Positions 1 to 64,000 of a stretch of DNA of 64,000 nucleotides are shown piece after piece (the stretch's first letter is position 1; the number at the start of each line of letters is the position of its first letter). The notes beneath the pieces were generated by a model. The model saw only the letters and a list, made by a program, of their open reading frames with translations. It was not told the origin of the DNA and searched no databases. The DNA comes from Siphonodentalium dalli (lineage: Eukaryota > Mollusca > Scaphopoda > Gadilida > Siphonodentaliidae), in contig CP136062.1 of assembly GCA_032622095.1 (NCBI GenBank), positions 153,692,875 to 153,756,874 on the forward strand. The letters are read 5' to 3'. A program made the translations under genes and the position numbers.

Positions 1-315
1 AATGAATATCATTACAAAAAGTGTGCGAATCTGTAGTGGATCACAGTCTATCTGCTACATATGGTAATCACTGTGCTTCTTATGTGTTAATCGTTGATAA
101 TCTTTCTTAGCTGCGTAGTATTCACTCAGTGATTCATTTGGGTGATTGGAACATTTTAAAGCTTTAGACAATGTCTTTACTTTCGATTTCTGTGCCTGAC
201 ATTCATCATCAAACAATTTCAATCGATGGCACAGAGGGTGCTTTTAGATATGTCCATTTTGAGGTAGCTCATTTACATACTAGTATGAATTAAGTAGACT
301 TAATTAAAGGAATAA
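1..315. other. Unassigned AT-rich sequence
   Basis: I see no gene, RNA or recognisable element here. Confidence 0.4.
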
Positions 316-656
316 TCTTCATTTCAACAAGCCATATTTCCGACTAAATCCTGAAAAATTACCCATAATTCTGATGTGGTTAAGGAGTCGATTATTTATG
401 GCATTACTGTAGTTACACTGTATAAATACATTTGGGCCGAATCACAAACATATAAATCGCAAAGAGTTTTATAAAAGTTTGTGATCGACACAAATGCATG
501 AATTTATACTGTGTAATTATAGTAATGCCCTAAATAATCGACACAATGAGAGCTTTCGGATGAATTTCAATAAGCCATATTTCTGACTAAATCCTGAAAA
601 ACTACCCATAATTCTGCTGTGGTTAAGGAGTCGATTATTTAGGGCATTACTGTATA
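316..656. repeat. Two fragments of the CAGTAATGCC foldback MITE
   Basis: Two right-hand halves (about 321-412 and 517-652) end in 'gggcattactgta'-type termini, matching the foldbacks at 20341, 30843, 32210 and 58580. Between them, about 413-515, lies a further imperfect inverted repeat (tacactgtataaatacattt against its complement). The second fragment keeps a short left arm, so it is an internally deleted copy. Confidence 0.65.
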
Positions 657-1208
657 AGAGTACAGTAAGTCAGACTTACTCATATAATTCATCTGCGGAG
701 TGCGGATACATTGTTATCCATAGAGAGCGTCATGAAGTTTTCAATTTTGTCGCACAGAACTATATGATTCCATTATAGCTTGTTTAAATTGTTGCTCTGT
801 TTTGGTAGTCCAATGAATACTAGTTGGGTAAGTCATTGGTTGCATTCGGAGACTTGCAGTCGAATCGAATCTCGAATCGAAATAAGAGGTGATATTAGCG
901 AATCAAATCGATTATATACATGATGAGCCATCAATGATAATGGGGGTGGCGATACATGTATAAACATGAGTTGATGTACCACATGTACATATATCTGATT
1001 AATAAATATTATTCAATATTTTCCAATGATACCCTACATTGTTTTTCGGAAAAATTGGCATAATTCAATCCAATCATACTTATACAAAATGTCTACGGTA
1101 ACTTTTCCTGCAGGTTGGCAATTTGAACAGAATATTGAAAATTCTCATACTTTTGACTTACAGTAACTGTTAAAAGTATGATTTAGTTTTCATATTAATG
1201 ATAGTATG
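657..1208. other. Unassigned sequence
   Basis: No gene found. A short run of 'cgaatcgaatc' near 855-885 resembles the interior of the hAT elements at 25237 and 39986 and may be a fragment. Confidence 0.35.
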
Positions 1209-1234
1209 GTGCTGAAATATTTCAGTATCTAATG

Positions 1235-1628
1235 AGCAAGACTGCAAATATTGTGTCTGTCGTTTGCAGAATGAGGCCCCAGAGGGTGAATTTAATGACA
1301 CCATCCCGCACTGCAGGCTAGCATCACCAAATTCACTCTCTGGTAACCTCATTCTGCTGAGGCCTCAATTGCTATGGGAGACCTAGGATCAGATTGAAGT
1401 TCCTCAATTGAAGTTTGTGATGTTCACCCATTGGTCATCTCAAATTTTATCTTCTGAAATTAGGGGATATAGAAACTGAACAGAAGGGAAAAAGTAACTA
1501 AAAACGATGTTAGTTTGAGACTATAGATACTTCCCAGAAGATAAGGCCTAAGCTGTGTGGGGTAGTGTCACTAGATTCACCCCTGGGACCTCATTCTGCA
1601 AATGACAGACACACTATTTCAAGGCTTG
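1235..1628. mobile_element. hAT-type MITE, GAGGTCCCCAGAGGG family, copy a
   Basis: Terminal inverted repeats of the type CAAGCCTGCAAATAGTGTG ... and its complement ending GGCTTG, followed inward by inverted copies of 'gaggtccccagagggtgaat'. The 8-bp target duplications at other copies (57076, 7219) support hAT ancestry. This copy is flanked by a direct repeat of about 27 bp (see findings). Confidence 0.7.
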
Positions 1629-1684
1629 TGCTGAAATATTTCAGTATCTAAATGAGTTCTATAAATAAATCTTTAAATGAAACA

Positions 1685-1856
1685 TTGTAGTACCTGAGCC
1701 ATCTTTGGATTGACACGAAAAAAAAACAAACAGAAATAAATTATCCCATATGAATCCAATTCAAAGACTTGAACACGTCTTGTCCATCAGTAAATCCATT
1801 AAAATGCGCAGTCATACTGGTACTATAGCTAGTAGTTGCTTTATATATTATTCATA
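1685..1856. repeat. Interspersed repeat interrupted by a Helitron
   Basis: Matches about 5425-5600 and 6085-6260 ('gagccatctttggattga', 'cagtaaatccatcaaaatg'). It continues at 2716-2774 beyond the Helitron insertion ('tatatatctcaaaa', 'caccaagaataactcac'). Confidence 0.6.
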
Positions 1857-2715
1857 TCTATACTAATATAAAAGGGGTCGCTTCAGTGGCTGTGTATAAT
1901 TGACATCAGACTTTGAGTCGCAAGGTGAGCTCGCCGCCACGGACCGGCGTTCGAATCCCACACAATCGATAAAAAAATCATCTTAAAAACACATACAGTA
2001 TACTAATTAAACTCAATTTTGTTTTTTGTTTGTCCAGGCGACCAAATGGCTGGACACTCAGCTGAATATTTGTACATAGGGGCAATTTGACCATTTATAG
2101 GTTCTTTGACCACAGATGTCTTAAAAGGGCACTAATTATACATTTTTATATATCTTGGCTGTACACAACCAAACAGCTGGTCCCTCAGAGATGAAAATTT
2201 GTACACAGAATGTCATGGGATAGGTGTCATTGAAATCAGGTGTCTTAAAAGGGGCAATAATGATTAATTTTACTAAATAATTATATACCCAAAATGTTTG
2301 GAATCTGGTCGTTGAAAATTGATTCACAGGGGTAAATTGGTACACATGAGTCACCTGACCAGGGGAATGCCATGGGATAGGCACCTTTGACCTCAGATGA
2401 CTTAAACGTGGGCTAATAGATTATATGAACATAGATTATCAATGTGTTTATTATCAGCTCAGAAGATATGTGGACAAATTGGCACATTGAGATAATTTGA
2501 CATGGGGAGTGTCATGGGATAGGTGCTTAAAGAGGCAATAATAATAATTATCAATAAAGAGCGTTTGTTAACAACTTATAAAGTATAGAGGTAACTTTAT
2601 CCGGAGAGTGTCATGCAATAGGTGATGTTTACTTTAGGTGAATAATAATTAATTTAAAAGGGGCACTCATGATTGATTCATTCTTTACCCAAGCAATGCC
2701 GGGAACCCCAGCTAG
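1857..2715 (+). mobile_element. Non-autonomous Helitron
   Basis: Begins TCTATACTAATATAAA after an A and ends CCCCAGCTAG before a T, the A|T insertion and CTAG end typical of Helitrons. The 3' GC-rich hairpin is degenerate (gccgggaaccccagc). No target duplication is present. The interior holds about five degenerate units of roughly 125 bp ('gtcatgggataggtg', 'cttaaaaggggcaata'). A tRNA box-B-like string, GTTCGAATCC, lies at about 1949. No coding capacity. Confidence 0.7.
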
Positions 2716-2774
2716 TATGTATATATATCTCAAAAGATTAAATTCATTCACCAAGAATAACTCACAAAATATCT

Positions 2775-3255
2775 TTAACCCTTTGAGTGCCAAGACCGCT
2801 TTTTGTTTCAACCCATATACCCTGTGCCAATGCATTCTCTTATATATGCGAGTCGACCATAGGTCGCTTCGCATATATAAGAGAATGCATTGGCCTAACA
2901 ATTTTTCATCATTTGTTATTATTTTTTACAATTTTTTTTACAATTTTAATAATTTTTTCTTATATTCTTTAACTCATTCAGTGCCAGACTTATTTTGTAG
3001 GTTTAGTGCTAGGGAATATTACGTTTTTCATGGGCATCAAAATTATTACTATGAATACTTGGTGATAGTTTTGAGTTATAACATTCCCCTAAGGTTTTCT
3101 CCAGTTTGTTTTTAAATTCACTATAGCAGGCTTAAGCATACCCAAAAAAATTCAACCCCAAAACAAATATAATTTTTTTTTTTTTTTTTTAGGGCCGATT
3201 TTACAAACTGTAAATTAGGGACGATGAGATCGGTCCCTGGCACTCAAAGGGTTAA
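2775..3255. mobile_element. TTAA MITE copy A, CCCTTTGAGTGCCA termini, with one palindrome cassette
   Basis: TTAA on both sides, then CCCTTTGAGTGCCA inverted at the right end (TGGCACTCAAAGGG). Inside, at about 2827-2895, is a single copy of the 69-bp palindrome found twice in the CCCTTTACCC family, with one arm mismatch. It contains a T run at about 3172-3190. The TTAA target and CCC start are piggyBac-like. Confidence 0.7.
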
Positions 3256-3539
3256 ATATATATAAATATCTTTATTTCAGCCAATAGTGTCCATATTAGT
3301 TGTGTTTTGATAAATTACTGAGGTATATATAACATGCAATTATAGTGTAAACATGGCATATTGCTGCAAACATTTACTACAGTGGATTTATATATACAAT
3401 AAATCGGCCAATATATTATCAGTTCTGAAGTGTATAATATATCTGACCTCATTATTGCATATAAAACACAGTTATTCGACTTGCTCACCCTTTCACGAAA
3501 ACCATACACAAACTTTCATCTCAACATTGGCATAGACAT
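3256..3539. other. Unassigned AT-rich sequence
   Basis: No gene or recognisable element; short open frames look like noise. Confidence 0.35.
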
Positions 3540-3819
3540 TTTTTTTTAACCAAATAGTTGGTTACAATTGTATCTTTCTAAAAGTACGAAATTTCGACTT
3601 TCACTGAAGGTGAACTTAATGAAACCAAATCAAGTATTAATAAAGTGTCAGGTAATGTTACATCTATGATATATTTTCCAAGGCTACTTTATTATAGATT
3701 ATTATAATAATGATTTGCTAATCTTCTAGACATTCTGTCTTGATATAATAATTCCTGTTCATCTCCAAATATCCAATTGCACATACACCTTCAGTGACAG
3801 TTGAAATTTCTTACTTTTA

Positions 3820-4634
3820 GGCCCGTTTTATACGTCGCGCCAAACACGGGTCGCGCTATCTTCCTCTGGCTCGACATTGGCGCATCTCTGGCTCGTGTTA
3901 CGTTTGTTTGATTTATACATCGAGCCAGCTGGCACGTGCTGTAATCGTATATTTCGAAAATTTTTAGCATTTCTGATACAAAATGCCGTCTGCTATAATC
4001 ATTTCCGCGATATTGTCCTCTGACAATGCACTATAAACTGGCCCTGTATACAGTGCATGAATCTCATAACTTACGCTTAAATTTCGTTGGTTTCAAAATC
4101 GGAATCTTGTCATTCGTTTCCCTTGAACCTTTGAATATATATCTCTGCAATATATTTATTCCCAACTTTCGCAAAACGTCTTTTGTCAGTCGATACATGT
4201 ATGTCCCCGTAGTACCGTGCAATTGTCTTCAATGTATATTTACAATGGCCAAGAGTTAGCACGCCTGTGGCCCGACGCTGTTTTATAAGACGTGCCAGAC
4301 ACGGGTCGCGCTAGGATGACTCAAGAGATAATGTAATGACGCCAAAAACTTCAAATTGCACATGCTCTCCGCCAAAGGGGTTCTAAATGGGGAATGGTTT
4401 TCCCTGAATCATCTTAGCGCGACCCGTGTTTAGCACGTCGTATAAAACAGTGTCGAGCCCCAGACGTGTAGCACGTCGGTACCAGACGTGTAGCACGTTG
4501 GGTCGTGTCAGAGAAATTCTGACGCAGCAGTTGGTTTTATACATCGTGCTCCAGTCGCGCTATCTTGGACTTTGTCATTTTCACACTAATAAGGCTGGCG
4601 CGACCCGTGTCTGGCTCGACATATAAAACGGGCC
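3820..4634. mobile_element. PIF/Harbinger-like MITE with TTA target duplication
   Basis: Termini GGCCCGTTTTATACGTCG and, inverted, CGACATATAAAACGGGCC, with TTA directly on both sides (3817-3819, 4635-4637). The interior repeats 'cacgggtcgcgc' and its complement several times, and a shorter inverted pair at about 4279-4452 suggests an internal nested copy. The uninterrupted target is seen at about 5866-5885 ('gtacttttagaaagata'), with a single TTA. Confidence 0.75.
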
Positions 4635-4652
4635 TTAGAAAGATACAATTTT

Positions 4653-4980
4653 ATCACATAATTTGCCCATAAAAGCAGTTTCATAATTATCGATAAGAGA
4701 CACGTTTAATATCAGCGCGTGCGATGACGTCACATCGTTTTTCAAATGACTTGCGATCGCTGCGTTTTTTATCGTTGTTTTCGATGGATATTTCGCATTG
4801 CTTCGCGTTTATTTGATCATGTGATAAAAAGTATCTCACACTCGTCCTATTTTATACGTAATTTATCAACCTCGTCCACTAAATTCTATTTGAGCCTCGG
4901 TAAACCTCGGCTCAAATCGAATTTAGTGAACTCGGTTGATAAATTCCGTATAAAATAGAAACTCATGTGAGATCCTCTAT
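4653..4980. mobile_element. Foldback element
   Basis: About 4829-4975 forms a long imperfect hairpin ('attttatacgtaatttatcaac' type arm with 'ctaaattc' against its complement). The whole block interrupts the sequence that reads 'gataaaattgtaacaaactg' at about 5874-5893, so it is an insertion. Ends are approximate. Confidence 0.5.
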
Positions 4981-6420
4981 GTAACCAACTGTTTGGTTAA
5001 AAAAAAATTGCACTTTTAGATATCAAGTTAGGAAATTAAAAACAAAACCCAGATATTTTCATATTTTTCACATAGAAATAACTAAATTCTTGATGAGGTT
5101 CATTTACCCTTCCATGACTGGAGCTTCCTGAAATTATGCGAAAACTCTATAACTCTGTATTCTCTTATATATATAATCCGCCATTGGTTTTACTGCTATT
5201 ACCCTTTCATGACAGGAGCTGTGCTGTTGTCACATTAAAGATCCTGTGCCAAATATCCAATAGCACCTACACCTTAAGTGACAGTCAAAATTTTGTACTT
5301 TTAGATTTCAAGGTTGGAAATTGGAAAACAAATATGGAAATTTTCATATTTTTCACATAGAAATAACTTAATTCTTCATGAGATTCAATTAAAAACAAAA
5401 CTTGAATAGAAACAACAAAATACCTTGAGCCATCTTTGGATTGAGCAGAAAGCTAATTAACAGAAGAAAGTTATCCTACTGGGTTATCAGTAAATCCATC
5501 AAAATGCGTCGTCCATCATATTGTAAGTTTCTTTATGTGTATACATATGGTATGCATATATATCTCAAAACATTGAATTCGATCACCAAGAATACCTCAC
5601 AAAACGTCTATACTTAATGAAACCAAATCATGTATTAACAAGTGAAAGCTAGCACCTATGATAAGATTTACCAAGCCTACTTAATTATAGATTAATTCGA
5701 GATATAGGAGATTAGCAAATCATTATTGTATTACATGTAATCTATAATAAAGTAGCCTTGGAAAATCTATCATAGGTGCAGAACAGGAATTATTATAACA
5801 ATAGATATTGTTCATCTCCAAATAGCCACTTGCCTACACCTTCAGTGAAAGTCGATATTTTGTACTTTTAGAAAGATAAAATTGTAACAAACTGTTTGGT
5901 TAGAATTTAAAAAAATTGTATTTTTAGATTTCAAGGGTGGAAATTTGAGGAAAAAATATGGAAATTTTCACATAGAAAAATCTAATTTCTTGATTGGCTA
6001 AACAATTTGTATTTTAGATTTGGAAAAAAAATGGAAATTTTCATATTGTTCATTAAAAAAATAAAACTTGAAAGGAAACAACAAAATACCTGAGCCATCT
6101 TTGGATTGAGCAGAAAAAGAAATAATCCTATATCAGTAAATCCATCAAAATCCACAGTACATCATATTGTTAGTTGCCAATATGTATAATTACGTATTAG
6201 ACATATATGTATGTACATATCACAAAACATCGAATTCGATCACCAAGAATAACTCACCAAATGTCTTATAGTTAATGAAACAAAATCATGTATTAATCAG
6301 TTAACACCTATGATAGATTTACCAAGGCTACTTTATCATTGATTACTACAATACGGTAATGACTTGCTAATCTGCTAGACATTCTGTCTTGATATAATAG
6401 TTCCTATTCAGTTTATATAA

Positions 6421-7218
6421 AAGATTTTATTGGTCTATTCGTCTCACATGACAATGTTTCACTTTAATCTTTTCAGATTAAGAGTTGTTATGGGACACCT
6501 CAACTATGTGATTTCAATCACGAGTTGAAAAGAATTGAAAGTGGAGTCACAAATAGTAAAAGTCATTGAGGTGAAAAGTCAATAGCTTATTAAGCAGTAG
6601 AATTCCCTGTCGGTCTTTGATAATTTGACACCTGAATGAAATACAATGTAGTTTGGCAATCAAGAAGTCTTCCGAATGGATGTGTCTCGATACGTCTAGG
6701 GTGTAGATGTTGAATTGTAGAATTGGCCATGTCGGGAACATTGATTAACAGAAACTGTCCGTAACTTTTGATAACTTTATATGTATATAAGTCTATCTTG
6801 ATAAACACAGCAAGCATCGGTATAATAGGTTAAACAGGTCTTGTCGGATCGGCTGCCGAAGAGAGAGTGGTTCTCTGGTATCCCTCGAGCTAGTAGTTAT
6901 TACACTGCATGGTATATATCATGCATCCGAATAAGGTCTGATATATCATTATACACATGCCTGTGGCGTGTATCATACCATCGGTACTGTGGAATGATCG
7001 TTGTCTGATCCTTCCAACATATAAGATGGTAGTATACAAGTCACATCCAATTTAGAATATGATCTTAATAATTATGCATATCTCGGTGTGCTTCGATGTA
7101 CTGTGTCTATCTATACAATACAGGTAATGTCACACAACAAACCCATCTATTGATGTACTATCGGACAGATGATTGGAATAACAGATATTTAGAACAGATA
7201 TTTAGAGCCAAATATTAA
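6421..7218. other. Unassigned sequence
   Basis: No gene, RNA or recognised transposon found on either strand. Confidence 0.35.
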
Positions 7219-7618
7219 CAAGCCTGCAAAAAGTGTGTCTGTTATTTGAAGAATGGGGTCCCCTGTGGGTGAATTTATCGATGCTATCCCACACAGCCGG
7301 ACTCAACTGCTATGGAAGACTAAGGATCAGATCAGATTGAAGTTCCCCAGTTGAAGTTGGTGATGTTCGCCTCGATTCTGCATTTTATCTTCTGCAAATT
7401 GGGATATAGAAACTTCCCGGAATGGAAATAGTAACTAAAAACAATGTTGATTTGAGAATATAGATACTTCCCAGAAGATATGATGCCTGAGTAGAATGAG
7501 GTCCCCAGAGGGTGAATTTGGTGATGCTAGCCCCCTGTGCGTGATAGCGCCTCTAAATTCACCCTCTGGGGACCTCATTTTGCAAATGAAATACATACTA
7601 ATACTAATTGCAGGCTTG
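7219..7618. mobile_element. hAT-type MITE, GAGGTCCCCAGAGGG family, copy b
   Basis: Termini CAAGCCTGCAAA and GCAGGCTTG, flanked by AATATTAA on the left and AATATTAG on the right, an 8-bp target duplication with one mismatch. The interior carries inverted 'gaggtccccagagggtgaat' blocks. Confidence 0.75.
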
Positions 7619-7680
7619 AATATTAGTGGACTATTAGAATGGATTAAGAGCTGTAAAGCATATTACCAAATGTCTCACAA

Positions 7681-9835
7681 TCTATATCTATATTTGCGAA
7701 TGTCTGTCTGTCTGTCTGTCTGTGTTCTATAGAAATTCACAGGGGACCATCTAGATGGCACCAAAAGGGTCTAATAGGGGTAACTTTTTACGAGAAAGAT
7801 AATGGTGCGGGTTAGGATTTTCTAAGTGACGCCGATTCCCAGATTGCCACGAAACTTATATATAATCATCCCCATGATATAAGGAATCTGATGGTGTGGT
7901 TTAAATATGTCAAAAGTGGCACCGTTCGAGTCAGGGATACATGGAAAGGGGAGGGGCGCCAAAATTGATAAACTAAGTATAGCACCAAACGGGTCTACTA
8001 GGGGTAATGTTTTGCGAGAAAGATAATGGTGTGGGTTAGAATTTTCTAAAGTGACGCTGTTGTCAGGGGCAGAAAAGGGGAGGGGCAGAACAAATGTTTG
8101 TCGCCGATTGCCACGAAACTTATATATAATCATTCCCATGATATGAGGAATCTAATGATGTGTTTAAATATGTCAAAAGTGGCCCCATTCACGTCAGGGA
8201 TGCACAGAATGGGAGAGGTGCACAAAATTGATTTTAGAGCCGATTTCCACCAAATTTATATATATTCTGCTCCATACAAGGAATCTAATTGTGCGATTTA
8301 AAGACTCCAAATTGCTGTGTTTGGATGAAAGATTGTGGGAGGAGCAATCAATTTGATAAGAATAGGTTTAGTCGCCGATTGTCACCACACTTATACAATA
8401 TCATCCCCGTGGTATGAGGAGTCTAATGGTGTGGCTTAAATCTGTCAAAAGTTTCATCATTCGAGTCAGGGGTGAACTGAAAGGCAGAGGGGCACCAAAA
8501 TAGATACGCAATAATTTTAGCACCAATTTCCACCAAAGTGATACGCATTCTTATCAATAATACAAAGAGTCTGATCGTGTGATTTAAAGACGCCATGTTG
8601 GTGCTGTTTGGGTGAGAGATGGGGGTGGGTGGGCACTAAATTTGATCAAAATTGGTTTAGTCGCCGATTAGTACCAAAATTATCAATAATCATCTTCATG
8701 ATATCAGGAGTCTAATTGTGTGGTTTAAGGATGCCACAAGCTGTCACAAGTGGTGCCATTCGAGTCAGGATGCATAGAGTGTGAGAGGAACAATAAGATG
8801 AACAATATGTTTAGCGCCGATTTCCACCAGATTGATACATATTCTTCTCCGTGATATATATAGAGGATATGAAATGAGTGTTTCTCTCATATGATATTTA
8901 TGAAACGAGTCTAAGAATTTTCAGTTTTCTCGAGCCTCCGGCGAGAGAAAACTGAAAATATGTGACAAGTTTCATAAATATCATATGAGAGAAACACGAA
9001 TTACATATTCTATTTATCATATGACACCTATATATTGATTATGATGTCCAAAATGCACACAAATCACTAAATAGCTATATGACATCGGCAGCAAAAGGTT
9101 AATGTGACGTCACTTCATTGCACCGGAAGCCCAATTACACCTGGTGAACTAGCAGAAATAATATGCACGCGAAGATATAGTGCGCTATTCTGTTCTCAGT
9201 TTGTGACATTATATCGTATGTTTATTAGATAAATACGAATTACATATTCTATTTATCGAATAACAATGTCCAAAACTATATATTTTAAGATTATAATTGC
9301 GAGAATTTCGGCATCGCGTTGATTGACGCGCACGAATTTGACCTGCATTTAGTTAGAGATACTGCTCGGCACCGGCTGCCATTCAGCCAATCAAAACACA
9401 CTTTTTGTCAACAAACCAATCAAATTATCGGAAGGTGATATGAACTAGTAGTTCATATGAAATTGATTTATGACATACTTTCCAACGTAAATAATGATTG
9501 AGCCATATGATAAATATATATACGAGAAATCTAATCGTGTGGTTTAGATACGCCAGATTGGTGCCGTTTGGATGAGAGATATGGAGCCATAAATTTGATA
9601 TGAATTTGTATACTCGCCAATTTTCACCAATTTTATATATATTTTTATTATATTTCCATAAGTGTGTGGTTTAATGATGACAAAAGGGGCGCCGCCTCCG
9701 TCTGAAATAGGGACGCGTGAAGGCCACCAAAACTGATAAAAAAATATGTTTAGTGCCAATAACCATCAAATTCATGCATGTTCTTCTCAAATGATACGAT
9801 GAGTCAAATCATGATTGTTAAAAACGTATAATGAG
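7681..9835 (+). mobile_element. Helitron-like 5' end followed by a degenerate tandem array
   Basis: Starts TCTATATCTATATTTGCG after A, followed by a TCTG microsatellite, a frequent arrangement at Helitron 5' ends. The interior, about 7745-9770, is an array of diverged units of roughly 170 to 190 bp ('cgccgatttccacc', 'atgaggaatctaatg', 'gttcgagtcaggg'). I cannot place a convincing CTAG 3' end; the one at 10570 belongs to another element or to both. Confidence 0.45.
8857..9515. mobile_element. Foldback element inserted in the tandem array
   Basis: Interrupts an array unit between 'ccgtgatatata' and 'cgagaaatctaatcg'. Its left part, about 8880-8997, is a hairpin with arms containing 'tctcatatgatatttatgaa' and its complement around a GC-rich loop. 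A second block of 'acgaattacatattctattt' occurs twice (8996, 9236). Ends are approximate. Confidence 0.5.
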
Positions 9836-10228
9836 CTAGCAAAACAGATACATAGAAGAAAGCATTAAACGTATATTTCTCATTTTATTTAAGAGATACA
9901 CATACTCTTGCAAACTGAGAGACCTCGAACCGTCAGAGGATTGCATATTAGAATGGATCATGTATATATTATAACACAATTGAGTCTGTTCCATTCAATA
10001 TAGTTTCCACACAAAACAAAATACAATAAACCACTCAAAATCGCGCTCTGCTGTGTCGGGCACATGTAGATGCATGCATAGCAACATTTGTTTTAAACTG
10101 AGAATATTTCGCCAATAGATAGCGCCATAAACAGAGGAGCACCTGGACATTTCTTTGAAACATCTGTATCATATATCATAGCCAGGTGTCCTCAAAATCT
10201 TAGTCTAACAACTAGATTGATTGATACA
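9836..10228. other. Unassigned sequence
   Basis: No gene or element recognised. Confidence 0.3.
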
Positions 10229-10570
10229 TCTCTATATATATAAAGCCCAATTGTCGTCTTTAAATTTTGCGAACTAATGTGTTTATGATGTTCATGTTTC
10301 ATGTCATAACCTCTGACGTATACACAGAAAATAAATAAATGCTTCTTTATTGGTGCAACTGATTAATCGCGATAAACAAAATGACAATTGACAAGGTGAG
10401 CCACTATTCCATGTGTAAGAATCACGTTTTATGATGCTATTTGAATATACAATTTATGAGAATACATGTAACACTTTGAGCAAGAGTAATCTCTATTCCC
10501 ACCAAATATCCACAACATGCAGAGGATTTCGCATCACTTTAACCTGGGCAACACCGGGTAACCCTGCTAG
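10229..10570 (+). mobile_element. Short non-autonomous Helitron
   Basis: Starts TCTCTATATATATAAAG after A. Ends with the hairpin-like 'cctgggcaacaccgggtaa' and CCCTGCTAG before T, a classical Helitron 3' end. 342 bp, non-coding. Confidence 0.7.
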
Positions 10571-11089
10571 TGTTTATTATAATCTGAGTAAAAATCTTGT
10601 GAAATTCATGGGCATTTCTGCTATTTGTCAATTGTTTTGGTGGTGATGCATGTTATTATTATTTTTGTTTGTCTTGAATCATTTTTTAAACCCAAATGTT
10701 CATAAAGCAAGCTATTTTACTGTTGTGGCCTAATAGACAACAAAACATATTTTATCCAAAACATTTGCTATTTTTCCTTAAATACACGCAAAACGCAGTT
10801 TCCGATCTTTTATTACACGCTTGTTCCTAGAAGTACAGTGTTATTGCTGTTCCATATTTACAAATCCGTATGGAACGTACGTTCCATACGCATATGGAAC
10901 ATACGTTCCATGCGTATGGAACGTACATTCCATATGCGTATGGAACGTACGCATCTCGTTGACAGAAATGACGTACATGACGTTTGTCTCAATCATGAAA
11001 CCGGAACTATAAAATAAAAGCATCATCACACATGACAAAACACGTCCTCTATGTGCCTAAATAAAACTTCTAAGCCTGTATTTTTAATG
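10571..11089. repeat. Mostly unassigned; short palindromic repeats near 10866-10950
   Basis: About 10866-10950 repeats 'gtatggaacgtacgttccat' with alternating cat/gcg variants, each unit itself palindromic. The rest shows nothing recognisable. Confidence 0.5.
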
Positions 11090-11116
11090 CACGGATTCTA
11101 GGACGCGAAGCGTGTG

Positions 11117-11183
11117 ATAAACACAGAACGACACGATGTGTAAATGGGTTTGTCGATACACATCGTGTCATTCTGTGTATATA
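11117..11183. repeat. Hairpin with about 24-bp stem
   Basis: Arms 'acacagaacgacacgatgtg' and 'cacatcgtgtcattctgtgt' with a loop of about 18 nt; one mismatch. Origin unknown. Confidence 0.6.
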
Positions 11184-11199
11184 TCCCCCAGGGGCCTGT

Positions 11200-12089
11200 G
11201 TTATATCCTGCATCGCAACAAGTCGTAATCTGGATGACAACAGTGACTGTGCATGAGCTGTAGAGAGGCTCACTTCATTTGTAAACACAATATGATTAAC
11301 CGGCCAATTGGCATCAATTAGTCCTATTATTTTCTCAATATCAGGCTAAACATCTATTATATCCATTCAATTGAGTCGTTTGCTATGACAATGCCGAAAA
11401 CACTGAATACTATCAGTTGCATTTCACACAAAAATTTATTCGTTGATGACATCAATCCTGATGGTGACGCAACATGACTTCAACTGTGCGGTGCGTTATC
11501 TATACACAAGCAATGACATAGTTATCATAAAATACTACCTTTTTGACGATAGTCTGTTGTGTAAAGTGTAAGATAAACTGGTTATCCTCACTGTGTGTTA
11601 GGTATTCAAGTCTTGCTATCTTCTATAGGCCGCATATCGCCTCGTCCTGAATTAACGATATACAGCCCAGAGAAGTTAGCTTGACTTGAATACGGATCTC
11701 AGAAATACACAATCATGGTGGTGATAACCTATATTTATCTAAAATTATTATAGACTAAATCGGAACAAAAATATCTTTGAAACTTTCCTATAGTTTTATA
11801 AATAGTGTTGAAAAAACCTTAAATTAATTAATACTTACCTAATGAAACCATTTCCTCTCACAGAATATATATTAATGGGGTCTAAATGGGAGCACAGGTA
11901 TGAGGCATAGTATTATGTTAGCTCTATATGCCTAATTTGCTGTATGTTGTGAAGGCCTCAAGTGTTAAATAAACTCTTCATATTTGTTCACAGGGATAGT
12001 GAGAGTGATTATTTATGCATTTGCTCCCTGGGAGATACGTTCATAAGAAGTGGTTTGTAATATAATCCAGTCCAGTTCTATTGAAACAC
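11200..12089. other. Unassigned sequence
   Basis: No gene or element recognised. Confidence 0.3.
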
Positions 12090-12090
12090 G

Positions 12091-12250
12091 GACCCCCCGG
12101 TGGCTCAGTGGTAAGGTGTATGGGCATTAGGCCAAAATGAGTGATCCAGAAATAGGGAACTTGGTCAAATCTCGATCAGCGGAGATTTGTGATCCATAAT
12201 TTGTGGATTTGAGCAAGTTTGTCAGTTGCTTTTTTGGGGGGTTGGTGTTT
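12091..12250 (+). mobile_element. tRNA-derived SINE
   Basis: Begins CCCCCGGTGGCTCAGTGG, with a good RNA polymerase III A box (TGGCTCAGTGGTAAG). A weaker B box, GGTCAAATCTCGATC, lies about 55 nt further on. A polypyrimidine and G-rich tail follows. It is not a functional tRNA: the arms do not fold into a cloverleaf that I can see. Confidence 0.55.
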
Positions 12251-12319
12251 TCTACAAGTAATTGGTTATTTCCACGTGAATTAAATACTCTGGGACATAT
12301 TTTAGAATTTTAGACAGAG

Positions 12320-12709
12320 TTAACCCTTTACCCAACAGAACGGCCCTGTGCCAATGCATTCTCTTATATATGCGAGTCGACCATAGGTCGCCTCGCATAT
12401 ATAAGAGAATGCATTGGCTTAACACATTAAAAATTATAAAATTGTTAAAGAATGTAAGAAAAAATGGTAAAAACAGATTTTTTTTAGGCCAATGCATTCT
12501 CTTATATATGCGAGGCGACCTATGGTCGACTCGCATATATAAGAGAATGCATTGGCACAGGGCATAACTATAACCATCACAATGTGGTCAATGAGCCGGT
12601 TCCAATGATATCCATATTTGTATGGTTCTATTGAGACAGACCGAAGATATTTTAGGCTGTTGAAGCTTTATTTGGCCGGTTTTGGCCAGTTTGTTGGGTA
12701 AAGGGTTAA
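12320..12709 (+). mobile_element. Double-palindrome TTAA MITE, copy B
   Basis: TTAA then CCCTTTACCCAACA; right end TGTTGGGTAAAGGG then TTAA. Next to the left end is a 69-bp palindrome (27-bp perfect arms GCCAATGCATTCTC...GCGAG, a 5-bp inner stem CGACC/GGTCG and loop ATA), then a spacer of about 70 bp, then the same palindrome inverted. A unique right arm of about 150 bp contains 'attgagacagaccgaag'. I define plus orientation as the palindromes lying near the left end. Confidence 0.8.
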
Positions 12710-12853
12710 GCCACGTGCTACTCTCTGAATGACTTCGAATTGTAAAGTGTTCCAAATTGATTGTATGTACATTATATCAGAAAATTCAATATTAATTGAT
12801 AGAAGCGTTTCCAGACAGGGGTCTTCCATTCATATTTAATATCCAGGAAACAA

Positions 12854-12985
12854 TCTAAATCTTATTATAGGCAGAGATAGACCATCTTTAAATCTTATTA
12901 TAGGCAGAGACAGACCATCTTTAAATCTTATTATAGGCAGAGATAGACCATCTTTAAATCTTATTATAGGCAGAGATAGACCATC
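12854..12985. repeat. 33-bp minisatellite, 4 units
   Basis: Four units of 33 bp ('tttaaatcttattataggca' then 'gagatagaccatc'), nearly identical. The next TTAA in the array is where the MITE at 12987 begins. Confidence 0.9.
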
Positions 12986-12986
12986 G

Positions 12987-13342
12987 TTAAAGAGGTACTG
13001 TACACTAAATCCGGTCATTTATGGGACCATCTCATTTTATATTCAACAGAATATATGCAACAAATGAATGAATTTGAGCCATGGATTAGTGCAAAATATG
13101 CTCATGTGCACTATTAACGATTCAAACAACATGGTAATTATAATGAAAATGAATTTATGACTCCAGCCATAAAATCATTTTCATTATAATTAGTGTATTG
13201 TTCTACATCATTCATAAGTAAATGGGGGTATTTTGCACTCATCAGTGGCTCAAATTCATTCATTTGTTGCATATATTCTGTTGAGTATATAAAAGGAGAT
13301 GGTCCCATAACTGGCCGGATTTAGTGTACAGTACCCCTTTAA
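12987..13342. mobile_element. TTAA MITE, AGGGGTACTGTACAC family
   Basis: TTAA plus AGAGGTACTGTACACTAAAT; right end ATTTAGTGTACAGTACCCCT plus TTAA. Long inverted arms include 'atgggaccatctc' and 'aattcattcatttgttgcat'. Related copies: 16958-17217 and a decayed one at 31052-31485. Confidence 0.75.
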
Positions 13343-13991
13343 AACTCACAAACATCTATTATTCTATATGAAAAGTTACCATAGAAATTTTTTTTTTTTC
13401 GAAAAATTATGAATGAACAAGTATGGATGATACTTACGCATGTTCTACTCCTACACCTCCCATCTCTTGATTTAAATTTCCCAGCCATCATTTCCATGTT
13501 CAGTCCAGGAAGATATTATCAAAGAAAAATTCCTTGTCGCTAAGATCTGGATCATAGAAAGTTCTGAAACAGGAACAAGATGGCAAGGATTTCATTGGAG
13601 CAAACGCACAGCATTCAGGAGTCAAACTTATTGAACTATACTCTTCTAAAAAGAATGGGAAATATCAATGAAATTTTAGTAGACGCATAATTTTCAATTG
13701 ATTGCCAATATCACATTCATTGTTTAATTGGCTCAGATTGGTTACCAGTATGGATTTCTTGCAATAATAAACAGCATGTGATGTTAGAGTTACAAGTGCA
13801 ACAGCATTATGGGAAGTTTCTGTACCAAACAGCGTACCAAATGCCATTGAATTTCTTATTTTGAACTTAGGACATACTAAAATATTGCCAGACTTTCATC
13901 AGATTGCTTTCAAAAGTTAACAGGGTGGTTAAATTATATTATTGATTTTATGACATAATGAACATTATGAATGAACAATCATGCTCTAGAA
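13343..13991. other. Unassigned sequence
   Basis: No gene or recognised element. Confidence 0.3.
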
Positions 13992-14361
13992 GTTCAAGGT
14001 ACAAAATCCTATCTGATGGTCCCTGCATCATCAGATTTCAACAACATTTCTTCAAAAGACACTTTAGTTATCAGAATTAATTAATTACCAAAAAATAATG
14101 CTAACCACTTTCAACTTTAGTATAAAATTGCCCAAAAAGTTTTAAATATCAACATTTTGTTCAACGCAATTTGGTATCAAGAGTAGGTTGGTCAGCATTC
14201 ATCAAATATTTGAGTGGTGAAAAATAACATACTTCAAAACTTGAACTCTGATAACTCTGGGCTTTGATGGATAGGTTTCTTAACTAAAATCTAATATTTT
14301 TTACACCCGAAGCCGAAGAAATAGTAATTGATGGGTGTTAAATCAGATTATGTATCTTTAA
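13992..14361. mobile_element. TTAA element, AGGTACTCAATCC family, decayed copy
   Basis: Same order of blocks as 15214-15672, 19556-20043 and 57364-57725: 'gatggtccc', 'catcagatttcaacaac', '...gatgggt', 'gaagccgaagaaatagtaat' and 'cagattatgtatctttaa'. The left TTAA has decayed to TTCA. Confidence 0.6.
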
Positions 14362-14409
14362 TAATGATCAATCAGGGTATACAAGTCAACTCAAAGCTTC
14401 GGAGAAAAG

Positions 14410-15217
14410 GAGTTTCCTTCTTAAATAGAATCTCCCACTCAGTTATAAAAGAAGAAATTGGAACGGTCTATTATTCATCTGGAGGGGTGCTCAGGAAAAA
14501 TAAACACAGACAAAGAGCAAGCCGTCGGGGCGTGGCATAATACGCCCGTTTCTGGAGTAGAGTGGGGCAAGGTTTAATTCATTTGTTTGAAACCTTTGTC
14601 TTAAGACGAAATAATAACAAAATAAAACACAATAACTTCAGGTGTGGTATTTTTGACTGAAAAATTCACATACCAAATTTTTTTATCAATCAGAACTGGA
14701 AACCACATTTCAGGTAAAATCTAAGCCGAAAAAGGGGCACTACTGATTCAAAATCATGCGGACGAAACCCATATTCAAACTTTATCTGTACTTTGGGGTG
14801 GTAAACTAAGATACCAAATTTAGTTCAGTTCACTTGATTCAATCTAAAGTTATCATCCGGAAACCGCAAATCAGGTAAAATCTAAGTCGAAAAAGGAACA
14901 TAACTCAGTCAAAATCATGCGGACGAAACCCATATTCGAACTTGATCTGTGTTTTGGTGTGGTAAACTAATATACCAAATTAGGTTCAGTTCACTCGATT
15001 AAATCTAAAGTTATCATCCAGAAACGAAGAGCAGACGGACGGACGGACAACCCATTTACATAATACGACCGTTTTTTCAGACGGGCATATAATAATAAAG
15101 TGCAGAGGGAGTCCTATTCATTAGAGGTAAATGTTCAGTGTTTGTTGAATTTATTATCTGAACATATTCCTAAGGGATAACTACTCATCAATGTGTATTT
15201 AGTATTGAAAGAATTAA
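14410..15217. mobile_element. TTAA element with 'ctcccactcagttataaa' head and dispersed-repeat interior
   Basis: Left part 'agaatctcccactcagttat' and right part 'actactcatcaatgtgtatt' match the ends of the element at about 59996-60276. The interior (about 14560-15090) has two units of about 165 bp ('aaatcatgcggacgaaaccc', 'tatcatccggaaac') and a run of ggac. The right TTAA is shared with the next element. Confidence 0.55.
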
Positions 15218-15672
15218 TGGTACTCAATCCGATCCGATGGTCCCCATATCATCAAATTCCAACAACAACAATGTTTTTTAAAATGCCGCTCCTGTTATCA
15301 GAATCGATTAATTGTCCAAAAATAATGCTAACCACGGACAACTATAGTATAAAATTGCCCAAAACCTGTTATTTATCAACATTTTGTTTAACGAAATAGA
15401 GCCGGTTTGTCAAATATCTGACACAAAAAAGCCACTTGACTTTAGAGTTATCTATCTTCATCCGCAAATTTGGTCAGAGACCATCTTCACGTCGACTTTT
15501 ACTGGACCACTAAAAATTATTGGTGGTGAAAAATAATATATATTTCAAAAATCGATATATGATCACTCTGAACTTTGATGGGTGGGTTCCTCGACTCGAA
15601 TCAAATATTTTGACCCCTGAAGCCAGGGAAAATAGTAATTTGCAAGCGTTAATTTTGATTATGCATCTTTAA
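15214..15672. mobile_element. TTAA element, AGGTACTCAATCC family
   Basis: TTAATGGTACTCAATCCGAT at left, GATTATGCATCTTTAA at right. It contains 'ggttcctcgactcgaatcaa' and 'gaagccagggaaaatagtaa'. No coding capacity. Confidence 0.65.
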
Positions 15673-15802
15673 CAAAGTGGTTAGGATTAAATATTTTGAA
15701 CAAGCATCAATTATAAAGCAAAAATAAGTCCTGAATGTCATCTATGCATAGAGACTGTATAGAGACTGTGCATTTCTATTCAGAAAATATAACACCAAGT
15801 AA

Positions 15803-16300
15803 AGGCCTGAGTTTAGTGTGCCTTTCATTTGCAGAATGAGGTCCCCAGAGGGTGAATTTAGTGACGCTATCCCGCATCAGAATGAGGTCGCCAGAGAGTG
15901 AATTTAGTGACGCTATCCCACATAGCTAAGCATCACTAAATTCTCCCTCTGGGTACCTCTTTCTGCTTAGGCCTAATCTTCTCTGGAAAGTTTCTTTATT
16001 ATTTCTATAGAAACTTCTTCATAGATTATATTTCTTTTTAAGTTTAGTTTCTCTATATCCCCAAATTGGCAGACGATCGACACATTGCAAAATCAAGGTT
16101 CCCAATGGGTGTACATCACATATTCACCATTTGGGAACTTCAATCTGAGTCTATTTCTCCCATAGCAGATGAGGCCATGCAGAATGAGGTCCCCAGAGGG
16201 TGAATTTAGTGATGCTAGCCTTGTAGCCGGGATAGTGTCACTAAATTCACCCTCTGGGGACCTCATTTTGCAAATGACAGGCACACTAAACTCAGACTTG
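15803..16300. mobile_element. hAT-type MITE, GAGGTCCCCAGAGGG family, copy c
   Basis: Termini of the subfamily CCTGAGTTTAGTGTGCCT and its complement. It has four copies of the 'gaggtccccagagggtgaat' block in inverted pairs. The central part, 'ctctatatccccaaattggc', is the same sequence that is split in the copy at 23330-25135. Confidence 0.7.
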
Positions 16301-16425
16301 ACCAACATTGAAAAAAACAGCCTTTTCAGCTTGAGTCAATAGCTACCAAACAAATGTGCAGCCATGAAGTGTAAATTGAAAGAAAAAACATGCAGCAATA
16401 AATAAGTTCAATGAGACCATGTGTG

Positions 16426-16574
16426 CAAGCCTTGAAATAGTGTGTCTGTCATTTGCAGAATGAGGTCCCCAGAGGGTGAATTTGGTGATGCTAGCCCACT
16501 ATGCGGGGTAGCATCACTAAATTCACCCTCTGGGGACCTCATTCTGCAAATGACAGACACTATTTCAAGGCTTG
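16426..16574. mobile_element. hAT-type MITE, GAGGTCCCCAGAGGG family, short palindromic copy d
   Basis: 149 bp; the two halves are near-complete inverted copies (CAAGCCTTGAAATAGTGTGT ... complement) around a small centre. It would fold into one hairpin. Confidence 0.75.
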
Positions 16575-16957
16575 AGTGCGTGTTCAGCGAATCATAATAA
16601 TTAATACTGAAGGAAAGCATTTAGCTGCTTGGCGAGATTCGCCTCTTCAATGGTGATAAGAATTGGTTTATTTGCAAGCACTCAGTAATGGGTAATCAAT
16701 TATTTTGAGAGCAATGCACCAATTGGTTCCTATTGGTGGGAGATTCTTCGCACAATTACAGCTTGACGACTGGAAAATATGAAACTGTTTACTTTATAGC
16801 GAATCAATATAGTAATTATAGTCAGTGATATGATTTCAGTCAGAGGTGCAAATAATAAAGAGGAATAACTCTATTATGTAAAACAAAGCTTGAAGTTCAT
16901 GACCTGCAACGGTGCAGGGAGGGAAGAGGTTTATCTAACTTTTAATGTCCAACTGCC

Positions 16958-17217
16958 TTAAAGGGGGACTGTACACTAAATCCAGCCATTTATGGGACCA
17001 TCTCCTTTTATAGTCAACATAATATATGCAACAAATGAAAGAGTTGAGACATAAAATAATTTTCGTTATAATTACCATGTTGTTTGTGAATGTTCATAGA
17101 GCACATATTATGCACTAATCCGTGGCTCAAATTCATTCATTTTTTGCATATATTCTGTTAAGTATAAAAGGAGATGGTCCAATAAATAGCCGGATTTAGT
17201 GTACAGCCACCCTTTAA
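16958..17217. mobile_element. TTAA MITE, AGGGGTACTGTACAC family
   Basis: TTAA plus AGGGGGACTGTACACTAAAT at left; ATTTAGTGTACAGCCACCCT plus TTAA at right. 260 bp. Absent from copy 2 of the surrounding duplication. Confidence 0.75.
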
Positions 17218-17397
17218 GCCAAATTTTAGTTAGGAATTTGATTTCGAGTTTTCCAATGGGTACCTCTAGGTTTTCAACTGTTTAATAATTCCAAACAAAT
17301 ACCCCCCAATAGGAAAATTTCCAACTAAGGGTGGTTTCAGTGTAAAATTTGAATGAAAGTATGAAAATATTTCACTCTGTTTATACTATATTTTCGT

Positions 17398-17797
17398 TTA
17401 ACCCTTTACCCAACAGAAGGGCCCTGTGCCAATGCATTCTCTTATATATGCGAGTCGACCATAGGTCGCCTCGCATATATAAGAGAATGCATTGGCTTAA
17501 CACATTAAAAATTATAAAATTGTTGAAGAATGTAAGAAAAAATGGTAAAAAGTGTTAAAAAAAGATTTTTTTTAGGCCAATGCATTCTCTTATATATGCG
17601 AGGCGACCTATGGTCGACTCGCATATATAAGAGAATGCATTGGCACAGGGCATAACTGTAACTATCACAATGTGGTCTAGGAGCCGGTTCCAATGATATC
17701 CATATCTGTATGGTTCTATTGAGACAGACCGAAGATATTTTAGGCTGTTGAAGCTTTATTTGGCCGGTTATGGCCGGTTTGTTGGGTAAAGGGTTAA
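17398..17797 (+). mobile_element. Double-palindrome TTAA MITE, copy C
   Basis: Same structure as copy B. Left TTAACCCTTTACCC, right GGGTAAAGGGTTAA; palindromes at about 17427-17495 and 17576-17644. The matching site in the second copy of the duplication (about 18400-18430) is empty. Confidence 0.8.
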
Positions 17798-17888
17798 ATA
17801 TCAGTACAATCTCAACCTACTTCAGTGTTCCCGCAACAATTTTCAATGTTTTCTGAAGGTATCTTCTCTAATATTCAATGTCATTTCT

Positions 17889-18440
17889 TAATCAATTATT
17901 TTGAGAGATGCACTGAGTGGTTCCTATTAGCGGGAGATTCTTTGGGCAATTACAGCTTGACGACTGGAAAATATTAAACTATTTACTTTATAGCGAATCA
18001 ATATAGTAATTATTGTCAGTGATATGATTTCTGTCGGAGATGGCAGTAATAAAGAGGAGTAACTCAACTAATGTCATACTAAGCAATGATGCAGGGAGGG
18101 AGGCCCAGGGTTTATCACAATGATGCAGGGAGGGAGGCCCAGGGTTTATCACAATGATGCAGGGAGGGAGGCCCAGGGTTTATCACATTTCAAATGTCCA
18201 ACAACACTGCTTGAACCTGAACAAATTCCTAACTCTGATTTCATTTGCTTTCTGTTGGAATTAGAATTTTCCAACCGGTACCTCTAGATTTTCAACTGTT
18301 TAATAATTCCAAAAGAACACCCCCAATTGGAAAGTTTCCAACTAAGGCTGATTTCAATGTAAAATTTGAATGAAATATTTTACTCTTTGTTTAGACTATA
18401 TTTTCGTTTGAAATTTTAAATATCAGTACAAATGGTAGCT
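17889..18440. repeat. Duplicated segment, copy 2 (empty sites)
   Basis: Second copy of the segment at 16680-17830, lacking both MITEs. It contains the 34-bp tandem array at 18085-18186. Confidence 0.75.
18085..18186. repeat. 34-bp tandem repeat, 3 perfect units
   Basis: Unit 'aatgatgcagggagggaggc' continuing 'ccagggtttatcac'; three identical copies. The other copy of the duplication has only one diverged unit, so the array expanded after duplication. Confidence 0.95.
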
Positions 18441-18559
18441 CTAGCCTTTCCATTGTTTTTTTTTTAAATACTGGATAAACATCAATGTAAAGAAAAAATT
18501 AAATAAGCATCACAAATATGTGACTTTAGGCTTAATAATATCAATTTAGATAATTCTTC

Positions 18560-19059
18560 TTAAAGGTACGGTTGGCCTTCGTGGTGGGTATCCTGTGAAA
18601 ATATTTCCACCCGTCAAATACCGCCACAAACAGAAAGAACAACAAAATGTAGACAGACTTTGTCCGTATACAAATAAGAAATATCGCATAAACAGTATGT
18701 TATTGTCATATCTTTGACCATTGTTATGTAAACAAAAGCATAAAAAGTTACTTTTCTGGTGTTTGTTTATATTATTATGGTAAACATAAAGAGCGTTCTT
18801 TGTTGGTGAATTCCTGATATGGAACGAATAAAGAGCGTTTATGCCATTTGTGTGTGATTAGCCAGTAGCATTGTGCTGTCTTCTGTAACACAAGCAGGCT
18901 CTTGCTTAGGTAAAATATAGTAAATCTTTATGATAACATGCTGTCTACGCGATGGTCATGTATATATGAACGAAACTGTATGTGTTTTAATGTTTTCTGT
19001 TTACGGTGATTGGAGCAAATATGAATATTTTCGACAACTAAGGCCTCACGTGCCTTTAA
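18560..19059. mobile_element. TTAA MITE, AGGTACG-GGCCTT termini
   Basis: TTAAAGGTACGGTTGGCCTT at left; AAGGCCTCACGTGCCTTTAA at right. About 500 bp, non-coding, TTAA on both sides. Confidence 0.55.
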
Positions 19060-19389
19060 GAAAACTAACTTTATGCCCAAATTATCAGTCATGAAGCCAT
19101 CTCTGAGGTAAAATATGTGCTAAGTGGAATGTTTGTTATATTTATAAAAAAAATAAAAAATTCTACAGATAATTTTTTAGTCAAATCTACCACCAGTAAG
19201 TCTTCAATTATTATGAACTATTTATTAACATAAAATGAAATATTTTGATGATCATTTCTTAAATAACTTTTGCAGTAAATTATCCTGTGTTGCCAGTTTT
19301 CAAGGCATGCCACTGCTTCCTGTTCAATAATTTGAGCATCTATTGTCCTTAAAAATTGTAAATTCCAACTTAAAAACCCCTATTGAAAT
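19060..19389. other. Unassigned AT-rich sequence
   Basis: Nothing recognised. Confidence 0.3.
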
Positions 19390-20110
19390 AAGAGTATTGC
19401 TAGGGCGTGGCAGAATACACTCACGGTAATTTCAACAAAGGGTCATAACTTGAGTGAAAATTGTCAAGCGGAACCCAAATTGGAAATTGACCTGTATATT
19501 GGGCTAGTAAACGCACACACCAATTTTTATTCCATTCAATTCATTCTTAGTAAAGTTAAAGGTACTCAATCCGTAAAGAGGGTCCCCATCTCAACAGATT
19601 CCAACAACAACAATCCGATCAGAGGGTCCTATATTACTATTTCTTTGGCTTTGGGGGTAAAAAATATTTGATTCGAGTCGAGGAACCCATCAAACAAAGC
19701 TCAGAGTTATTAGATATTGATTTTTGAAATTTGTTAATTTCTCGAGATGAGTACTAATAATTGCCGTCAATTTTGAAACCTGCTCGAGATGATTACACCA
19801 AAACTCTATTCAAACAGACAAGGATGGATAACTCTAAAATCAAGTGGTAATAATCACGCAATTTTGACTACGTACTGGGCCAGAAAGAATTCCCGATAAT
19901 GAAAAATAATAGATTTCTAAAATCGATATCTAACAAATCTGAGCTTTGATGGGTGACTTCCTCGACTCGAATCAAATATTTTTGACCCCCGAAGCCATTG
20001 AAATAGTAATTGAGATGAGTTTTATCGGATTGAGTACCTTTAACATCCGGAAAAGAAATGAACGGATGGACAGATGGACCAATAACATGATTTTTTTTTA
20101 AATAGGCATA
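19390..20110. repeat. Dispersed mollusc-like repeat split by a TTAA element
   Basis: Left part 'gggtcataacttgagtgaaa' to 19559 and right part 'catccggaaaag...gaacggatggacagatgg' from 20040 match the units in 14560-15100 ('cataactcagtcaaaatcat', 'taaagttatcatccggaaac'). Confidence 0.55.
19556..20043. mobile_element. TTAA element, AGGTACTCAATCC family, with clean ends
   Basis: TTAA plus AGGTACTCAATCCG at left; CGGATTGAGTACCT plus TTAA at right. It interrupts a dispersed repeat whose intact form reads 'taaagttatcatccgg' (14866, 15006), which supports insertion at a TTA(A) site with TTAA duplication. Confidence 0.7.
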
Positions 20111-20340
20111 TAAAAATTGTCCCACTGAGGATGATTTCATCAAAGCACCAAGTGATTCTTTGCGTAATTACAGCTTGACAACTGAAAAATATTAAACTGT
20201 TTACTTTATAGCTATTAGCGAATCAATATAGTAATTATAGTCAGTTATATCATTTCTGCTGGCGATGGCAGTATTAAAGAGGAATAACTCTATTATGAAA
20301 GAACAAGTAGAATTGATCACCATTAATAGAATATATTACC

Positions 20341-20556
20341 TGCAGTAATGCCCTAAGTAATCGACCCCTTAACCACAGCAGAATTATGGGTAACTTTTCA
20401 GGATTTAGTCGGAAATATGGCTTGTTGCCATTCATCTGAAAGCTCTCGGGGAGAGCTTTCTGATGAATGGCAACAAGCCATATTTCCGACTAAATCCTGA
20501 AAAGTTACCCATAATTCTGCTGTGGTTAAGGGTCGATTACTTAGGGCATTACTGTA
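20341..20556. mobile_element. CAGTAATGCC foldback MITE
   Basis: Nearly perfect palindrome: arms of about 105 bp ('cagtaatgccctaagtaatc' ... 'ggcttgttgccattcatc') and a centre of a few bases (ctctcggggagag). Likely TA target. Four similar full copies lie in the window. Confidence 0.8.
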
Positions 20557-20673
20557 CCTGTTAATGAAACGTCTCCCAATAAATCTGGCAAGCTGGTTTT
20601 TCTTAAGGTTTTACTGGAATAAATGTTATGTTAAAGGCCCAGTTAATGTTCGACACATTAGGATGTAGGACAA

Positions 20674-20810
20674 TTAACCCCTTTTCTATACTGAATACTC
20701 ATTGATGAGTAGTTATCCCTTAGGAAATGTTCAGATAATAAGTTAACCCTTTCCATACTAACACATCATTGATGAGTAGTTATCCCTTAGGAAATGTTCA
20801 GATAATAAGT
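20674..20810. repeat. Two tandem 69-bp blocks, each starting TTAACCCT
   Basis: Blocks 20674-20742 and 20743-20810 both read TTAACCC...ATACT, then 'attgatgagtagttatccct', then 'aggaaatgttcagataataa'. They match one end of the elements at 14410-15217 and 59996-60276, so they look like a duplicated solo end. Confidence 0.65.
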
Positions 20811-20850
20811 TCAACAAATGATCTTTTCATCTGACTGTCATCTGCTAATT

Positions 20851-21246
20851 TAAGTCGGGATTTTTTTTACCCTGTGCCAATGCATTCTCTTATATATGGG
20901 AGTCGACCATAGGTCGCCTCGCATATATAAGAGAATGCATTGGCCTAACAATATTTTTACAATTTTAATAATTTTTTCTTGTATTCTTTAACAATTTTAT
21001 AATTTTACCCATACAGAGCCCCAGACAAACATGAGCAGACGACACTCTTCTATATATGTGTGGGGCTCCCTGCAGGGTAATGGATGTTTTTTATTTTATG
21101 TCCTAAAAAATGTAAGAAACATTTATTTTAAAAAAATTCTAAAAAATTGTTAGGCCAATGCATTCTCTTATATATGCGAGGCGACCTATGGTCGACTCGC
21201 ATATATAAGAGAATGCATTGGCACAGGGTAAAAAAATCCCGACTTA
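20851..21246. mobile_element. MITE copy D: palindrome cassettes inside TAAGTCGGGA termini
   Basis: Termini TAAGTCGGGATTTTTTTTAC and its complement ending TCCCGACTTA. Both palindromes of the double-palindrome family are present, with boundaries ACCCTGTGCC and GGCACAGGGT. The centre holds an unrelated block, about 21010-21095 ('gagccccagacaaacatg' ... 'gtggggctccctgcag'). Confidence 0.7.
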
Positions 21247-21849
21247 CGACTGGATTTGATATGGCGGGTCACATATGGTTCTGAAAATACATGTTTTGTT
21301 TCTTATATTTTTTGGTAAATTTGAAATTGTTCGTTGGTGCTAGTTCAATTTTTATAATCAGCAGTCACGTAAAAATTACATCTGTAGACCATGGGAAGAA
21401 AATCTAGAGCAGTTGTTACTCTGAAATGTTTATGGTAGTAAATAATTTAAATGATTCAACGGATGTGAAAGTGCGTCTTTCTGTTTCGGATTCCAGAAAT
21501 GAATACAAATGGCACAGTAATTGCTCGGGGTGCGATTTTTGTGTTTTATTTTTTTTACTTTAATGGGTATTTATTTACTTCAATAAATAATGCTTGAAGA
21601 AAGGTAGTTGAGGTATTTATCAACCTATTTCAACACCGGGAACAAATTAAAAAGCAAATATTATTAGGTATAATTTGGAGTGCATACCGTCATGTGGCTT
21701 TAATACATAATATTTTCATGTCACTTCTGGTTGTAATTGAATATACTGTTTATTGAATTAACACAGCATTGGAATGATATAACATACAATAATAAAACAA
21801 AGTGCATGACTAACACGATATGAACATAACTTGCACAAAGAAACATTTA
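21247..21849. other. Unassigned sequence beside the hAT relic
   Basis: No gene found. It may include the decayed 3' part of the hAT element, but no terminal repeat could be placed. Confidence 0.3.
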
Positions 21850-22790
21850 CTTGTTTGATGCTGGAAACGATAGCATATTCACATTCTAAGGTTTCAAGCA
21901 AGATTGTTTCATGGCTACAATTTGTCTTGACTTACTGAACAACCATTCGCTGGTTACACTGGTCACGCATATATAAAATTATTTCATGGCACTCTTCGCT
22001 AGCATTGGATAATTGGACCACCAGTCTAATGGATTTCTCTCGAGGTCGAGGTAGGACGCACTACCATAACATGTAATTTCGTCATCAAGAGTTGACACTG
22101 CACTCTCATTGTTCAAGACAAACATACTGTCCCAAAGTTATTTTGCGATTGGTCTCAGGATCCTCACAATCGTCTTTATTCACTACATTTTCTTGTTTGG
22201 CCTTGATGCAGTGTCGGATACAGGTCCTTTCATCAGCGATGTTTTCTCTAAACGCTTTCGAAGTGTTCTTTGGACAGATATTGACACTAAAATCAAGGGT
22301 CCAGGTATGTCGCCACACTAAGCATTTCGTCAAGGCATAATTTTCAGCAGATAGAATATCTGTAAATTCACTGACTGGTTTCAGACTGCTGACATCGTTC
22401 GACTATCCTGCCACGTTAGGATAAGATGTAATGTCTTTTTGAGCGAATTAGATCCACTATTGTTTTGACCATGTCATATTTCGCACCCCATCTCCGACAT
22501 CTCGTTGACAGTCAGCAACAAGGGATTGTTGTTTAATTTCCATTTCGCGCAGTTCAAATAGCTCTTAAATTGCGCCAACGAATCAAACTTGTAGAGAAAG
22601 CAGAAACTATCGCACGGCAAATACAAAGCAATCTGCTTACATGCTTAGCTTTCATCGAGTTGTTGACAGCCATATTGTGCCCGAAGCAAGAAAGGTTTTT
22701 CCAAACGCGAATGTTAACAGCTTTTATAATGCTTGACTATTGTCTGTTGTTATCACGATCAGGATTAAGATTAAGACTCCACAAACTTAA
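21850..22790 (-). pseudogene. hAT (ZBED-type) transposase relic
   Basis: Conceptual translation on the minus strand, crossing frames, gives successive hAT landmarks: W-N-LSCFGH near 22701, IVSAFSTS, LVADCQR (the usual DC-TRW region) near 22530, LKPVSEFTDILSAENYA near 22350, then LDDEITCY, NPLDWWSNYPMLAKSAMK near 22020 (the C-terminal dimerisation motif), TSVTSEWLFS near 21950 and SCLKP-NVNM at the end. Frameshifts and in-frame stops separate these blocks, including one inside LKP*NVNM at 21888-21886, so it is dead. It is cut at its upstream end at about 22787, where a TTAA MITE begins. Known role of the family: cut-and-paste transposition with 8-bp target duplications, matching the many hAT-type MITEs here, although I cannot link this relic to any of them. 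Confidence 0.75.
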
Positions 22791-23244
22791 CCCTTTACCC
22801 AAAAGAACGGCCCTGTGCCAATGCATTCTCTTATATATGCGAGTCGACCATAGGTCGCCTCGCATATATAAGAGAATGCATTGGCTTAACACATATTAAA
22901 AATGATAAAATTGTCAAAGAATGTAGAAAAATATTATAAAAATTGTTAAAAAATGTAAGAAAAAATTATAAAATTGTTAAAGAATGTAAGAAAAAATGGT
23001 AAAAAGTGTTAAAAATTGTTAGGCCAATGCATTCTCTTATATATGCGAGGCGACCTATGATCGACTCGCATATATAAGAGAATGCATTGGCACAGGGCAT
23101 AACTGTAACCATCACAATGTGGTCAATGAACCGGTTCCAATGATATCCATATCTGTATGGTGTTATTGAGACAGACGGAAGATATTTTAGGCTGTTGAAG
23201 CTTTATTTGGGCGTTTTTGGCCGTTTTGTTGAGTAAAGGGTTAA
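22787..23244 (+). mobile_element. Double-palindrome TTAA MITE, copy E
   Basis: TTAACCCTTTACCCAAAAGA at left, GAGTAAAGGGTTAA at right. The spacer between palindromes is longer (about 140 bp) because an A-rich block is repeated. It truncates or interrupts the hAT transposase relic. Confidence 0.8.
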
Positions 23245-23588
23245 ACAATCAGTACTTCCCGGCGTGATACTAGTATTCTCGCAGTGTGATTATTGGGGAA
23301 GTAAAATGTCTCCAGAACAGAACTTTGTACAAGTCTGAGTTCAGTGTGTCTGTCATTTGCAGAATGAGGTCCCCAGAGAGGGAATTTAGTGACGCTATAC
23401 TGAATAGCGGGCTAGCCTCACAAAATGCACACTCTAGGGACCTCATTCTGCATGGCCTCATCTGCTATGGGATAAATAGACTCAAGATTGCAGTTCCCAA
23501 ATGGTGAATACTGAGATGTACACCCATTGGGAACCTCTATTATGCAATGTGTCCTCTGCCAATTTGGGGATATAGAGAAACTAAACTA

Positions 23589-24957
23589 AGCGAGAGGCCG
23601 ATCTTGATCGGCAGATGTTTAACCCATACCTTGGCGATAGCGATTAGCTATTTTTATAAATCCTTACACCAACCTTTTCATGAGTGCAAAAGTTTCAACA
23701 ATTCACACTTTATATAGTGATCGTGTGAAAAATATTTACTTATCACATTGTGTCAACAGGTTTGGTGGAGGATGTTATTATTTTTAAGCAAATAAACCAA
23801 ATGACCCTCATTTGCAGGTTAGGGGTGTGTTATCATAAACTATGCCAAGAACTATAAACATAATCAATGGAAATATTTGAGTTATCAAATCGGATAGTAT
23901 GGGGTTAATCTTACCCAAACAGAAAACAAAACTGTTCCAGAGTGATCAATCAGTTTGACATATGATAAACAAAGCCTGCCGGCCACCACTGTCAGGCTTA
24001 GCATGTAGTATCTAATGTCCATAGCAATAAATAACTCATTTCAAAAACACACCTGGTCTGTATGATATGTTCTCTTCAAATTCACAGCAGCAAAGAGGTA
24101 TTAATTACTTGAATTATAAAGGACAATAATTCTGTTAAAATATATCTTATCAAACCCATATTCGAACTCGATCTGTATTTAGGGGTGATAAATTCATATA
24201 CCAAATTTGGTATTGATCAGATGAAAAATGTTTTGATTCATAGCAGCTTGGGTGAATTCTAAGTAAACATAAGAGTGAAAAGGGTTAATTAAACAATACC
24301 AAAAAACCATACAGATGAAGAACATGCTAAGAAAAACCTAGGTAAGAAATATGAGGCAGATCAGAAGAAATATGTTCAACTTGTTGCATTGGATAGCATG
24401 TGTGTGAAGGGTTAATTATTTTCTAAACCGATCAACCAATCAATACCAAAAACTATACAGGTGAGGGGTGTGTCATCATAAACCTACATATCAAATATGA
24501 ACACAATCGGACAAAAAATACTTCGGTTATAGCATCAGATTTAAAAAAAAAAAATTCTTCCGAAAAAAGGGTCATAACTCCTTTAAAATAAATCGGATCA
24601 AACACATATTCGAACTCGATCTGTATTTTGGGCTGTGAAACTCACATACCAAATTTGGTTCCAATCAGATAAAAAATGTTTGAGTTATGGCAGAATGCGT
24701 GAATTCTAAGTCCAAAAAGGGCCATAACTCTAACAAAACTCGGATCACACCCAAATTCGAACTTGATCTGTATTTTGGGCTGAGAAACCCATATACAAAA
24801 TTTGGTTCTGATTGAATAGAAAATGTTTGAGTTATCGCATTACACATGAAGTGTCTACGGACGGACAGACAGATGGACGGTACGACGGACGGAAGAACGG
24901 CGAGTGGTCAATCCGGACGTTGACACTATGTGCACCATACTATGGTATGGGTACACA
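23589..24957. mobile_element. 1.37-kb element inserted at TA, with dispersed tandem units
   Basis: Bounded by TA on both sides within the split MITE. The right half carries about three diverged units of about 125 bp ('cgaactcgatctgtattttg', 'atcagat-aaaaatgtttgag', 'gccataactc') and a ggac-rich tail. I see no terminal inverted repeat. A smaller TTAA MITE (23619-23908) is nested near its left end. Confidence 0.6.
23619..23908. mobile_element. TTAA MITE, CCCATACC family
   Basis: TTAACCCATACCTTGGCG at left; a right end reading AGTATGGGG then TTAA. 290 bp. Termini are short and partly decayed. Confidence 0.45.
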
Positions 24958-25236
24958 TAAAAAGAAATAGAATCTAGGTGAAGAAATTTTATAATAAAGA
25001 AACTTTCCAGAGAAGATGAGGCCTAAGCAGAATGAGGTCCCCAGAGGGTGAATTTGGTAATGATAGCCTGCTATACTAAACTCACCCTCTGGGGACCTCA
25101 TTCTGCAAATGACAGGCACACTAAACTCAGGCTTGACTTTGTGTAGCACATCGCACATATACAGAAAATAGCTTAGTCATTAGGCTAAATTAATGACAGC
25201 TAGGGACCTGTGGACATCGAAAATATATCTTACTAG

Positions 25237-26493
25237 TAGGGTCCTGCGAACCTTATAATTTAGGTCGAACCGAACCTTGAAACCGAATCATCGTCTTGGT
25301 TTCGAATCGAACCGAATCTCGAACCCAATTACCGACCGTGTCATTGAAGAGAGTCCAAGCGACGTACTCATAATACTAGTAGCCAGTTAGAACGTATGTG
25401 AATCATTATAATAGTACAATCAACGTGTTATATACAAATTTATCGTATACGATATAAGATAATTACATGTTGAAGAATTATTTTATATTGGAGATGAATG
25501 ACAATCCGATAAAACGTTGATTTTATGTTCCGTTTATGTCCATACATTATATTACATAACACCGATTAAAACAAATATCCGATTATCATTCTCCGTATAT
25601 ACCCGCGTCCGCTCACTGAGCATCACTCATGAAAAATCATAACTTATTCTAACAGTAAGTGAGACAGATGTCTGATTGAATCATCGGTCAAGCTTCCAGT
25701 AGTACATATGTACAATGTAAACAACGCGATAAACGACGCATTGAACTCCTAACACACTGACAGCATGAACGCGCCACGTGGCATAACTCGGTAACTATTA
25801 ACAGACTCGTCAATCTGTAACTGCGACAACACATGACAAAGATCAAAGCGTGCCGACGTCGCGTTGTAGCAATTAAGTGTCACAAGACAAAGCACATCGG
25901 GTTACATAATCATGTCAATCATTTATGCTGATAAACAATGGCCACACCTTCTCCTCACTGTGATTGGTTGACTGTTGACACAGAAGGCTGCCGGAAATAC
26001 CTATTCACTTTCAGCCAGTTTACGGAATTCAAAAAAGCTTGTTCGATCTGTATTCATCAATAATCATAACTTATTGTCTCGTTTGTTAGGTATAATTATG
26101 TCTATTAGTAAAGTTATATGGAGAATAAAACAAACTTTGACGAGGTAGAACTTTGACTGAGATAGAAATGTTATAGTTTTACTAATTAATTATCACGAAT
26201 TTGACATGTCCGACTGGACCGTTTAGCGGGAGCGGAATAAAGTTATGCCAAAAGACCCGTTCAATGAAATATCACCCAGTAAACATAAAATCATAGTATC
26301 ACACAGTTGTATGTAAACCAATTAATATACGGTATATAATCAATAAACAATTCCCAGTACGCAAAATTTGCCCATTTTGCGGGACTAAAGAAAAGGTTCG
26401 ATATAAACGAATCCCGTCTAAGATTTCGAACCGGACCGAATCATCACAGCGGTTTCGAACCGAACCGAACCTCGAACGGTTCGCAGGGCCCTA
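25237..26493. mobile_element. Non-autonomous hAT element with perfect 8-bp target duplication
   Basis: Termini TAGGGTCCTGCGAACC and GGTTCGCAGGGCCCTA; CTTACTAG on both sides (25229-25236, 26494-26501). Sub-terminal regions repeat 'cgaaccgaacc'. 1257 bp, no transposase frame. Confidence 0.88.
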
Positions 26494-26497
26494 CTTA

Positions 26498-27292
26498 CTA
26501 GCAGGTTAGCCCGCCACTGGCGGCAATCGTCAGAAACATGACAATTTTTAATTTTTTTAATTAATTTTTTTATTTTATTTTTTTATTTTCAATGAGTTAA
26601 TTGTGCGCCTTTTTAATTTACTCGCTTTTTGAATTTATTTTTTTAATTAATTTTTGAATTAAATTTTTTGTTTTTCAATGAGTTAATTTTGAATTTTTGA
26701 ATTAAATTTTGTGTTTTTCAATTTTACCCGATTTGACCTTGAATTGATAATTTTCAAGGTCAAGGTCAGGTCGGGGGTCACAATTTAACCCGTCCATGAC
26801 ACTTCCTGTGGGTAGCAAGTTTGAGCTCAATCGGTTCGAGTCTATAAAGGACACACACATATATATGATTTGTGGGTACCCATTTCAAGGTGAAGATCAC
26901 CTCGGGCGGAAAAACTGACCCGTTCCTAGGAAGCCCTAAGTACGTAAGAATCACACACCACGCTCATGTCTGGATACAGTCACGCTCACGTGTGGACCCA
27001 GACGTAAGAATCACATTACACACATACGCTCTTTATCAACGACACTGCGGATACGAACGCTCTTTAACTATCAACGCGATTAACCCCACAGTGCCAATTT
27101 TTGTGACTGGGTGTGGAGAATTGGTGCTGGGAGCTTCTCCAAAACACCGCGACGACGCGTCCCGTGGGTTTTTACACTTAGATGGGAAGTTTGGTCTCGA
27201 TCGGTGCAGCCGTTTTCGATTTTATAAAGGATATACACACATATATACGTATATATATATTTATATACGTAGTTCTCAAAATATATAGTAGA
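26498..27292 (-). mobile_element. Helitron, minus strand, first of a tandem pair
   Basis: On the minus strand it starts TCTACTATATATTTTGAGA (27292) and ends with hairpin CCGCCAGTGGCGG then GCTAACCTGCTAG. The CTAG lies inside the right target duplication of the hAT element. The low-complexity AT part is at 26525-26710. A 138-codon frame at 26872-27288 is probably chance. Confidence 0.75.
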
Positions 27293-28234
27293 CTAGCAGG
27301 TTAGCCCGGCACCGGCGGCGTTTGTCCGAAACATGACATTTTATGACATGTTTATTTTTTAATATTAATTTAATGTTTTTTAAATGTAATATATATTTTT
27401 TCTGAATTTGAAGCTTGCGCCGCACGGGCTCGGTGACCCGATAAAATTCGTATCCGGGGCAAGATACATTCACATAGCAAATTTCAAGTCAATAGCTCCA
27501 CCCGTTTCCAAGATCTCGTCGGCGCACGCGCTGCACGGGCGTTGCACGGGCTCGGCGACCCGATAAAATTTGTACCCGGGGCAAGATACATTCACCTACC
27601 AAATTTCAAGTCGATAGCTCCACCCGTTTCCGAGATCTCGTCTGCGCATGCGCGAAGCTGGCGTCGCACGGGCTCGGCGACCCGATAAAATTTGTATCCG
27701 GAGCAAGATACATTCACATAGCAAATTTCAAGTCGATAGGTACACCCGTTTCAGAGATAACGCATTCTTTGTTTTTCAATGAGTTAATTCATGGTACCCG
27801 TCCTCCCCGTCCTAAACTTCAGAGCGAAAAGTCGAGATAATTGCATTTCGTCCGCATCCGTATTTCGGACGCATGGGGTCAGTCGTTTAGCCACGTCCAT
27901 TGGAATCCGCATCCGTATTTCGGACGCATGGAGTCAGTCGTTTAGCCACGTCCATTGCAATAAAGAGTGTTAATTTTTAACACCTCCGTATAAGGTCAAT
28001 ATAAAGATCGTTGATGTCTTAACCACTGCAGTGCCGTTTTTTGTGACTGAGATTGGAGAACGGGTGCTCTGAGCTTCTCCAAAACGCGACCACGGCGGTG
28101 TCGGTGGCATTTTACACTTATATACAAAATTTTAGCTCAATCTGAACACGCGTTTTGGATTCCATGAAGTACCCACATACATATATATACACACACACAT
28201 ATATATATACGGAAGTCTCAAATTATATAGTAGA
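27293..28234 (-). mobile_element. Helitron, minus strand, second of a tandem pair
   Basis: Starts TCTACTATATAATTTGAGA at 28234 (preceded by A) and ends ...GCCGGGCTAACCTGCTAG at 27293, directly touching the TC of the neighbouring Helitron. The interior contains three diverged units of about 110 bp ('cacgggctcggcgacccgat', 'aaatttcaagtcgatag') and a duplicated block 'ccgcatccgtatttcggacg'. Confidence 0.75.
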
Positions 28235-28307
28235 TATGGCTTCACACCAGATTATCCCCAACACAAAATAAGCTGCGAGAAAACTGCTAATATCATCAAA
28301 ATGGTGT

Positions 28308-28709
28308 TTAACCCTTTACCCAACAAACCGGCCAAAACCGGCCAAATAAAGCTTCAACAGCCTAAAATATCTTCGGTCTGTCTCAATAGAACCATACATA
28401 TATGAATATCATTGGAACCGGCTCCTTGACCACGTTGTGATAGTTACAGTTATGCCCTGTGCCAATGCATTCTCTTATATATGCGAGTCGACCATAGGTC
28501 GCCTCACATATATATAAGAGAATGCATTGGCCTAAAAAAAATCTTTTTTTAACACTTTTTACCATTTTTTCTTACGTTCTTTAACAATTTTATAATTTTT
28601 AATGTGTTAAGCCAATGCATTCTCTTATATATGCGAGGCGACCTATGGTCGACTCGCATATATAAGAGAATGCATTGACACAGGGCCATTATGTTGGGTA
28701 AAGGGTTAA
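28308..28709 (-). mobile_element. Double-palindrome TTAA MITE, copy F
   Basis: Reverse orientation: the right-arm sequence 'ccggccaaataaagcttcaa' comes first. Palindromes at about 28460-28530 (with a 2-bp TA expansion in one arm) and 28613-28681. TTAA on both sides. Confidence 0.8.
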
Positions 28710-29279
28710 TCAACAATTATTGAATGAGTAGTGTTCTTGACACATTCATTATTTTAAATGCCTTTAGCGATACGACAGACTCTTTGTATAGACACCAATG
28801 CGGGTGACAGTCGTGGCTGTTTGTTTACTGGTACGACAGTCGGTTAGAATACTCCTACACATAATTTTTTCTCAGTTGAACAGCCAATTTGATACAAAAT
28901 TTAAAAATATATCATCGACCACGATAATTTCGTTTTAGATTAATACGATAATTTTATAACATAAGAAGAGCAATTGCTTAGAACATGGCAAAATATGCCT
29001 GTGGTAATTGCAACAAAGGCCATAACTCTGGAAGAAAATTTGCGGGCAGAATCAATATTTGAACTTCATCTGTATTTTGGTCTATGGCAGGCGGAACCCA
29101 AATTCGAAGGACTCAGTGAGAGCTTTCCGATGAATCAGCAAGCCATATTTCCGACAATACTAGTCATGAAAACATACTCAATGTGCAGGTGGGAATTTTT
29201 CATGAAATTAATAAACATGCATTCATGTTTATTTGGAATACTGGAGTACTGTCTTCGAGTTTAAGTTGTTGCCAAGAGC
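28710..29279. other. Unassigned, with short dispersed-repeat fragments
   Basis: About 29020-29160 joins a fragment of the 'cataactctggaagaaaatt' repeat to a fragment of the CAGTAATGCC foldback ('gagagctttccgatgaatc'). No gene. Confidence 0.4.
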
Positions 29280-29510
29280 GATATGAATATATGCACACTT
29301 TCCAAATCGGACAAACCCTTGAACAGATTCTGATCAAATATAGCACAGTACTACTGCAGAATTTATGGAGCTAAGGTCACACAAACAGGACCACACACAG
29401 TGTATCATTGTGACAAGCGGAATTCTGCAGTACATGTAGTACTATGCTAAATTTGATGGGAATCTGTTCAAGGGTTTGTCCGATTTCGAAAGTGCGCACA
29501 TATTCATATA
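29280..29510. repeat. Long imperfect inverted repeat, arms about 85-90 bp
   Basis: Left arm 'atatgaatatatgcacactt ... aatcggacaaacccttgaac' pairs with right arm 'gttcaagggtttgtccgatt ... gcgcacatattcatat', around a centre of about 60 bp. Probably an unclassified foldback element. Confidence 0.7.
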
Positions 29511-29519
29511 TATCTTTGG

Positions 29520-30300
29520 TGATCTTCCACGTATCGATGCAGGAGATACACCTACTTAAAGGTGCGAGTATGGTCTAAAGAACTGGGTATGTGGCATTAT
29601 CTTATGCACAGGGGATATTGGTGAACTTCGATCACGAGTGAGTCTATGCTCAATATAGGTCCGATAGATATAAACCTTGTATTAAGGTATATACTCATGG
29701 TAGTGTTATTGCACCAGGGGACCTGCGTCCGGAACTCATTCGATTAAATATTCTCGATTAAGATGCGCATTGTGTTCTGTCTGATTATCATCATCATTTT
29801 AAATCAATGCAAACAACAAATTCTCTCAATAATTTGCCCGCAAATCATGCCGTTGACATCACCACAAACTCAAATCAGATGTCTGACCTGGCGTCACTGG
29901 TGATGATACGAGTTGTTCGGATACCATCGGTAATTCTCATTGTGCCCCGTTTCTTTTAATTTGCAGTTTCATATAATTCGTGCAAACCTCAGATATCATA
30001 TACAATGTTGAAGGGTTTTGAAGTGATGGTATTTGTAATCGGGCGAATCTAAAACAAATTTGAATTTTCCAATTTCTTTTATCACACATATGAGGACATG
30101 CTACCATGCATACAAATGATATGAAATAACATTATAAACACATTATTAATATAAGCAATTCATAAAAATACTTTTGATGTCGAATGAAGACAATTGCACT
30201 CAATGAAATTAGTCAGTAAAAACAGCACAAAAAGCTGCAAAAGGTTGAAATACTGGCGGAATATGACATACATGATACATGCAGTAGATTACCCATGTCT
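29520..30300. other. Unassigned sequence
   Basis: No gene or element recognised. Confidence 0.3.
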
Positions 30301-30308
30301 ATACTAGA

Positions 30309-30791
30309 GCTGATGGGGTCTTTGTCACAAGGAATCGATCACATTCGTTGCCAGCTTTTTAACTCCATCACAAATGTAGCTAGCTTTTCTATGGCGATCA
30401 CATTTGTAGCCAGCTTTTCATATTCATGCGAGCCTCAATGAACAAGATTAGGTTAATGTCATTTTTCTGAGTTGATGGATGAAAAACAACTTGAATTTTA
30501 ATTTCATATTAGTTCATGTAATTAACCCGAGGTTTCTGATCAATGTCATTAGAATGCTCGATTTTATGTTCCAATATAAGTTGATAAACGAAATCAGTTA
30601 TGGAGCATACATGTAATGTCGACATTTTAGTCACGAATGCAATGACGTCATATTTCGCACCATATAAAGCATGGAATTAGAAAAGCTGGCTACGAATGTG
30701 ATCGCCGGTGAAAAGCTGGTCACATTTGTGATCGATCTAAAAATCTGGCTACGATTGTGACTGGATCCTTGTGACAATGACCCCATCAGTG
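30309..30791. mobile_element. hAT-like MITE, CTGATGGGGTC termini
   Basis: Left GCTGATGGGGTCTTTGTCAC; right GTGACAATGACCCCATCAGTG; flanked by ATACTAGA on both sides (30301-30308, 30792-30799), an 8-bp target duplication. Inner inverted blocks 'gatcacattcgttgccagct' and 'agctggctacgaatgtgatc'. Confidence 0.75.
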
Positions 30792-30842
30792 ATACTAGAT
30801 GTTAGTTACACCTAGACAAAAGTGATACATAATAGTACAACT

Positions 30843-31040
30843 TACAGTAATGCCCTAAATAATCGACTCCTTAACCACAGCAGAATTATGGGGAATTCTT
30901 CAGGATTTAATCGGAAATATGGCTTGTTGCCATTCATTGAGAGCTTTCCGATGAATGGCAACAAGCCATATTTCCGACTAAATAAATTCCCCATAATTCT
31001 GCTGTGGTTAAGGAGTCGATTATTTAGGGCATTACTGTAC
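30843..31040. mobile_element. CAGTAATGCC foldback MITE
   Basis: Near-perfect palindrome with arms of about 95 bp around 'cattgagagctttccgatg'. Ends TACAGTAATG and CATTACTGTA; TA is the likely target. Confidence 0.8.
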
Positions 31041-31051
31041 ATGGGAAATCA

Positions 31052-31485
31052 TTAAAGGGGGCCTGTACCTAAATCCAGCATAAATCTCCTGATATAATCA
31101 ACAGAAATATCCAATATAAGAATTAATATCAGTCAAGAATGAGACTCACCATGTATAATAACCTGATAACTATAACGAAAATGAGTAAAAGGCTTAAGCC
31201 ATTTACACATTTTCCTCATAATTTCCATGTTTTTCACATAGTTCATATAATACATTAGTGTATTTTGCAGTCATCCCTGACTAAAATTCATTCATTTGTT
31301 GTTTATTCTACCTTTGTATAGAGTAGGAGATGGCCCCAAACACAAACTTTTTTTATTGGAGAGCTATCAATTAATATAACAACAAAGTTTATTTATTCTC
31401 CATGTTCTTCTTAGTGGTGATGTTTTTGACAGACTTTTATAATTTGTACACATTTACACCCTTCGTACGCCTTGGGTCCCTTTAA
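31052..31485. mobile_element. TTAA MITE, AGGGGTACTGTACAC family, decayed
   Basis: Left TTAAAGGGGGCCTGTACCTA; inner 'aattcattcatttgttg' and 'gagtaggagatggcccc' match 12987-13342. The right end 'gggtcccTTTAA' shares its TTAA with the next MITE. Confidence 0.5.
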
Positions 31486-31873
31486 CCCTTTACCCAACAA
31501 ACCGGCCAAATAAAGCTTCAACAGCCTAAAATATCTTCGGTCTGTCTCAATAGAACCATACAAATATGGATATCATTGGAACCGGCTCCTTGACCACATT
31601 GTGATAGTTACAGTTATGCCCTGTGCCAATGCATTCTCTTATATATGCGAGTCGACCATAGGTCGCCTCGCATATATAAGAGAATGCATTGGCCTAAAAA
31701 AAAATCTTTTTTTTAACACTTTTTACCATTTTTTCTTACATTCTTTAACAATTTTATAATTTTTAATGTGTTAAGCCAATGCATTCTCTTATATATGCGA
31801 GGCGACCTATGGTCGACTCGCATATATAAGAGAATGCATTGGCACAGGGCCCTTCTGTTGGGTAAAGGGTTAA
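31482..31873 (-). mobile_element. Double-palindrome TTAA MITE, copy G
   Basis: Reverse orientation, TTAACCCTTTACCCAACAAA at left and TTGGGTAAAGGGTTAA at right. Both palindromes intact (about 31625-31693 and 31776-31844). Confidence 0.82.
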
Positions 31874-32209
31874 AGAGACAGTCTCCCATGAATTTTATTA
31901 CAAAGTAAAAAGCATTGAAATTGAAATGAATTGTGGAAGTGAAACACATTTCCTTCCTCAAATGCGAAGTTGTTTCTAACCTCTGAATTATGTACCATAA
32001 CCACTCCAGCAATGGGTTAATTTGGTGAAGTTTTTAAAAACTTGTTCTACATTATATATTGTTGTCAATTGTAAAACACATGTATATGGTCTAATAAATC
32101 AGTATGTTCTTGTTATTTTGCATGAGTTATTAAACGGTCAATAAAACATGCTCTAATATAAACTAAAACATCGAAGTCAACTTGACGCAGAATTAGATCT
32201 AGAACAATA
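31874..32209. other. Unassigned sequence
   Basis: Nothing recognised. Confidence 0.3.
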
Positions 32210-32462
32210 TACAGTAATGCTCTAAATAATCGACTCTTTAACCACAGCAGAATTATGGGTAACTTTTCAGGATTTAGTCGGAAATATGGCATGTTGCCAT
32301 TCATTGGAAAGCTCTGAAATATGGCATGTTGCCATTCATTGGAAAGCTCTCACTGAGAGCTTTCCGATGAATGGCAACAAGCCATATTTCCGACTAAATC
32401 CTGACAAGTCACCCATAATTCTGCTGTGGTTAAGGAGTCGATTATTTAGAGCATTACTGTAT
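32210..32462. mobile_element. CAGTAATGCC foldback MITE with internal duplication
   Basis: Ends ACAGTAATGC and GCATTACTGT. Near the centre the block 'gaaatatggcatgttgccat' plus 'tcattggaaagctct' occurs twice in tandem, which makes the left arm 35 bp longer than the right. Confidence 0.8.
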
Positions 32463-32494
32463 AACAAGTGTAGAGTCAACTTCACCATAGTTAA

Positions 32495-32820
32495 TAAGCC
32501 TTCAAATAGTGTGTCTGTCATTTGAAGAATGCTTAGGCCTCATCTTCTGGGAAGTATCTATAGTCTCAAATTAACATTGTTTTTCGTTACTTTTTTCCTT
32601 CTGTTTAGTTCCTATATCCCCTAATTTGCAGAAGATAAAATGCGTATCTTCAACTGGGGAACTTCAATCTGATCTTATGTCTCCCATAGCAGTTGAGGCC
32701 TCAGCAGAATGAGGTTCCCAGAGGGTGAATTTGGTGATGCTAGCTGTGCTATGCTGGATAGCATCACTAAATTCACCCTCTGGGGACCTCATTAAGCAAA
32801 TGACAGACACACTATTTGAA
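32495..32820. mobile_element. hAT-type MITE, GAGGTCCCCAGAGGG family, copy g
   Basis: Left AAGCCTTCAAATAGTGTGTC; right 'gacagacacactatttgaa'. The left outer 'gaggtcccc' block is lost, so it is an internally deleted copy. Confidence 0.65.
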
Positions 32821-32831
32821 CACATGAAGAC

Positions 32832-32917
32832 TTAACCCTTTCAGTGCCAGGTCCGATTTTTGTATCAACCCATATTTCCTTGATCATTTTTCAAATTGAT
32901 TGATTATAAAGGGTTAA
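32832..32917. mobile_element. Very short TTAA MITE, CCCTTTCAGTGCCA end
   Basis: 86 bp from TTAACCCTTTCAGTGCCA to TATAAAGGGTTAA. It resembles the termini of copy A (CCCTTTGAGTGCCA) with almost all of the interior lost. Its right TTAA is shared with copy H. Confidence 0.5.
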
Positions 32918-33377
32918 CCATTTCCCCAACAAAACGGCCAAAAATGCCCAAATAAAGCTTCAACAGCCTAAAATATCTTCAGTCTGTCTCAATAACACCA
33001 TACAAATATGGATATCATTGGAACCGTTCATTGATCACATTGTGATGGTTACAGTTATGCCCTGTGAAAATGCATTCTCTTATATATGCGAGTCGACCAT
33101 AGGTCACCTCGCATATATAAGAGAATGCATTGGCCTAAAAAAAAATCTTTTTTAACACTTTTTACCATTTTTTCTTACATTCTTTATCAATTTTATAATT
33201 TTTTCTTACATTTTTTAACAATTTTTATAATATTTTTCTACATTCTTTGACAATTTTATCATTTTTAATATGTGTTAAGCCAATGCATTCTCTTATATAT
33301 ACGAGGCGACCTATGGTCGACTCGCATATATAAGAGAATTCATTGGCACAGGGCCGTTCTGTTGGGTAAAGGGTTAA
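32914..33377 (-). mobile_element. Double-palindrome TTAA MITE, copy H
   Basis: Reverse orientation. The left end has diverged (TTAACCATTTCCCCAACA); the right end is TTGGGTAAAGGGTTAA. The spacer is extended as in copy E. Palindromes carry a few substitutions. Confidence 0.8.
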
Positions 33378-33834
33378 AGAAAGCAGCGAGTTAATGTAGA
33401 GAATATCTAATGATAAGCTAAATACGTTATATTAATAATCTTAAACAACACGGGAGATGGTGGGGAAAACTAATACAACAAAATATGAGTGACATAAAGT
33501 CTCTTATAATTAATAAAAGTATATAAAGGCCACAATAAAATATTGCTTGATTTTCGTACAAAATTATATCAAAAAGGGAACATGCGGAAACATATCAGAT
33601 TGACAAGGATTGGCGAAATAAAAAAAATATATCCATAAGGCCTGCATTACATTATTTTAGTATTTCTGATATTATTATTTTAGTATTTAGGTTGTGACAT
33701 TTTGTGACTAATTTTTGCTTTTGGAATATGCCTTTTGTAATCAATAATGATAATCAACGTTTGTTTGCTAATTTAACAAGAGCATCGCTGGATTGTGGCT
33801 GAATATGCCTGTTAGTTTACTTATAAAATTGTTA
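33378..33834. other. Unassigned AT-rich sequence
   Basis: Nothing recognised. Confidence 0.3.
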
Positions 33835-34232
33835 TTAACCCTTTACCCAACAAACCGGCCAAAACCGGCCAAATAAAGCTTCAACAGCCTAAAATATCTT
33901 CGGTCTGTCTCAATAAAACCATACAAATATGGATATCATTGGAACCGGCTCCTTGACCACATTGTGATAGTTACAGTTATACCCTGTGCCAATGCATTCT
34001 CTTATATATGCGAGTCGACCATAGGTCGCCTCGCATATATAAGAGAATGCATTGGCCTAAAAAAATCTTTTTTTAACACTTTTTACCATTTTTCTTACAT
34101 TCTTTAACAATTTTATAATTTTTAATGTGTTAAGCCAATGCATTCTCTTATATATGCGAGGCGACCTATGGTCGACTCGCATATATAAGAGAATGCATTG
34201 GCACAGGGCCCTTCTGTTGGGTAAAGGGTTAA
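33835..34232 (-). mobile_element. Double-palindrome TTAA MITE, copy I
   Basis: Reverse orientation, TTAA at both ends, both palindromes intact (about 33986-34055 and 34136-34203). Confidence 0.82.
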
Positions 34233-34331
34233 ATCAGGTGAATTCTAAGTTGAAAAGGCCCCTCATTCTGCATATGTCCAGCACCATATTTTGAAGCCTG
34301 TACAGATAACTACTTGCATTGAATAATCTAC

Positions 34332-34589
34332 ATGCATTTTTGTTTTGTTTATACCATATTCGTGACTGCCTGCAGTAATTTGTTTTTATTTTGCACAAAA
34401 CACTGGCTACTAATGAATTGTGAAATTTGTGGCCATAATGTGTATGCTATAAATGGCTTGGAACTTTATCACCGATGTCGCAATAATGAAGTTAAGGCCA
34501 ATATAAATAAATTGATAGATTTACATACAACTTTTTCAGAAAAATGGAGCTGGATGGCGAAATATAATTTAATATTTTATTCTTCCTAA
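34332..34589 (+). CDS. Possible small ORF with a CxxC...H motif, uncertain
   Basis: An 85-codon open frame follows TTAA MITE copy I. Its middle part reads NCEICGHNVYAINGLELYHRC, which has the spacing of a C2HC or degenerate C2H2 zinc finger (C-x2-C-x12-H-x-C). Invertebrate transposon-derived proteins often begin with such a finger. There is no continuation in the same frame, no clear splice donor that I can defend, and the surroundings are repeats. It could be a transposon fragment or chance. Confidence 0.15.
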   Translation: MHFCFVYTIFVTACSNLFLFCTKHWLLMNCEICGHNVYAINGLELYHRCRNNEVKANINKLIDLHTTFSEKWSWMAKYNLIFYSS

Positions 34590-34699
34590 CACAAATGGTC
34601 ATGGTCAGTTGTAGATATTAAAGCAGTATCTTATCTTATATAATACAAGGTGATTTAATCTGTCTAATTTGATCAGAATAGACTGATTAATGGGTCATC

Positions 34700-35090
34700 G
34701 AAATGTAACGTAATAGTATCAAAATTATCCAAAAAAAATAAAAGGTTGCAGACCCTAAGACCCTCGAAACGAGGTGGCTTTTTGGGTCAAATTCTGGCAA
34801 AAATTTACTCCAATTTGACATGACGTGCATGTTCTCTAAGGTAAACTATGTACCAAATCTATGAAGAAATTCCACCAGAAACAGTGAAAAAAGGACATAA
34901 CTCCATCAAAAATCATCGGACTGTAACCAAATTCGAACTTAGCCTGCGTCTTCTCAAATGAGAACCATGTAACTAATATCAAGAAATTCTGGGGAATATT
35001 GCTCAAGTTATCATTAGGACAACCGGACAGACGCACACACAGATACATGCACAGACGTCCTGATTATAGGGCCAAATAAATAAAAAAAAC
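34700..35090. repeat. Dispersed mollusc-like repeat fragment
   Basis: 'ggacataactccatcaaaaa', 'ccaaattcgaacttagcctg' and 'ggacaaccggacagacgc' match the dispersed units at 14560-15100 and 24120-24930. No gene. Confidence 0.5.
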
Positions 35091-35453
35091 TCCTCATTCT
35101 CAGGCACCTCCCTCGTCACTGAAATTTTCTTTTAAAAAGCCTTGTCAAACATTTTTTTCTTCAATATTATATGTTAGAATTTTTGTTTGTTTCTGGAGTA
35201 TGTTTTCCAGATTTTGAGAAAAAAAATAAAAAAAAATAGCATCCCTCCCTCATCTCAAAATTGAAATATTTTATTTTCATGGCCTAATATCTTCCAAAAT
35301 GTTTCAAACGACAAAAAATTGAGGACGGGACTAAAAATAGGGCGGGTGGGGATGTAAATCTAGCAATTTTTTTTATGTTGACCTAACTTTGCTGAACCCC
35401 TAGATTTGTAGGTTTTACAGAGTTATCTCGCCTTATTAATGTGAATTTCAAGG

Positions 35454-36246
35454 TTGTTATGTCACAAATTCGTACTAACCAGGAAAGATAACTCCGCAAA
35501 CTTATTAACTTCAGCGGTTCAGCTAAACTTATTCTGCACTCCAACAGAACCACAGATATGCTCAGATATACTCTTCAGTGCCTTTACCTATGGACGGAAG
35601 TTATCACTCATATTACATATATTCTTATCTTGTATCCGAATGGAAATGGAATACAGGAATGCCCAAAATTACTTCACAGTACCGTTCCGCTAAGATTAGT
35701 TCTCACTCATATTTCATATATTCTACTCGTATCCAAATGGAATACAGGAATGACCAGAAATACACCTCAGTTTCGTATCCTCTGTAATAAGTTCGCACTC
35801 CTACATGTATATCATGTATTTGACTCTTGTGCAGAGTGGAACAGCCAATAAATTCATTCATCACTGTCGTTCCCTCTGAGATAGTCCTCACTCATATTCC
35901 CAAAGATTCAACTCTTTTATCCAAGAATCCAAATGGAATACATGAATGCCAAGAAATACTCCTCAGTTTCGTTTCCAAAGGCAGTTCCCACCCATATTCC
36001 ATCTATTCTCTTGTATCCAAATGGAACAGACATTAGCCTTGAATGCACAGAATCACACTTCTCGGCTATTATGCTCTAAAGCTCACAAACCATTCTTCTC
36101 GGCAATTGCGAGGTATGCTCTGATGTTCATAACACCATACTTCTCAGCCATTATGCTCTGAAGTTTACACACCATACTTCTTGGCTATTATACTCTGAAG
36201 TTCACACACAATACCTCTCAGCCATTGTGCGGTAATATTCTGAACT
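35454..36246 (-). repeat. 3' flank / probable 3' UTR of MOGS, two tandem repeat arrays
   Basis: Immediately after the MOGS stop is an array whose units carry a (t)tctcagccattatg-like core; the core's central G recurs at 36065, 36102, 36147, 36184, 36221 and, inside the coding end, 36266, giving spacings of 37 or 45 bp. Read on the minus strand the units resemble the terminal codons (IMAEKY-V then stop). Further out, about 35560-36040, is a second degenerate array of about 98-bp units with the core 'ccaaatggaatacaggaatg'. The only AATAAA on the minus strand that I noticed nearby is at 35275-35270, so the UTR length is uncertain. Confidence 0.6.
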
Positions 36247-38145
36247 TCATACATCATACTTTTCAGCCATGATGAGAACAGTGAGGGACGACCACCCTGT
36301 GAATGGATGACTCCCTTTTCCTTCACCTGTCTTATCAGAATAGTTCTCCCAAATATACCCAGTCCTCTGGTATTCCTTGATAACATTTTTTATAATATTT
36401 GCCCGCAACTGTGTGTACAGGTCTTGGGCTGCATCCTGATATGGCCCGGGGGTCACAGAGTAATGATTTAAGGCACTCACAGCGAGATAGTTCATGTTTA
36501 TCCACACAGCACCCCGCCAGTACGGCGGATCATGTTCGGTGTTGTATCTATTATACAGCGGTGATGACTTTGCAAAAGAGCGGAGCCCAAAATTGGTCCA
36601 CAGCAAGTTTGGATCTCGCAAATCATTGATAACTTTGTTAAGCTTTGGTGAACCTGGTTCGATCATATGAAGCAAGAAGGGAAACAAACTGACATACCCA
36701 AAATACGAGTCAGCAAATTTGTATTTCGGCTCGTCAGAAACAACTCGCACTTTATCCAGGAGAACATGAGAAGGCGGTTGGCCAGGTTTGACATTTTGAG
36801 TTGGACGCTCTAGCTTAACGTTGTCTGTGTGAAGTCCAAAATCGCTGTATCGCTGCTTAGAGGCAGACCAATGAAGTTCGTCAAGAATTTGATTGTCGGT
36901 CAGAGCTTCATAAGTTGATTCGTATTCCTTTGAATCCTCACCCAATGAGTTAGCGATGTCAGCCATGAGTTTAGAAGCGAAAGCCATCCAGCACCGGAGA
37001 TCTAAATGATATTCTAAATCAGTAGGATGAGATGCTCGGGGATAATCGTCCAGTCCAGAGGTCAATGTCAGTGGATTAAGCTGGTTGGTGCTCGTAGAAT
37101 TTCGGCCTCTCCATCTATATGTATAAGGCTTAGATCCAGCTTGACTTGTGTTGTACCACTTATACCAAGCTTTGAGTCTAGGGAAAACATTTTTTATATA
37201 TTCCTTATCCCCGAGACGATCACTTTTAATCATACTTTTTATGAGTTTTTGAAGCGGTAGAATAAGTGTAGGAGGATTCGCATTCTCACTTTTCTGCACG
37301 ATGAATTCAGCTGGGACTTTCGCTCTCGCTTCAGGTCCTAAAATTTGTTCTCGTGGAATCCAGCCATCAATGTTCACCAAATCTAACCAATGAGCTAATA
37401 TATCCTTGGAAATCTCCTCATCCCATTGGCTAATTAGCAAGTTATGAAATCCTTCATCCCACAGGAACCCACGAGGAAAAAACGATCTTGATGGTACAGC
37501 TGTGTACAGTGGTGTTTTCCAAGAGGTCACAGGTTGATCACTGTGAATAGACTTCACTATGGACTCGCCATAAAAGTAACCTATTCCACCAAGCATATTA
37601 CTCAATGCTGCCTTTGCGAAAACAATTTCCTCTTCATTATAACCTTGATAGCCAAGTTCAAACTTCTTTTCAAACTTTTCGTTAAAGATCTTTTTGTTCT
37701 CTCTGAGAAGATTTGCGAAGTCTGTTCCAGATAGCGTCATTGGTCGAGGTTGTGTGCTCCCAGATTCGAACACGACTTCAGTCTCAAATGGCAGTTTGGC
37801 CGTTATTTGACTCACGACATAATTAGCTCCAGGGCTATCTCTTGGTATCAGTTTGCCAGCCAGCGCAAAGTAAGGAACGGTTCTCCCTTTATCCCATGCC
37901 TCGACTTTCATCCCACTAAACGTCACTTCCCTCAAATTAGCGATAGATGGTGCATAGGTGATCAGATGGTTAAATTTTTGCTGTGGTGATTTGGATTTTG
38001 AGAACTGCATTTCAAAAGGTCCGGTTGATGCTGACGACCCTTTGATGCCAGATAATCTCTGTTTGTTAAACAGTGGTTTGATTTCGCCTTCTCCATCCAA
38101 CACCATGTATGACAGAAGGGTGACAACTGTGTTCCTCTCTTTACC
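36247..38145 (-). CDS. MOGS: MOGS coding exon 2: GH63 catalytic domain to stop
   Basis: Encodes the last 632 residues of ER glucosidase I in one uninterrupted exon. The acceptor is a pyrimidine tract followed by TTTAG|GGTAAAG; the frame is phase 0 and joins exon 1 as ...ARIAIIPK|GKERNTVVTLL..., where the human protein also runs without a gap. GH63 hallmarks, in joined numbering: GGIGYFYG (about 377-384), VPSRSFFPRGFLWDEGFH (about 408-425), DGWIPREQILG (about 451-461), ANPPTLILPL, SGLDDYPRASHP (554-565, where the family's proposed general-acid Asp lies), HDPPYWRGAVW (729-739), WENYSDKTGEG (790-800, candidate general-base Glu) and PFTGWSSL (805-812). Total length is 823 residues; human MOGS is 837. 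No frameshift or stop is seen, so the gene looks functional. The last codons IMAEKYDV are echoed by repeats in the 3' flank. Confidence 0.93.
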   Translation of the reverse strand, partial: GKERNTVVTLLSYMVLDGEGEIKPLFNKQRLSGIKGSSASTGPFEMQFSKSKSPQQKFNHLITYAPSIANLREVTFSGMKVEAWDKGRTVPYFALAGKLIPRDSPGANYVVSQITAKLPFETEVVFESGSTQPRPMTLSGTDFANLLRENKKIFNEKFEKKFELGYQGYNEEEIVFAKAALSNMLGGIGYFYGESIVKSIHSDQPVTSWKTPLYTAVPSRSFFPRGFLWDEGFHNLLISQWDEEISKDILAHWLDLVNIDGWIPREQILGPEARAKVPAEFIVQKSENANPPTLILPLQKLIKSMIKSDRLGDKEYIKNVFPRLKAWYKWYNTSQAGSKPYTYRWRGRNSTSTNQLNPLTLTSGLDDYPRASHPTDLEYHLDLRCWMAFASKLMADIANSLGEDSKEYESTYEALTDNQILDELHWSASKQRYSDFGLHTDNVKLERPTQNVKPGQPPSHVLLDKVRVVSDEPKYKFADSYFGYVSLFPFLLHMIEPGSPKLNKVINDLRDPNLLWTNFGLRSFAKSSPLYNRYNTEHDPPYWRGAVWINMNYLAVSALNHYSVTPGPYQDAAQDLYTQLRANIIKNVIKEYQRTGYIWENYSDKTGEGKGSHPFTGWSSLTVLIMAEKYDV

Positions 38146-38226
38146 CTAAAGGAGAAAAAAACTGAGATAATGTTTTGCTGAAAATTGCTGTTACGCAATT
38201 CTCAGATTATCTTATTACAATGAGTT

Positions 38227-38659
38227 GAAGCCTGCAAATAGTGTGCCTGCCATTTGCAGAGTGAGGTCACCAGAGGGTGAAATTAGAAATGCTATCCTGC
38301 ATGGTTGGCCAGCATCACCAAATTCACTCGCTGGGGACCTCAATCTGCTTAGGCCTCATCTTCTGGGAATTATCTATAGTCTCAAATTAACATGGTCTCT
38401 AGGTACTTTTTCCCTTCTGGGAAGTTTCTATATCCCCTAATTTGGAGAAGATAAAATACATTATCGAGGTGACAAATGGGTGAATATCACCAACTTCAAC
38501 TGGGGAACTTCAATCTGATACTAGCAATTGAAGCCTAATCAGAATGAGGTTCCCAGAGGGTGAATTTGGTAATGCTAGCCCACCATGCAGGTTAACTTAA
38601 CTAAATTCACCCTCTGGTGACCTCATTCTCACATGACAGACACACTGTTTGCAGGCTTG
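38227..38659. mobile_element. hAT-type MITE, GAGGTCCCCAGAGGG family, copy h
   Basis: Left AAGCCTGCAAATAGTGTG, right TGTTTGCAGGCTTG; four inverted 'ggtgaattt' blocks. It lies just inside the acceptor end of the MOGS intron, about 80 bp from the exon. Confidence 0.7.
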
Positions 38660-38674
38660 TGGGTTAGGTCAGAG

Positions 38675-39073
38675 TTAACCCCTATACCCAACAGAAGGGC
38701 CCTGTGCCAATGCATTCTCTTATATATGCGAGTCGACCATAGGTCGCCTCGCATATATAAGAGAATGCATTGGCTTAACACATTAAAAATTATAAAATTG
38801 TTAAAGAATGTAAGAAAAATGGTAAAAAGTGTTAAAAAAAGATTTTTTTAGGCCAATGCATTCTCTTATATATGCGAGGCGACCTATGGTCGACTCGCAT
38901 ATATAAGAGAATGTATTGGCACAGGGCATAACTGTAACTATCACAATGTGGTCAAGGAGCCGGTTCCAATGATATCCATATTTGTATGGTTCTATTGAGA
39001 CAGACCGAAGATATTTTAGGCTGTTGAAGCTTTATTTGGCCGGTTTTGGCCGTTTTGTTGGGTAAAGGGTTAA
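38675..39073 (+). mobile_element. Double-palindrome TTAA MITE, copy J
   Basis: Plus orientation inside the MOGS intron. Left TTAACCCCTATACCCAACAG, right TTGGGTAAAGGGTTAA. Palindromes at about 38705-38773 and 38852-38920. Confidence 0.82.
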
Positions 39074-39217
39074 AGGGACTCAAGTCACTAGCAGTGGGTG
39101 AAAAAAATTGAAGTTTGTACAAAGGTTACTAAAATCAACAAGTACATGAAATGAAAGGGGATAATATCATACGTTACAGTTACAGGAGCGATAAGAAATG
39201 CAGAAAGTTTAAATGTT

Positions 39218-39612
39218 TTAACCCTTTACCCAACAAACCGGCCAAAACCGGCCAAATAAAGATTCAACAGCCTAAAATATCTTGGGTCTGTCTCAATAAA
39301 ACCATACAAATATGGGTATCATTGGAACCGGCTCCGTGACCACATTGTGATAGTTACAGTTATGCACTAATGCATTCTCTTATATATGCGAGTCGACCAT
39401 AGGTCGCCTCGCATATATAAGAGAATGCATTGGCCTAAAAAAAATCTTTTTTTAACACTTTTTACCATTTTTTCTTACATTCTTTAACAATTTTATAATT
39501 TTTAATGTGTTAAGCCAATGCATTCTCTTATATATGCGAGGCGACCTATGGTCGACTCGCATATATAAGAGAATGCATTGGCACAGGGCCCTTCTGATGG
39601 GTAAAGGGTTAA
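39218..39612 (-). mobile_element. Double-palindrome TTAA MITE, copy K
   Basis: Reverse orientation, 145 bp from copy J, so J and K face each other in the intron. A small deletion removes the outer bases of the first palindrome (tatgcactaatgcattc). Confidence 0.82.
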
Positions 39613-39985
39613 GTAATACATTAGTTCAGCCCAAAGAGTCATATGATGTTTGGGATCAATTGGATGAAAACTTGTGCCAAAGTATTTAGTGACGCAAAGA
39701 GTGAAATCCAAGATGGCTGCTATCGGCCATGTTTTTCAACAAAATTTAGAAATGATGACTACGATCTAGTGAGCACCCAAAGATCCATATGACGATAGGA
39801 TGAGTGATGTAGTCTGTAGGGTATGGGAAAGTATTTAATCATGTGAAGAGTAAAATCCTGACTGCCATGTTTTTCATTGAAAATTGATCATCCTCAACTA
39901 TAGGTGATCCTAAACATGCTTGTAAATTTTCCAAGCATGATGATATCAAACATGTATACATATCAGTGGTCCATTGAATATGAAA

Positions 39986-40700
39986 TAGGGCCCTGCGAAT
40001 CGATTCGATGCGATTCAAAATCATTCGTCTGATTCGATTGGAAATTGGCTACCATGATTCGGATTTCATCGAATATTTGGTGACAGGTGCATTTCCATGC
40101 TTTCTACAGACCACAATGCTGTTACCAGAAAAGAAAATTCACTATAATAAAGTAGTAAACGACTTAAACGAAAGCACGTACCATTATGTCCGATGGCAGG
40201 ACATGTAATGTTATAACCAATTAATCTATAACTAATTGACCCAATCTGTAAGAATGACATGAGTGAACAACAAAATTGCCATACAATTCTGTGTGCTAGT
40301 GTCGTTCCAGGAATCATGGGAATTCCATAACACACATGTATGCCAGATTTTAGATCTTTGTTTGATTTGAGTATTTTTGTAAACAAGTGTAGCGAAAAAT
40401 ACTGCACTATTCAACGAAATGAAACAGGCATCATGCAGTATGCTTGTCCATATTTACGTTGACATTGGTCTCTCATGCATGTATGCTCATATCTGTACTC
40501 AACGATTGTTAAGGTACAGAAAATGCACAGAGGTCTGTAAATAAGTGTATAATCTGCGCATATTACACTACATCGACGATCACCAGGCGGTTTTCGCCAG
40601 GCAATTTTAGGTGTTTCTTCCAAGTTCTATGTATTAAACTCAATTGGCTCAGTAACAATGATTCGATTCGAAATGAAAACACCTGATTCGCAGGGCCCTA
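39986..40700. mobile_element. Non-autonomous hAT element, perfect 8-bp target duplication
   Basis: Termini TAGGGCCCTGCGAATCGATT and ...GATTCGCAGGGCCCTA, with ATATGAAA on both sides (39978-39985, 40701-40708). It is related to the element at 25237-26493 by its TAGGGYCCTGCGAA ends. 715 bp, non-coding. Confidence 0.9.
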
Positions 40701-40777
40701 ATATGAAAGCAACAAGATTTATATCAAATCGATCTTTTCTATTCTATTTATTTCTGTCAAAACTTTTGTTAAATGTT

Positions 40778-41744
40778 TATACTCTTGTGTGCCAAATAAT
40801 AGTACAGGGTGGAATAATAGTACAGGGCGGAAAATAGGGACAAAATTAATAATAGTACAGGGCGGAATAATAGTACAGGGTGGAAAATGGGGACAAAATT
40901 AATAATAGTACAGGGCGGAATAATAGTACAGGGTGATAACGCCGGGGTTGTCTTCAAATGTCAATTTAAAGTCATTTTATTGCACAACTGATACCTAGTT
41001 TAGCCGTGTGTAATATCACCATTGCAGAGTTATGAGGAAATTTGGGACTCCATGCATACTGCCCAATTTGTTATTTCTGCTCGCGACTGTACATATACAG
41101 CACACGCAACAGTCTGCAGACCACGTGGGAATTAAGACACCGGGAAGAGAGGTGTTTTAAATTGTAATATCACCAAAGCGGTAATTGGGTCATGGAGGCA
41201 ACTTTTAACACGCTGTGTCTTTTTGTTGGAATTAGAAAAAGTCATGCGTTACTAATTTGAATTCTGTGCCGTTCAAACACGGCTATCATTTCGTAATTTC
41301 AATGTTAAACACAAATAATTAACTGCACCCGCACGGAACCCCGAACCAGTGACGCCATGCTTTATATCATCACTAAAAGCAGAACGTTCCATTGCGTCAT
41401 TGGGATAACTGGTTAGCGACTGTTGCGAACCACGTGGTTCCCGCCATAGTACATTCAACAATCATTACCGAGTCACCAGAGATATGTGGGCTAAACAAAA
41501 GTAGACTCGTCCGCTGTTTTGTCGGAACATGATGCAAGCGTTTTTCCACGTGTCCAAATATTTACAACCGGCCGACTGTCCCGCGAATATACACATTTGA
41601 TGAAAAGAAAACGATAAACTGATTAGTTTGCCGAGTTCTTCGTGGACAGATCCATTGATTTTTAATAATAATCGTACAGGGCGGATTTTTTATTGAAAAT
41701 TAATAATCGTGTACATGTACGATTAATTGGCACACGAGAGTATA
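40778..41744. mobile_element. TIR element with a 53-bp subterminal array
   Basis: Left TATACTCTTGTGTGCCAA, right TTGGCACACGAGAGTATA. Directly inside the left end, 40795-40937 is an array of 53-bp units ('aataatagtacagggtggaa' ... 'gggacaaaatt'). The right end has only single 'aataatcgtacagggcgga' and 'aataatcg' remnants. A related end is at about 62650-62745 ('ttggcacacaagagtc'). Confidence 0.6.
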
Positions 41745-43671
41745 CATGTATGTTATTAGCGATTGGAATAAAATATTTTTACGCCAAAGCAATGAGATTT
41801 ATAAGTAGACGAGGCCTTGTTTTCCAGATAATTTCAATTTGTCATGCTATCAGAAAATCTATGCAAACAATATATTATCGCTGTAGCTTTTTCTATCATG
41901 GTAAATGATTATATCATTGTGAAGACAGATAAATCATGGACATGTCAGATGATTAATCAGATTCAATCATTCAGGTGTTCATGTGAATGCTTGGGCTCCA
42001 ACTATAAATGTGGTACGTCTTTTCAAATAAAGTATGTTATAGAAGAGTAACGGGATCGGTGAAGAATCCAGGGATATATGTTTTCGGGCAATGATATGCT
42101 GAAGGAATATCCTGAAGGCCCAGGCAGGGGAGGTTGGAAAGGGGCCCTTAATGGGGTGTCCCCCTGCTGATGTGGGGGGGGGGGTCCTTCACCTGGAAAA
42201 TTGAGAGCTAATCTAGGGCTTTCTGAGTCAGTTTTTTTAATTTTACTGAGAGGTCAATTTGATCAAGTTTTTGAAGCGTAACTTTGGAAATTTTTATATA
42301 CATGTATGTATGGGATTGGAAATGTTATTGTCTAAATGTCTATATCTTCTGTTTCAATGGATTATGCTTATCTTGCTTGAAATGAGACTTGCCGTTATCG
42401 CTCTAATTCATATAATAGGCTATTTTCGAAAATTCAAGTGAAAAACACATACATATAAATATACTAGTAGTGCAGAAACAATGTCTATTAAGTTAGTAAT
42501 TTCTATTAGTACTAATCTCTAAGTCAATTATTCATTTAGTATTATGAGATCCCACCTGTTAACCAGGTTAATTTGATCAAATTGTCACTGTTCCTGAACT
42601 GTATTGTGTAATTTCACTTGAATTTGATTGAAATACTGAAGTCTGAAGGCTGAATGATAAAAAACCTGAACTCAAACTATTTGAAGTTTTCACAGATGAC
42701 AGATGAAAACTAGATAAAGCCAACTGTTAAACTTTAATCTTTTTTGTAAACTTAAATGTCTTTATGTCAATATATGTAAATATAGAAATGTTTTGTATCT
42801 TGTTATGATATGAATTGGGACCTGAATTGAAAAAAATTATAATAAAAAAAAAAAAAAAAAATCCCCAATTCTTTTTTTTTTTGGGGCGCCTGGAGTTTGG
42901 GCACACAAACGGTAAACGGTATGAAAACCGGCCTGGATATGTCCCTGGGGATGGGACTCAGCCCAAAACAGCATCAATCCAACCAATATTCCAAGCTGTT
43001 CTGTTGTAAAAATGTAGAATAAAACATACCAGTGTCTGTTAAATGTGGGGTCAGAATTTGATATTTCAAGAGGCATGTGTGCAGGATTCGGCCTGGGTCA
43101 AAACTAAAATGTAATAGATGCTTAGACCAAGCACAAAGGCGTGTGCTACAACAGCTATACCAGCTGCAAACTACCACATGCTCAAAACCAATGACTTCTT
43201 AAACAGATTTATTTCACAAGTACCGTACTGACTTTAAATAGTACTGGATATCTGACAGGTCACTACCACAACACAGTGTACACTTGAATTGTTTCAATAC
43301 AGATCAAACTCGCGAATTAAGTGTGTTTTGTGTTATAACTATACAAGTTGCATATTAATACATTTAATCCCCCCATACTGTTAATAGCCAATGATCCACC
43401 TATATTAACATGATACGATGGGCCCTCACATAAATGCATTCCGATCGACAAGCAAGCCAGGTAATGCCATCTTTTGTTAAATTCAGGGATAAAGCGCACA
43501 TGATTATCACAAGCTCCATCAAATGGAATGCATTATTACCAGTAGACATGCGGGTACTCTTATGGCGGTCCATGCACATCGATATGTATGCCATTGTTTA
43601 TGATATTATATACATCAGTCCTGACATCCTTGGAATACATTCATAGTCATTGGCGACTATCAAATTAATAA
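41745..43671. other. Unassigned intronic sequence with a poly(A) tract
   Basis: No coding exon recognised. About 42837-42861 reads ATAATAAAAAA... followed by a T11 tract, which could be the 3' end of a retroposed sequence; no target duplication was found. G11 at about 42175. Confidence 0.35.
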
Positions 43672-45328
43672 GGCCAAAAGGAAGAATACCTGAGTTTAGG
43701 GTAACATGAAGGAAAAAAACAGGGGCGGGCGGGCGATACTTCATTTTATTTTATTTTTTCATTTTATTTTCACGGGGGATAGTATTTAAGTATTCGTGCC
43801 TTCTAATCGTCTGTGCCAGTGTCACTCGTATAAAGCTTGGGCAAGTCATTGTCACACCAATCAATGTCATGGTAGCTTTAATCAGTTTAATGGTGTTACA
43901 GAAGTTCAATGACATGTATACAGCATGATATTAAATGATATTATATATAGAACTAGAAGGTGACCGGGCTTTGACCTTGAATTGACCATTTTGAAGGTCA
44001 AGGTCAGTTCGGGGTCACAATTTGACCCCCCCCCCCCCCGTAAAAGTATCCGTAGGTTTCAAATTTCATCGAAATCTGTTAATTGTTTAATTTAATTTGA
44101 GTTAATTCTGCCTTTTTAATCAAGAGACATGATGGTAGCCGTCCCGTGATGGTACCCGTCCCTAAAAGAGGTACGTTTGTGGGTACCCGTTTCAAGGTGA
44201 AGATCACCTCGGGCGGAAAGCCCTAAGTACGTCACACAACACGCTCATGTCTGGATACAGTCTTACACGTACACGCCCAGGCCCAGACGTAATAATCACA
44301 TTACACACATACGTTCTTTATCGACAACACTGCAGATACGAACGCTCTTTAACTATCAACGCATTTAACCCCACCGTGCCAATGGCGGTAATTTTTGTGA
44401 CTGGGGTGGAGAATGGGTGCTCTGACGTTCTAAGACGCGATGCGATGCCACTTCATCTGGTATTTTACCCTTAGGAAGTTTGGGCTCAATCCGTCCGGCA
44501 GTTTTCGAGTTCATCGCGATCACACACACACAGATCTTCCAAAATATATAATAGATAAGTGTTTAGTGTTGGAAATTAAACGGTTTATGTTCACGCTGAA
44601 GCTCGGATATTACAGGCCAAATCCTACGAGTGGACATATTACTATTCAATTTCCCACACAAGACACTTATGATATTTTGTTTATCCACCGACTCGAATAC
44701 TAAGAAATTTTGCGAAATATTCAACTCAGAAGGTGAATTTAACAAGAGTTCCTCCATTGGAAATGGCACATACATGCGGCAGCGCGAACGTGACGTACAG
44801 AATTATTTTTAATCTGACATTTTATTACTATGTCCTTTTCTGTCAGTTCAGAATCCGTGTGGTACCGGTTCACGCACGACAACAGGCGCCATGATGTTTC
44901 TATTCTGATTCATATGAACGCATTTGTGAAGTTTAATAGCTAAAACGCAGGATCTATCCGCACACGGAAGTGTTTCCGGCATATTCAATCGGCAAAATAT
45001 CCGGTTACTTTCGATTTGCTAGTTAATACATATCGCGTGTTTTCTGGTTTCCGCTTTCGAGAAATCGGCGAGGTTTGCCGAACAATGACGAGGGAATACG
45101 AATATACTACAACAACAATGGCAGCACTTCCGTTTTTCGTGAATTGACGATATTTGCTAGGAAATGGTTTACTTGTTTAAGCTAATTCCGTAGTCGCGAA
45201 TTCCTAATTACAAAAAAATAAAATGAAGTCGGAGGAAATTTTTGAAAAACGATAAAATGGAATTTGGCGGCAGGTTTTGAGTAGGGGCGGGCGGGTTACC
45301 CTAAACACAGGTATTCTTCGTTTTGGCC
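43672..45328. mobile_element. PIF/Harbinger-like element, TAA target duplication
   Basis: GGCCAAAAGGAAGAATACCT at left; AGGTATTCTTCGTTTTGGCC at right; TAA on both sides. A Helitron (43953-44555) is nested in it. Subterminal 'gggcgggcggg' blocks recur in the sister element at 48162-52563. No transposase frame. Confidence 0.72.
43953..44555 (-). mobile_element. Helitron, minus strand, nested
   Basis: Minus strand start TCTATTATATATTTTGGAAG at 44555 (after A) and end ...GCCCGGTCACCTTCTAG before T at 43953. Shares 'ttcaaggtgaagatcacctc' and 'caaggtcaaggtcag' with the Helitron at 26498-27292. Contains C14 at 44026-44039. Confidence 0.72.
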
Positions 45329-45694
45329 TAAACACTATTATTACCACTTTATGGGGTGTTCTCTGGGCCATTTATAATGTTTTCCGGGGTGGTCCAAATA
45401 ACGTATTGTTACCAAAACACCGAGCCACGGGCCGATAATGAAAAGCTCTGTTCATTATCGGCCCGCGGCCCGGCAACTGACCGGAAGTTAGATCTCGTTT
45501 AATATCACGCGAGTTACGTCCCGTGTTTATTTAAAGAAAATAATGGGAAAATGTACCATATTTTCCTCACACTGTAGTGGTTTAATATTTATGATTGGAA
45601 ATCACGCTATATGGTTGAATTATTGTCTCAAGCGTAAACATGCATAAATAATTTAGCTGTCAAACTCTCATCGTTTGTCACTCGTCTTCAATGC

Positions 45695-47638
45695 TAGTGA
45701 TGTACCAATTATCGGTATCGGCTATCGGATCGGGCCGATATATGTGGTATCGGCAAGATATCGGTATCGGCAAAATTTAGTTTCCGACCGACATCGTCAA
45801 CCGATACATGTCGCGTCCTTTGTGAACGTTGTTACACCAATTCCGACTTTAATATTAAATAAATGACGGAAATTTCAGAAACAAATAGCGACTATTTTAC
45901 GTACGGGTCAGCCCTCCATCACATACGTGATATACCATGATGACAACATCGACAGGGGACTGCTGGTACAGTCATGAACCAAATAAACATTTCAAAAGGT
46001 ACCGTAGTTCTGTACGCTTTATAATTTAAGTTAAAACATAAACTGTATACAATTAAAAATTACTTGCGAGTGCCGAGTAGCACATGTTGAAATCGAATAA
46101 CTGACACCCCTGGCATTAGCGTGAGAATGGAATCTTCCTATGACTGAATCAGACTGATGTATCATTTATTGATGTATTCATGTGGGTGTGAAATTAATTC
46201 CGCGCCACGTGAGACTGTATCTTGTCACATGGTTAGGCCAAAGATAGTATGTTCCGATAACGAAGTGAAAAAATTAGGGTAGGTAGGTAGGGAAATTTTT
46301 TATTTTGATATTTTTTATCCAGCTGCAGAAATATTGAATTACCTCGAACGAAAATGACATAAAATGCCAACTTGTGTTGTGGGAAAGTATTACTTGATAA
46401 ACACAGCACTAGGAAATATACATTAAGATTGATGAAAGATCAAACTTACTCCCAAGAAAATAATAAATGGGCATTCATGTTTATTTGGAACTCATGAATA
46501 TGTTCCATAAGTCCCAAACAAGGCATAATGGTAAAGCAGGCATGAGATCCACTCTCTTGAAATTAAAATTGCAAGATTCATGCCTATCAATCCACAACCC
46601 ATCACACACCTGTGGCTTTTGAGACAACTGTCACACTTCATGTCACTTATCACAGGCTTATGTTAGAAACCATGTGTTTTGCACCTAATGATTATCAATA
46701 TTTATGAGCATTAGCGGTAAAAACAGTAAAAAAAAATTGACTTTTTCTCAAAATATCAATAAAAAGATTAGGGTCGGCGGGTTATTTTTAGGGTCGGTCG
46801 ATGTACGGAAACATAGTATCTTTTTTCTTTGGCCTTATTATCTTACCAAGGCGGGTGCCGGGCGGTAATATCAAACAATTATTTGCATGCATTTGATGTC
46901 ATCGAGTAGGAATCACTAATAAGCCACGTGTTGACAGATGACACAGTAAACTAAAAATCACAGTGTTTATAAATAGACGAGTCACACTTGACCAGTTTGC
47001 ATTAAAGTGGCCGCAGTCATTACTCGCTATTCCTCGTTAATATATAGAAACATGTGTTAACAACATTTAAGTGTGTGTGTTTAAAGAGCCCTTGATTCAA
47101 ATTGATTGACGTTCTGGTATACGATTACTGAAGATGGAGAAGGTGACTAACTTGTTTGATGGAACCATCTGAACCAATCAGAGTGCTATATGGGAGGGAT
47201 TTGTATCTGCTGTCATGGGCAGAGAAAATCATGTCAACAATTTATGCGGGACATTGTTATTAAACGCGAGTTCAACTTCTGAAAAAGATTGTGTTTGGCA
47301 AATTGAAATTGAGTGAATTTGAGTCATTGACTCAAATGGATTATGGACTGATTCCGTAAGGCACAGTAACGGAATCAAACAAATATTGAAGAAATCTTTT
47401 GAATGCAACGAAATATTAAATCATTTTGCCAGGGTTTTTGGGGAATGTAAACTAAACTTTTTTTGCGACCAGGTTATCGGTTCTTTGTCGACAATACTTT
47501 TCAATTTAATAGACAAATTGATATGGAGTTTTGTTCACGTACAAGACTTATCGGTATCTGTATCGGATCAGCCGATAATTCTGCTGAAAATATCGGCTAT
47601 CGGCTTTTACCGATAACCCCCGTATCGTTACATCACTA
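45695..47638. mobile_element. Non-autonomous hAT element, TATCGG-rich, with nested Harbinger MITE
   Basis: TAGTGATGTACCAATTATCG at left, CGTATCGTTACATCACTA at right; TTCAATGC on both sides (45687-45694, 47639-47646). Closely related to 50131-51379, which lacks the nested 599-bp element. Confidence 0.9.
46236..46834. mobile_element. PIF/Harbinger-like MITE, TTA target duplication
   Basis: GGCCAAAGATAGTATGTTCC at left, GTATCTTTTTTCTTTGGCC at right, TTA on both sides. The sister hAT element at about 50690 shows the empty site ('gtcacattattattatctt'). Confidence 0.82.
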
Positions 47639-47729
47639 TTCAATGCTGGTTTTTATTTACTTCGTCTCAGCCGCTAATAGGCCCTTTGGCTGTAATCATT
47701 CCAGCTGGGACGTTGATAAACCATAACGC

Positions 47730-47969
47730 CAGGGTTCGCGCTGCCACTTGCCAATGGCAAAAATAATTCACATTCAGCAAAAAATATTTTCATTTGGCAA
47801 AAGTTTTGGCAAGACACTTTTTAATTCCTAAAGACAGTTGACAAATGGTGGTCAATCAATACCATTCATTTCAGAAAACTCATTAACAATTCTAAAAGAA
47901 TTTGGCAAAAAATATTTTCATTTGGCAAATTATTTGGCAAAAGTAAATTTCGGTCCAGCGTGGACCCTG
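47730..47969. mobile_element. hAT MITE, 240 bp, perfect 8-bp target duplication
   Basis: CAGGGTTCGCGCTG at left, CAGCGTGGACCCTG at right; CATAACGC on both sides (47722-47729, 47970-47977). The interior repeats 'aaaaaatattttcatttggc'. Confidence 0.9.
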
Positions 47970-50130
47970 CATAACGCCCTCAAAAATCATGTTATTGTTA
48001 TATTATATTTGTGTAAAGTACAAAATGTACATGTAGTCGAGTAGTGTATCTTCAGTAGTAATTATTCATTTTATAGTAGGTGTCACGGTCTGTGATGACT
48101 GCTTAGATGACGTACATGTCACGTGTTATACTAAGTGATATATAGTTTTGATTTTTGTTTAGGCCAAAGTGAAAAATAGGTGTGTTTCCACTCCCATCCA
48201 TAAAAAAAACAGGGCGGGGGGGGGGGGGGGGGGGGTGGCTTTTCACTTTTTTTTTTTTTTTCACTTTATTTTTTCGCGGGGAAATTCAAATATCATATTT
48301 GTGCTATCTTTCTAATAATTATGTCATTTATGAACTTATTGTGAAGGCTAACAATGTATGTACTGAATTTCAGTGCCTTGTATTTAATCTACATGTGCAA
48401 ATTGTACATATGTTCATTAATATTCAATAAAACAAATAGTTTCAATATTTACAACAGTGTAGAATAACTTTCCACATAATTGGGCGTCAAGGCCTTTGGG
48501 GTGATTCTTTTCATAGACTTGAAAAAAGGTGTTGCAGTGGGGAACCTTTGTCATTTTGTTTCTGCCTTGCGCCATGTGTATGCATTTAAAAAACTGCTGG
48601 CACTTGTTTGGGACGACATGTTGACACTATTTCCCGGATGTTGGCAAAATTGTTTTAGATCTTCCGGTAAATATACACTCCGGCTTCCGTTCGGTAAATT
48701 ACCGTAGGCCTATATCATCCGGTTGTTACAGTCCGTTCTTTTCAGACACCGTTGGAAGTTTTGGGACAGATGTATTCTTTGCAATTGCGTTCGCGTAAAT
48801 ATTGTGTAGCATTATTTTGCCGGTATATTTGGGCATGTCGTTAGTTGACGTACATTAATACAGGCCTCGCATTATCAAAATCAGTGCGAGGCTGCCAAGG
48901 AGGCCCCGCAAAAGAATTTACAAGGCTGCTTTTGTTCGTTGGGGCCTACATTTGTTTATAGAATCCAAATTAACCTAAAATTGGCTATTCCAAAACTGCT
49001 AACCGACAGTGACATAAATATTTTACTAAATTAGTAAAATTACTACTATTTTGTTTAGGCGAGAGATTAATGTTGATGCATTTCCTCGACATAGTTTGCA
49101 GTATGCCTTCGTGACAAATGACCGACCTTTATCATCAACTGTTGTTTTAATTTCAAAGTTGTCTTTAAAAGTAAATTTGTCAAACGTAGAGACAAGAATT
49201 GTTTTGTCTTTCTTAACTCTTTCGTTGCCAAGCTAATTTTACACCTAAATTGCCGGAGAATTTATCAGAAAACTGATTTTATTGTGGAAAAGTATGATAC
49301 AATGAATAGTCTTCTTCTTATGAAATAATGTTTCAAATATCAAGGACATGTATGACTGTATGTATGTGATTAGCCAAAGAATTGCGGGGTGAACATTTTG
49401 CCGAAGAATATTCACGACAATTAAGGGGCATAACTCCTTGTAAACCAAGGGAAATAACTCCAAATAAGGATTTTTTGCAATAATCCAATTGAAAAATGGC
49501 CCACAACCTGCTATATTCAATATTGGTTTTCTGAGACAGTATTCCAACGATGATGATCTGATAAATCTTTCTACTGTCTTTCTCATTTTAAAAACTTGTA
49601 AGAGTAAATTAGGGTCTAGTTCTGTTATAGCTGGAGCATATGTGACGAGCTACACAATGCAGCAGCCGATTTAGACTTTAGTTGCGACAGTTTACTACGA
49701 AAATAGCTAGGTTTTTTAATTGAGGAAAATTTTGACTGTCGAAAAAACAAAACAAAAATTGTGATATATAATTAAATCTCTAACTACAAGCTTATCATCA
49801 TTGTGCTATAAATACAATAACAGAAATGACACATATGCATGTGGTCTAAACTGTCACTGAGGCACGCTGGGGCCTGTGGGAGTTTATAATCACGCCGTTT
49901 GTTTTAATGAATTACGTTTTAACCTTGAAAAATAGGTGATTCATTCAGCAAAAACGGCAATTTTGACTATTAACAAAACTAATAAAACAATCTAAAGTAC
50001 ACATAATCTTTATTGTAATGTCAGGTTGTCATACTTTCATGTTTAAATTAGTTAATGCATTGGTAAAATGCAGATCTTTCATATAAATAATTGTCTAAAA
50101 ATATTTTTCTTAAATTGTCGGCCATTTTGG

Positions 50131-51379
50131 TAGTGATGTACCGATTATCGGTATCGGCTATCGGATCGGGCCGATATATGTGTTATCGGCAAGATATCGG
50201 TATCGGCAAAATTTAGTCTCCCGACCGATATCGTCAACCGATACATGTTGCGTCCTCCGTGAACGTTTTGACACCAATTCCTACTTTAATATTAAATAAA
50301 TGACGGGGATTTCCAGAACAAAATGTGACTATTTTACGCACGGGTCAGCCCCCCATCACATCATCACATACGGTGATATACCTTGATGGCAACATCGACA
50401 TGAGACTGTTGCCAGTCTGTTGGTACACTCATGACCCAAATAAACATTTCAATAGGTACCGTAGTTCCGTACGCATAATAATTAAAAGTTAAAACATAAA
50501 CTGTATTCAATTAAAGTGACTTGCGAGTGCCGAGTAGCACATGTTGAAAGCGAATAACTGACACCCCTGGCATTAGCGTGAGAATGGAATCTTCCTATCA
50601 CTGAATCAGACAGATGTATCATTTAGTGATGTATTCATGGGGTGTGGAATTAATTCCGCGCCACGTGCAACAGTAAGTTGTCACATTATTATTATCTTCC
50701 CAAGGTGGGTGCCGGGCGGCAAGATCAAACATTTATTTGCTTGCATTTGATGTCATCGAGTAGGAATCACTAATAAGCCACGTGTTGACAGATGACACAG
50801 TAAACTAAAAATCTCAGTGTTTATAAATAGACGAGTCACACTGGTAGACGATGACTGAAGATGGAGGAGGTGACTAACTTGTTTGATGGAACTATCCTAA
50901 CCAATCAGAGTGCTCTATGGGCGGGATTTGTATCTGCTGTCATGGGCAGAGAAAATGTCAACAATTTATGCGGGGCATTGAACGTGCTATTAAACGCAAG
51001 TTCAACTTCTGAAAAAGATTGAGTTTGGCAAATTGAAATTGAGTCATTGACTCAAATGGATTATGGGCTGATTCCGTAAGGCACAGTAACGGAATCAAAC
51101 AAATATTGAGGAAATCTTTTGAATGCAACGAAATATTAAATCGTTTTGCCAGTGTTTTTGGGGAACGTAAACTAAACTTTTTTTGCGACCAGGTTATCAG
51201 TTCGTTGCCGACAATACTTTGCAATTTAAAAGACAAATTGATATGGAAATTTGTTCTGTTTCTTCCAAACTTTGTTCACATACAAGACTTATCGGTATCT
51301 GTATCGGACCGGCCGATAATTCCATGGAAAATATCGGCTATCGGCTTTTACCGATAACCCCCGTATCGTTACATCACTA
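50131..51379. mobile_element. Non-autonomous hAT element, TATCGG-rich
   Basis: TAGTGATGTACCGATTATCG at left, CGTATCGTTACATCACTA at right; CATTTTGG on both sides (50123-50130, 51380-51387). 1249 bp; sister of 45695-47638. Confidence 0.9.
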
Positions 51380-51395
51380 CATTTTGGCAATTTAT

Positions 51396-51837
51396 CTGAT
51401 CTTCGATTTTGAAGATCCCCCGATTCCTACCGAAAGATATTCGCATTAGTCGGTTTGACGTCTGGGTGTATTCTGCACATACTCCGAACAGATCCCCGAT
51501 TATTTTGTAACATACCCGAGCTACGGGACATAACTCTAATCCATACATGCCAAGTTTCATAAATACATTTCGCCGTGTTGAAGTAACAAACACCACTGAT
51601 TGACATTCAATAATTAATTAATTGTTAATTCATCTTTTTTCTATATGCGGTATAATCGCAGAGTACACAAATAAATGTAAATTATAACATCAAATAAAAC
51701 ACACAACTGCAGTCAACATCAACAAAAACAACAGCGAAGTACACTATTAAGTATCCTGATCGCCGATGTTGAAGATCCCCCGGAGATACCCGAATCGGCT
51801 CGGCAATATTCGGGGGATCTTCAAAATCGAAGATCAG
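51396..51837. mobile_element. TIR element, CTGATCTTCGATTTTGAAGA ends
   Basis: 28-bp near-perfect terminal inverted repeat ('ctgatcttcgattttgaaga' then 'tccccc'), itself partly palindromic. About 440 bp. No clear target duplication. It starts eight bases beyond the target duplication of the preceding hAT element. Confidence 0.6.
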
Positions 51838-52807
51838 CGTCCTTGCGCCATTTTGGATTTCCGACTGCGGATCTTACATTATGTTTACAAACTTATTTCA
51901 TTATTTTAATTTTCAAACGTCTTAAAAAGGATTAAAATTCAGATATATACTGCAGAATTTAATTAGAAACAATTAAAACAATAATTTTATGAAACTTGAA
52001 AAACTTTTTTATTATTGTCATTCAGTTGTGATCAAAATAATTACGGTTACAATTATGATTTAGATGCACGTTCCGGACCCCGGATTGAGTCCTCTTGACC
52101 GGAACCCGCCGTGTGGTCGTTGACGAGGCCGCCGAAGAGACCTCGTTGACTTTTTTACGGGGCCGGGCGGCCGCGGCCTCGTGATAATGAGAGGCCTGAT
52201 TAATAATGCGGTCATAAACTCATCACCCTAATGCCGCCATGGAGCTTCATTTTACAGTGTGTCTGAAAACCACGTGCGCGTTTGTTTTTGTTTACAATCT
52301 GTTGCTATATCGGTCACAACACGGAATTTTATTGTCAGTGGGTCGATTTAATAACCAAATAAGGAGACAATTTTAGTATGCTTGTTTATGTGAGAGGTCT
52401 ATATATAACAATAAAAATAGTGTAGTATTAATTCACGTGGAAATAGTAAATACATCGTATTTTATTTTTCGGGATTCGGAAAATAAATAAAGTGAGTTTC
52501 GTCGGGGGGTTTTGAGGTGGGGCGGGCGGGGGAGTGGAAACATGCCTATTTTTCGCTTTGGCCTTAACATCAAGTTGAGATATTAGGATGTCAGTCGCCA
52601 AAAGTTTGACTGTGAACTCTGTCTTGTTCTTTGTTTAATATTCAAAAACGTCTCAGCTTTTATGCCAAATAAGTGAACAATAATTAGAATGATATCTGAT
52701 GGGTCAGCTATGATTTTTCGCCATTCACTGCTTGTCCCGATTCGATGTCGACATCGGACACATGATTCAATTCAGTTGGTGAATTTCCGATCCGCAGGAC
52801 CCTAATG

Positions 52808-55592
52808 TACCCCGCTGGACAAAACAAGTGTCCACTTAACCGCGGTGCGGTTTGCGTTGCCACCGCGACCGAACTGCAACAACACCGCGGCTCCACCGGC
52901 TGATTGCAGTTCGGCCGCGGTGTACTTGTCGTTCAGCCGCGGTGTACTTGCCGTTCGGCCGCGGTGTAGTTGCCGTTCGGCTGCGGTGTACTTGCCGTTC
53001 GGCCCGCGGTGTACTTGCCGTTCGACCGCGGTGTACTTGCCGTTCTTGGAATGATGTTGAAAAACACAAAGAGGGCACCATAAATGAGACTTGATTGAGG
53101 CCATTGTCTAAATACCGTCCGTCAGACGATCTATTATATGTTTGAGGTTTAATCTGTCTGGTGACAAGGTGTGATAATCTTTTAAGTAGTCAACGTACGT
53201 CCCACCAGTAAACTGTCATAAAATCAAGGTGTCATAATCCATCCTGATTAGAAAAGGCTCCCGCTGATAATTATTAGGCGACACGGAAGTGTGATGTTGC
53301 CGACAACAGACTTCGTCTAGATTTGGCAGCACGTGTCTTTTTGAGAAATAAGCATTGGAATGTCGTGCACACGTGGCAGCCTCATCATGAGAGAATTGAA
53401 TCACTATGCTGTCATTTAAGACTGATTATAAAATAAGGATTGTCGCATCCTACTTTGAACTGTTTGTTTGCCCATGTTGAAATATTTGTTATTGTGATGT
53501 TGTTTTCTCTTGTTAAATTTTTTTTTTTTTACATTAATTAAAACTATTATTTGGTTTGAATTATATACTGACAACATCCACCCATGTGGACCTCCTTTTG
53601 GAATTCACTGCCGTCCATTGAATGGATAAAAATATGTGCCAGAATTGTCTTCAGAATGAACAATAAAGAGCGTTTGTGCGTGATCAGGTATTTTTCTCCC
53701 GCGAGGATTTTATGAACCTAAATATTCAAATCCTTTCAATACCGTGGTTACTTTAAAGACAAAACTGCGACAGCATGCCAATTGAACTTTGATAAAACTT
53801 GAAAGGGAATATCGAGGAGAAAGTGACATGTCATAATCATGTTAACTCAAACAGTTACGATGTAGCAAACAATGTCATTGCTACATTCCTCGCGCCCAGT
53901 TTCTGAATAATGCTGACGTAATCGCGTGCACCTGGCATTTGAGATGTACAGATGTGCGCAAAATTAACGGCGGTTATCAACCTCCCAATCGAGGGTTTCA
54001 CTCAATTTTTTGTGGCAATATACGTAAACAATACTTTATAATGGATATATAACAAAATAAAAATTTAATGAGGCATGCATGGTTTATACATCCATTGAAT
54101 AAAAGCGACCACGTGGTTCGTTTTTGTGAATTTGCAATAGATCGGATATGGGAGGGAGATCATGGGATCATTAGAATTGTGCTAAATTAATCGGCTTTCT
54201 GTGAAACACGGTACCAGAGCGCATCGCTTCAACAAAACGGGAATATCTGAGAATGTACTGCCGTTGCGAAAACAAAAAAAATCGTGGTTCTCCGTTTTTT
54301 TTATTGGCGTATACGGCGCCGCTGTGTATTCCAATGTTTATTTATTTATGAAACTCTATTACAGTAAGCATGTTTGTTGAGATACTATACTTGTCAATAT
54401 ATGTCATATCTATCTGGTTTTTAAAATCCAGATTCCTACATAAATTATACCAGTAATAAACGCATGCATGACGTATTGACCGCGTGGTTGTTTGTGCACG
54501 CGAGGTTTTCCCCGAATTATCTGGGCTAGTGGTTTTCAAAACTTGTCAACATGAAATTTTTTATTTGAATATGATGACTAAATTCTTATATTTAGGAATG
54601 TTGGTAGAGAATACAATAAATGGTGTATTTTCAATAGCTTGTTAATGCATAATAAAACGGAAAACATTAAATGAATTGAAAAGCTTACCGCCCACCCCTA
54701 ATTTCGGGGTGTCCGTTCGGGGAAACGTGTGCATTATTCCTTTTGACCTTATACACGTGTCCCATCACAATTCTAATTTGTTTTTCAACACACAATGTTT
54801 GTGTAATCTTTATTCAGTCCATCCTCTGGTGGCAAATACCGTGGACTTATAGATCGAGCAAAGTGTAAAATGTCGCGTATTTTCAGTTTCTGGCAATTAA
54901 TTTTTACTTGGCAATGGATTTGCCACATATATGGATCGATAATATAACACTTTTATTTAATATGCTCATTTGATCATATTTTTTTTTTCAAAAATAATAG
55001 CAACTCTAATAAAAACATGGGAATCATTTTATTTACCAAATCTCGGTTATGCTGTCAAAGCATACCACATTAGAACAAAATATCGGTAAGCTCCTCCCAC
55101 AGCCAAGAAATTAAAGCAGAGAATAAAATCTCACAAACTAATCCTGGATGATTGACAGGTGTATGTCGACGTGCTAGCATGCACAGGATCGACACATGAA
55201 GTTTTTTTTTATATTTGACAACAAAGTTCCATTAAAATCTACCGGTACGTTAGATCGTTGAAACAGTTGGGTTAAATATAAATGTGATTTGCATAATGAC
55301 CTTAAAGCCGATATTTAAATATGTACGGATTTAAATTTCCTGTTATTAAAAATACTAACCTTCGTATATTTCTACTAATAAAACATGTTTTAAACTCGAG
55401 AAAAAAAGACGATACAAACCAGGAATCTAACCCCGGTGTACTTGCCGTTCGGCCGCGGTGTACTTGCCGTTCGACCGCGGTGTACTTGCCGTTCGGCCGC
55501 GGTGCTCAGCCGCGGTTCCACAAAGTGACACCGCGGCCGAACGGCAAGTACACCGCGGTGGCATTGGACACTTGTTTTGTCCAGCGGGGTAT
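52808..55592. mobile_element. 2.8-kb element with TIRs and 21-bp arrays near both ends
   Basis: Left TACCCCGCTGGACAAAACAA, right TTGTTTTGTCCAGCGGGGTA, an exact inverted pair continuing through 'gtgtcca'. Next to each end is an array of 21-bp units ('gtacttgccgttcggccgcg'): about 6 units at 52911-53045 and about 4 at 55436-55555, the last one inverted. The 2.4-kb centre (about 53050-55430) has no recognised gene. Superfamily unknown. Confidence 0.65.
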
Positions 55593-55795
55593 GTGCATTC
55601 ATAAATGTCACTTTACGCAGCACAGGGATATACCATGTAATTTAAAAATTATAAAATACAATATCAAAATTATGGGCGGCAGCTTTTTTGTAGGGTCGAA
55701 AACAAAAATCTTTTTTTGTTTGGCCTGAACTTGTCACGGCACATTTTTCTTAATTTCAAAGGATGAGCACTACTAGTAGTACATGCAGGTATCAC

Positions 55796-56368
55796 CTTTG
55801 GAATGATTGCGATTCTTGCTGTCCAATCTTTCCATATGGCGCCAGGTCGTTTCACAAATTCTGTTCTCACAATGAAGTCCTGTTCTTCCATCTCCTGGAC
55901 TCCGAAGTTACTGCCATCATGAAGTAACCATCCATACCGAGCAAGATCATCACCCTGGTCACACCAATGTCTGACGTCGGGAGGATTCTTGCCATCCATT
56001 TGTGTAAACCACATGATTCCAAACAATGGTGAATTTGCATTTTTTGATTTCATCCCGAAATACAGCTGTGGACGGTATGTTCCCCAAAACTTTGACGAAT
56101 CAACATGCAGACTGCTGACATTTGTCTGAACAACTTTATTTACAGCAAGAGGGAGGCGAACTCTTTCTTTGAGATAGCTCATGTATTGGTAATATACCAT
56201 TAGGATAACAAAAGACACTGCCAATGCAAAACATAATCCCAAAGCAGACGATTTTCCCGTCCCGGTAGAACTGTTATTATTGTGATTTTGTTCAATATCA
56301 GAGATTCTTTGCGGCAATTTTTCGACTGCACGTCTTCTAATATCCCGCTCTCGGCTGTTTCTTGTCAT
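55796..56368 (-). CDS. MOGS: MOGS coding exon 1: cytosolic tail, membrane anchor, start of lumenal domain
   Basis: First coding exon of mannosyl-oligosaccharide glucosidase (glucosidase I), which trims the outermost glucose from the N-glycan precursor in the ER. The 191 residues show a basic N-terminus (RERDIRRR, 6-13), a hydrophobic type II anchor at about 41-62 and then the conserved lumenal start: FWGTYRPQLYFGMK (94-107), CDQGDDLARYGW (136-147) and RTEFVKRPGAIW (168-179). I chose the ATG at 56368 because it has A at -3 (ACAATGA). An in-frame ATG at 56386 would add six residues but has a weaker context. The open frame extends a little further upstream but begins with TTG there. The exon ends after a complete codon at CAAAG|GTGATA, phase 0. 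The next recognisable piece is exon 2, 17.65 kb downstream. Confidence 0.9.
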
Positions 56369-56410
56369 TGTTCGCTTTAGCCACATGCAATTACATCGGA
56401 AACAGCACAA

Positions 56411-57075
56411 AAAATACCACTTTATCTACAAAAAATTCATAATCAGCCACGTTTACTAAAAACAAATAGACCGGAAGCGATAAATTACGTCCCTTGGTTT
56501 GTTCTTTTCATTCAGTTACCGCCCTTGTTGTGCAAAATTAACGTTCTTCTGCCAAGGACTTGATTGTCATTATGATGAAATAAAATTGCAGACTGTTGTA
56601 CATGTAACATTCCAGTTATATGGGGCTGGATCAACATATGTAATATGTGAAAAGTTACTATTATGTACATGTATATTATAGATTATTTATTTCAATAAGT
56701 AGGAAGGAGTTATCCATTTTCTGGGGAAATAGTGCCTCACAGCCCTCACTACATCCTGTGCAATTCATTTGCACTTCAGCAACATTGGATTATGCTCCAG
56801 TAATTTATTTATTTTATTTATTTATTTCAGTGGAATTGATTGCACTTTAGCACAATTGATTACTAGTATGATTCAGGTCAATTTGAATTTTGTTTCAGAA
56901 CAATTGATCGCACTGAAGCGCAATCTATTGCACTGAAGCTCAATTAAATTGCACTGCATGGTTCACGCACAATTGAATTTCAATCAGTCATAATAAATCT
57001 GAATTTTACCTCCCTTGTTCGAAGTTGTTCCCTTGTGGGGAGTTACCCACCAAATAGTATATGCCCTGGCACATT
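56411..57075. other. MOGS 5' flank, no clear promoter motif
   Basis: I see no TATA box or CpG-rich block. About 56755-56985 contains diverged short repeats around 'caattgattgcactttagc' and 'cgcactgaagcgcaat'. The 5' UTR and any non-coding first exon cannot be placed. Confidence 0.35.
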
Positions 57076-57314
57076 CAAGCCTGCTAATAGTGTGTCTGTC
57101 ACCGAGGAAACTACAGTAATGGGTGAACATTACCATCTGCAACTGGTGAACTTCAATCTGATCTTAGGTCTCTCATAGCAGTTGAGGCCTAAGCAGAATG
57201 AGGTTCCCAGAGGGTGAATTTGGTGATGCTAACACGCTACACGTGATAGCGTCTCTAAATTCACCCTCTGGGATCATCAGTCTGCAAATGACAGACACAC
57301 TATTTGCAGGCTTG
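57076..57314. mobile_element. hAT-type MITE, GAGGTCCCCAGAGGG family, copy i
   Basis: CAAGCCTGCTAATAGTGTGT at left, ACACACTATTTGCAGGCTTG at right; GGCACATT and GGCATATT flank it, an 8-bp target duplication with one difference. Confidence 0.82.
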
Positions 57315-57363
57315 GGCATATTTAATCTTGACTGCTGATTTGTTGAAATGAATGGGCAATAGT

Positions 57364-57725
57364 TTAAAGATGCATAATCTGATTAAACGAACATAAATTA
57401 ATATTTCTTTGGCTTTGGGGGTAAAAAAAATATTTGATTAGAGTCTCCTCGACTCTAATCAAATATTTTTTTTACCCCCAAAGCCAAAGAAAAGCCACAG
57501 TTTAGACTGATCAGATATCGATTTTTGAAAATTGTTATTTCCCGAGATATATGTAATTTTTGGTGGCTGCGAAATATTTGTCAAGTCGACGGTCTCGGAC
57601 CAAATTGCAGATGAAGATGGATAACTCTAAAATCAAGTGACTTTGGGTGTTAGATATTTGACAATCTGAATTGGAATTGCAATCTGATGATATGGGGACC
57701 ATCAAAACGGATTGAGTACCTCTAA
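57364..57725. mobile_element. TTAA element, AGGTACTCAATCC family, reverse copy
   Basis: Left TTAAAGATGCATAATCTGAT; right CGGATTGAGTACCTCTAA. It carries the hairpin at 57412-57502 formed by an inverted duplication of the 'tttggctttgggggtaaaa' block. Confidence 0.6.
57412..57502. repeat. Perfect or near-perfect hairpin, arms about 43 bp
   Basis: 'tttctttggctttgggggta' through 'tgattagagtc', then about 4 bases (tcct), then the complement. In sister copies (19636, 15575, 14290) the block is single, so this inversion is particular to this copy. Confidence 0.85.
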
Positions 57726-58074
57726 CTGTTATTTTTTGGAGGCGAAGAGTGTGATATTTCAAAATTCAAGACTAAGAAATTATTGATATCATTTTTGCGA
57801 CTGCGAAACATGTACATTGCACAACTTAAGAGGGAGGTCAAAATTATCATATATTTAAATTCCATGCAAATCTCTAGGGCAAAAGATACCTACTGGTAAG
57901 AGTTTATGAGTGAGAGGTATACAATATTGCAAATATTATATTTATTTGTAGAATGAGCTGGGGACATGTTTTATAAGAATATTTGTGTTTTTATTTTAAA
58001 TTTTTCGTTAGTTATATGTAATGTTTAAAGATGCATAATATTAATAGTTGCTTTAGTTTTGACTACTGCTTCAT
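57726..58074. other. Unassigned AT-rich sequence
   Basis: Nothing recognised. Confidence 0.3.
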
Positions 58075-58431
58075 TTAACCCTTTACCCAACAGAACGGCC
58101 CTGTGCCAATGCATTCTCTTATATATGCGAGTCGACCATAATGCATTGGCTTAACACATTAAAATTGTTAAAAAATGTAAGAAAAAATGTTAAAAAAAGA
58201 TTTTTTTTAGGCCAATGCATTCTCTTATATATGCGAGGCGACCTATGGTCACTCGCATATATAAGAGAATGCATTGGCACAGGGCATAACTGTAACCATC
58301 ACAATGTGGTCAATGAGCCGGTTCCAATGATATCCATATTTGTATGGTTTTATTGAGACAGACCCAAGATAATTTAGGCTGTTGCAGCTTTATTTGGCCG
58401 TTTTTGGCCGGTTTGTTGGGTAAAGGGTTAA
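58075..58431 (+). mobile_element. Double-palindrome TTAA MITE, copy L, half palindrome lost
   Basis: Plus orientation, TTAA at both ends. The first palindrome jumps from its loop (cgaccata) straight to 'atgcattggc', deleting most of one arm; the second has lost one G in the inner stem. Confidence 0.8.
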
Positions 58432-58579
58432 ATAATAACTTCTGCTCTGGAGATTCCACAGAATTCTCTCATTTATTTCTAATATTAAAAGTAATCACTG
58501 AAATGGCCTATTGGGCATTGCTGGATCTTTATATCATATAAACAGATACCAGACAGAGAAACACTATATATAGTATAAG

Positions 58580-58796
58580 TACAGTAATGCCCTAAGTAAT
58601 CGACTCCTTAAACACAGCAGAATTATGGGTAACTTTTCATGATTTAGTCGAACATATGGCTTGTTGCCATTCATCGGAAAGCTCTCGGGGAGAGCTTTCC
58701 GATGAATGGCAACAAGCCATATTTCCGACTAAATCCTGAAAAGTTACCCATAATTCTGCTGTGTTTAAGGAGTCGATTAATTAGGGCATTACTGTA
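58580..58796. mobile_element. CAGTAATGCC foldback MITE
   Basis: Near-perfect palindrome, TACAGTAATGCCCTAAGTAA to its complement, centre 'ctctcggggagag' as in the copy at 20341. Confidence 0.8.
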
Positions 58797-58925
58797 TAGC
58801 ATCCCCCAAAATTACTTCAAACTAGCTACGGCAAAAGGTAATGGCATAGAAAAAGCCATAGAAACCAATAAAGAATTTCTTACAATTCTAAAGTAATGCC
58901 ATAGAAGAAAAATGCCTATTTCAAG

Positions 58926-59341
58926 CAAGCCTGAGTTTAGTGTGCCTGTCATTTGCAGAATGAGGTCCCCAAAGGGTGAATTTAGTGACGCTATCCCGCA
59001 TAGCATATAGCATCACTAACTTCACTCTCTGGGGACCTCATTCTGCTCAGACCTCATCTTCTCTGGAAAGTTTCTTTATTTTCAAATTTCTATAGAATCT
59101 TCTTCACATAGATTCTATTTCTTTTTTAGTTTAATTTCTCTATATTCCCCAAATTGACAGACACCAGTGGGTGTACATCACAACATTCACCATTTGGGAA
59201 CTTCAATCTGAGTCTATGTCTCCCATAGCAGATGAGGCCATGCAGAATGAGGTCCCCGAGGGTGAATTTGGTGATGCTAGCCAACTATGCGCGATAGCTT
59301 CACTAAATTCACCCTCTGGGGACCTCATTCTGCAAATGACA
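58926..59341. mobile_element. hAT-type MITE, GAGGTCCCCAGAGGG family, copy j
   Basis: Left CAAGCCTGAGTTTAGTGTGC; the right end stops after 'gcaaatgacaagagct', so the terminal repeat is truncated. The interior is collinear with copy c at 15803. Confidence 0.65.
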
Positions 59342-59995
59342 AGAGCTAGTATAGACAGTCTTCAATATTGTTTTTTTTATTTTTTTTTTATATGAAATTC
59401 TATATTGTCTTCTACCCAAGTTCTACGGCTTTTTCTACGGCCTTTTAACGTAGCTAATTTCTAGGGCTGTATACAGTATACCATTCATTTATTTGTATGA
59501 ATATTCAGATAATAAGTATTAAGTACCTAAAGTAACATTAATTGTTGAATTTATTAACTTTTCTCTTCGGATCCAAATAAGCATACATCTGTATGTCTAT
59601 TAATTTTTGGAAAAATTTGCCACCTTGTATGGTGTTTATTTGGGTCTGTTTATTTAAAAAAAAAATTGGGATCATCAGGCTGGCTATACTGCAGGCCTAT
59701 CAGAATTGCTGGAGCCAACACTCATGTCAGGAGAAGTTAAGATATATATGTGATTTATGTCTAAAGTTATGGTATAGCATTTCAGTCTGACGCTTCCATG
59801 TTGGAAGTTGCCAACCAACCGCAAGAGTATTAATTTAATACTGGTATTAGAATTCATTATTAAAATTATTAAATTGTAAACTATACATCTCTACTGTAGA
59901 CTACAAATAGATGAATGACAACAACAGGCCAGTTTATAACTTCATTGGATGGAGTTAAAAAAAATTGAACATTCTTTGCACATTTCAGTAACCTA
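59342..59995. other. Unassigned AT-rich sequence
   Basis: Nothing recognised; several A or T runs. Confidence 0.3.
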
Positions 59996-60276
59996 TAAAC
60001 CCTTTCTATTCTGAATGGATTCTCCCACTCAGTTATAAAACTATACATTGGAACAGTCTATTATTCATTTGGAGGGGTGTGCAGGTACAGTAATAAAACT
60101 AGACGACTGACAGAAAATCATAAAATACAAGATTCATAAATGTTCAGATAATAAGTTCACGGAAAATGTTCAGATAAATAAGTTCAACAAACAACCTGTC
60201 ATGTGTTGAACATCTGAACATTTCCTGCGGGAACTACTAGTACTCATCAATAAGTATTTAGTATAGAAAGGATTAA
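59996..60276. mobile_element. TTAA element with 'ctcccactcagttataaa' head
   Basis: Left CCCTTTCTATTCTGAATG, right TAGTATAGAAAGGATTAA. It shares head and tail with 14410-15217 but lacks the interior dispersed repeats. Confidence 0.55.
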
Positions 60277-60384
60277 TTATTTAATACACATACTTAGGCT
60301 AGTTAGGGGTATTAAAATATTTTTAACTTCAAATTGGTGGACTAATATTATATACCAGAATTTGTATTAATTCTGCCGCAATTA

Positions 60385-60658
60385 TGTGTAGGATATGTGT
60401 ATTATGTGTAGGATATGTGTATTATGTGTAGGATATGTGTATTATGTGTAGGATATGTGTATTATGTGTACATGTAGGATATGTGTATTATGTGTAGCAT
60501 ATGTGTATTATGTGTAGGATATGTGTATTATGTGTACATGTAGGATATGTGTATTATGTGTAGGATATGTGTATTATGTGTATTATGTGTACATGTAGGA
60601 TATGTGTATTATGTGTAGGATATGTGTATTATGTGTAGGATATGTTTATTATGTGTAC
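60385..60658. repeat. 20-bp minisatellite
   Basis: Units of 'attatgtgtaggatatgtgt', some with an added 'catgta'. One more stretch, 61021-61050, lies beyond an inserted element, so the array is split. Confidence 0.9.
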
Positions 60659-60665
60659 GTAACAT

Positions 60666-61019
60666 CAGGCCTTCCCATGAGGAAAACACAGCGAGAGCAT
60701 TTATTTGCTCCCGTAATGAAGAAGACGGGTGTAATATGGCACCCATACTATAATTGTATGTTGGGTTTTTTGCTCAAACAAAAAGTCATTGTGGAATAGA
60801 CCTATGTCGAGTTACACTTTAATATGCCATACATGTAGTTCAACTGAGATGCTAAAGGATCTAAATAAACCTTAAAATAGTTCAATATTGAACCAACAAT
60901 TACAGTCTCCATTAGTATTTTGCGAAGAGGGACGGGTGCGAATTTTAGCACCCGTGAATTGAAAATTACGAGTGCGTACGGGTGCGAGAGCAATCACTCC
61001 CGTCTCCTGGGAAGGACTG
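60666..61019. mobile_element. 354-bp element inserted in the minisatellite
   Basis: Left CAGGCCTTCCCATGAG, right CTCCTGGGAAGGACTG; TAACAT flanks it on both sides (60660-60665, 61020-61025). Inner 'gacgggtg'/'cacccgt' blocks form further inverted pairs. The short target duplication leaves the superfamily open (hAT-like termini). Confidence 0.7.
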
Positions 61020-61068
61020 TAACATGTAGGATATGTGTATTATGTGTAGGATATTGAAATCAAATGAT

Positions 61069-61310
61069 AATATACAGTTATCGCATTGTTTCGAGGTTGA
61101 CACGATGTATTGTCAACCCGATGAAGTCAATATTCGCCAAGGCCGTAGGCCGAGGTGAATATTGGCTTCCGAGGGCTGACAATTCCTCGTGTCAACCAAG
61201 AAACAATGCGATAACTGTTTTATTATATGAAACGCGCTCTGATTGGACAAGACGTTGTGACGTTGAACGTCGCTGGAAACCTGATTAATTTTCAGGTCTG
61301 ATAATAAGTT
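61069..61310. repeat. Foldback element with 'gttatcgcattgtttc' arms
   Basis: Outer arms 'acagttatcgcattgtttc' and 'gaaacaatgcgataactgt' (61074-61220), with inner 'ggttgacacga' and 'tcgtgtcaacc' pairs. Similar in style to 4829-4975 and 8880-8997. Confidence 0.65.
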
Positions 61311-61467
61311 ATGTTAACCCGTGAAGTTTCTGACGTCACACACAACTGATATTAACCTGTTGTTTCATTAATGAGGTGAACATCGTTAGATATCTCGATT
61401 TTTTCGTTACGTTTTAACATAGGAATTGGTGAAAGAAACTTATGATCATATAATAATACTTTATGGC

Positions 61468-61920
61468 TGTCTAAACTGCATGAACAAAAAGTGATGCATA
61501 TGATATGAGGTTTATTCACTGTCTTGTCCCTCTACAGAACTGTCAAGCTGCATTCTTGTTATATTTAGATATCTATACTTTTTATATTTATACTATATGA
61601 ATGTCACACTCTGTGTTTTACACTTTTGTATATATGCTTATGCTCATGTCTGCAAATTTTGCATCTTTTAGCCATTAAAATTTTTATCTATCTATCTATA
61701 TGATATGATATGATGATATGAGATATATGATATTTGATATGATATGAGTTATGATATGATATATGATATGATGATATATGATAGTATGTGATATTATATG
61801 ATACTATGTGATATTATATGATACTATATGATATGAATATGATATATGACATTATATGATAGTATATGATATGATATGACATGCATCACTTTTTGTTTGA
61901 GGTTAGACTGCCATAAAGTT
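61468..61920. repeat. Inverted repeat of about 50 bp enclosing a GATAT microsatellite
   Basis: Left arm 'actttatggctgtctaaact' then 'aaaaagtgatgcatatgat'; right arm 'atgcatcactttttgtt' then 'ttagactgccataaagt'. Between them, 61690-61880 is a gatatgatat-type microsatellite. Probably a MITE whose centre has expanded. Confidence 0.65.
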
Positions 61921-63397
61921 CTGACTGTAACACTGTTGTACATGTAGTTTCATTCTCACAAATTCATACTCTCGAGTGCCTAATAGTTATACATAAACGT
62001 AAAAAAAAAATTCTGATGAAATTCGTACCTGTACAATCCTTATTTGGCCTGGTATGTTTATAAATTTTCGCCATATCCAATGTGTTAACCTGCCTAATTC
62101 TTCAATTATTCAATTTTCAGTATGAACTGCTCCATCATACAGGTAGATGTATATACTGCAGTTAATGGGCACATATTTTTCTTCATATTCACCAGTGTCT
62201 ACATGTATCTCTAATATTTACAAGAAACTATGTACTAGAATAGCAGATACCTGGTACTCTTGGTGCCAACTAAAGGTATCAGTACATTACTACGTTTATT
62301 AATTTTATGAGAAAAATCCACCCCGCACAATGCTTATTCGGGTCTGCATGCTTTAAAAAGAATTATGGCTCTGTTCCAAAGTTGATTAACAAATGCTATA
62401 TAATAGTTTAATTACAAGAAAATGTGGATTTTTCATTCAAGTTGTTGTGCACACGGGACATGTCGACAACGATGGTTACATTTTCCCGTGCAATCGTGCG
62501 TGTATCAATTTTAAGCATGTCAATTGCGAAAACTTGCTTTATAGTTATACTCAAGTCTACAAACTAATTTTTCAAGGTATTAAATAATGAAATTTTTCAT
62601 CTTCCACATATCAACTTTTATGTGAGAATTGATATGTTTCAACCACACACTTCTATTATGCCCTGTACTATTATTAAATTTTTCAGAAATTTCCACCCTG
62701 CACTTATATTCCACCCTGCACTTCTATTTGGCACACAAGAGTCTTTTTATATGGATGTACCAGTACATCCTGAGTCCTGACCTATTTTCTGACCTGTACA
62801 ATTATTAAAATATTGGAGATTTTACTACTATTAGCTGCTATAGAGTAGAACTTGCAATTTTGAATTTGGAATAAATGATGGAACGCATCAGAAAAAACAC
62901 AATAATACATGTATCAATTTTTAAACTCGGAATTATATTGAATTTATCATATTTTCATGCAGTAAATAAAATGTAACTATCACTATATCAGTCATAATTG
63001 CAAGATGAATACTAGTCTAGTACTCTTCATACACTATATATCAGTCATTTTAAATTACATTGTATATTTAGCACTGAAACATAATTTATCTGAAAAGTTT
63101 ATAGTGAAAACATTGAACTATTATCCTCAAAATCCAATGAATCAGGTAGATTCAGCTCAAATTCCACCATTCACTGACTTGAAAAAGTCCCCCAAAATAA
63201 TTTGTTTTAAATTAAAAAAACAAATTAAAAATGTACTATTCCTGAATAAACTTGAAAATTATTACTATATTCAATTTGGCTGCTCATCTACTTCCAGTGT
63301 GTAGCATGAAATTGAAGTCAGTTCCAGTTAGAAATTGAGAAAAAATATCATTTAGATGAACATTCTAATGAAATTCACAATGCTCCGCTATTTTCAC
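61921..63397. other. Mostly unassigned 3' flank of the right-edge gene
   Basis: AT-rich. About 62650-62745 carries the 'ccaccctgcacttctatttg' end related to the element at 40778. The rest may include the 3' UTR of the minus-strand gene; I could not place a polyadenylation signal with confidence. Confidence 0.35.
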
Positions 63398-64000
63398 TTA
63401 TAAATTATAATATGAGATCGAAGAATCGCCAGAGCCAAGTTGATTCTGAGAATATGACTGTTCCTGTGGATATGACTGTTCATGGTGATGACACCCTTTA
63501 CAATGCTTGCAGCAACTACATCCTTGATCAGGTTGGAAGGTAGAGCACTGTCCAAAAAGCTTTGCTTGAGTTTCCATCACAGCTTGTCCATTATCTGAAT
63601 AATTAACCGAAGTATTCTCTCCATCAGCTTGCTGATATGACCAATCATATGCCTGCTTATATACAGGTTGTTGAAAGTAGGCATGCTGCAGGTGAGGTAT
63701 GTCTGATTCTGATACATGTACCATCGTTGGTGCGGCCTGTCCATTCTCCTGTTCTTGGACATTATTAACCATGATGTAAGCTGATTGATTAACACTGGGT
63801 GTACTGAATTGAGGGGCATCATTTGAGGATTCTGCATCTATATTTGAAGAGGCTGTTTCAACTTCAGTTTTGTTCTTATTTCTCAAATACTGTTCATATT
63901 CAGTTACGTTCATTTCATTTCTTGCAAACGTGTTCATCAAGTCATTGTAACGCTCCTTGTTTTCGACTTTCAAATTCATGTCATAAGGTTGTGACCCGCA
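63398..64000 (-). CDS. 3' end of an unrecognised protein-coding gene, cut by the window edge
   Basis: An open frame runs from the window edge (first codon TGC at 64000) to TAA at 63400-63398, with no stop for 200 codons. I do not recognise the family. The N-proximal part is charged and probably helical (KVENKERYNDLMNTFARNEM, then NVTEYEQYLRNK). The middle is polar and rich in Q, S, N and A. Near the end is a Cys/His cluster, CSCCKHCKGCHHHE, followed by repeated SY/Q motifs (EQSYPQEQSYSQNQ) and a final SISYYNL. Nothing like a signal peptide or membrane span is visible. Composition and codon use look more gene-like than the surrounding AT-rich sequence. It could be the last exon of a nuclear or RNA-associated protein, but that is a guess. 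The internal ATG at 63979 need not be the start. Confidence 0.6.
   Translation of the reverse strand, partial: CGSQPYDMNLKVENKERYNDLMNTFARNEMNVTEYEQYLRNKNKTEVETASSNIDAESSNDAPQFSTPSVNQSAYIMVNNVQEQENGQAAPTMVHVSESDIPHLQHAYFQQPVYKQAYDWSYQQADGENTSVNYSDNGQAVMETQAKLFGQCSTFQPDQGCSCCKHCKGCHHHEQSYPQEQSYSQNQLGSGDSSISYYNL

Follow-up and report, generated by a model that had tools for sequence, protein, structure and literature searches.

A 75-bp block, in which the hexamer CCCTGT is joined to a 69-bp palindrome, recurs in small elements with three different terminal contexts within a single 64-kb window (the whole stretch of DNA analyzed, 64,000 nucleotides of presumably animal origin with an AT content of 63%, on which all counts are based). 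Our tentative reading, to which we assign somewhat less than an even chance, is that this block acts in cis as a subterminal module of small non-autonomous elements, shared by exchange and kept for mobilization.

The palindrome module and its copies

The palindrome consists of 27-bp arms, an inner stem of CGACC/GGTCG and the loop ATA, with a single T.C mismatch where arm and inner stem meet. When we searched the 64-kb window for the arm with a tolerance of up to 8 mismatches, we found 46 arm-like sites, 45 of which belong to palindromes; the site at 21964, with 8 mismatches, belongs to none. As the earlier note on this DNA had described, the palindrome is found paired in ten elements of one type (T1; B, C and E-L), once in element A and twice in element D. 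These account for 20, one and two modules, respectively, giving 23 in the window, 22 of them complete and one, in L, truncated (Table 1). All copies had previously been placed between 12320 and 58431, a range that leaves out A.

In 22 of the 23 modules, CCCTGT directly borders the palindrome; in the remaining one, a module of K, it is deleted. Counting its lost place in K, it faces outward in every module. In T1 and D, the modules form an outward-facing inverted pair with an AT-rich spacer between them. The palindrome starts at position 31 in T1 elements B and C, at position 52 in A and at position 26 in D.

Variation among the modules was assessed by an ungapped comparison over 75 bp of 21 modules, leaving out both modules of L, which carry deletions. 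Twelve were identical to the consensus and five had one difference, while the modules of H showed 3 and 2 differences. In one module of K, 6 of the first nine positions deviated, which a gapped alignment resolves as a 5-base deletion, and one module of F has a 2-bp insertion. The 27-bp arms had been reported as perfect, which does not apply to all of them, 12 of 21 modules being identical over 75 bp and those of L carrying deletions. The T.C mismatch was kept in 21/21 modules compared, a constancy that points to one origin of the module. For comparison, the real window contained 37 hairpins with arms of at least 18 bp, 21 of them from the palindrome module, and one mononucleotide shuffle of the window contained 0, the low-complexity filter having been applied to the real window only.

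Table 1. Positions of the elements, the A-type remnant and the glucosidase gene parts within the window.
Feature	Positions	Strand	Details
Element A	2775-3255	+	TTAACCCTTTGAGTGCC...GGCACTCAAAGGGTTAA, 481 bp, one module
75-bp module of A	2820-2894	+	1 substitution vs consensus
T1 B	12320-12709	+	two modules; palindromes 12350-12418, 12488-12556
T1 C	17398-17797	+	both modules equal consensus; palindromes 17428-17496, 17576-17644
Element D	20851-21246	+	TAAGTCGGGATTTTTTTTA-CCCTGT...ACAGGG-TAAAAAAATCCCGACTTA, 396 bp; palindromes 20876-20944, 21154-21222
T1 E	22787-23244	+	long-spacer subfamily; palindromes 22817-22885, 23023-23091
T1 F	28308-28709	-	2-bp insertion in one palindrome
T1 G	31482-31873	-	
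A-type end without palindrome	32832-32917	+	86 bp; matches A over 2775-2823 only
T1 H	32914-33377	-	long-spacer subfamily
T1 I	33835-34232	-	
GH63 C-terminal domain (glucosidase)	36250-38145	-	Pfam
T1 J	38675-39073	+	
T1 K	39218-39612	-	CCCTGT missing from one module
Glucosidase N-terminal domain	55673-56425	-	Pfam
T1 L	58075-58431	+	23-column deletion in one palindrome, 1 bp in the other

The three terminal contexts

The ten T1 elements are 357-464 bp long, too short to hold a transposase, and each carries an inverted module pair. TTAA was found at both ends of 10/10 elements, and CC[C/T]T adjoins it at 18 of the 20 ends, which is the terminal motif given for piggyBac-type elements in the available text of PMC2872659. 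The tips read TTAACCCTTTACCC with small variation. Seventeen of 20 ends are CCCTTTACCC, and the deviating ends are CCATTTCCCC at the left of H, CCCCTATACC at the left of J and, read inward, CCCTTTACTC at the right of E. The left module begins directly after the 24-bp tip; the other palindrome is more distant from its tip, and in B it is followed by 153 bp, counting ACAGGG. The spacers of E and H are longer and built of repeated units. From the TTAA at both ends and the piggyBac-type tips, T1 probably represents TTAA (piggyBac-like) non-autonomous elements. Since ten TTAA-flanked copies lie in different flanks and each contains the module, T1 multiplied as a unit with the module inside it.

Pfam identified a mannosyl-oligosaccharide glucosidase gene in two parts on the minus strand of the window, and the T1 elements J and K are placed between these parts, presumably within an intron of the gene. 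The glucosidase parts were the only Pfam matches above the curated cut-off, and no transposase was detected, in the 20 of 48 stop-to-stop frames of at least 85 aa that were scanned. A DoxX_3 match below the cut-off (17.2 vs 25 bits), in a frame overlapping element E, was dismissed.

Element A has TTAA tips other than those of T1, and its module follows after 45 bp. Another A-like end, TTAACTCATTCAGTGCC, starts within the element at 2969, implying that A is itself a mosaic. An A-type end without the palindrome is found at 32832-32917, and this remnant aligns with the left end of A (86%) across 49 bp, as far as 2823, its remainder being unmatched there; the block of A starts at 2820. Because this palindrome-free relative matches A only up to the block, the module of A looks acquired, and we regard the remnant as the best evidence for such an acquisition. 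As a separate observation, the right-hand TTAA of the remnant is also the TTAA of H, so that TTAA elements are stacked at one TTAA (32832-33377).

In D, the ends outside the CCCTGT boxes are 18-19 bp long, and within the window their only matches are to each other (E up to 0.01). At its two sides D has TTAA (left) and TTAC (right) or, equally possible, TA on both, and it may be a TA element or a decayed TTAA element. A and D each have one copy in the window. Of the three MITE types named earlier, D as a type rests on that one copy. Neither A nor D looks like a recombinant of T1: the flank of A matches the 32832 element and gave no T1 match, and the outer ends of D match only each other. The earlier note had also considered that all copies might lie within one MITE family from which A and D had recombined, and this is not what we found in the window.

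The center of D, at 21017-21072, appears by eye to contain a further imperfect hairpin, GAGCCCCAGAC...GTGTGGGGCTC, whose stretch CTATATATG resembles the palindrome arm; it is possibly an older relative of the palindrome. The RNA fold of D reaches -228.5 kcal/mol (z -27.7), a stability that arises from the inverted repeats and makes no statement on function. Rfam gave no match at the gathering score in the window, and a relaxed search of D returned 27 matches, mostly to microRNA models, the best with an E value of 4e-14 (MIR5048) and all below the family gathering scores. As any long hairpin may give such matches, they were not taken as evidence for or against D being a microRNA.

Several other repeats were noted in the window. 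A second foldback repeat, with the core GCAGAATGAGGTCCCCAGAGGGTGAATTTAGTGACGCTA and its reverse complement, occurs at 15805-16576, 23333-23480, 25001-25137, 32705-32828, 38230-38660, 57167-57316 and 58929-59000. Its outer flank has at least two forms, ending in CTGTCATTT or GAGGCCTAA, and it is perhaps another shared core with different ends. A third foldback family lies at 20366-20532, 30911-30977, 32327-32379 and 58652-58724, its copy at 20366 having 82-bp arms with at most 1 mismatch and a 3-base loop. Two separate tandem arrays, at 52904-53045 and 55434-55504, share the same GC-rich 22-bp unit. Lastly, a tRNA-derived SINE-like sequence, ggtggctcagtggtaag, was recognized by eye at 12096-12240, and ARAGORN reported no tRNA in the window.

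Extent, constancy and origin of the shared unit

The shared unit had been given as 69 bp, but it is larger, comprising CCCTGT, the palindrome and an AT-rich spacer beside the palindrome that is homologous in T1, A and D. The spacer of T1 element E matches that of D at 87% over 62 bp and that of A at 79% over 73 bp, while A and D match at 93% over 41-46 bp when shifted by ~30 bp and at 75% over 63 bp in register. The matches of the D spacer to T1-E and to A are consistent with a D-like source family, in which case T1 and A would be D-like interiors fused to piggyBac-type ends and the palindrome would be unselected. The module also sits beside each end of D, as the inner part of its long inverted repeat. 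This origin nonetheless seems to us very improbable, as it requires CCCTGT to have been the fusion point twice and leaves the constancy of the block unexplained.

That constancy was evident among the T1 copies. Changes common to at least two copies (parsimony-informative) were found in 0/138 palindrome columns compared to 13/250 columns of host and spacer (Fisher p = 0.005), or 11/171 host columns alone (p = 0.0014); the test covers ten related copies and the columns present in copy C, so that the additional spacer sequence of E and H is for the most part outside the count, and the result is a modest one. Singleton changes affected 11/1356 palindrome cells and 36/2449 cells elsewhere (p = 0.09). 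Pooling all T1 changes gave 11/1356 vs 73/2564 cells and p = 1e-5, a value inflated by the kinship of the copies. Since singletons are nearly as frequent in the palindrome as elsewhere, copies decay after insertion, and it is the source lineage that stayed constant.

A similar trend was observed between carriers. When A, both modules of D and one module of E were compared (six comparisons, including one between the two D modules), the 75-bp block differed at 1-2 sites, whereas 11-23% of the aligned sites differed in the spacers of the same carriers. The corresponding p values ranged from 0.00014 to 0.08, with four of six below 0.002 and two at 0.05 and 0.08. This test is weaker than the T1 column test because AT-rich spacers are difficult to align and may evolve at a higher rate.

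Near-identical blocks in three carriers with diverged spacers could also result from break repair at the palindromes together with ectopic gene conversion, which would keep the block constant without any role in transposition. Consistent with this, private mutations were slightly fewer in the block, CCCTGT included, than in host and spacer (p = 0.049). Within the palindrome, however, they were not clearly rarer than elsewhere, as given above, and no private mutation is common to both modules of any T1 element compared. As the T.C mismatch is constant in 21/21 modules, we reject correction between the arms of one hairpin; this counts against gene conversion, and we consider this explanation distinctly unlikely.

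Two origins had been proposed in the earlier note, a smaller element hopping into MITEs or the repeated capture of a favored module. In a specific form of the first, CCCTGT-palindrome-spacer-palindrome-ACAGGG would be a small TA-target, mariner-like transposon that inserted once each into the T1 ancestor, A and D. We think this rather unlikely. The CCCTGT boundary common to three contexts and the A-type relative without the module agree with it, as do the TA dinucleotides seen at both edges in D, at one edge in T1 copy I and at the left edge in A, although the pair in D is uninformative since the flanks of D themselves form a ~17-bp inverted repeat. T1, on the other hand, has CGG or GGG on one side and CATAAC on the other, and none of the nine T1 elements that retain both edges shows a target duplication around CCCTGT...ACAGGG, K having lost one edge. 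In addition, A has only half the module pair, and 0/23 modules in the window are free-standing. We therefore see little in favor of a hopping element. Repeated capture fits better with the three terminal contexts, the module-free A-type relative and a block that is constant in the amplifying lineage.

A possible role in mobilization and comparison with known systems

If the block is a subterminal cis-acting module, it would have passed into the lineages of A and D when elements exchanged sequence, through template switching in gap repair or through recombination, and it would have been retained because its carriers were mobilized better. By analogy, the palindrome would most likely serve as an internal binding site of the mobilizing transposase. 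According to the available text of PMC7351741, piggyBac has a 19-bp palindromic internal repeat that is bound by pairs of transposase C-terminal domains, and the accessible portion of PMC11707139 describes imperfect palindromes of piggyBat bound in the same paired manner. Since these domains bind palindromes near the tips, a palindrome near TTAA-type tips is mechanistically plausible as such a site. The same portion of PMC11707139 reports that a subterminal site of piggyBat can also inhibit activity, so a regulatory role for the block is also possible. Against the cis-acting reading stand the length of the palindrome, a multiple of the 12-19 bp given in the text available for the sites of piggyBac and piggyBat, the 153-bp distance of the other palindrome of T1 B from its tip, and the possibility that D is no TTAA element. 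A further proposal, which we hold to be unlikely, is that the block is a portable mobilization handle, with one transposase reading the internal hairpin more than the tips. If true, elements with unrelated ends, and perhaps different target sites, would be moved by the same machinery.

We looked for the sequences themselves beyond the window. A literature search by sequence string found the T1 tip, the A tip and the first 14 arm bases in no paper, and exact patterns of the arm, the palindrome core and the T1 tip each gave 0 matches in viral contigs. The 21-base arm pattern had one match in genome contigs (L001, Clostridium), which was taken as chance as its surroundings are not this palindrome. 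A distant search of T1 element C against phages gave no match.

In overall layout, the elements resemble piggyBac and piggyBat in having palindromes inside TTAA-type tips (PMC7351741, PMC11707139, as far as their available text goes), and the palindromes of T1, like those of piggyBac, are asymmetric relative to the two tips. They differ in that the sites of piggyBac and piggyBat are short and bound by the transposase C-terminal domain, and the 69-bp palindrome is a putative site. The V-domain of SINEs, which the accessible part of PMC6887750 reports to be carried by the MER6 DNA transposon, is likewise a conserved block that has spread within elements of a different class; unlike the block described here, it is a SINE domain in a DNA transposon.

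One close precedent was found in the literature on MITEs, palindromes and TTAA elements, namely the CMITE families of Acropora corals. As described in the portion of PMC2872659 available, these are small TTAA-flanked, piggyBac-type, non-autonomous elements, and several families with different terminal repeats share an internal region, conserved more strongly than their tips, for which the authors suggested a role in transposition. T1, A and D likewise have an internal region common to families with different tips. The coral elements are ~100 bp long with one 75-base internal region, whereas the elements here measure 357-481 bp, their shared unit is a long palindrome found mostly as inverted pairs, and one carrier, D, is maybe no TTAA element. 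The internal sequences are unrelated, no match in the window to the 60-bp CMITE consensus from that text being better than E 1.3. The principle is thus already known from the CMITE report, as far as its available text shows, and the sequence and layout observed here are different. That text left open how non-coding elements recruit a transposase and why an internal sequence outlasts the tips; a constant hairpin common to three tip types would, if genome-wide data confirm it, provide a concrete and testable cis-element for these questions.
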